A stretch of 35,029 nt of DNA from the NCBI GenBank assembly GCA_015233155.1, contig JADFYG010000006.1, positions 1 to 35,029 on the forward strand. Reading direction: 5' to 3'. A program made the position numbers and the translations under genes. The stretch's first letter is position 1, and the number at the start of each line of letters is the position of its first letter. The notes beneath the pieces were generated by a model that made no database searches, was not told where the DNA came from, and saw nothing but the letters and a program-made list of their open reading frames with translations. Shown here piece by piece: positions 1 to 35,029 of this stretch. The DNA comes from Candidatus Rifleibacteriota bacterium. GTDB taxonomy: Bacteria > Muiribacteriota > Ozemobacteria > Ozemobacterales > Ozemobacteraceae.

Positions 1-84
1 AGTACAGAGGAGGGAGAGTGAACGCTTACCTTATTTTAAGTCTCCAACCATTCGCATTGCTCAAACAAGGGAGGTGAGGAAAAC

Positions 85-156
85 ATGCCTACAGACTCAA
101 ATAATCGTTCTAGAAAAAACCTAGCCCCACCAAAACAGTCCATCAAAAATTCATGA
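85..156 (+). CDS. Possible 23-codon small ORF
   Basis: An ATG at 85 is preceded by a purine-rich stretch (GGGAGGTGAGG, 70-80) at normal Shine-Dalgarno spacing and opens a 23-codon frame ending in TGA at 154-156. The peptide starts MPTDSNNRSRKN and is polar and basic, with no membrane segment. I do not recognise it. The ribosome-binding site is the only support; it could be a leader peptide or chance. Confidence 0.2.
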   Translation: MPTDSNNRSRKNLAPPKQSIKNS

Positions 157-310
157 ACGGAGAGGGGCCGATTTCATCCAGAGTGGGAAAACTGTTTACC
201 GTGAAGTGTGGGAAAGCTACTTGCGTTTTGCGTCATTCCACTGGTAACCCAAATACAACGATGTCAGGATATGATAATTCCCAGCAAACATAATCTGGAA
301 ATAGAATCCC

Positions 311-333
311 CGAACGTTTTACATCAACGTTCG
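311..333. repeat. 8-bp inverted repeat (hairpin or operator candidate)
   Basis: CGAACGTT (311-318) and AACGTTCG (326-333) are perfect reverse complements separated by 7 bases. No T-run follows, so this is not a simple terminator. It could be a protein-binding palindrome or an RNA hairpin; the role is unknown. Confidence 0.35.
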
Positions 334-449
334 AGAATTTGAAGAGTGGAGGTGATCCACATCGGGGTAAATCATCGTAATATATCTAAGTATGGGCATA
401 ACTTCGCGATTTTTCTGGCCATCTTTTCTTATCTGTCACATGTTTGGAG

Positions 450-487
450 GCAAAATTCCTTGTGATTGAGAGAGGAATTTTGCTTTT
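450..487 (+). terminator. Rho-independent terminator-like stem-loop
   Basis: GCAAAATTCCT (450-460) and AGGAATTTTGC (473-483) form a perfect 11-bp stem with a 12-base loop, followed directly by TTTT (484-487). The stem is AT-rich, so its strength is uncertain. Its position fits either the end of an upstream transcript or attenuation before the efflux operon, whose first gene starts about 100 bases downstream. Confidence 0.55.
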
Positions 488-588
488 AGCTGATTACATA
501 TTTGTCATTTTGCTGTAATCTTCCTGTCATGTTTGTCTTGTAACATACGAGTAGTGTGTGATTGGTATCATACCGCGAGGTAAGAATC

Positions 589-1923
589 TTGAAATTATCG
601 ACAAGATCTATCCATCAATCAGGGAAGAATTGTTTATTCATCATTTTGTTTTGCCTCGTCATAGGCGTCGTTTTCGGTGAAGTCGCAACTCCATCGGCCG
701 TTTTATCTCCTGAAGACGCTGTTCAAATGGCACTCACACAAGCCTCCGTTTATCAGCAGGCCCGGTTTAATGAGAAGATTGCCGCCGAGGATTTGAAACA
801 GGCCAGAGCTGCATTTCTGCCCCGGGTTGCCGCTCCGGTCAGCGTAATCAGCAATTCCGCCGCTCACAATGGGGAAACGCCGGATCAGGTAAGTTTTATC
901 GGCGCCAATGCCCTTCATGACTATCAGGGTTGCGTTACTATTTCAGGCGAAATTGATATTGCCGGACGATTGCGTGCCACGCTCTCTCGGGCAAGAGCCC
1001 TGTTAAAAGCGGCAAAAGCCGGAACGGAAGCCGCCAGAAGGGCATTCGTTGAGGCTACTCAGGAAGCGTATTTTAACCTTGCATTGGCAGTGGCAAAACG
1101 CCAGTTCGCCGAGCAAAATCTGGCTTCAGCCAAAGAATTCGAGCACATTACCCAGCTTTTGTTCGGGGGACGGGAAATTGCCGAAGTCGATCTGGAGCGA
1201 GCCAGGCTTCAAGGCAGAACCCGGGTTGACGAACTTGAGCAGTCTCGTGCGGCTGAAGCCGCTGCAGTCGAGGGATTGCGCGTTTTTCTCGGCACTGATT
1301 CAACATTTCCCATTCAGGTAAAGGATCTTCTTTCCTGCTTACCAAACGAGGGAGAAATAGCGAGCTTCTCCGCGGACTCAATTGCCCGCCATCCGGAACT
1401 GGCCAGGCTTGAGGCGGAACGCATTGCAGCAGGTCAGGATCTGCGCATTGCACGTGCCGACCGCCGACCGCAGTTGTCATATGCCGTAAGCGGAGGAGCG
1501 GAAACTGATGCTCTCAATCAGGCTTCCATCAAGGAACACACAGGAACCCTCACGACTGTCAATTTCTCTCTTCCGATTTTTGATGGGAGCATGACAAAAA
1601 GCAAGGAGCGGCAAGCCCGTCTGCGACTTCAGGCAGCGGCTTCAGTTCAGTCGCAGACGCGGCGCGAACTGAGTCAGCAATTTTTTACCGCCAGATCCCA
1701 GGTTCTATCCGCCAGAGAACGCATTTTGAACGCGCAAAATGGTCTTGTCGACGCGGAAAAAAATTACCGGGTATCGATAGCCCGATATAAAGCAGGAGAA
1801 GCACCTGTTCTTGAAGTGACCGATGCCCAATCTACGCTCACCGCTCAAAAAATGGCACTGTTTCAGGCCATCGCGGATTACCAGGTTGGGCTTGCCCGAC
1901 TGAAGCAAGGGACTGCTCCATGA
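589..1923 (+). CDS. TolC-family outer-membrane efflux channel
   Basis: Predicted outer-membrane exit duct of a tripartite RND pump, 444 aa. A positively charged N-terminus and a hydrophobic stretch (FIILFCLVIGVVFG) form a signal peptide. Then come two repeats of long Ala/Gln/Arg-rich helices typical of OEP domains (e.g. AVQMALTQASVYQQARFNE near the start and QFFTARSQVLSARERILNAQ in the C-terminal half), with a conserved-looking end (YKAGEAPVLEVTDAQSTL). I chose TTG at 589 because GAGGT (577-581) sits 7 bases upstream; the frame stays open to another TTG at 562, which has no ribosome-binding site. The stop overlaps the adaptor start (ATGA at 1920-1923), so the genes are probably coupled. The substrate cannot be read from the sequence. 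Confidence 0.9.
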   Translation: MKLSTRSIHQSGKNCLFIILFCLVIGVVFGEVATPSAVLSPEDAVQMALTQASVYQQARFNEKIAAEDLKQARAAFLPRVAAPVSVISNSAAHNGETPDQVSFIGANALHDYQGCVTISGEIDIAGRLRATLSRARALLKAAKAGTEAARRAFVEATQEAYFNLALAVAKRQFAEQNLASAKEFEHITQLLFGGREIAEVDLERARLQGRTRVDELEQSRAAEAAAVEGLRVFLGTDSTFPIQVKDLLSCLPNEGEIASFSADSIARHPELARLEAERIAAGQDLRIARADRRPQLSYAVSGGAETDALNQASIKEHTGTLTTVNFSLPIFDGSMTKSKERQARLRLQAAASVQSQTRRELSQQFFTARSQVLSARERILNAQNGLVDAEKNYRVSIARYKAGEAPVLEVTDAQSTLTAQKMALFQAIADYQVGLARLKQGTAP

Positions 1924-3356
1924 CATCCTCTTCATTATTATATAAAAACGCAATAAATTTGGTATTACTGGGCGTGTCGCGTCGTGCTCCTGCGCTGCAA
2001 TACCTTACCTCACATGAGCAAATTTCAATGCCTATTTGTATAAGAAAATATACTGTTATTTTTCTTCTCGCATTTTTTATGACGTTTGCAGCGATTCCAG
2101 GTTCGTTGTTTGCCGAGGAGGAGCATGAATCCGCGGCAAGTGAACCCGTCCCCATTGTTAAAGTGACCCTTATCAAAATAGAACGCAAACCAATAGCCGA
2201 GGAAGTGTCCACACTGGGCACCGTTTTCCCTTCGAAACAAGCGGTCATCAGTGCCAAGATTCCCGGACAACTTCAGGGAGCTGCGTTGCTAAGCAACAAG
2301 AGCTTCAATGACCATGATCTCATCGCCACCCTCGAGTCCCGGGATCTCCAGGCCCAGCGGGATGAAGCCGCAGCCGCGCTCAAGGAAGCTCTCATCACGG
2401 CGCGGGGAGTCTCGATCGGAACGATTCCCCAGGCGGAAGCCCAGGCCGAGAAGGATTTGGCTGACGCCCGGGCGACTGTTGCAAATGCAAGCGCCACATA
2501 TGGCCGTCGCCAGACACTCTTTGACCTTGGAGGGCTGCCGGGAAAAGATCTGGATGCTTCCAGGCTCGAGCTGATTACGGCTCAGAATAATCTGAGACTG
2601 GTCGAAAAAAATTCCCGGCTTCGTCAAACCGCGCTTAACGCCAATGATAGAGAAATTTCCGAGGCCCGGGTCAGTCAGGCCAGGCATCACCTTGAGACAC
2701 TTGAGTCACAACTGAGCTATGCCGAAATTCGGGCACCTTTTTCCGGGGTTATCACCGAGCAATTTCAGTTTGACGGGGAGTTCGTAGTGGCCGGCACCCG
2801 TTTGTTCACTATTGCCGATCTTCAGGACGTTATCGTGAAGGCGCCTTTCGCTGATACCGTTGTGGCAAAGATTCACCTTGACGATCCCGCGACCGTTTTA
2901 ACGGCGGGAACCGCGGAGGAAGAGCTTACCGGTCGCATTTCGCTGATCAGCCGCTCAACGGATCCTCTCAATCGTACCATCGAAGTATGGATAGCAGTAA
3001 AAAATGAGAATGGAAAATTACGCGCCAATGGCGCTGCGAAAGTAGTTGTTGCGACCAGGCGAGTCGATGAGGCATTGGTTGCCCCGTTGTCAGCTATACT
3101 TCGTGATGAACCGACCTCGAACAACGGGAAGGTCATTGTGGTTGACGACAAGCTGATTGCCCATGAACGCAAAGTTGTTTCGGGTATTCAGTCCGGGGCA
3201 AGCATACAGATTGTTTCCGGAGTGAAGGAGGGCGAAATGGTTGTCGGTGAGGGAAGCTACTCGCTCGTCGAGGGAACGAAGGTTCAAACGGGCAGTTCCA
3301 CCGAGGAAAAGAGCGACGACGAAGCCGCCGAACAATCGGAGAAAAAGAAGCCTTGA
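1920..3356 (+). CDS. RND efflux periplasmic adaptor (membrane fusion protein)
   Basis: Adaptor that would bridge the RND permease and the outer-membrane channel. From ATG 1920 it is 478 aa. A hydrophobic secretion signal (VIFLLAFFMTFAAIPGSLFA) lies at about residues 45-65, so the mature protein begins near EEEHESA. Following it are the split lipoyl/barrel-sandwich half (TLGTVFPSKQAVISAKIPGQ), a long alpha-hairpin rich in Ala, Glu and Arg, the second lipoyl half (YAEIRAPFSGVITEQFQFDG), a beta-barrel and a membrane-proximal domain (LVAPLSAIL). The tail is acidic then Lys-rich. The start is ambiguous: ATG 1920 overlaps the previous stop and has AGGGA upstream, whereas ATG 2028 would give a conventional N-terminal signal peptide but has a weak ribosome-binding site. 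Function of the family is certain; substrate is unknown. Confidence 0.9.
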   Translation: MTSSSLLYKNAINLVLLGVSRRAPALQYLTSHEQISMPICIRKYTVIFLLAFFMTFAAIPGSLFAEEEHESAASEPVPIVKVTLIKIERKPIAEEVSTLGTVFPSKQAVISAKIPGQLQGAALLSNKSFNDHDLIATLESRDLQAQRDEAAAALKEALITARGVSIGTIPQAEAQAEKDLADARATVANASATYGRRQTLFDLGGLPGKDLDASRLELITAQNNLRLVEKNSRLRQTALNANDREISEARVSQARHHLETLESQLSYAEIRAPFSGVITEQFQFDGEFVVAGTRLFTIADLQDVIVKAPFADTVVAKIHLDDPATVLTAGTAEEELTGRISLISRSTDPLNRTIEVWIAVKNENGKLRANGAAKVVVATRRVDEALVAPLSAILRDEPTSNNGKVIVVDDKLIAHERKVVSGIQSGASIQIVSGVKEGEMVVGEGSYSLVEGTKVQTGSSTEEKSDDEAAEQSEKKKP

Positions 3357-6300
3357 ACTTCACCGGGTTTATCGCGAATCAATCCCGCGCTGTGCTGGTT
3401 TTTGTGGGTTTGTTGTGCGTGGCCGGCTTGTTTGCTGCTTTTCAGCTTACGATTGCCATATTTCCACAAACCAACTTTCCGCGGATAGCCATTCTCGTTG
3501 ACGATGGGGTCGAGCCCGCCGCAAAGATGCTGGTTTCGGTCACGCGGCCTATTGAAGAGGCCATGAACAGTATACCGGGGATCGTTCGCATCAAATCGAC
3601 GACCATGCGTGGAAGCACCGAAATCAGCCTGTTCTTCGATTGGAAGATAGATATTCTGCAGTCTCTGCAGCTGGTCCAGACACGGCTTTCCCAATTATCC
3701 TCCTCTCTTCCGCCCACGGCGGCGATTCGACAGGTCGATCGACTGACGTTTGCGGTTTTTCCGGTCACCGCTTTCAGCCTCATCTCCGATACCAGGGATT
3801 CCGCAAGCCTCCGGGATCTGGCCGCTAATGTCGTAAGGCCGCGCCTTACCCGGCTTCCCGGCATTTCACGAATAGGCGTCGCCGGAGGTGACGTACGTGA
3901 ATATCACATTTGCATCGATCCGGAGAAGCTTGCCGCCAGGGCTGTTTCTTCTCAGCAGGTGATCGATGCCGTAAAAAACTCGAATATCCTGGATTCGCCG
4001 GGGCTCATTGATGAAAATCATCATCTCGAACTGGCGCTGGTAAGCGGGCAAGCCAATACTCCGGATGATCTGAACAAAATCGTAATTGCCACGGTTGGTG
4101 GAAAGCCCATCACGATTGCGGATGTAGCTGCCATAAAAGAAGGGGTCGCCCCAAATTTTACGATTGTCACCGCCGATGGGCATCCCGCCGTTCTTCTGAA
4201 TATTTTGCGCCAGCCTGACGCCAATACTATTACGGTTGTTGAGGAAGTCAAAGCCGAGCTGGCATCCTTACGGGAACAACTTCCTGTTGATGTAAAGATC
4301 GCGCCTTTTTACGATCAATCTCTGTATATTAATGAATCGATTGATTCCGTGAGAGATTCCATCCTGGGCGGGCTCTTACTCTCTGTGGCGATTCTCTATG
4401 TGTTTCTGCAAAACTGGGGAACCACATTCGTCGCGGTTCTTGTCATTCCAGTGACGGTGTTGGCGACTATTCTGGCCATGTGGCTTGTCGGACTGAGTTT
4501 TGATCTGATGACCATGGGGGGACTGGCCGCTGCGATCGGTCTCGTCATCGACAATGCGATTGTCGTGGTGGAAAATATTTTTTTGCACAGGTCGCGGGGG
4601 GAGTCACGACGGGATGCGGTTCAACGCGCTGTATCTGAAATCATGGCCCCTCTTGTAAGCTCAACCATCACACCCGTGGTTGTGTTTCTCCCATTAACTC
4701 TGTTAACCGGCGTTACGGGGGTCTTCTTTCGCTCTCTGGCCCTGACCATGGCGGTAGCCCTTATAACATCGCTGGTTCTTGCTCTTTCATTCACCCCGGT
4801 TCTGGCACAGAGGTTTATTTCGATCAGTCGCGGACCCGGGAAAGATCGTGGACGTCCTGAAAATGAGCACGGAAAGTATCTCGGGGCAATCATTCGAGTC
4901 TACGAGTGGATTCTCCTGAGGGCGTTGAACCATCCGTTAATTGTACTGATATTGGTGGCTGCTATGGTTTTCGGAGCTTCCAGGTTATACACGAAAGTGG
5001 GCTCAGAATTTCTGCCTTCCTTTGATGAAAGCGCCTTTATTCTTGATTACGTCGCGCCACCCGGCTCTTCTCTTGCGGAAACCGATCGAATGCTTCTCCA
5101 TGTGGAAGACATGCTGAAAAAGACCCCGGAAGTCGAAAGTTATTCGCGCCGCACGGGCCTGCAACAAGGTGATCTGTCTATTACGGAGCCGAATACAGGG
5201 GATCTGATGGTAAAGCTAAAGCCCGGCCACATTCGTTCTACTGATGCGGTCAGCGATGAGCTGCGCGAAAAAATAGAAACCTCCGAACCGGCGCTCAGAA
5301 CCGAATTCATGGGAATTCTCGGAGATCTCATCGGAGATTTAACCAGTTCCCCTTCACCAATTGAAGTTAAGATTTTCAGTGAGGATACGGTGGCGCTTCG
5401 CCAAAAGGCCGTCGAAATCGCGAAAGTTCTGAAGAAAATCCCGGGACTGGTCGATGTCTTCGATGGGTTGGTGATCAGCGGCCCAGCCATTACATTCAAA
5501 GTCGATCCCCTGCGGGCGGCCGGTCTCGGAGTCACGGCGGAAGACGTTTCACAAACAGTAACGACAGCGCTTTCCGGGCAATCGCCCTCGTCACTTTTGC
5601 AGCGCAACCTGATGATTCCCATACGGGTCGTTCTTCCGCCGTCAGTCCGTTCCTCTACCGATGCCCTTCGTGGATTGATGCTGCGCTCCTCTTCAACCGG
5701 TTCCCTGTTTCGGCTGGATCAGGTCGCCAGTGTGGAAACCAATCCCGGACAGATGGAAATCCATCGTGAGGGGCTCCGGCAAACTGTCGCCGTGACCGCC
5801 CGTTTATCGGAAAGCGATCTTGGGTCAGCGATTGCGGCGGTGAAAGAACGGATAGCCCGCGATATAAAACTTCCTTCCGGAATGACTATTGAATTCGGAG
5901 GCCTGTATGAGGAACAGCAGACCAGTTTCCGGCAACTGATCATGGCCCTGCTTCTGGCGATCGTTCTGGTCTTCATCGTGCTTCTCGTCGAATTTAGATC
6001 TTTTGTCCACCCGATTGCCATCGTGGCCGGGTCATCTCTGGCTCTGGCCGGCGTTCTTGTTGCACTGTGGATCACGCATATAACACTGAATGTAGTTTCG
6101 TTGATGGGCATGATAATGGTTGTTGGCATTGTTGCGAAAAATGGAATATTGATGCTGGATTCCGTTGACGATCATCTCGCTTCCGGTATGGGGCTGACGG
6201 ATGCGTTGCTTCATTCCGGTCGACGGCGATTTCGGCCTGTGCTTATGACCTCGCTGGCAACGATTCTTGGAATGTTACCATTGGCATGCGCGGTTGGCGC

Positions 6301-6451
6301 CGGGGCGAAGCTCCTGCAACCCCTTGCTGTAGCGGTAATCGGCGGATTAACGGTCGCACTTTTGTTATCTTTGGTCCTGACCCCTATGGTTTTCTTTATT
6401 TTGCGGAAAGTAAAAAGCTGTACCGAAACCCAGGACAAGCATGCCGATTAA
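3353..6451 (+). CDS. RND-family efflux permease (inner membrane)
   Basis: Proton-driven inner-membrane pump of the HAE/AcrB-like RND family, 1032 aa, the usual length. TM1 (AVLVFVGLLCVAGLFAAFQL) is followed by FPQTNFP and the porter-domain motif PGIVRIKS. TM4 carries GLVIDNAIVVVEN: Asp400 matches the first proton-relay Asp of AcrB, while the second Asp is Asn401. TM10 contains GIVAKNGILMLD with the expected Lys. The C-terminal TM hairpins are intact (LATILGMLPLACAVGAGA). It starts at TTG 3353, overlapping the adaptor stop by four bases (TTGA), with GGAGA upstream. The three genes form a coupled operon encoding a complete tripartite pump. No heavy-metal (CzcA) signature stands out, so organic compounds are the likelier cargo; that is inference. 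Confidence 0.93.
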   Translation: MNFTGFIANQSRAVLVFVGLLCVAGLFAAFQLTIAIFPQTNFPRIAILVDDGVEPAAKMLVSVTRPIEEAMNSIPGIVRIKSTTMRGSTEISLFFDWKIDILQSLQLVQTRLSQLSSSLPPTAAIRQVDRLTFAVFPVTAFSLISDTRDSASLRDLAANVVRPRLTRLPGISRIGVAGGDVREYHICIDPEKLAARAVSSQQVIDAVKNSNILDSPGLIDENHHLELALVSGQANTPDDLNKIVIATVGGKPITIADVAAIKEGVAPNFTIVTADGHPAVLLNILRQPDANTITVVEEVKAELASLREQLPVDVKIAPFYDQSLYINESIDSVRDSILGGLLLSVAILYVFLQNWGTTFVAVLVIPVTVLATILAMWLVGLSFDLMTMGGLAAAIGLVIDNAIVVVENIFLHRSRGESRRDAVQRAVSEIMAPLVSSTITPVVVFLPLTLLTGVTGVFFRSLALTMAVALITSLVLALSFTPVLAQRFISISRGPGKDRGRPENEHGKYLGAIIRVYEWILLRALNHPLIVLILVAAMVFGASRLYTKVGSEFLPSFDESAFILDYVAPPGSSLAETDRMLLHVEDMLKKTPEVESYSRRTGLQQGDLSITEPNTGDLMVKLKPGHIRSTDAVSDELREKIETSEPALRTEFMGILGDLIGDLTSSPSPIEVKIFSEDTVALRQKAVEIAKVLKKIPGLVDVFDGLVISGPAITFKVDPLRAAGLGVTAEDVSQTVTTALSGQSPSSLLQRNLMIPIRVVLPPSVRSSTDALRGLMLRSSSTGSLFRLDQVASVETNPGQMEIHREGLRQTVAVTARLSESDLGSAIAAVKERIARDIKLPSGMTIEFGGLYEEQQTSFRQLIMALLLAIVLVFIVLLVEFRSFVHPIAIVAGSSLALAGVLVALWITHITLNVVSLMGMIMVVGIVAKNGILMLDSVDDHLASGMGLTDALLHSGRRRFRPVLMTSLATILGMLPLACAVGAGAKLLQPLAVAVIGGLTVALLLSLVLTPMVFFILRKVKSCTETQDKHAD

Positions 6452-6540
6452 GGATCAAGGGCATTTGTGATAGAATAAAGTCCGGCGCCAAGCCAAACTG
6501 CTTCAGGGAAATTGTAGAAATAAAATAATGCGAGAAGTTA

Positions 6541-8199
6541 ATGCAGGAATCTGACAGCCGCGTACACAAAGATTCGGCTGAAAATGCTCCGATGCCGGAA
6601 GTCGCCACATCGCTTGTTTCCAATGATGTGGTAAGCAGTGAGAAAACGTCAGCGGATGTTCCGAGGGCTGGCGATACAATTCATTGCGGCATTTCCACCC
6701 ATACATCGCAGCGTGATGCTGTTTTGAAATCATCCTCATCTTGCTCGGCAAAACCTTTGGATAAATTAATTCATATCTGTAGAAGCGAATTACGTTTCAT
6801 AAATGCAGATGGAAGAAGCGTCATACGCATCCCGCAATGGGGCGCTCTTCAGGGATTCAGTTTTGTGTCTCTCGTGGTAACAGGTATCGTAGCCATCGTG
6901 GCGATTTTTGCCTGGATTAGAGGAGCACCGACCGGCTGGATCGGCGCCGATATGCTTCTGTTTTTTTCAGTTTCACTTTATTTATTGATTCAGACCGTTC
7001 ATTACTACGAACTCGATCCGGAAGCAAAAACACTCCATTACTTTTATCGCAATCCGTTTTACTACGAGCAGCGTCAGATTCAATTACCAGAGGTCGCCGG
7101 AATCCAGACGACCCGCACTATTAAGAAATCCCTTATATTTCACCACAAGGTCGACGTCTCCAGTGTACTCATTCTTCGCAATGGTATAACACTGAATATT
7201 ATTTCGGAAAAATGCGGTTCTGGCTACCAGAATGCCTTTTTTCAGCAGATGGAAAGAACGAAAACTCTGGCCGATTGCATGGAATGGCCTTATTTTGAGA
7301 GTCATCTGAGATCAGTTGAAGATGCCACCGCATGGCGCGCCGCGACAAATTGCCCGGATTCCATTCTCAACATTCTTTGGGAAAACGAACTGGCAAACGT
7401 TGGATTGTCTCCGGTGAGCGGCACCATGGACGAGGTCAAAGTCGATCTTTCAACGGCACTGGAAAAAATTTGTCTGATGTTTGTTGGCTTCGTATTTGTC
7501 TTGACGACCGGCTTTCTTCTTTTCAGTGAATGGACAGTATTAAAAGACAATCCACGGCTATTCTATCTGCTTCTTTTGGATGCAGGCTCTATTTTAGTGA
7601 GTGTCTTTGCTGCATGGCGATGGCTGATCGATGAATACTACGTAATTGATATCAGGAATAAGCGGGTGCTTTTTTCATCGCGTATTCTATTTTTCAAAAG
7701 ACGCGAATGCATCGCGAACTTTTCGGAAGTTGCTTCCATTGCTCTTCAGGTTTCCCGTCAACCGGATGGTCGTGTCGCCGAAATGTCGATGAGTGACATT
7801 CTATTTTTTCTAACCAATTTTCAGGGAAATCCACAGCTTTATTATGCGGAACTTTTATTGAAGGACAATCGCGCGTTCCCTGTCACTGATGGAGCTGGCA
7901 GCCCCGAATTAGTGATACTAACTATTCTGGGAATCGCCGGGCTGATCGGTTGCCCATCCGTGGACAAGAAAGACTCGCCAAGGATCAGGAGTGGCGAAGA
8001 ATCGTATGATTCTTACGGCGTCTCGTCGGGAACACATTCAAATGACGTCATTAAGAAACTGCATTCTGAAAGAGACTCATTTCCCAATTGGTTTACCCCA
8101 CGGAGAACTGAGAATGAGCTGCGCTATTCTTCTTTCGGCCTTGCATGCATCATTCTTTTATTGATGATTTTGCACTATTTTCAATATGTATTTAGGTGA
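6541..8199 (+). CDS. Unrecognised membrane protein with internally duplicated TM-pair/beta module
   Basis: 552 aa, family not recognised. Residues 1-100 are polar, Ser-rich and probably cytoplasmic. A TM pair (about 105-126 and 134-153) is followed by a segment starting YYELDPEAKTLHYFYR and ending LPEVAGI (155-188). A second TM pair (about 310-329 and 338-360) is followed by a similar segment starting YYVIDIRNKRVLFSS and ending FSEVASI (366-400). The two blocks are about 211 residues apart and look like an internal duplication; the beta-rich segments resemble bacterial PH-like membrane domains in style only. A last TM lies at the C-terminus (ACIILLLMILHYFQYVF). It starts 89 bases after the RND permease, so it may be co-transcribed, but nothing ties it to efflux. 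Confidence 0.75.
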   Translation: MQESDSRVHKDSAENAPMPEVATSLVSNDVVSSEKTSADVPRAGDTIHCGISTHTSQRDAVLKSSSSCSAKPLDKLIHICRSELRFINADGRSVIRIPQWGALQGFSFVSLVVTGIVAIVAIFAWIRGAPTGWIGADMLLFFSVSLYLLIQTVHYYELDPEAKTLHYFYRNPFYYEQRQIQLPEVAGIQTTRTIKKSLIFHHKVDVSSVLILRNGITLNIISEKCGSGYQNAFFQQMERTKTLADCMEWPYFESHLRSVEDATAWRAATNCPDSILNILWENELANVGLSPVSGTMDEVKVDLSTALEKICLMFVGFVFVLTTGFLLFSEWTVLKDNPRLFYLLLLDAGSILVSVFAAWRWLIDEYYVIDIRNKRVLFSSRILFFKRRECIANFSEVASIALQVSRQPDGRVAEMSMSDILFFLTNFQGNPQLYYAELLLKDNRAFPVTDGAGSPELVILTILGIAGLIGCPSVDKKDSPRIRSGEESYDSYGVSSGTHSNDVIKKLHSERDSFPNWFTPRRTENELRYSSFGLACIILLLMILHYFQYVFR

Positions 8200-8342
8200 C
8201 TTGTCTCTGCGCAAGGGCAACCGCATTACAGGTTCAGGACGTGATCTCCGGGTGCGTCACTTTGCTCTTCTGTGTGCCCCGCGGTCACGCCCTGGCCTTA
8301 CTTACTGCTTACTGAATCGTGCTATAGGTCATTTCTGAGTTT

Positions 8343-8987
8343 CTAATGCGTTCGCTCCGTAGCTTGTACCGGTATAATTGAAGAGGCGCGATGTCGAAAT
8401 GCCCATGATATCAGTAGTATGCCGATAAATGTGAAAGTTATGTAATCGACCGGCACCGGCCCGGCCCAGTGTTTGTGCCACGGCACGAACTCAGGGGCAA
8501 AGCGGGCAATGCCGAATGCCGGATTCATGACGAACCAGAGGTAGTCTTCCGCAATCCAGAAAAGCATCAGAGATCCGATGATGCGGGCTTCGAGGCGAGC
8601 ACTCCAGACGCCGGTAGTAAAAATGCCCAGATGGAACACCAGAGCCATGAATGAAAATATCCACGCATGGTAACCCGTGATGGGACGACCACCCCAGAAG
8701 ATATCGAGCAGCCAGTGTTGTTCAATACGCCATGTCGGCAGATTGGCGGCCCATCCGGCTCCGCCTTCTATCTGAATCTCTACTTTAGCGAAAAACGCCG
8801 CAAGGATCAGTATCCAGGTCAGCAGAAGAACAATATTCACAGTTCGGCCGGGGCGCCAGACGTCGTTTCCCGATAACCACTCGCTATCACAGTTGCGTTT
8901 TTCGCCTGAAGTGCTGTTTAAGTGATTTACGGCTTTTTCGTCAGGTCGTTCTGAAGTGCTCATTTCCGAAAGGCCGGACTGCGTCAT
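8343..8987 (-). CDS. Unrecognised four-TM membrane protein
   Basis: 214 aa from the ATG at 8987 on the minus strand. That ATG overlaps the stop of the upstream glycosyltransferase (ATGA, 8987-8984), which decides the start; an in-frame ATG at 8963 is the alternative, and neither has a strong ribosome-binding site. Residues 1-48 are polar. TM segments fall at about 50-67, 107-125, 135-153 and 181-197. Between TM1 and TM2 is a Trp/Gly-rich stretch (EGGAGWAANLPTWR), followed by GGRPITGYHAW; conserved-looking polar residues in the membrane region include FHLG, AEDYLWFVMNPAFG and HKHW. I do not know the family. Coupling to a glycolipid-type glycosyltransferase suggests a role in the same membrane or envelope pathway, which is inference only. 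Confidence 0.7.
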   Translation of the reverse strand: MTQSGLSEMSTSERPDEKAVNHLNSTSGEKRNCDSEWLSGNDVWRPGRTVNIVLLLTWILILAAFFAKVEIQIEGGAGWAANLPTWRIEQHWLLDIFWGGRPITGYHAWIFSFMALVFHLGIFTTGVWSARLEARIIGSLMLFWIAEDYLWFVMNPAFGIARFAPEFVPWHKHWAGPVPVDYITFTFIGILLISWAFRHRASSIIPVQATERTH

Positions 8988-10117
8988 TGGCCGAGAACAG
9001 TCTTCAGAACGTCTTCTGCTGCATGCGGGCGTGCTATTTCCAGGGCTCGGCGGCGCATGGCACCGAGACGGTCGGGAGCGGCAAGAAGCGCACGGACACG
9101 GAATTCCAGGCCCGCCGTGTCGTAAGCCTTCAGAGCCACGCCGTTTTCGAGCAGGTAATCTGAATTGCGCTCCTCCTGACCCGGAATTGGCGAAACGATG
9201 ATCATCGGCAAGCCTACCGCCAGACATTCTGACGTTGTAAGGCCTCCTGGTTTCGTGACGGCAACATCAGCGACTGCCATCACACGCTCGATCGTCTTCG
9301 TGAAGCCGAGCGGGAACAATCTTCCCGTGTGCTTCGTTGCTATAGCTTTCAGCATTTCAAGCATCTCGACGTTTTTGCCGGCCAATGCAATGACCTGAAA
9401 ATCCTCGGGAATGCTCAGCAATCGTTCAGCGAGTAATTCGAGTCCGCCAAGCCCCGCACCTCCGGCCATCAGAAGCAGCGTGAATTTCTTCGGGTCGACC
9501 CCCAGCTCTGCTGCGCACGTTTCGCGCGAGTATTTCCGGGAAAAGGCCGGGCTTATAGGAATGCCGGTCACCGTGATTTTATCACGCGCAATGCCGCGGT
9601 CAGCGAGTCTGAATGCTACTTCGTCGCTGGCTGTAAAATAGCCGGTCATATGCGGATGCACCCACATGGTATGGACATCGAAATCAGTGACCTGCACCCA
9701 GCATGGGCGCGTGAAGCCTTCTTTCTCGATCATGCGCGAAATCAGCTCCGCGGGCAGAAAATGAGTGCAGATTATCTGATCCGGATTGATTTCGGCAATC
9801 GTTCCGACGAGACTGCGTGTGTTGAGCCGCTGAATGGCTCTTCGAAGCTTGTTAAGCATGGAATCAGTTTTTTCCCGATCAGCTTTCTTATACAAATAAC
9901 CCCATAAAGTCGGGTGGCTCTCGACTATATCGAGATACGAATCGGCATACATTTTTTTGAAAAGTTCAGGAACAATTGTCATCAGATCGACATGAACAGC
10001 CTTGATGGGTCTTTTGAACTCCGCTGCCGCTCTCTCGATGGCCTGAGCTGCGCGTATGTGTCCGGCGCCTGCCGAAACACTGAAAATAGCCAGCGTGACC
10101 GGTGTGTTCATGTCCAT
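8984..10117 (-). CDS. MGDG-synthase/UgtP-like glycosyltransferase (GT28 fold)
   Basis: 377 aa, about the length of bacterial diacylglycerol glucosyl/galactosyltransferases. The N-terminus has the Gly-rich loop SVSAGAGHIRAAQAIE, characteristic of MGDG-synthase and MurG-like enzymes, followed by an MGDG-synthase N domain (YADSYLDIVESHPTLWGYLY; ICTHFLPAEL). The C-terminal half has the nucleotide-sugar site: LLMAGGAGLGGLE, TKPGGLTTSECLAVGLP and PIPGQEERNSDYL. It probably transfers a hexose from a UDP-sugar to diacylglycerol or a related lipid at the cytoplasmic membrane face; sugar and acceptor cannot be read. The start at 10117 has GGGAG six bases upstream. It is the first gene of a two-gene minus-strand operon, divergent from the HAD gene, with a MITE-like element in the shared upstream region. 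Confidence 0.88.
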   Translation of the reverse strand: MDMNTPVTLAIFSVSAGAGHIRAAQAIERAAAEFKRPIKAVHVDLMTIVPELFKKMYADSYLDIVESHPTLWGYLYKKADREKTDSMLNKLRRAIQRLNTRSLVGTIAEINPDQIICTHFLPAELISRMIEKEGFTRPCWVQVTDFDVHTMWVHPHMTGYFTASDEVAFRLADRGIARDKITVTGIPISPAFSRKYSRETCAAELGVDPKKFTLLLMAGGAGLGGLELLAERLLSIPEDFQVIALAGKNVEMLEMLKAIATKHTGRLFPLGFTKTIERVMAVADVAVTKPGGLTTSECLAVGLPMIIVSPIPGQEERNSDYLLENGVALKAYDTAGLEFRVRALLAAPDRLGAMRRRALEIARPHAAEDVLKTVLGQ

Positions 10118-10446
10118 TGTTTTCTCCCTTGCTTGCAGAGTTTAAATTACGGTAGTCCGAAATAGCATCGGCCGTCAAGCCTGTACAGATACTCCCCAGG
10201 GTCATGTAATTCTCGACAGGTAGGGCAGCGACCGCCGGGCGCGCCGCGTCTTTTTCCACGAGCTTTCCCGGCTGGCCCGGCGGTCCAGCTACCATTCGTT
10301 GAAATCATGCAATTCAAGCCCTTATCCGGGGGAGAATCAAATGGCCCTGTGATACTCCGGTAATTCTCTATACTGTGATGCAGACGGAAATGGTGCTGTG
10401 TTACACTTGCGCGACAATCTAGGAAGATGGTCGGAGGTTCCTTCTC
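10118..10446. other. Divergent intergenic region carrying a MITE-like element
   Basis: This 329-bp gap separates the divergent glycosyltransferase and HAD genes and must hold both promoters. About half is the inserted repeat at 10196-10350. To its right a TATACT (10369-10374) resembles a -10 box for the HAD gene, but no good -35 partner is visible, so I do not call a promoter. GGAGG just before 10447 is the HAD ribosome-binding site. Confidence 0.5.
10196..10350. mobile_element. MITE-like element, copy A
   Basis: A 155-bp non-coding element. Its ends are imperfect terminal inverted repeats: 10197-10214 matches the reverse complement of 10332-10349 at 15 of 18 positions. Inside lies a perfect 11-bp inverted repeat (GACCGCCGGGC at 10230-10240, GCCCGGCGGTC at 10275-10285). 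The 8-bp sequence GATACTCC flanks both sides (10188-10195 and 10351-10358), as expected for a target-site duplication. A second copy lies at 32978-33129. No transposase is encoded, so a trans-acting enzyme would be needed. The whole element could fold into a large hairpin. Confidence 0.75.
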
Positions 10447-11124
10447 ATGAAATCGCGAGTTGTACTGTTCGATCTCGATGGAACGCTCATAGACTCGCTG
10501 GGTGATCTTGCGAATTCCCTCAATGCCGTGCTCATGCGTGCCGGATTCCCCGGGCATCCGGTCAGTGCATACGGGATGATGATCGGCGATGGAATGGATA
10601 TGCTTGTGAGGCGCGCTCTTCCGGCGGCGAAGCGCGAAGATGAAGAGTGTGCAGTCCGTGTAAAATCGGAAATGGAAGTGGAATATGGGCGTCGATGGGC
10701 AGAAACAACGCTTCCATATTCCGGCATCCCGGAGTTGCTGGATGAGTTGACTCGGCGAGGAGTGAAACTGGCGGTGCTTTCAAACAAGCCCGATCCCTTT
10801 ACGCAATTGATAGTATCCAGGCTGCTTCCAAGGTGGTCTTTTTCGGAAATTGTCGGAGCGAAGCCTGGCGTGCCGCGTAAGCCGGATCCTTTCTCCGCGA
10901 TTGCTATAGCGCGCCGCATGAATTTTTCGCCGGAAATGTTTTTATATCTCGGCGATTCCGGAGTCGATATGCAGACCGCCCGCAGTGCGGGCATGTTTCC
11001 GCTGGGTGCCCTTTGGGGATTCCGATCGGCCGACGAGTTGCGCCTGAATGGTGCCCGGGAATTGATAGAAGAGCCACGACAGCTGCTTAAATTGATCGAT
11101 GACTCCTTCTGGGATGAAATTTAA
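10447..11124 (+). CDS. HAD-superfamily phosphatase (phosphoglycolate phosphatase-like)
   Basis: 225 aa, the length typical of Gph/PGP-type HAD hydrolases. Motif I FDLDGTLIDS near the N-terminus supplies the nucleophilic and acid/base Asp. The helical cap follows (residues about 20-85), then motif II (LAVLSNKPD), motif III Lys (PRKPDPF) and motif IV (YLGDSGVDM) with acidic Mg-binding residues. The start is ATG 10447 with GGAGG about 8 bases upstream. The family dephosphorylates small phosphate esters in the cytoplasm; 2-phosphoglycolate is the most common substrate for this subgroup, but other sugar phosphates or nucleotides are possible. It appears monocistronic, divergent from the glycosyltransferase. 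Confidence 0.85.
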   Translation: MKSRVVLFDLDGTLIDSLGDLANSLNAVLMRAGFPGHPVSAYGMMIGDGMDMLVRRALPAAKREDEECAVRVKSEMEVEYGRRWAETTLPYSGIPELLDELTRRGVKLAVLSNKPDPFTQLIVSRLLPRWSFSEIVGAKPGVPRKPDPFSAIAIARRMNFSPEMFLYLGDSGVDMQTARSAGMFPLGALWGFRSADELRLNGARELIEEPRQLLKLIDDSFWDEI

Positions 11125-11182
11125 ACAGGAAAAAACATTGATGGTCCATGTAAACTGGTATAAAGTTAACCGGGCGGTACCG

Positions 11183-11287
11183 TTATATAGAAGTGCAATG
11201 AAATTTGTTTATGTAGTCGGTCGTAATTATCGTAGGGGCGGGTTTCAAACCCGCCCGAAAAACAAAATTCAATGCACCATTGTATAA
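11183..11287. mobile_element. 105-bp foldback/MITE-like repeat with GC palindrome core
   Basis: The ends 11183-11209 and 11261-11287 are inverted repeats of each other at 21 of 27 positions. Near one arm lies a perfect palindrome: GGGCGGGTTT (11236-11245), one base, AAACCCGCCC (11247-11256), preceded by GTAGG. No T-run follows the palindrome on the plus strand, so it is a poor terminator for the HAD gene in that direction. I see no clear target-site duplication. The rest of 11125-11404 holds no gene; the pepF promoter should lie between 11288 and 11390 but is not obvious. Confidence 0.6.
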
Positions 11288-11404
11288 GTAAGTGTTATTG
11301 TTACGGCAACGACCATTGACCTTATTGTGGGCAAGGCTGTTACGATCTGAGAATACCAGACAATATCCGGCAAAATAGTTGTCCGAAAATTTTAAGGAGA
11401 ATAA

Positions 11405-13294
11405 ATGAAAGAGCACATTGTGTATTTATTCATACCGCTGATGGCAGTGAGCATGATGATGGCATTAAGAGCGCAGGCGGCGGAACGTGTAGATGTTCCC
11501 GAAAAGTATAAGTGGAATACAGCCGACTTGTATTCCACGGAAGACGCATGGGCTTCGCAGGCACAGGACATCGCCGCTCGCATCCCGAAGATGACTGATT
11601 TTCAGGGAAAACTCAGCAAGGACGCGGCGGCATTATTCACTGCACTGGATACAATATTGACGCTGGACAAAGATCTTTCACACCTGATGACTTATGCAAG
11701 CATGAGAAGCGACGAAGACACGCGCGCGGGAAAACCAAGAGAAATGCAACAGATGGCGACAGACCTGAATGTAAAATTTAATGCCGCCATATCTTTCATG
11801 CGTCCTGAAATACTCGCTCTGGGCGAAAAAAAAGTAATGGAATATATTGAGGCGGAAAAAAGACTCCTGCCTTATAAGCCGTGGATTGAAGACATTTTGC
11901 GTTACGTTCCGCACACATTGACAGCTGCGGAGGAAAAAGTTGTTGCGCAGGCGGGAATGATGGTTGATGGTCCGTCCAAGGCTTACACCACATTCACAAA
12001 CGCCGATATGCAGTATCCGGAGGTGACGCTTTCCGACGGCAGTAAAGTGAGACTCGACGCTTCGGCATACACCAAATACCGCGCTACACCCAATCGTGAT
12101 GATAGAATGAAAGTCTTCCAGACATTCTGGTCGGCGTATAAAAACTTTGAACGCACAATGGGTGCCACGCTCAACGCCCATGTAAATACCCATCAGTTCA
12201 ACAAGGAAGTGCATAAATTCGACAGCTGTCTTGAGTCGGCGCTGTTCGATTCGAATATACCTCCGGCTGTGTATAAGCAGCTAATAGCCGACGTTCACGC
12301 AAATTTGAAAACACTGCATCGTTATCTGAAGCTGCGCAAGCGAATAATGGGCGTGGACCAGCTTGGCTATGAAGATCTTTATGCGCCTATTGTAAAAAAA
12401 GTGGAGTTAAAATACACCCCGGAAGAGGCGATGAGTCTCGTATTGGAAGCTGTGGCGCCGCTCGGAAAACAGTATGTCGATGATTTGAAAGCCGGTTATG
12501 ACAAACGTTGGGTGGATTTTATGCCTACGACCGGAAAGAAATCCGGCGCGTACAGCACGGGCGCATACGGAGTTCATCCCTATCAGCTGCAGAATTTCAC
12601 CGGGCTTTACGAAGAAGTTTCGACGCTGGCGCATGAGTCCGGACACTCCATGCACACTTTTCTGTCCGACAAGAACCAGCCGTATCCGACGCATGATTAC
12701 AGAACATTCATTGCCGAGGTTGCTTCCACGCTGAATGAAAATCTCCTCCTGCACCACATGCTGAACAACACCAAGGATAAGGATACACGGCTGTTTCTGT
12801 TGGGTTCTTATCTCGACGGATTGCGTACTACGCTTTTCCGTCAGACACTGTTTGCGGAATTTGAAATGCGCATACATGAAATGGCCGAAAAGGGAGAGCC
12901 GCTTACCGGAGAGAAACTTACCATACTTTATTTAAGCCTGCTTAAAGAGTATTACGGTGATGCCGAGGGAGTGTGCAAAATTAATGAGCTTTATGGCGTG
13001 GAATGGGCATATATACCGCACTTTTACTACAACTTCTATGTTTACCAGTATGCGACAAGTATCATGGCTTCTTCCCTGATTGCCTCCAACATACGCGCGG
13101 AAGCTCCCTCCACGACTACACGGGATGCTTATCTGAAGATGCTGTCTTCCGGTTCATCAAAGTATCCGATAGAACTTTTAAAAGGGGCGGGTGTTGATAT
13201 GACCACCTCCACGGCGTTTAATGCGGCGATGAAGGAAATGAATACCGTCATGGACGAGATTGAAAAAATACTGACTGAGAATCCGGGCAAATAA
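11405..13294 (+). CDS. pepF: Oligoendopeptidase F-like M3 metallopeptidase with signal peptide
   Basis: Zinc metallopeptidase of family M3B that cleaves short peptides, 629 aa against about 600 for cytoplasmic PepF. The zinc site is HESGH at residues 410-414 (ligands His410 and His414, catalytic Glu411), with the third ligand Glu438 in FIAEVASTLNE. Upstream is the family block YKWNTADLYSTEDAW and a PepF-type helical N-domain. Unlike most PepF proteins it begins with a hydrophobic signal (VYLFIPLMAVSMMMALRAQA) ending in an AQA-A type cleavage site, so it is probably exported to the periplasm. The start ATG 11405 has AAGGAG six bases upstream. The first cyclase gene begins 87 bases downstream with no visible terminator between, so read-through is possible. 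Confidence 0.92.
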   Translation: MKEHIVYLFIPLMAVSMMMALRAQAAERVDVPEKYKWNTADLYSTEDAWASQAQDIAARIPKMTDFQGKLSKDAAALFTALDTILTLDKDLSHLMTYASMRSDEDTRAGKPREMQQMATDLNVKFNAAISFMRPEILALGEKKVMEYIEAEKRLLPYKPWIEDILRYVPHTLTAAEEKVVAQAGMMVDGPSKAYTTFTNADMQYPEVTLSDGSKVRLDASAYTKYRATPNRDDRMKVFQTFWSAYKNFERTMGATLNAHVNTHQFNKEVHKFDSCLESALFDSNIPPAVYKQLIADVHANLKTLHRYLKLRKRIMGVDQLGYEDLYAPIVKKVELKYTPEEAMSLVLEAVAPLGKQYVDDLKAGYDKRWVDFMPTTGKKSGAYSTGAYGVHPYQLQNFTGLYEEVSTLAHESGHSMHTFLSDKNQPYPTHDYRTFIAEVASTLNENLLLHHMLNNTKDKDTRLFLLGSYLDGLRTTLFRQTLFAEFEMRIHEMAEKGEPLTGEKLTILYLSLLKEYYGDAEGVCKINELYGVEWAYIPHFYYNFYVYQYATSIMASSLIASNIRAEAPSTTTRDAYLKMLSSGSSKYPIELLKGAGVDMTTSTAFNAAMKEMNTVMDEIEKILTENPGK

Positions 13295-13381
13295 TGAAAA
13301 TGCATCTCAAGCAAAATCCTGAAAATATGGAGCAGGCTGACTGATCGACTTCGATAGCTAATGAGATTGGTGTAACTATTG

Positions 13382-16300
13382 ATGACTGATCCAGAAGGCG
13401 TAAACAGCAGACGGATAATGCCGCGTTTTCTGTTGTTAACGCTTATTCTCAGTGTTTTGCCTTTCTTCCTGTTGTCGGCGGACGTCAAAAACGCACGACG
13501 ACTGCAAATGGAAGATGCGAAGTGCCGCCGCCTCGAAGAGATCAGACAAATTGGTGCGCGATTTCCGGAAATCACGACTCCCGGTTTTTGGGCGGAAGAA
13601 ACGTCGCGTCGTCTGAAAAAACGTGTTGAAAAGGCATTGAGTGGTGTTCCGAGCACACCGGAACGGCTGGCCGCCGCATTTGACGCATCTCTCGAAGCAG
13701 CTCACCCGACGGGTATAAGGGGTGGGCGACTGTGGGCGACATTCCTCCCGGACCAGCGGCTCGATACCCCCGGAACGCTTCTTTCAGGCAAGCGCCTGGA
13801 ATCGAAGTTGCGCTTGATTTTATCCCAGCTCCTGCATGATCTGACCCGCGATTATCTCCATCTGCCGAGTGATCTGGACAACAAGATCATCATCGACCGA
13901 TTGAAAGGCATCTTCGGAGAAGGTGCGTCACGTAAGCTTTTTTCTCGTGAGCAACGAGGAAAGGCTTTCTATACTATTTTCCAGGGGGAATTCGGCATCG
14001 CGGTCTGGGATGTCGTCATGGATCGTGGCCGACCGATCGGCACGTTCCTGCTTATTCTTCCGACAGACGATCAGGCATATCAAACCGCGTGCAACGCTGC
14101 ACTTCTCAACTGGCGCACGCTTTTTCCCGGTGAACGGGTGTGGCCGGCGTTCATTCCCTTTCGTGTTTCCCCTAAAGATGACGGTGCTCCACCAGTATTA
14201 CATCAGGACGTCGCAAAATTTGCCCAGGCTCGTCGCATAGCCCGGCGTTTGCAGCGTGAGATGCACATTATTGTTCGGCGAGGAAATACGCTGGCAACAG
14301 CAGAGCGAAGCGAAAGTCCGTCGACCGGTTTTCCGCTGGCGCCGACATATCGTCTTCTGGAGCCGTTTTCTGATGGTTCATGGTGGGGGTTACCTTGTCG
14401 GGCCGCTCCACTTGCCGGAGGTATCGGTCTTTTACTGACTCCGGCGCCGCACATTGTTCCTATGTTTTCAGAGCGCCTTGCGAGGGTCTACGGACTTATA
14501 CTGGCTATTTTTTGGACATTATTCCCGGTCTGGGTCGCGACCGGTGGACGTATGTCGACGCCAGGTGTTCGCATGACACTTCTTCTATGGTTCGCGGGTC
14601 TTGCCGCGACGCCGGTTGCATTGATTATTGGCTCCGGCGACCGTTTGCAACTGGATCTGACATCGAATTTGCGTGATCGTCTCGATCATGTGATTTCCTC
14701 CACCTTACAAAAAATAGATGCGGAAAGCGCCCGGATCGATGTGAAATTCGCCCAGTCGTGTCGTTCGATGATTCAAATCCCTGATCTTGGAGAGAGGATA
14801 GAGCGCAGCCGGGAACATCCGGATGAAGGTCGTGCGATTCTGAGTGATCTATGGCGGATGTGCCCCCCGGAAATGTCCGTACAGGGAATTATGATCTTTG
14901 GCTACGGTAGTTATGCTCTCACCCGCTTTGCTCCTGATACGAACCCCGCAGAAACTTCGATTACAGCGTGGTACTGTCAGGGAATTGCCGGTGATTATCT
15001 TCGGAGTCTCAACCCAGTACTCGCTGCAGAATGCGACAAAAAGCAGACCAGGGTGTCATCCGCAGCCAGACTCAGTCAGGTTGGATTGCTCAACAAGAAT
15101 AAGAGTTTTCTCAAGGGGCCTGATACTGTAGAAATTTGGACCGCGGGCACCACTCAGCTGCTTCGTTATTTCAACGTGATACGGCGCGGCGGCAGGTGCG
15201 AATATGCCATTATGGTAATCTGGAATCAGGATGAAGCGTATGAACCGTATTTGCGGAAAGCGCTTCGTCGGACTGTTCGTGAGCGCGGCGGAATCGCTCT
15301 CGCCGCTTTCAAGGTGACCTCTGATGGGCGTGAACTCGTAGCTCGTGCAGGCAATTCCAACCACCTTGCTTTGATGGCACAAAGGCTTAAGCCGTGGGGA
15401 CTGCCATTAGAGGCCGATGGATTGCAGATGTCGCTGATACCATTGCAGAAAATGACGGGTTTTCAGCTTGCCGCCGTCGCTCCTCTTGACTCCATGAATG
15501 CCAGAATTGCCGCAGAACACGCTCGTTCGCTGGTATCTCTCGCAATTTTGGCAATACTGATTATTGGTGGAGCTATTTTGCTCTCACGGCGCCTGGCGTC
15601 GCCGATCGTGCATATGACGGATGCGCTGGTACGTATTTCCGCCGACAATCTCGATGGCGGCATTGACGTTGGACGATGCGACGAACTTGGCGACGCGGCC
15701 CGAAAGTTGGACGTGATGACCGCGCGTCTGCGGGAACGACGCATGATGAGTCGTTTCGTCGCACCGCAGGTGCGCGATGTCGTCGCACAGGGTGATCTGG
15801 ACAAGGCATGCGAGGGAACCGAACGCCACGTCGCATTGCTCGTTTCAGATGTAAGAAATTTCACGACAATGTCTGAGGTCCATTCGCCGAAAGCGATATT
15901 CGATCTCATCAACGAACATCTGAAAATCATGACGACCGTCATTCAAAGACATGGTGGGGCTGTCGACCGGTTCATTGGTGATGCCGTCCAGGCAGTATTT
16001 TACCCTGGTTCGGGTGTGTCTATGGTCATTCGGGCATTGCGCGCCGCCCGGGAAATGATGGACGCCCACCGTGATTTAAACGAGAAACGTCGTTCATCAG
16101 GACTCTTCGAATACGATATTGGCGTCGGGGTCGAGCTCGGAACGGTAGTAACGGGTGTCATCGGCGATCCTGAAGTGCGTCTCGATTTTACAGTTCTCGG
16201 TGAACCGATGAAACACTGCGCGGATCTTGAGGGGGCGTCAAAATTCGGCCGTGCCACGCGCATAGTCTGTTCCGCGGAAGTGCGCGAGTCGGCGCGTGAA

Positions 16301-19300
16301 GCATTTTCTTTCATTCCCCTTGTTGATCCCGAACATCGGGATGCATGGGAGATGACTTTCGATGAGTCTTTCAATGAGGAATCGCGTGGAGGAGTTCCTG
16401 AGAATGCCGATATTCTTGAAGGAACCGGTATGCCTGCTGGAGAATCGAGAGAGAGTCGCTTTGCGTTTGATACTGGGTCAGATAGCGGACATTTCGATTC
16501 GGACAAAGCATACCGCGCTCCCACGTGGGATACGGTTTCGGAAAACTATGAAAGTCATATCAGATCTGGTGCGGCATCTTCCATTGGCTTTGCCGGCGTG
16601 TTTGCTCTGCTCATCTTTTGGATGCTTCCCGTGTTTCTTATTGGCTTCGCTTTTCACTCACTTGAAACCGGAGAAATACAGCGTATACAACGGGATATCA
16701 GAGCGAAACTGGAAGATGATCGCAAGAGGGCTGAAGCGGGCCTGGAGCCTCGAAATCAGATTTCCCTCGAGCTGTTCCACCGGTTGAATCGTATTTCTTC
16801 TAAAATCAGAAGTCTGCCGGATGATGTTCTGGCGGCTCATCCAAGTATTCTTCCATCGGTCATCATAAAGCCCGGCATATCCTTGTCTGTCCCCATAGCA
16901 CAATCTTCCGTGCGCTCCGATGTTATGCTTGCCCGTTACGATCTGCATGCCGCTGCCTGTGCCGAAATGAAGAGAATAGCCGGCCATTTGGCGTCACCCT
17001 CCTGGTATCTGTTCGGGCATTGTGCTGAGCGCGAATGGCTTGCCAGACAACCCAGTGTGGAAAGTGTTGTATTAGTTGCATCCGGCGGTCTTCCCGTCGC
17101 TTCCGAACTGACGGACGACGTTGCAAAATGCCTGTTCGCAAAGCTGAAGACGTATCTTCTCAAGATATATTTTCCATCTGCCCTTGATTTGATTGACTCG
17201 GTTCTCGGAAGCCGGGTCGGGGATGTATATTACGATGCGATGGGCCAGCTGAGCCAGATCAGCGCGTTAGGAAGACCGCGATGTTTGTTTTGGATACCCA
17301 TCTTTGATCCCTCGTTCCAGTCGACGTTTGAACAAGAGAGTAAATTGCGGGGAAGCAGGTTTTTCGATGCATATGGTTGGATGCGACGTTATCTTATCGG
17401 TGGAATTGTCTTGTTCATCGAACCGGCAGCGTTGACCCCGGAAAACGGCCGTCGTGCATTGGTCGAGAACCTTGCAGCTGCTGGTTGCGTGGCGGCAGTG
17501 CAGCCTCTCATTTCCGGAAGTCGAGCCATGGTTCATAGGAAATTCAGGATTGACCGCGAGTTGCGTGCGCGCTTTCTGGGAAATTTTGTCAAAGATTCCA
17601 GGCACCGTTGGGAAACAGTTGAAACAGTTGTTCCCGGTCGCCCGTCCGTTCGAATCCTGATTGCACGGAGGTCAGGCAGCCAGGATAACCCGTTTCCGCG
17701 GGGAAGAGCCGTGCTTGAATTTATCGCGGCAGTCTGGGTCTGTGCCGGTCTATATGGTGCATTTGTTCTGGGGCTGCTCAGTCGTCCATTTGCATTCAGT
17801 TTGCGTGGTCAGCTTGTGACTGCATTTCTGTTTGTACTGGTTCCCGCACTTGTTCTGGGAATGTTTGCCGTAGAGCGCTCTTCATGCGAAAAAAGTGACC
17901 GGCTCGAAATGGATCAGCGGCGTTTGCTCATGGAAACCCTTTCCTCGGCGGAAGAAACCTATCATCTTTATCTATCCTGGTCCTGTGCTATTCTCGATCA
18001 TATCGTCATGAAGCAGAAGTTTATTTCTTATATCATCAGAAACGAAACTATGAACGAACAGGATGCGAATCGCATCGGTCCGAAAATTATGTCAGTGCTC
18101 ATGAAAGCCTGCCTGCACAACGGTGTGTTCCTGAATCGTCCCATGATAAGCGACACTGGCCGCCTGTGCTTGCTTTATCAGGACTCCAAATCTCAGCGCA
18201 AACCAGGATTCATGGAAAAGGGTTTACGTTCATTTATAGTCACTGCTTTGGAATCTTTGAAAGGCTCTTCCGGCAGGACGCCAGATGGATTGGGACAAAA
18301 GAAGTTGAGCGATAAACTGGTTCTGGGATTCGGCCTTGAAGAATTTATGAGACTGGTCTTGTCCTTCTCTGCCCCAAATTCCATCATGGAGCTTATGTTG
18401 TCACCACGTGCACTGAATTTTGTTAAAAGGCTGGATGATCAATCCTTTTTCTACCACCGCTTTTTATCCGATAAGCATGGTCCCAGATACGGGCTCTTCT
18501 CCACCATGAATATGGATATTATCAATTACCTTTTGCTGAATTGCTGGACTATATCCAGACAATCTAGTGGCTCAAGCCAATCAGTTCTTGGTTATGGTTT
18601 CAGAAAAAGTCCGGGAGTCACGCTCACGCGCCCTTATGGAGTGTTTCACAATGATGAGCATGATTATGAGTTCGATTACCGTTTTATTCCACAAGCTCCA
18701 GATCTGGCGGAGGGTGTTTTTTGGGCGTCGTTTGCGGATGCTCCGATTTTTTTAGACCGAAAAAGTGGGAAGCGGAGAGAGCTGGTTCTATGCGTGCCGC
18801 CCAAGGCCATGCCGGATTCAATTCTGACGGCCCAGGTTCCGATCGGCCTCAAAATGGAGGAACAAGCGTCTGATGCTACCGAAAAGCGAAATGTGCTCGC
18901 CTGGCTATTGCTTGCCGCCGCTGTGCTGGCCATGCAAGTGGCCGGTGAGTTTCTCAAGCCCGTGAAAGAGCTTTCGGAAAAAGCCGGAATGATCACGGCC
19001 GGACGATTTGATGCCCGATTGTCTGAATGGCGAGGGGGGGAATTCGGCATCCTGGCACGTGCATTTAATGCGATGGCGACAGGTGTCTCCGAGGGGAAAC
19101 TGTTGAGTCGTTTTGTGTCCAAGTCGGTGCGTGATGCGGCTGGCGATGCCGGGCGTGAGGAGGCGGCAAGCCGTGGGGAACAAAGAGATGTCACGATATT
19201 GTTCGCGGGACTGGCGGATTTCAAAGCGTTGCTCGCGCACACTTCTCCGGACGTGTTGATCCGCCTGTTGAATCAGTATCTGCAAGTCATGTCGCGTGGG

Positions 19301-19804
19301 ATTCGAGCGCATGGCGGTGAAATAGACAAGTTTATCGGGGACAAGATCCTTGCCGTCTTCCACAACGATGCGCTTGGCGGTCGTGACGCGGCGGCCACGG
19401 CAGCAGTGGAAGCGGCCTTGCGCATGCGTCACGACCATGAGCATTTACAACGGCAACTGCAGGGCATGCTTCCCAACCATCTAGGCATTGGCGTGGTGAG
19501 CGGAGCGGTACTTGCCGGTATAATGGGAACTCCCGATGTCAGGCTCGAATACACGGTCATAGGTGACACGGTGAATCTGGCGTCACGCTTGGGCGACCTT
19601 GCCTTGCGTGTCGATGAAGCGGGCGCGGTGTGGCCTGATACGACGGATTGCGTGGGTGCAGTGATCGTGGAGTCCGTTGTTGCGGCGGCGTTTGCAAAAT
19701 CGCAAGAAATGCCGGCACGCGATTGCCTGCGGAAACTTGAATTGCCGCCGATCAAGGGTAAAACCCGATCGGTCGAGGCTTTCGTGGTATTATCGAATGC
19801 ATGA
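13382..19804 (+). CDS. Giant dual-cyclase receptor 1: two HAMP-linked class III cyclase domains
   Basis: 2140 aa membrane receptor predicted to make cyclic nucleotide, probably cAMP. Half 1: TM1 about 15-33, sensor, TM2 about 369-390, TM3 about 398-420, second sensor, TM4 about 717-737, HAMP about 738-790 (ending DELGDAARKLDVM), cyclase domain 1 about 815-1000. Half 2: TM5 about 1068-1093, sensor, TM6 about 1443-1468, TM7 about 1477-1500, second sensor, TM8 about 1837-1855, HAMP about 1856-1908 (GGEFGILARAFNAM), cyclase domain 2 about 1932-2110. Domain 1 keeps metal Asp823 and Asp867 but has Arg863 for the adenine Lys, and Lys944/Asp948 for the catalytic Asn/Arg. Domain 2 has Gly1943 for the first metal Asp but keeps Lys1983, Asp1987, Thr2058, Asn2065 and Arg2069. 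One composite active site is inferred. The start is ATG 13382; the TTG just before it is not conserved in copy 3. Confidence 0.88.
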   Translation: MTDPEGVNSRRIMPRFLLLTLILSVLPFFLLSADVKNARRLQMEDAKCRRLEEIRQIGARFPEITTPGFWAEETSRRLKKRVEKALSGVPSTPERLAAAFDASLEAAHPTGIRGGRLWATFLPDQRLDTPGTLLSGKRLESKLRLILSQLLHDLTRDYLHLPSDLDNKIIIDRLKGIFGEGASRKLFSREQRGKAFYTIFQGEFGIAVWDVVMDRGRPIGTFLLILPTDDQAYQTACNAALLNWRTLFPGERVWPAFIPFRVSPKDDGAPPVLHQDVAKFAQARRIARRLQREMHIIVRRGNTLATAERSESPSTGFPLAPTYRLLEPFSDGSWWGLPCRAAPLAGGIGLLLTPAPHIVPMFSERLARVYGLILAIFWTLFPVWVATGGRMSTPGVRMTLLLWFAGLAATPVALIIGSGDRLQLDLTSNLRDRLDHVISSTLQKIDAESARIDVKFAQSCRSMIQIPDLGERIERSREHPDEGRAILSDLWRMCPPEMSVQGIMIFGYGSYALTRFAPDTNPAETSITAWYCQGIAGDYLRSLNPVLAAECDKKQTRVSSAARLSQVGLLNKNKSFLKGPDTVEIWTAGTTQLLRYFNVIRRGGRCEYAIMVIWNQDEAYEPYLRKALRRTVRERGGIALAAFKVTSDGRELVARAGNSNHLALMAQRLKPWGLPLEADGLQMSLIPLQKMTGFQLAAVAPLDSMNARIAAEHARSLVSLAILAILIIGGAILLSRRLASPIVHMTDALVRISADNLDGGIDVGRCDELGDAARKLDVMTARLRERRMMSRFVAPQVRDVVAQGDLDKACEGTERHVALLVSDVRNFTTMSEVHSPKAIFDLINEHLKIMTTVIQRHGGAVDRFIGDAVQAVFYPGSGVSMVIRALRAAREMMDAHRDLNEKRRSSGLFEYDIGVGVELGTVVTGVIGDPEVRLDFTVLGEPMKHCADLEGASKFGRATRIVCSAEVRESAREAFSFIPLVDPEHRDAWEMTFDESFNEESRGGVPENADILEGTGMPAGESRESRFAFDTGSDSGHFDSDKAYRAPTWDTVSENYESHIRSGAASSIGFAGVFALLIFWMLPVFLIGFAFHSLETGEIQRIQRDIRAKLEDDRKRAEAGLEPRNQISLELFHRLNRISSKIRSLPDDVLAAHPSILPSVIIKPGISLSVPIAQSSVRSDVMLARYDLHAAACAEMKRIAGHLASPSWYLFGHCAEREWLARQPSVESVVLVASGGLPVASELTDDVAKCLFAKLKTYLLKIYFPSALDLIDSVLGSRVGDVYYDAMGQLSQISALGRPRCLFWIPIFDPSFQSTFEQESKLRGSRFFDAYGWMRRYLIGGIVLFIEPAALTPENGRRALVENLAAAGCVAAVQPLISGSRAMVHRKFRIDRELRARFLGNFVKDSRHRWETVETVVPGRPSVRILIARRSGSQDNPFPRGRAVLEFIAAVWVCAGLYGAFVLGLLSRPFAFSLRGQLVTAFLFVLVPALVLGMFAVERSSCEKSDRLEMDQRRLLMETLSSAEETYHLYLSWSCAILDHIVMKQKFISYIIRNETMNEQDANRIGPKIMSVLMKACLHNGVFLNRPMISDTGRLCLLYQDSKSQRKPGFMEKGLRSFIVTALESLKGSSGRTPDGLGQKKLSDKLVLGFGLEEFMRLVLSFSAPNSIMELMLSPRALNFVKRLDDQSFFYHRFLSDKHGPRYGLFSTMNMDIINYLLLNCWTISRQSSGSSQSVLGYGFRKSPGVTLTRPYGVFHNDEHDYEFDYRFIPQAPDLAEGVFWASFADAPIFLDRKSGKRRELVLCVPPKAMPDSILTAQVPIGLKMEEQASDATEKRNVLAWLLLAAAVLAMQVAGEFLKPVKELSEKAGMITAGRFDARLSEWRGGEFGILARAFNAMATGVSEGKLLSRFVSKSVRDAAGDAGREEAASRGEQRDVTILFAGLADFKALLAHTSPDVLIRLLNQYLQVMSRGIRAHGGEIDKFIGDKILAVFHNDALGGRDAAATAAVEAALRMRHDHEHLQRQLQGMLPNHLGIGVVSGAVLAGIMGTPDVRLEYTVIGDTVNLASRLGDLALRVDEAGAVWPDTTDCVGAVIVESVVAAAFAKSQEMPARDCLRKLELPPIKGKTRSVEAFVVLSNA

Positions 19805-19907
19805 ACTGGTATAACGATTTGTATATGACGTATCAAAGATCACTTGTGCCTCGAATTTACATGACATGCAGCTGCTATATATCTGAAAAACTAAAATTGT
19901 CTCCTCA

Positions 19908-19937
19908 TTGACATGTTAAATCGCGACAGAATATCAG
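19908..19937 (+). promoter_or_regulatory. Candidate promoter for the second cyclase gene
   Basis: A perfect -35 box TTGACA (19908-19913) is followed after 18 bases by TATCAG (19932-19937), a 4-of-6 match to the -10 consensus. The gene starts about 20 bases downstream. If real, copy 2 has its own promoter in addition to possible read-through from copy 1. The sigma-70 assignment is by eye. Confidence 0.35.
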
Positions 19938-19957
19938 TGAGATTGGTGTAACTATTG

Positions 19958-22900
19958 ATGACTGATCCGGAAAGCGTAAGCAACAGCAGGGGGATAATGC
20001 CGGGTTTTCTGTTATTAACACTGATTCTCACTGCTTTGCCTTTCTTCCTGCTGTCGGCCGATGTCAAAGACGCGCGACGACTGCAAATGGAAGATGCGAA
20101 GCGCCGCCGCCTCGAAGAGATCAGACAAATTGGTGCGCGATTTCCGGAAATCACGACTCCCGGCTTTTGGGCGGAAGAAACTTCGCGTCGCTTGAGACGA
20201 CGTGTCGAGAAGGCTATGGACGGTGTTCCGAACACGCCGGAGCGTCTCGCCGCCGCATTTGATGCATCATTGAAAGCTGCTCACCCGGCGGGAATAACTG
20301 GTGGCCGGTTGTGGGCAACGTTCCTCCCGGACCAGCGACTCGATACCCCCGGAACGCTTCTTTCAGGCAGACACCTGGAATCCAGGTTGCGCTTTATTTT
20401 ATCCCAGCTTCTGCATGATCTGACCCGCGATTATCTGCATCTGCCGAGTGATCTGGATTCCGGCGTCATTATCGACCGATTGAAGGGCATCTTCGGTGTG
20501 GGTTCGTCGCGTAAACTTTTTTCTCGTGAACAACGAGGAAAGGCTTTCAACGTTATTTTCCAGGGAGAATTCGGCATCGCGGTCTGGAATATCGTAATGG
20601 GGCGTGAGCGGCCGATAGGCACGTTTCTGCTGATTCTTCCGACGGACGATCAGGGTTATCAAACCGCCTTAAATGCGGCCTTTCGCAACTGGCGCACGCT
20701 TTTTCCCGGAGAACGGGTGCGTCCTGCGTTCATTCCCTTTCGCGTTTCCCCTCTCGACGTCGGAGCGCCTCCGGTAATACATTCGGATATAGGGAAATTA
20801 ACTTCACCCCGCCGCATTGCCAGACGCTTGCAAAAGGAGATGCGCATCGTTGTCCGACGAAGTCCTTCTCCGATCAGTTATCCTTTGCCTGAATTACTGC
20901 AGAATGGTTTTCCGATGGTGCCGACACGTAGTCTTCTGGAGCCGATTTCTGATGGCCCATGGTGGGGATTACCTTGTCGGATTGCACCGTTGTCCGGAGG
21001 CGTCGGTCTGTTACTGACTCCTGCGCCGCATATTGTTCCTATGTTTGCAGAGCGTCTCGCGAAGGCCTATGGCTTTCTGCTGGCGTTTTTCTGGACATTG
21101 TTCCCGGTATGGATTGCGACCGGAGGACGTCCACCGACACCAGGTGTGCGTCTTACGCTTCTTCTCTGGTTCGCCGGGCTTGCCGCAACGCCGGTGGCAT
21201 TGATTATTGGTTCCGGAGATCGTTTACAGCTGGATCTGACATCGAATCTTCGTGATCGACTCGATCGCGTGATCTCCTCCACCTTACAAAAAATAGATGC
21301 GGGAAGCACTCGTATCGATGTGAAGTTTGCCCAATCGTGTCGTTCGATGGTCCGTATCCCGGATCTCGGGGAACGCATCGAGCGTAGCCGGACGCATCCG
21401 GATGAAGGACGAGTAATTCTGAATGATCTGTGGTGCATGTGTCCGCCGGAAATGGCCGTTCAAGGCATTATGATATTTGGCCACGGTGGTTATGCTCTCA
21501 CTCGCTTTTCTCATGCTATGAACCCCGAAGAGGCTTCGACTACTGCCTGGTATAGCCAAGGGGTGGCCGGGGATTATCTGCGCAACCTCGATCCAGTACT
21601 CGCGGCAGAATACGACAAAAAGCAGACCAGAATGTCTTCCGCTTCCAAACTTGGTCAAATTGGATTACTCGGCAGGAACAGGAGTCTTCTCAAGGGTCTT
21701 GATAATGTGGATATTTGGACCACAGGCACCACTCAACTGCTTCGTTACTTCAATTCGATCCGTCGTGGCGGCAAGAGCGAATATGCCATTATGGTCGTCT
21801 GGAATCAGGATGAGGCCTATGGCCCGTATTTGCGGGAAGCACTTCGTCGAGCCATACGGGAACGCGGCGGAGTTGCTATCGCTGCTTTCAAAGTGACTTC
21901 GGATGGACGTGAAATCGTTGCCCGCGCAGGCAATCCCAATCACCTCGCTCTGATGGCGCAGCGGCTTGAGCCATGGGGGCTGCCATTAGAGGCGGATGGC
22001 TTGAGGATGTCGCTGATGCCAATGCAAAAAATGGCGGGTTTTCAGCTTGCCGCCGCAGCCTCTCTCGATCCGCTTAATGCCAGGATTGGTGTCGAACGCG
22101 CACGTTCGATGTTATCTCTCACTATTTTGGCAATACTGATTATCGGAGGAGCTATTTTGCTTTCACGGCGCCTGGCGTCGCCGATTATGCACATGACCGA
22201 TGCGTTGGTGCGTATTTCCGACGATAATCTCGATGGCAGGATTGACGTAGGACGATGCGACGAACTTGGTGACGCGGCCCGAAAGTTGGACGTGATGACC
22301 GCGCGTTTGCGCGAACGACGCATGATGAGCCGTTTCGTCGCGCCGCAGGTGCGTGATGTCGTCGCACAGGGTGATCTGGACAAAGCATGCGAGGGAACCG
22401 AACGTCACGTGGCATTGCTCGTCTCGGATGTAAGAAACTTCACGACAATGTCCGAGGCCTACTCGCCGAAAGCGATATTCGATCTCATCAACGAACATCT
22501 GAAAATCATGACGACGGTTATTCAGAGACATGGAGGAGCTGTCGATCGGTTTATTGGTGATGCTATCCAGGCAGTATTTTACCCTGGTCCGGGTGTGTCT
22601 ATGGTCATTCGGGCTCTGCGCACCGCCCGGGAAATGATGGAAGCCCACCATGATTTAAACGAGAAACGACGTTCATCAGGGCTCTGCGAATACAGGATCG
22701 GCGTCGGAGTTGAGCTTGGAACAGTCGTAACAGGTGTAATCGGTGATCCGGAAGTGCGTCTCGATTTTACAGTTCTTGGTGAACCGATGAAGCACTGCGC
22801 GGATCTTGAGGGAGCGTCAAAATTCGGCCGTGCCACGCACATCGTTTGTTCCCCGGAAGTGCGCGAGTCGGCGGGGGACGCCTTTTGCTTCATTCCCATT

Positions 22901-25900
22901 TCCGATCCCGACCATCGGGATGCATGGGAAATGTCTTACGATGTAGCTTCAAATGGTGGCTTGCATGAAAATGTTCATGAAAAATTGAATATCCGTGAAG
23001 GAAGAAAGTTTCCGGTGGAAGGATCGAGTGACAATAATTCAGGTTTGGTAACTAAATCAGAGGTGGATCATTTCAAAGCGGGCGAGGTATGCCTCGCCCC
23101 CACGCAGGAAATCTCCTTCGAAAAATATGAAAACAATATCAGTCATGGCGCATCACCTACCACAGGCTTTGTCGGTGTATTTGCCATGCTCGTCTTCTGG
23201 ATGCTCCCTGTGTTTTTGCTCGGCTTCGCTTTTCGCTCATTCGAAGTCGGTGAAATACAACGCGGGCATCGGGATCTCAGATTGAAACTCGAAGAGGATC
23301 TCAGGAAGGCAGAATCGGGGCTGGATCCTAGAAATCAGATTTCACTCGAACTTTTCCGCCGTTTCAATCGTCTTTCCTATAAAATCAGGAATCTGCCAGC
23401 GGATGTTCTTGCTGCTTCTCCCGACATTCAGGCTTCGGTCATTGCTGATCGTGGCGTCTCCCTGTCAGTTCCCATCGCGGCATCCTCCGTCCGTGCCGAT
23501 GTTCTGCTTGCCCGCGATAGCATGAAATCAGCGGTGAGTGCGGAAATGAAGGAGATAGCCGATCGTATTGCATCACCCTCCTGGTACTTGTTCGAGCATT
23601 GTGCTGAGCGCGAATGGCTTGCCAGACAACCCAGTTTGGAAAACACGGTATTAGTTGCATCCGGTGGCGTTTGTGTCGATCCCAGGATGACAGACGACCT
23701 GGTAAAATACCTGTTGGCAAATCTGAAGACATGTCTTCTTAAGCTCCGAAATCTACCAGCTATCGATTGGTTTGAATCACGATCCGGAATTCGGGCCGGA
23801 GAAGTATTCTATGATGCAATGGGGCAACTGCGCCAGATTTTGACGTTCGGAAGATCGCAATACTTGCTTTGGGTTCCCATCTTTGATCCTTCGTTCCGGG
23901 CGACCTTCGAACGAGAAAGTTCAGCGACGGAAAGCAGGCTTTTCGATGTATATGATTTGATGCGACGTTACCTGATCGGTGGAATTGTTTTGTTCGTTGA
24001 CCCGGCAGTGTTGACTGCTGAGAACGGCCGTCGAGCCCTGATCGAAAACCTTGCACCCACGGGATGCGTGGCGGCAGTGCAGCCTCTAATTCCCGGAAGT
24101 CGGGCAATGGTTCATAGGAAATTCAGGCTTGACCGCGAACTGCATGCGCGCTTCCTGGGAAATTTTACCAAAGATTCCAGACATCGCTGGGAGACCATTG
24201 AAACAGTAGTTCCCGGCCGCCCGTCCGTTCGCATCCTGATTGCCAGGAGGTCAGTCAATCAGGATAACCCATTTCCACGCGTAAGGGCTGTTCTGGAACT
24301 TATCGCTGGAGCCTGGTTCTGTGCCGGTCTATATGGTGTGTTTGTTCTGGGGCTGCTTGGTCGTCCGTTTGCATTCAGTTTGCGTGGTCAGCTCGGAGGC
24401 GCATTTTTGTTTGTACTGGTTCCGGCGCTTGTTCTGGGAATGTTTGCCGTAGAGCGTTCTTCATACGAAAAGAGTGACCGGCTCGAAATTGATCAACGGC
24501 GTTTGCTCATGGAGACCCTCTCTTCGGCGGAAGAAATTTATCATCTTTATCTATCCTGGTCATGCACTATTCTCGATCATCTCGTCACGAGGCCGAAGTT
24601 TCTTTCCTTTATCATCAGAAGCGAAAACATGAACGAACAAGATGGGAATCGCATTGGCCGGAAAACCATGTCAGTGTTCATGAAAGCCTGCCTGCATAAC
24701 GGCGTGTTCCTGAATCGCCCCATGATAAGCGGGACTGGCCATCTGTGCCTGATTATGCAAGGCGACGGGATGGAAGCCAAACCAGGATTCATGGAAAATG
24801 GTTTCCGCTCATTTATAGCCGTTGCTTTGGCATCTTTGAAAGGCTCATCCAGCAAGATTTCAGATGGATCGGGGCAAAAGAGTTTGAATGATAAAATAGT
24901 ACTGGGGATTGGCATGGAAGAATTTATGAAGCTGGTTTGGTCCTTCGCTGCCCCGGATAGCATCATGGAACTTATGATATCACCCCGCACCCTGAATTTT
25001 ATTAAGAGGTTGGGTGATCAATCCTTCTTCTACCGTCGCTTTCTACCCGGAAAAAATGGCCCCGGATACGGGTTCGTCTCTACGATGAATACGGATGCTC
25101 TTAATTACCTTTTGCTTAACCGTTGGAATACATTCAGACGAGCCGATGAGACAGCCTTGCCCTTACTTGGTTTTGGTTTTCGAAAAGGTTTGGGGGTCAC
25201 GCTCACAAGCCCTTATAAAAGGGTTTTCAAAAATTGGGATGGCTATATGTTCGATAGCTGTCTTATGCCCCAGGCTCCGGATATCGCGCAAAGCATATTC
25301 TGGGCGTCGTTTGCGGATGCTACGATCTTTCTAAATCGGAAAAGCGGGAAACAGAGAGAATTGCTTCTATGTGGGCCTTCCAAGGCCATGGCGGATTCAT
25401 TCCTGACGGCCATGGTTCCGATAGGGCGCTATATTGAAGAGCAGGCATCGGAGGCTGCGGCCAGGATGAACGTGCTTGTCCTGCTGTTGCTTTCCGCTGC
25501 CGTACTGGCGATGCATGTGGCCGGGGAGTTTCTCAAACCCGTTAAAGAGCTTTCGGAAAAAGCCGGAATGATCACGGCCGGACGATTCGAGGCCCGATTA
25601 CCCGAATGGCGAGGGGGGGAATTCGGCGTCCTGGCGCGCGCTTTTAATGCCATGGCGGCAGGTGTCTCCGAGGGGAAGCTGTTGAGTCGTTTTGTGTCCG
25701 AGTCTGTGCGCCATGCTGCCGGAGATATCAGGCGGGAGGAGGCGGCTAATCGCGGTGAACATAAAGAGGTCACTGTGCTGTTCGCTGGCCTGGCGGATTT
25801 CCAATCGTTGCTTGCGGAAACTCCGCCGGACGAATTGATTCGGGTCCTGAATCGTTATCTTCAGGTCATGTCGCGGGCCATTCGCGCGCATGGCGGCGAG

Positions 25901-26389
25901 ATCGACAAGTTTATCGGAGACAAGATCCTTGCAGTTTTCCACAACGATACGCTCGGCGGGCGTGACGTGGCGGCTTCGGCGGCGGTGGAAGCAGCCATTC
26001 GAATGCGCCGCGACCATGAGCATTTACAGAGGCAACTGCAGGGCATTCTTCCCAATCATCTCGGCATTGGCGTGGTGAGCGGTACAGTGTTGGCTGGTAT
26101 CATGGGGACTCCGGATGTCAGGCTTGAATACACGGTCATAGGCGACACTGTGAATCTGGCGTCACGCCTGGAAGATCTTGCCGTGCGTATTGATGAAGAA
26201 GGCGTGGTATGTGCTGATACGGCTGACTGCGTTGGCGCTGTACTTGTGGAGTCCATTGTTGCGGCGGCGTTTGCAGAAACGCATGAAACTCTGGCACGCG
26301 ATTGCCTGCGGAAACTTGAATTGCCGCCGATCAAGGGTAAAACCCGATCGGTCGAGGCTTTCGTGGTATTATCGAACGTAGATAAATGA
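19958..26389 (+). CDS. Giant dual-cyclase receptor 2: two HAMP-linked class III cyclase domains
   Basis: 2143 aa paralogue of the preceding gene, alignable end to end by eye with the same eight TM segments, two HAMP domains and two cyclase domains. Domain 1: metal Asp824 and Asp868 kept, Arg864 in place of the adenine Lys, Lys945/Asp949 in place of the catalytic Asn/Arg. Domain 2: Gly1944 in place of the first metal Asp; Lys1984, Asp1988, Asn2066 and Arg2070 kept. The linker after cyclase 1 includes a GGGCGAGG/CCTCGCCC palindrome translated as part of AGEVCLAPT. The 5' end (from about 31 bases around the start) and the last 84 bases up to nearly the stop are almost or fully identical to copy 1, while sensors and linkers differ, which suggests gene conversion or different selection. 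The start is ATG 19958, with the conserved GGTGT element upstream. Confidence 0.88.
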   Translation: MTDPESVSNSRGIMPGFLLLTLILTALPFFLLSADVKDARRLQMEDAKRRRLEEIRQIGARFPEITTPGFWAEETSRRLRRRVEKAMDGVPNTPERLAAAFDASLKAAHPAGITGGRLWATFLPDQRLDTPGTLLSGRHLESRLRFILSQLLHDLTRDYLHLPSDLDSGVIIDRLKGIFGVGSSRKLFSREQRGKAFNVIFQGEFGIAVWNIVMGRERPIGTFLLILPTDDQGYQTALNAAFRNWRTLFPGERVRPAFIPFRVSPLDVGAPPVIHSDIGKLTSPRRIARRLQKEMRIVVRRSPSPISYPLPELLQNGFPMVPTRSLLEPISDGPWWGLPCRIAPLSGGVGLLLTPAPHIVPMFAERLAKAYGFLLAFFWTLFPVWIATGGRPPTPGVRLTLLLWFAGLAATPVALIIGSGDRLQLDLTSNLRDRLDRVISSTLQKIDAGSTRIDVKFAQSCRSMVRIPDLGERIERSRTHPDEGRVILNDLWCMCPPEMAVQGIMIFGHGGYALTRFSHAMNPEEASTTAWYSQGVAGDYLRNLDPVLAAEYDKKQTRMSSASKLGQIGLLGRNRSLLKGLDNVDIWTTGTTQLLRYFNSIRRGGKSEYAIMVVWNQDEAYGPYLREALRRAIRERGGVAIAAFKVTSDGREIVARAGNPNHLALMAQRLEPWGLPLEADGLRMSLMPMQKMAGFQLAAAASLDPLNARIGVERARSMLSLTILAILIIGGAILLSRRLASPIMHMTDALVRISDDNLDGRIDVGRCDELGDAARKLDVMTARLRERRMMSRFVAPQVRDVVAQGDLDKACEGTERHVALLVSDVRNFTTMSEAYSPKAIFDLINEHLKIMTTVIQRHGGAVDRFIGDAIQAVFYPGPGVSMVIRALRTAREMMEAHHDLNEKRRSSGLCEYRIGVGVELGTVVTGVIGDPEVRLDFTVLGEPMKHCADLEGASKFGRATHIVCSPEVRESAGDAFCFIPISDPDHRDAWEMSYDVASNGGLHENVHEKLNIREGRKFPVEGSSDNNSGLVTKSEVDHFKAGEVCLAPTQEISFEKYENNISHGASPTTGFVGVFAMLVFWMLPVFLLGFAFRSFEVGEIQRGHRDLRLKLEEDLRKAESGLDPRNQISLELFRRFNRLSYKIRNLPADVLAASPDIQASVIADRGVSLSVPIAASSVRADVLLARDSMKSAVSAEMKEIADRIASPSWYLFEHCAEREWLARQPSLENTVLVASGGVCVDPRMTDDLVKYLLANLKTCLLKLRNLPAIDWFESRSGIRAGEVFYDAMGQLRQILTFGRSQYLLWVPIFDPSFRATFERESSATESRLFDVYDLMRRYLIGGIVLFVDPAVLTAENGRRALIENLAPTGCVAAVQPLIPGSRAMVHRKFRLDRELHARFLGNFTKDSRHRWETIETVVPGRPSVRILIARRSVNQDNPFPRVRAVLELIAGAWFCAGLYGVFVLGLLGRPFAFSLRGQLGGAFLFVLVPALVLGMFAVERSSYEKSDRLEIDQRRLLMETLSSAEEIYHLYLSWSCTILDHLVTRPKFLSFIIRSENMNEQDGNRIGRKTMSVFMKACLHNGVFLNRPMISGTGHLCLIMQGDGMEAKPGFMENGFRSFIAVALASLKGSSSKISDGSGQKSLNDKIVLGIGMEEFMKLVWSFAAPDSIMELMISPRTLNFIKRLGDQSFFYRRFLPGKNGPGYGFVSTMNTDALNYLLLNRWNTFRRADETALPLLGFGFRKGLGVTLTSPYKRVFKNWDGYMFDSCLMPQAPDIAQSIFWASFADATIFLNRKSGKQRELLLCGPSKAMADSFLTAMVPIGRYIEEQASEAAARMNVLVLLLLSAAVLAMHVAGEFLKPVKELSEKAGMITAGRFEARLPEWRGGEFGVLARAFNAMAAGVSEGKLLSRFVSESVRHAAGDIRREEAANRGEHKEVTVLFAGLADFQSLLAETPPDELIRVLNRYLQVMSRAIRAHGGEIDKFIGDKILAVFHNDTLGGRDVAASAAVEAAIRMRRDHEHLQRQLQGILPNHLGIGVVSGTVLAGIMGTPDVRLEYTVIGDTVNLASRLEDLAVRIDEEGVVCADTADCVGAVLVESIVAAAFAETHETLARDCLRKLELPPIKGKTRSVEAFVVLSNVDK
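23080..23099. repeat. GC palindrome inside the cyclase 2 reading frame
   Basis: GGGCGAGG (23080-23087) and CCTCGCCC (23092-23099) are perfect inverted repeats with a 4-base loop, lying in the divergent linker between cyclase domain 1 and TM5. It resembles the intergenic GGGGCG-type palindromes at 11236-11256 and 26421-26442. Copy 3 has a decayed version (GCGGGCGAGGAATGTCTCAT, from about 29571) and copy 1 a shorter, diverged equivalent (near 16501-16525). Confidence 0.6.
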
Positions 26390-26488
26390 TATCAGTGACA
26401 CAATATCCGTGCGCAGTTGCGGGCGACCCATCGGGGCCGCCCCTGCGGCATAATTCCGAACGACTTTTTATGAATGGTGTGACGATTT
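26390..26488. other. Short gap with GC-rich palindrome between cyclases 2 and 3
   Basis: This 99-bp gap contains GGGCGACCC (26421-26429) and GGGCCGCCC (26434-26442), inverted repeats with one mismatch, in a sequence resembling the GGGGCG-type palindromes elsewhere in the window. No T-run follows, so it is not an obvious terminator. Just before the next gene is GGTGTGACG, matching GGTGTAACT before copies 1 and 2, probably part of the conserved translation start region. Confidence 0.5.
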
Positions 26489-29400
26489 ATGGCTGATTCT
26501 GAAAGCATGAACCGTTCACGGTTGAATCCGCGGTTTCTGGTGCTGACGCTGATTCTAAGCGTGTTGCCGTTCTTATTATTGTTGATGGATGTCAATGATG
26601 CGCGGCGACTGCAAACGGAGGATGTTAAGCGGCGCCGTTTGGCGGAAATCAGGCAGATTGGCGCGCGATTCCCGAAAATCACTACGCCCGTTTTTTGGGC
26701 GGAAGAAATGGCGCGTCGTTTGAGAGCCCGTGTTGAAAAGACAATGAGGGATGTTCCAATCACCCCGGAGCGGCTTGCCGCTGCATTCGACACGTCCTGG
26801 GACGGCGCTCATCCGGCGGGTATAACGGGGGGACGGCTTTGGGCGATGTTTTTTCCGGATAACCAGCTCGACATTACCGTGCCCCTTCTTGTTGGAAAGC
26901 GTCTGGAATCAACGACTGGCTGGCTATTTTCACATCTTTTGAATGGCCTGATCCGCGACTATCTGCATCTGACGAGTGAGCTGGATGTCAGTGATTTCGT
27001 GAGCAGATACAGAAATATTTTCGGGGCAGGCACGTCACGAAAACTTCTTTCTCGCGATCAGTGCGGAACGGCTTTCAACGTCATTTATCAGGGAGAATTC
27101 GGCATCGCCGTCTGGAACGTGATCATGGGGAGAAACCGTCCGATCGGCATCTTTCTGATGATTATTCCGACTGGCGATCAGGCTTATCAGACTGCGCGGA
27201 ACGCTGCTATTCTCAACTGGCATACACTTTTTCCCGGAGTCCGGGTACGTCCGGGATTCATTCCCTTCCGTGTTTCTCCCGCCGATGTCGGTGCTCCTCC
27301 GGTTTTACATTCCGACGTCGCAAAATTTCCGTCTGCCCGGCGTATTGCACGATGTCTGCAAAGTGAGATGCGAATTGCTGTCCGACGGGGCAGTCCGGCG
27401 ACCGGCTTTCCGCTTATGCCGACATACCGGCTGCTTGAACCTGTTTCCGATGGTCCGTGGTGGGGACTGCCTTGTCAGATGGCTCCGCTGAGCGGGGGCA
27501 TAGGTCTTTTACTTACGCCTGCACCGCATATCGTTCCTATGTTTTCGGAGCATCTCGCGAAGATCTACGGATTTCTGCTGGCGGTTTTCTGGCCATGTTT
27601 TCTGGCATGGATTGCGACCGGAAGACCCTTGCCGACACCCGGTGTTCGCATGACACTTCTTCTCTGGTTCGCCGGTCTCGCCGCGACTCCGGTGGCTTTG
27701 ATTATCGGCTCCGGGGATCGTTTACAGCTCGATCTGGCATCTAATCTCCGCGACCGACTCGACCGCGTGATCTCCTCCACTTTGCAAAAAATAGATACGG
27801 GAAGTGTCCGTATCGACATGAAGTTCGCCCAGATCTGTCGCTCCATGGTGCGCTTGCCGCGTCTTGGAGAGCGCATTCAGCGGAGCCGGGAGCATCCGGA
27901 TGAAGGCAACAAAATTCTGAATGATCTCTGGCGCATGTGTCCGCCGGAAATGTCCGTTCAGGGTATTATGATCTTTGGCCACGGAAGCTATGCTCTCACC
28001 CGCTTTTCGCCGGATATGAACTCCGATGTGGCTTCGACCTCTGAGTGGTACAGTCAGGGGATCGCCGGGGATTTTCTGCGCAGAGTCGATCCGGTACTCG
28101 CGAAAGAGTATGATAAAAAGCAGACCAGAGTATCTTCAGCGACCAAACTGGGTCAGATTGGATTACTAGACAAGAATAAAGGGCTTCTGGGCCACCCCAA
28201 TACTGTTGATATCTGGTCTACGGGTACCACTAAGCTGCTCAGATATTTCAACCTGATCCGACGTGGCGGCAACAGTGAATATGCCATTATGGTCATCTGG
28301 AATCAGGATAAGGCTTATGTTCCATATTTGCAGAAAGCACTTCTCAGGGCCGTTCATGAACGAGGAGGAATCGCTCTGGCCGCCTTCAGGATAAATTCCG
28401 AAAGGCGTGAACTTGTATTTCGGGCGGGGAATTCCAATCATCTTGCCCTGATGGCTCGCCGTCTCGCCGCATGGGGACTTCCATCAGAGGCTGATGGAAT
28501 GAGGATGTCTCTGGTGGCGACTCAAAAAATTTCCGGTTTTCAGCTTGCTGCGGTTGCTCCACTCGGACCGCTTAATGCGAGAATTAGTGCTGAGCGCGCT
28601 CATTCGATTTTTTCTCTTGTCCTTCTTGCAATTCTGATTGCAGGCGGAGCTGCACTGCTTTCACAGCGTCTTGCGTTGCCGATCATGAGTATGACTGAGG
28701 CGCTGGTATGTATTTCCGCCGACAACCTTGATGTCAGTATAGATGAAGGTCGGGGCGACGAACTCGGCGACGCGGCCCGCAAGCTGGACGCGATGACGGC
28801 TCGTCTGCGGGAACGGCGTATGATGAGCCGTTTCGTCGCCCCGCAAGTGCGCGATGTCGTAGCCCAGGGTGATCTTGATAAGGCATGTGTGGGAACCGAG
28901 CGTCACGTGGCATTGCTTGTCTCGGATGTAAGAAGCTTTACTGCGATGTCTGAGTCTTATCCTCCAAAAGCTATATTTGACCTTCTCAACGAACATCTGA
29001 AAATCATGACAACTGTTATTCAGAAGCATGGGGGGGCTGTCGACCGGTTTATCGGAGACGCCATTCAGGCCGTTTTTTACCCCGGTTCAGGCGAATCCAT
29101 GGTCATCCGGGCTCTGAGTGCCGCCAGGGAAATGATGGAAGCCCACACTGGTTTCAGCGAAAAGCGTCGTTCCATGGGACTTTTTGAGTACAGGATCGGC
29201 GTCGGAGTTGAGCTCGGAACAGTTGTAACAGGTGTCATCGGCGATCCGGAAGTTCGTCTGGATTTTACAGTTCTCGGTGAACCGATGAAACACTGCGCGG
29301 AGCTGGAGGGGGCGTCTAAATTCGGCCGCGCAACGCGCATCATTTGTTCCCCGGAAGTACGCGAGTCGGCTGGCGCATCCTTTTCCTTCATTCCGGCTGT

Positions 29401-32400
29401 TGATCCCGACCATCAGAATGCATGGGAAATTTCTTCCGATGAATCTTGCGGCGATGAGTTGCATGAAAATGGTTCCGCAAGTGTTCTCGAAGATGTGAAT
29501 ATTCATGAAAGAATGAATATTGCGGCGAAAGAATTGAACGGGAATAATTCTGGTAAGAACGACCTCAATGCGGGCGAGGAATGTCTCATTCCTGCACGGG
29601 AAAGCAACAGCATTCGTGGCGCGTCATCTTCGATCGGCTTTATCCGCATTTTTTTTCTGCTCATTTTCTGGATGCTTCCGGTTTTCCTGATATGTTTTGT
29701 TTTTCACTCACTTGAAGTTGGCGAAATAGAGCGCGGGCTTCGGGATATCAGAGCAAAATTGGAAGAGGATCGCAAGAAGGCTGAGGCGGGCCAGGAGCCT
29801 CAGAATCAGATTTCCCTCGACTTGTTTCATCGTCTTAATCGTTTTTCTTCTAAAATCCAAAGCTTGCCGGCAGATGTTCTTGCTGCTCCTCTGGACATGC
29901 AGGCTTCCGTCATCTCCGGTTCGCGCTTATCACCGTCCAGCCCCATCGCAACAGATGCCGTGCGTTCGGACGTTCTAGTGGCACGTGGGAGCCTGCGTGA
30001 TGCGGCATGTGCCGAAATGCAGCGGATATCCCGTCGTTTTGCATCTCCCTCCTGGTACCTGTTCGAGCAATGTTCTGAACGCGAATGGCTTGCCAGTCAA
30101 CCCAGTGTTGAAAGCAGTGTAATGGTTGCATCCGGTGGCATTCCCGTCGATTCACGCTTTACAGACGAATTTGCAAAATGCCTGTTTGCAAGGCTAAAGA
30201 CGTTTATGCTCAAAACTAATGATAAACTCGCTTGCGATTATTATGAGAGTTCGATAGAACCCGACACGGGACTTCGGTCAATCGAGGATGGTTTCATCGA
30301 TGCAATGGGACAACTGGCCCAGATTTCTCCCTTCGGCAAATCGCAATGTTTGATCTGGATTCCCATCATGGATCCTCTGTTCCGGACGGAATTTGAGCGC
30401 GAGAGTGCGAAGACCGGAAGTAAGATTTTCGATGAGCGTCTCATGATGCGGCGTTATCTTATCGGTGGAATTGTCTTATTCATCGATCCCGCGTTACTGA
30501 CACCGGATAATGGCTGGCGTTCCCTGATTGCAAACCTTGCCGCTACTGGCTGTGTAGCGGCTGTGCAGCCCCTTACTCCGGGAAGTCGCGCCATTGTTAA
30601 TCGCAAATTCCGGCTTGACCACGAGCTGCATGCGCGTTTTCTCGAACAGCATTCCAGGGATTCCATGCATCATTGGGAAACCATTGAAACAATAGCTCTG
30701 GGTCGTCCGTCAGTTCGAATGATTCTTGCGCGGCGGTCAGACAATCAGGATAATCCATTTCCAAGGGTAAAGGCCGTGTTGGAGATTCTTGCCGGAGCAT
30801 GGTTCTGTGCGGGATTATGTGCCGCTTTTTTCCTGGGTTTGCTCGGTCGTCCTTTTGCGTTCAGTCTGCGTGGTCAGCTCGGGGGCGCATTTCTGTTTGT
30901 AATGGTTCCGGCTCTTGCGCTTGGAATGATCGCAGTGGAGCGTTCTCTATGTGAAAAGAGTGAAAGGATCGAGATAGACCAGCGACGCCTGCTTATGGAA
31001 ACGGTTTCCGCTGCGGAGGAATCCAGCCACATGTATTTATCCTGTTTCTGTTCCATCCTGGATCATCTTATCATGAATCCGAAGTTTATTTCTGTTATAG
31101 GCAGAATCGAAGCCATGAAGGAACGGGATGCGGATCGCGCATGCCGGAATATAATGTCACTGTTCATGAAAGCCTGCCTGCACAACGGCGTATTCCTGAA
31201 TCGCCCCATGATAAGCGGTATCGGTAATCTGTGTCTGATTTTTGAAGGCTTCAAGCCTCCACCCAGCGCAATATTCATAGAAAAGGGGTTCAGTACATTT
31301 ATTGCCCTTGCCTTGGAATCTCTGAAAGGCTCGTCAGCCAATATTTCCGTTACCGCAGAAAAAAAAGGGGCGGGCGAGAAACTGTTAATGGGATTCGTTC
31401 TGGAAGAATTTTCCAAGCTGTTTTTATCTTTCACGGCCCCGGACTCCGTCATGGACCTGATGTTGGCCCCAAAAGCCTTGAATTATGTAAAAAATCTGGT
31501 CGATCAATCATTTTTCTATCGTCGATTTTTACCCGGACCAGACGGTCCCAGATATGGGTTTGTCTCCACTTTGAGTATGGAAGGTCTCAATTACCTGATT
31601 CTCAATCGTTGGACTATGCCCAGACAGAGTGGCGCCATGGTTATGCCCGTAATTGGTTTCGGTTACAAAGAATCGCCGGCTATTACGCTCACGCGTCCCT
31701 ACAGAAGTTTTCGGGGCAGAGAAGAGAATGACTATCGATTCGAGGACCATGACATGCCTCAAGCCCCGGATATCGCGGAAAGCGTGTTTTGGGCGTCGTT
31801 TGCTGATGCTCCGATTTTTCTCAATCGAAAAAGCGGCAGGCAGAGAGAATTGATGCTATGCGCGCCGTCCAAGGCCATGTCCGATGCGATTCTGACAGCC
31901 GAGGTTCCGATCGGGCTTAAGATGGAGGGGCAGGCAGCCGATGCCGCCTACAGACGGAAAATACTTGCCTGGTTGTTGCTGGCTGCCGCGGTGCTTGCCT
32001 TACAGGTCGCCGGTGAGTTTCTCAAACCCGTGAAAGAGCTTTCAAAAAAAGCCGGCATGATCACAGCCGGCCGATTCGATGCCAGATTGCCTGAGTGGCG
32101 TGGCGGTGAGTTCGGCGTTCTGGCGCGCGCTTTTAACGCAATGGCTATCGGCATCTCCGAGGGGCGACTGCTGAGTCGTTTTGTGTCCGAATCCGTGCGC
32201 GATGCTGCCGTAGATATGAAGCGGGAAGAGGCTGCCAATCGCGGGGAACAAAGAGATGTCACCGTGTTGTTCGCCGGTCTGGCTGACTTCAAGTCGCTGC
32301 TGGTGAATACTCCTCCGGATGCGCTGATCCGGCTGCTGAATCGCTATCTGCAGGTCATGTCGCGGGCTATTCGCGCTAATGGCGGCGAAATAGACAAGTT

Positions 32401-32866
32401 TATCGGGGACAAGATTCTTGCGGTCTTCCACGACGATGCACTCGGCGGGCGCGATAAGGCTGCCGCGGCCGCAGTGGAAGCCGCCATTCGCATGCGCCGG
32501 GACCATGAGCATTTACAGCGACAACTGCAGGGTATCCTTCCCAATCATCTCGGCGTCGGCATAGTGACCGGAACGGTACTGGCCGGCATCATGGGAACTC
32601 CGGATGTCAGGCTTGAATACACGGTAATCGGGGACACGGTGAATCTGGCCTCACGTCTGGGAGATCTTGCCTTACGTATAGATGAATCAGGCATGGTGCG
32701 GCCTGATACAGACGATTGCGTAGGTGGGATTGTCGTGGAATCCTTGGCGGCGGCGGGTTTTGCAAAAACACATGAAACTTTGGCGCGTGATTATCTGCGC
32801 AAACTGGAGTTGCCGCCCATCAAGGGCAAAACCCGATCGGTCGAGGCTTTCGTAGTCTTGTCATGA
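26489..32866 (+). CDS. Giant dual-cyclase receptor 3: two HAMP-linked class III cyclase domains
   Basis: 2125 aa, the most diverged of the three paralogues but with the same order: TM-sensor-TM-TM-sensor-TM-HAMP-cyclase, twice. Domain 1: metal Asp813 and Asp857 kept, Arg853 in place of the adenine Lys, Lys934 in place of the catalytic Asn and Glu938 in place of the catalytic Arg (Asp in the other copies). Domain 2: Gly1930 in place of the first metal Asp; Lys1970, Asp1974, Thr2045, Asn2052 and Arg2056 kept. So the split pattern is conserved even where neighbouring residues drift. Indels relative to copies 1 and 2 fall in the sensors (e.g. a shorter stretch before GFPLMPTYRLLEP and an insertion before IDAMGQLAQI) and in the post-cyclase linker. 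The codon before ATG is TTT, not TTG, which supports ATG starts for all three. Confidence 0.88.
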   Translation: MADSESMNRSRLNPRFLVLTLILSVLPFLLLLMDVNDARRLQTEDVKRRRLAEIRQIGARFPKITTPVFWAEEMARRLRARVEKTMRDVPITPERLAAAFDTSWDGAHPAGITGGRLWAMFFPDNQLDITVPLLVGKRLESTTGWLFSHLLNGLIRDYLHLTSELDVSDFVSRYRNIFGAGTSRKLLSRDQCGTAFNVIYQGEFGIAVWNVIMGRNRPIGIFLMIIPTGDQAYQTARNAAILNWHTLFPGVRVRPGFIPFRVSPADVGAPPVLHSDVAKFPSARRIARCLQSEMRIAVRRGSPATGFPLMPTYRLLEPVSDGPWWGLPCQMAPLSGGIGLLLTPAPHIVPMFSEHLAKIYGFLLAVFWPCFLAWIATGRPLPTPGVRMTLLLWFAGLAATPVALIIGSGDRLQLDLASNLRDRLDRVISSTLQKIDTGSVRIDMKFAQICRSMVRLPRLGERIQRSREHPDEGNKILNDLWRMCPPEMSVQGIMIFGHGSYALTRFSPDMNSDVASTSEWYSQGIAGDFLRRVDPVLAKEYDKKQTRVSSATKLGQIGLLDKNKGLLGHPNTVDIWSTGTTKLLRYFNLIRRGGNSEYAIMVIWNQDKAYVPYLQKALLRAVHERGGIALAAFRINSERRELVFRAGNSNHLALMARRLAAWGLPSEADGMRMSLVATQKISGFQLAAVAPLGPLNARISAERAHSIFSLVLLAILIAGGAALLSQRLALPIMSMTEALVCISADNLDVSIDEGRGDELGDAARKLDAMTARLRERRMMSRFVAPQVRDVVAQGDLDKACVGTERHVALLVSDVRSFTAMSESYPPKAIFDLLNEHLKIMTTVIQKHGGAVDRFIGDAIQAVFYPGSGESMVIRALSAAREMMEAHTGFSEKRRSMGLFEYRIGVGVELGTVVTGVIGDPEVRLDFTVLGEPMKHCAELEGASKFGRATRIICSPEVRESAGASFSFIPAVDPDHQNAWEISSDESCGDELHENGSASVLEDVNIHERMNIAAKELNGNNSGKNDLNAGEECLIPARESNSIRGASSSIGFIRIFFLLIFWMLPVFLICFVFHSLEVGEIERGLRDIRAKLEEDRKKAEAGQEPQNQISLDLFHRLNRFSSKIQSLPADVLAAPLDMQASVISGSRLSPSSPIATDAVRSDVLVARGSLRDAACAEMQRISRRFASPSWYLFEQCSEREWLASQPSVESSVMVASGGIPVDSRFTDEFAKCLFARLKTFMLKTNDKLACDYYESSIEPDTGLRSIEDGFIDAMGQLAQISPFGKSQCLIWIPIMDPLFRTEFERESAKTGSKIFDERLMMRRYLIGGIVLFIDPALLTPDNGWRSLIANLAATGCVAAVQPLTPGSRAIVNRKFRLDHELHARFLEQHSRDSMHHWETIETIALGRPSVRMILARRSDNQDNPFPRVKAVLEILAGAWFCAGLCAAFFLGLLGRPFAFSLRGQLGGAFLFVMVPALALGMIAVERSLCEKSERIEIDQRRLLMETVSAAEESSHMYLSCFCSILDHLIMNPKFISVIGRIEAMKERDADRACRNIMSLFMKACLHNGVFLNRPMISGIGNLCLIFEGFKPPPSAIFIEKGFSTFIALALESLKGSSANISVTAEKKGAGEKLLMGFVLEEFSKLFLSFTAPDSVMDLMLAPKALNYVKNLVDQSFFYRRFLPGPDGPRYGFVSTLSMEGLNYLILNRWTMPRQSGAMVMPVIGFGYKESPAITLTRPYRSFRGREENDYRFEDHDMPQAPDIAESVFWASFADAPIFLNRKSGRQRELMLCAPSKAMSDAILTAEVPIGLKMEGQAADAAYRRKILAWLLLAAAVLALQVAGEFLKPVKELSKKAGMITAGRFDARLPEWRGGEFGVLARAFNAMAIGISEGRLLSRFVSESVRDAAVDMKREEAANRGEQRDVTVLFAGLADFKSLLVNTPPDALIRLLNRYLQVMSRAIRANGGEIDKFIGDKILAVFHDDALGGRDKAAAAAVEAAIRMRRDHEHLQRQLQGILPNHLGVGIVTGTVLAGIMGTPDVRLEYTVIGDTVNLASRLGDLALRIDESGMVRPDTDDCVGGIVVESLAAAGFAKTHETLARDYLRKLELPPIKGKTRSVEAFVVLS

Positions 32867-32977
32867 CTGATCTCAGCGGTGCATACAACCGGACGCTGAC
32901 CTCATTCGTTTTTTCGACATTTTTTCCTGAGATTTATTTCGTGCGTAAAGATACGTAAATACCCCGTATGTGATTTG

Positions 32978-33129
32978 CAGGGCCATTTAATTCTCCCAGG
33001 GTAGGGCGCGACCGCCGGGCGCGCCGAGTCCTATATCTGCAGATTATCACGGCTGGCCCGGCGGTCCAGCCCAGTTGTTGAGTTCGGGCAATTCAAGCCA
33101 TTTTCCGGGGGAGAATTAAAGGGCCCTGC
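32978..33129. mobile_element. MITE-like element, copy B
   Basis: A 152-bp relative of the element at 10196-10350. The terminal repeats 32977-32997 and 33109-33129 are reverse complements at 20 of 21 positions. The internal GACCGCCGGGC (33010-33020) and GCCCGGCGGTC (33056-33066) are identical to copy A. Flanking octamers GTGATTTG (32970-32977) and GCGATTTG (33130-33137) match at 7 of 8 positions, a likely decayed target-site duplication. It has no coding capacity. The element ends only about 16 bases before the candidate promoter of the lipoprotein gene. Confidence 0.72.
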
Positions 33130-33144
33130 GCGATTTGCTGGCCT

Positions 33145-33173
33145 TTGACAGCAGGTGCTGAGTATGATACCTT
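33145..33173 (+). promoter_or_regulatory. Candidate promoter of the lipoprotein gene
   Basis: TTGACA (33145-33150), a 17-base spacer, and TACCTT (33168-33173), preceded by TG one base upstream (33165-33166), giving an extended -10 type. It lies 60 bases before the GTG start. The -10 hexamer itself is weak. Confidence 0.45.
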
Positions 33174-33232
33174 CGTTTACCAATTAAAAGTATACTCCCG
33201 GTAGCTTTAGTATTTTTTGATGGAGGTTCTTG

Positions 33233-35029
33233 GTGAAGCGGATTCTGATATCGAGTTGTTTGGCGATCATCATGATTGTCAGCGTATTTTGTTTGGGATG
33301 TCATAATGCCGGTTATGGTGATTATGTAATTGACAGGGCAAGTGTTCCCAGTGGGGGTCTTGGCGTCATTTCCGGTAATGTCACCGCCTCCGGGGCCATC
33401 TCAGTTTCTTTTCGTGATCGGGCGTCTGTTCGGGCCTCCGTGAACGTTTCTTCCGCCGCCGTTTGGCTGCAGGATAATCCTGAAATTGCCTCAAATACTA
33501 ACGCCAGCGGCACTTACATCCTGGTAGGCGTTCCCTTCGGAAACAACAATCGGGTCGTCGCTAAATTTCAGTTGAAGGATGCTACGGGGCAGATCACCAC
33601 TTATAAAGTGCGTTCCCCAAAACTGGTGGTAACTGATGCGGCGCCGGTTCACGCCGACACCAACCTCGATCTGCAATTGGCGAGTAACACAGTTTCTGGA
33701 ATTCTCCTGGATTCACAGGGTAGCCCGATCCCCTTCGCCGCGCTCGAAGTGTGGGGAGAAGCTTTCCATTCTGACGCCAATGGTCGTTTTGAAGCCCCTC
33801 CGTTGCCACCTCCCGCAGCCTCTGAGACCGCTGTCGAGACGATCACCGTCAAGACTCCCGGCTTTTCAAGTGATCCCATCACTACAAATTTCGGTCCTCC
33901 GGGAACTACTTTTGTCGAAGTGACTGTTCCGAAGGTAACCGAGGCGAATAAACCTCCGCGGATAATGCTGTTCCGCGATCCCTCGGAGGGGTCGGTTCCA
34001 GGCGGCGGAAAAACGACAGTGTGGGCCGTTTATTTTGATCCCGACGGAACTCCAGCCGATCTGCGACCGCTGACCTGGGACATTTCCGATGGATTGGCCG
34101 CCTCATCTTCGACTTCTTTGCCAACCTCATTAAAGACTGCGGTTGATCTTTTCACCACCGGGATTCCGGCGGAAAAGATTGGAATAGAAGCACTTTCCTG
34201 GACTGCCCCGCAGGAAGAGGGTTATCAGGCAATCACGGCTCGAATTCGTGATTTGGCCGGAGTTGAAGCAAAGGGAACCTTGAAGATTCCCGTTGCCAAT
34301 CCTCTGGCTCCTCCCCCGCCTTTGCCGGTAAACCGCCCTCCAGTACCCACCATCCTCGCAACCGGAACGGCGCCGGCCGGCTCACAAGTCACGCTGGAGG
34401 CTCTCCCCAACGACCCGGACGGCAATTTTGGAATGAACTTCGCATGGACAGTGGAGCCCAATGACGGCACTTTCTCGGCTCCCAAGGCCGGACGCACAGT
34501 CTGGACTGCTCCGTTATCAACCGGAACATATCAGCTCATCTGCACTGTAACTGATTCCGCCGGTCTTTCCGGGAAGGCGATTCACAACCTGGTGGTCTAT
34601 CCCGTCGCAACGGTTGCTCCGCCGCCGCCGAATCAGGCTCCGGCTCCCAAGATCGTGAGTCTGCGAACCGTGACCATAGGTCGTGACCTGAGCCTTCAGG
34701 CGATTCCAAATGACCCCGACGGAGACACCGGGCTGACCTATATGTGGACGGCAAGCCCGACCGGGGGAGTTTTTTCATCCATTACGACGGCGCTCGCGAC
34801 CTGGACCGCACCTTCCGCGACAGGTACATACGAACTGCGCTGTGCGGTTTCTGACGGTCAGATAACTGCCACGGCCACTCAGAAAGTTACTGTTATCTCG
34901 GACATACCGGTGAGCGCCCCACGGCGTATTTCGGGGTATGTTCGCGATCAGGCCTCTGATGCGCCGATCGTCGGGGCCTTGGTTGTGATCTCTGGAAGCG
35001 GCATTTATGCTATCACCGATGATCAGGGG
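33233..35029 (+). CDS. Partial lipoprotein with carboxypeptidase-regulatory-like and PKD/Ig-like domains
   Basis: The frame is open from GTG 33233 to the window edge (599 codons, no stop), so the C-terminus is missing. GGAGGT sits at 33222-33227, a good ribosome-binding site. The N-terminus (MKRILISSCLAIIMIVSVFC then LGC) is a signal peptide ending in Cys23, a probable lipidation site although Cys at -3 is atypical. Next come a beta-sandwich with the pattern of carboxypeptidase regulatory-like domains (ending NASGTYILVGVPFG), a second (VSGILLDSQGSPIPFAALEV ... DANGRFEAPPLP), then three PKD/Ig-like repeats, each introduced by a Pro-rich linker and containing an (N)DPDG motif and a closing TWTAPSATGTYELRC-like strand, and the start of another regulatory-like domain (ISGYVRDQASDAPIVGALVV). 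Probably a surface or periplasmic adhesion or structural protein; no enzyme motif is seen. Confidence 0.85.
   Translation, partial: MKRILISSCLAIIMIVSVFCLGCHNAGYGDYVIDRASVPSGGLGVISGNVTASGAISVSFRDRASVRASVNVSSAAVWLQDNPEIASNTNASGTYILVGVPFGNNNRVVAKFQLKDATGQITTYKVRSPKLVVTDAAPVHADTNLDLQLASNTVSGILLDSQGSPIPFAALEVWGEAFHSDANGRFEAPPLPPPAASETAVETITVKTPGFSSDPITTNFGPPGTTFVEVTVPKVTEANKPPRIMLFRDPSEGSVPGGGKTTVWAVYFDPDGTPADLRPLTWDISDGLAASSSTSLPTSLKTAVDLFTTGIPAEKIGIEALSWTAPQEEGYQAITARIRDLAGVEAKGTLKIPVANPLAPPPPLPVNRPPVPTILATGTAPAGSQVTLEALPNDPDGNFGMNFAWTVEPNDGTFSAPKAGRTVWTAPLSTGTYQLICTVTDSAGLSGKAIHNLVVYPVATVAPPPPNQAPAPKIVSLRTVTIGRDLSLQAIPNDPDGDTGLTYMWTASPTGGVFSSITTALATWTAPSATGTYELRCAVSDGQITATATQKVTVISDIPVSAPRRISGYVRDQASDAPIVGALVVISGSGIYAITDDQG

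What the first reader, a model, noticed from the sequence alone, without database searches (positions are those of the whole stretch)
13382..32866. Bacterial receptors with a mammalian-type split C1/C2 cyclase active site
Seen in sequence: each of three giant proteins has two class III cyclase domains with complementary losses. Domain 1 keeps both metal Asp (823/867, 824/868, 813/857) but has Arg for the adenine-selecting Lys, Lys for the transition-state Asn and Asp/Glu for the transition-state Arg. Domain 2 has Gly for the first metal Asp (1943, 1944, 1930) but keeps Lys, Thr, Asn and Arg. Known: in mammalian transmembrane adenylyl cyclases C1 supplies the metal Asp and C2 supplies Lys, Asp, Asn and Arg, giving one productive site. 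Inference: these bacterial proteins form one composite ATP site per chain, and the partner site is dead and perhaps regulatory. Retention of the pattern in three diverged copies argues for function rather than decay. I know of no described bacterial TM-HAMP-C1-TM-HAMP-C2 receptor of this kind, but cannot search.
Basis: partly seen in the sequence, partly recalled or inferred. Interest (0 to 1): 0.93.

Follow-up and report, generated by a model that had tools for sequence, protein, structure and literature searches.

The report
Bacterial split-site C1/C2 cyclase receptors
Three giant bacterial membrane proteins each carry two cyclase domains that have lost opposite halves of the active site, so each chain is predicted to build one shared, likely cAMP-making site much as the membrane adenylyl cyclases of animals do, a fused two-domain form that a 2022 review called unknown in bacteria.

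Summary
Confirmed and extended. Nearest named relatives place the host in Riflebacteria (Ozemobacteraceae). Its genome has 43 class III cyclase domains: the 22 unpaired ones all keep both metal Asp, Asn and Arg; all 21 in fused or neighbouring pairs have losses, and in 10 of 10 complete pairs only the C1-Asp/C2-Lys-Asn-Arg site survives. The same holds in 59 of 59 fused receptors from the protein search (three of them from this genome), 18 of 18 fused proteins from other genomes of the phylum and 6 of 6 neighbouring gene pairs in relatives. A relative's C1-to-C2 segment is modelled as a docked pair that superposes on human sAC and AC9 (about 3 Å over more than 400 residues). The halves are homologous, and single, paired and fused forms coexist in one genome. 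Activity is untested. Soluble tandem cyclases also turned up, one named as bacterial, so this is a new variant: a membrane-receptor pseudoheterodimer. C2 never has a full metal pair; loss of Lys/Asn/Arg from C1 is graded.

The parts
13382..19804 (+). Receptor gene a, 2140 aa: TM - domain - TM-TM - CACHE-like domain - TM - HAMP - C1 - linker - same order again - HAMP - C2
   Evidence: half 1 modelled; half 2 by homology
19958..26389 (+). Receptor gene b, 2143 aa, same architecture, 77% identical to a
26489..32866 (+). Receptor gene c, 2125 aa, same architecture, about 70% identical to a
15824..16234 (+). C1 cyclase domain of a (keeps metal Asp823 and Asp867; Arg863, Lys944, Asp948 replace Lys, Asn, Arg)
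22403..22765 (+). C1 cyclase domain of b
28901..29308 (+). C1 cyclase domain of c
19181..19594 (+). C2 cyclase domain of a (Gly1943 replaces the first metal Asp; Lys1983, Thr2058, Asn2065, Arg2069 kept)
25757..26185 (+). C2 cyclase domain of b
32249..32662 (+). C2 cyclase domain of c
15602..15781 (+). HAMP1 and signalling helix of a, approximate limits
   Evidence: two HAMP stretches, only the better one placed; limits as used
18941..19084 (+). HAMP2 of a (residues 1855-1902 of P0001)
14645..15514 (+). Second extracytoplasmic domain of half 1 of a (residues 422-711), fold like LuxQ / double-CACHE sensor domains in the model
13433..18949 (+). Hydrophobic segments of a: about 19-37, 371-389, 400-418, 711-745 and 1075-1093, 1450-1468, 1471-1489, 1839-1857, that is four per half
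   Evidence: Kyte-Doolittle; in b the second segment falls under the threshold and one extra segment appears inside C2; helices 14-58, 362-386, 396-448, 703-753 in half 1 of a

Best explanation
Each protein is a fused pair of duplicated sensor-HAMP-cyclase receptors whose two cyclase domains are predicted to dock within one chain and form a single, likely ATP-cyclising site, with C1 supplying both metal aspartates and C2 supplying the base-selecting Lys/Thr and the transition-state Asn and Arg. Shown: the gene architecture, the exact and complementary residue losses, their fixation across the family, homology of the two halves, and the coexistence of single, neighbouring-pair and fused forms. 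Predicted from a model of a relative: C1 and C2 dock in the arrangement of human sAC and AC9. Inferred: HAMP1 and HAMP2 pair in the chain and rotate or shift when the two different extracytoplasmic sensor arms bind ligands, opening or closing the one site; the product is cAMP (Lys/Thr pair), read by the genome's cNMP-binding proteins; the opposite interface site lacks a metal Asp and is catalytically dead.
Against: No activity data. The window's own C1-C2 pair was too long to model; the docking model is of a relative at about 28% identity, with low overall pTM, and no distances or PAE were returned. Foldseek's own alignments of that model to whole AC9, AC5 and AC8 chains have rmsd 24-44 Å, and to sAC 4clf 6.5 Å over 250 columns and 4clt 57.8 Å; the close superposition comes from VIA-align alone, whose top three rows (whole AC9) have rmsd 7.1-7.4. 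In the second subfamily C1 is less degenerate (the second L094 protein has a complete C1, DKDSNR; L091, L093, L101, L103 keep Arg); L057's C1-type gene is fully intact; three of the 59 keep Asn and one keeps Arg in C1. C1-C1 homodimers could be active in such cases. P0103's C2 keeps the first Asp but has Asn for the second. Of 59 C2 domains 20 have Glu and one Asn at the second metal position. The sensors of the C122 pair follow gene order rather than catalytic type: its first gene (C2-type) matches half 1 better, its second (C1-type) half 2. Broken domains without a partner in view exist: L052 (2-532), L053, L055, L060, L061 and L065 on short contigs, a C1/C2 pair on overlapping frames in L042, and single-domain proteins P0136-P0139, P0085 and P0182 (domain cut short), whose neighbours I did not see. 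The gamma-phosphate Arg was not tabulated.
Confidence: 0.86

Rival explanations
1. The C1 and C2 domains pair between chains rather than within one: two giant receptors side by side form two composite sites, so the chain is an obligate dimer and not a self-contained pseudoheterodimer.
For: Class III cyclases and HAMP domains normally pair between chains (general knowledge); the neighbouring gene pairs must pair between chains.
Against: The single-chain model of L041 docks C1 on C2 within the chain, though a single-chain job cannot show pairing between chains. Fusion of previously separate partners is most simply read as fixing the pair in one chain. Composite-site chemistry is the same either way.
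Confidence: 0.15
2. The proteins are pseudo-enzymes: the cyclase pair binds nucleotide but no longer cyclises it, and signals through another output.
Against: One full set of catalytic residues is conserved in 59 of 59 and 18 of 18 fused proteins; pure pseudo-enzymes should lose both sets. dN/dS is low.
Confidence: 0.06
3. The composite site makes cGMP or another cyclic nucleotide rather than cAMP.
For: The base-selecting pair is Lys/Thr rather than Lys/Asp; 2w01, titled as guanylyl cyclase Cya2, is the closest solved sequence to C1 (where the molecule is labelled adenylate cyclase).
Against: Lys is kept in all 59 C2 domains; guanylyl cyclases use Glu with Cys or Ala (passage of PMC6592433). 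Bacterial Lys/Thr cyclases such as CyaC are adenylyl cyclases (recalled).
Confidence: 0.1

Closest known systems
Mammalian transmembrane adenylyl cyclases (ADCY1-9)
   Same: Two membrane halves in one chain, C1 with the metal aspartates and C2 with base-selecting and transition-state residues, one live and one dead site (division of residues stated in PMC4174876, passages seen).
   Different: About four hydrophobic segments per half with large extracytoplasmic sensor domains and HAMP, instead of six-helix bundles; Lys/Thr instead of Lys/Asp; about 2100 aa instead of 1065-1353 (PMC9552081, passages); nearest solved relatives of the domains are bacterial; a separate duplication is inferred, no animal sequence was put in the tree.
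Soluble adenylyl cyclase (ADCY10) and sAC-like tandem cyclases
   Same: Human sAC chains are among the best matches of the docked model (8co7 fourth by Z, after three whole AC9 chains).
   Different: Soluble, 23-94 aa between the two domains in these examples against 712-1152 in the fused receptors, with ATPase/TPR regions; separate clades in the tree (A1, A2). Chloroflexus sAC-like enzymes with two catalytic domains (Kobayashi 2004) are recalled; that paper is not held, only cited in PMC11006738 and PMC3085406 (passages).
Homodimeric bacterial receptor cyclases (Rv1625c/Cya; HAMP-cyclase receptors)
   Same: Membrane receptor with HAMP or helical transducer and class III domain; C151 in the same genome is a single-domain protein of this layout (DKDTNR, 1001 aa) homologous to both halves.
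   Different: One domain per chain, two equivalent active sites per homodimer.
Alveolate fused guanylyl cyclases (Toxoplasma)
   Same: Fused pseudoheterodimer with one live and one dead site (PMC6592433, passages seen).
   Different: Order inverted (second domain carries the metal Asp), GTP-selective, eukaryotic, fused to a P4-ATPase.

Membership tests
Class III nucleotide cyclase domain (PF00211) | Both domains match the family above its cut-off | tested here: met
   each of the six window domains over the cut-off on its own; all 43 listed matches in the genome over it
Mammalian-type membrane adenylyl cyclase (ADCY1-9) | C1 carries both metal Asp, C2 carries Lys, Asn and Arg, opposite set incomplete | tested here: met
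Mammalian-type membrane adenylyl cyclase (ADCY1-9) | C1 and C2 dock as one pseudoheterodimer | tested here: inconclusive
   Seen in the model of a relative by VIA-align but not in Foldseek's own alignments; not modelled for the window proteins, no distances available
Mammalian-type membrane adenylyl cyclase (ADCY1-9) | Two six-helix membrane domains | tested here: not met
   about four hydrophobic segments per half; helices 14-58, 362-386, 396-448, 703-753 in half 1
Mammalian-type membrane adenylyl cyclase (ADCY1-9) | Lys/Asp base-selecting pair | tested here: not met
   Thr in 59 of 59 C2 domains; Lys/Asp pair as in PMC6592433, passage
Mammalian-type membrane adenylyl cyclase (ADCY1-9) | G-protein regulation, forskolin site | not testable with these tools
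   Needs protein; GPCRs and G proteins are described as absent in bacteria (PMC9552081, section 4)
Soluble adenylyl cyclase (ADCY10-like) | Soluble tandem C1-C2 followed by ATPase/TPR region | tested here: not met
   HAMP and hydrophobic segments, about 940 aa between the domains, no ATPase/TPR Pfam match
HAMP sensor receptor | TM helix followed by HAMP before the output domain | tested here: met
   Two HAMP stretches per protein, protein score over the cut-off; hydrophobic segments just before them
CACHE / LuxQ-like ligand-binding domain | Fold of the second extracytoplasmic domain | tested here: inconclusive

The most novel reading that the evidence does not exclude
Riflebacteria separately evolved the animal design of a membrane adenylyl cyclase: a one-chain pseudoheterodimer with one live and one dead site, driven by two different sensor arms, with the dead site (fixed Arg in place of Lys, Thr/Ser kept on C1, no metal on C2) turned into a regulatory pocket as in the forskolin site. 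Every stage of the path (complete single receptor, neighbouring complementary genes, fused gene) still exists, all of them in this one genome, and a second unrelated gene pair (contig C96) has made the same move.
Probability: 0.5. Interest if true: 0.87.

Novelty: new variant of a known kind. Interest (0 to 1): 0.8.

Why it matters
[quoted passage not shown] This family answers the first point for membrane receptors and makes the second testable: related single, paired and fused receptors can be compared side by side. It also gives a bacterial view of how one of two equivalent active sites is given up after duplication, with graded intermediates (L057, the second subfamily, the window subfamily).

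Tried and rejected
Decay of duplicated domains: rejected (dN/dS 0.10-0.16; complementarity without exception in the tabulated pairs). Inheritance from the animal enzymes: not favoured; the closest solved domains are bacterial, but no animal sequence was put in the tree. One single ancestor for all C2-type domains: not seen in the tree (closest split lacks five S2 rows); I did not run the AU test, so one origin is not excluded. First extracytoplasmic domain (residues about 40-370): barely tested by the fold search, no match reported for it. NCBIfam matches all lie far under their cut-offs and fall on the TM/HAMP regions. Literature: ten searches; in the listings shown (one paper each, none, otherwise 4-20 titles and abstract starts of up to 553 papers) I saw no paper on a bacterial fused membrane cyclase; (Riflebacteria + adenylate cyclase) gave one paper, on magnetosomes. 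The library holds open-licence papers only.

Rows dropped: one search started from 77 proteins with two or more domain matches (of 179 with any); 59 with domains over 600 aa apart were counted; 18 were left out, 6 of them named by hand because the second match was weak in ATPase/TPR proteins (P0026, P0147, P0181, P0187, P0191, P0192), 12 as other tandem proteins with 23-365 aa between the domains: mostly sAC-like; P0041 keeps all catalytic positions but Thr in both domains, P0044's second domain keeps them too, P0048, P0077 and P0083 have lost Lys in C2, P0143 is eukaryotic. In 7 of the 59 C1 begins before residue 600, so the N-terminus is short or cut. P0003 (window c) was not among the 59; it obeys the rule. 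One search listed 120 of 230 hits. The tree used 25 of the 59, chosen by hand, and 37 of the 43 own-genome domains; six catalytic columns were removed and one long row (N_C107) dropped for the careful run. One search did not list all matches. In one search I took 20 stretches chosen by hand: mostly long open frames whose listed match covered C1 alone, one spanning both domains (L106) and two shorter frames of family f8; L108 and L109 (f8) are complete single-domain proteins, L107 shows C1 only, and cut pieces in L099, L102 and L104 were not counted.
Full report
Observation. The window carries three tandem genes for proteins of 2140, 2143 and 2125 aa. Each has two class III cyclase domains, all six over the Pfam cut-off, and two HAMP stretches. 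The register agrees with solved bacterial cyclases.

Host. The nearest named relatives belong to the phylum Riflebacteria, family Ozemobacteraceae; the window's genome itself is unnamed. It (G000, 6.3 Mb, 185 contigs, 84% complete) has 43 class III domains and 20 cNMP-binding matches, 19 of them over the cut-off.

A control inside the genome. Of the 43 domains, 22 stand alone and 21 sit in fused proteins or in neighbouring gene pairs (one of the 21 at a contig end, without its partner). All 22 unpaired domains keep both metal Asp, Asn and Arg, and 21 of 22 keep Lys. All 21 paired domains have lost at least one position. In 10 of 10 complete pairs the C1-type partner has both Asp, the C2-type partner has Lys, Asn and Arg, and the opposite set is broken. 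Six pairs are fused (three in the window, C149, C158, C108); four are separate neighbouring genes (two on C97, one on C122, one on C96).

Breadth. Of 77 database proteins with two or more cyclase matches, 59 have domains over 600 aa apart; two of these are window proteins and one is C158. In 59 of 59 site A (C1 Asp, Asp; C2 Lys, Asn, Arg) is intact and in 0 of 59 site B. No pair of the 59 reaches 90% identity over 600 aa. In an alignment of 18 fused proteins D823, R863, D867, K1983, T2058, N2065 and R2069 are invariant. In 39 genomes of the phylum, 24 match the fused profile at 1e-70: 22 of 24 in the window's family, 2 of 3 in family f8 and 0 of 12 elsewhere; many of these matches are to one domain only. 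Stretches taken from those genomes gave 18 fused proteins, 18 of 18 obeying the rule (overlap with the 59 not removed). Together with single matches that span both domains (10 genomes, by span, not residue-checked there), at least 20 of the 24 family genomes hold a fused gene. The two f8 matches that I took are complete single-domain proteins (DKDTNR; L108, L109).

Results that qualify the claim. In the second subfamily (C108-like) C1 usually keeps Lys, often Arg, and in the second L094 protein Asn as well, so what is constant is that C2 lacks a full metal pair: the first Asp is gone in all tabulated fused proteins but P0103, which keeps it and has Asn at the second position. In the pair on L057 the C1-type gene is fully intact. 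These look like intermediate stages, but they also mean that a C1 homodimer could work there. Some broken domains have no partner in view (fragments on short contigs; P0136-P0139, P0085, P0182); I did not see their neighbours.

Origin. Outside the cyclase domains the two halves are homologous (probability 99.84, E 3.4e-30, 630 columns, 12% identity), and the first and second C97 genes match half 1 and half 2 respectively best; C151, a complete single receptor of the same layout, matches both. The C122 pair is odd: the sensor of its first gene (C2-type) is nearer half 1 and that of its second (C1-type) nearer half 2, so sensor and catalytic type do not always travel together. In the tree without the catalytic columns, fused C1 plus paired C1 form one group (41 rows, support 100/93), fused C2 plus the C2 genes of C97, L051 and L054 another (35 rows, 98/94); the C2 genes of C122, L056, L057, L062 and L065 form a third (100/99); the C96 pair lies with two unpaired cyclases (100/98), and its sensors do not match the fused family, so complementary loss arose at least twice in this phylum. 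C1 and C2 distances correlate (r = 0.76, 0 of 2000 permutations, 31 proteins). On L100 a C1-type and a C2-type gene sit beside a fused gene, with a further C2 end upstream.

Mechanism. The best-supported reading is a one-chain receptor with two non-identical sensor arms, a HAMP1-HAMP2 pair and one composite active site; ligand binding on either arm would be integrated at one catalytic centre. Docking is predicted, ligand gating and cAMP product are inferred, chemistry is untested.

Known and new. PMC4174876 (passages) states the mammalian division of labour between C1 and C2. [quoted passage not shown] That sentence is too strong for soluble enzymes: sAC-like tandem proteins show the same complementarity, one of them named Anaerolineae, and I recall Chloroflexus examples (Kobayashi 2004, not held). 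For membrane receptors I saw nothing in the listings of the ten searches named under Tried and rejected. Hence a new variant of a known kind: it works like the animal membrane cyclases, but is not one of them (TM number, HAMP, Lys/Thr pair).

Noticed in passing
C1 of the window proteins, residues 863/864/853: Arg in place of the base-selecting Lys is found in 56 of 59 fused proteins although C1 no longer selects the base; with Thr/Ser kept nearby (56 of 59), the dead site may have gained a binding role.
   Followed up: partly
L100 2443-17499: A neighbouring C1/C2 gene pair lies next to a fused receptor gene on the same strand in one relative, with a further C2-type end upstream, as if fission or fusion were recent.
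   Followed up: partly
L033 (G000 C96): A second, unrelated gene pair grouped with unpaired cyclases shows the same complementary loss (DKDTND and TKETNR): a repeat of the event.
   Followed up: partly
L032 (G000 C122): C2-type gene comes first, and the sensors of the pair match the halves by gene order, not by catalytic type.
   Followed up: no
P0161, P0165, P0195, P0196, P0040, P0167: sAC-like soluble proteins with tandem C1-C2 and ATPase/TPR regions, also complementary; P0196 named Anaerolineae, the others without organism.
   Followed up: partly
P0169, P0171, P0178, P0179, P0193: Long proteins combining FtsX/MacB-type membrane domains, HAMP and a cyclase domain (P0169, P0171, P0178 checked: single, complete); a similar protein, P0177, is named Anaerolineae.
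   Followed up: no
window 13362-13392 and 19938-19968: Genes a and b share an identical 31-base stretch just upstream of and across the start codon, fitting a recent tandem duplication.
   Followed up: partly
window 562-8199: OEP, HlyD-type and AcrB-type efflux genes followed by an unassigned 552 aa protein (P0007, no Pfam match).
   Followed up: no
window 33230-35029: Start of a large surface-type protein with PKD and carboxypeptidase regulatory-like matches directly after the receptor genes.
   Followed up: no
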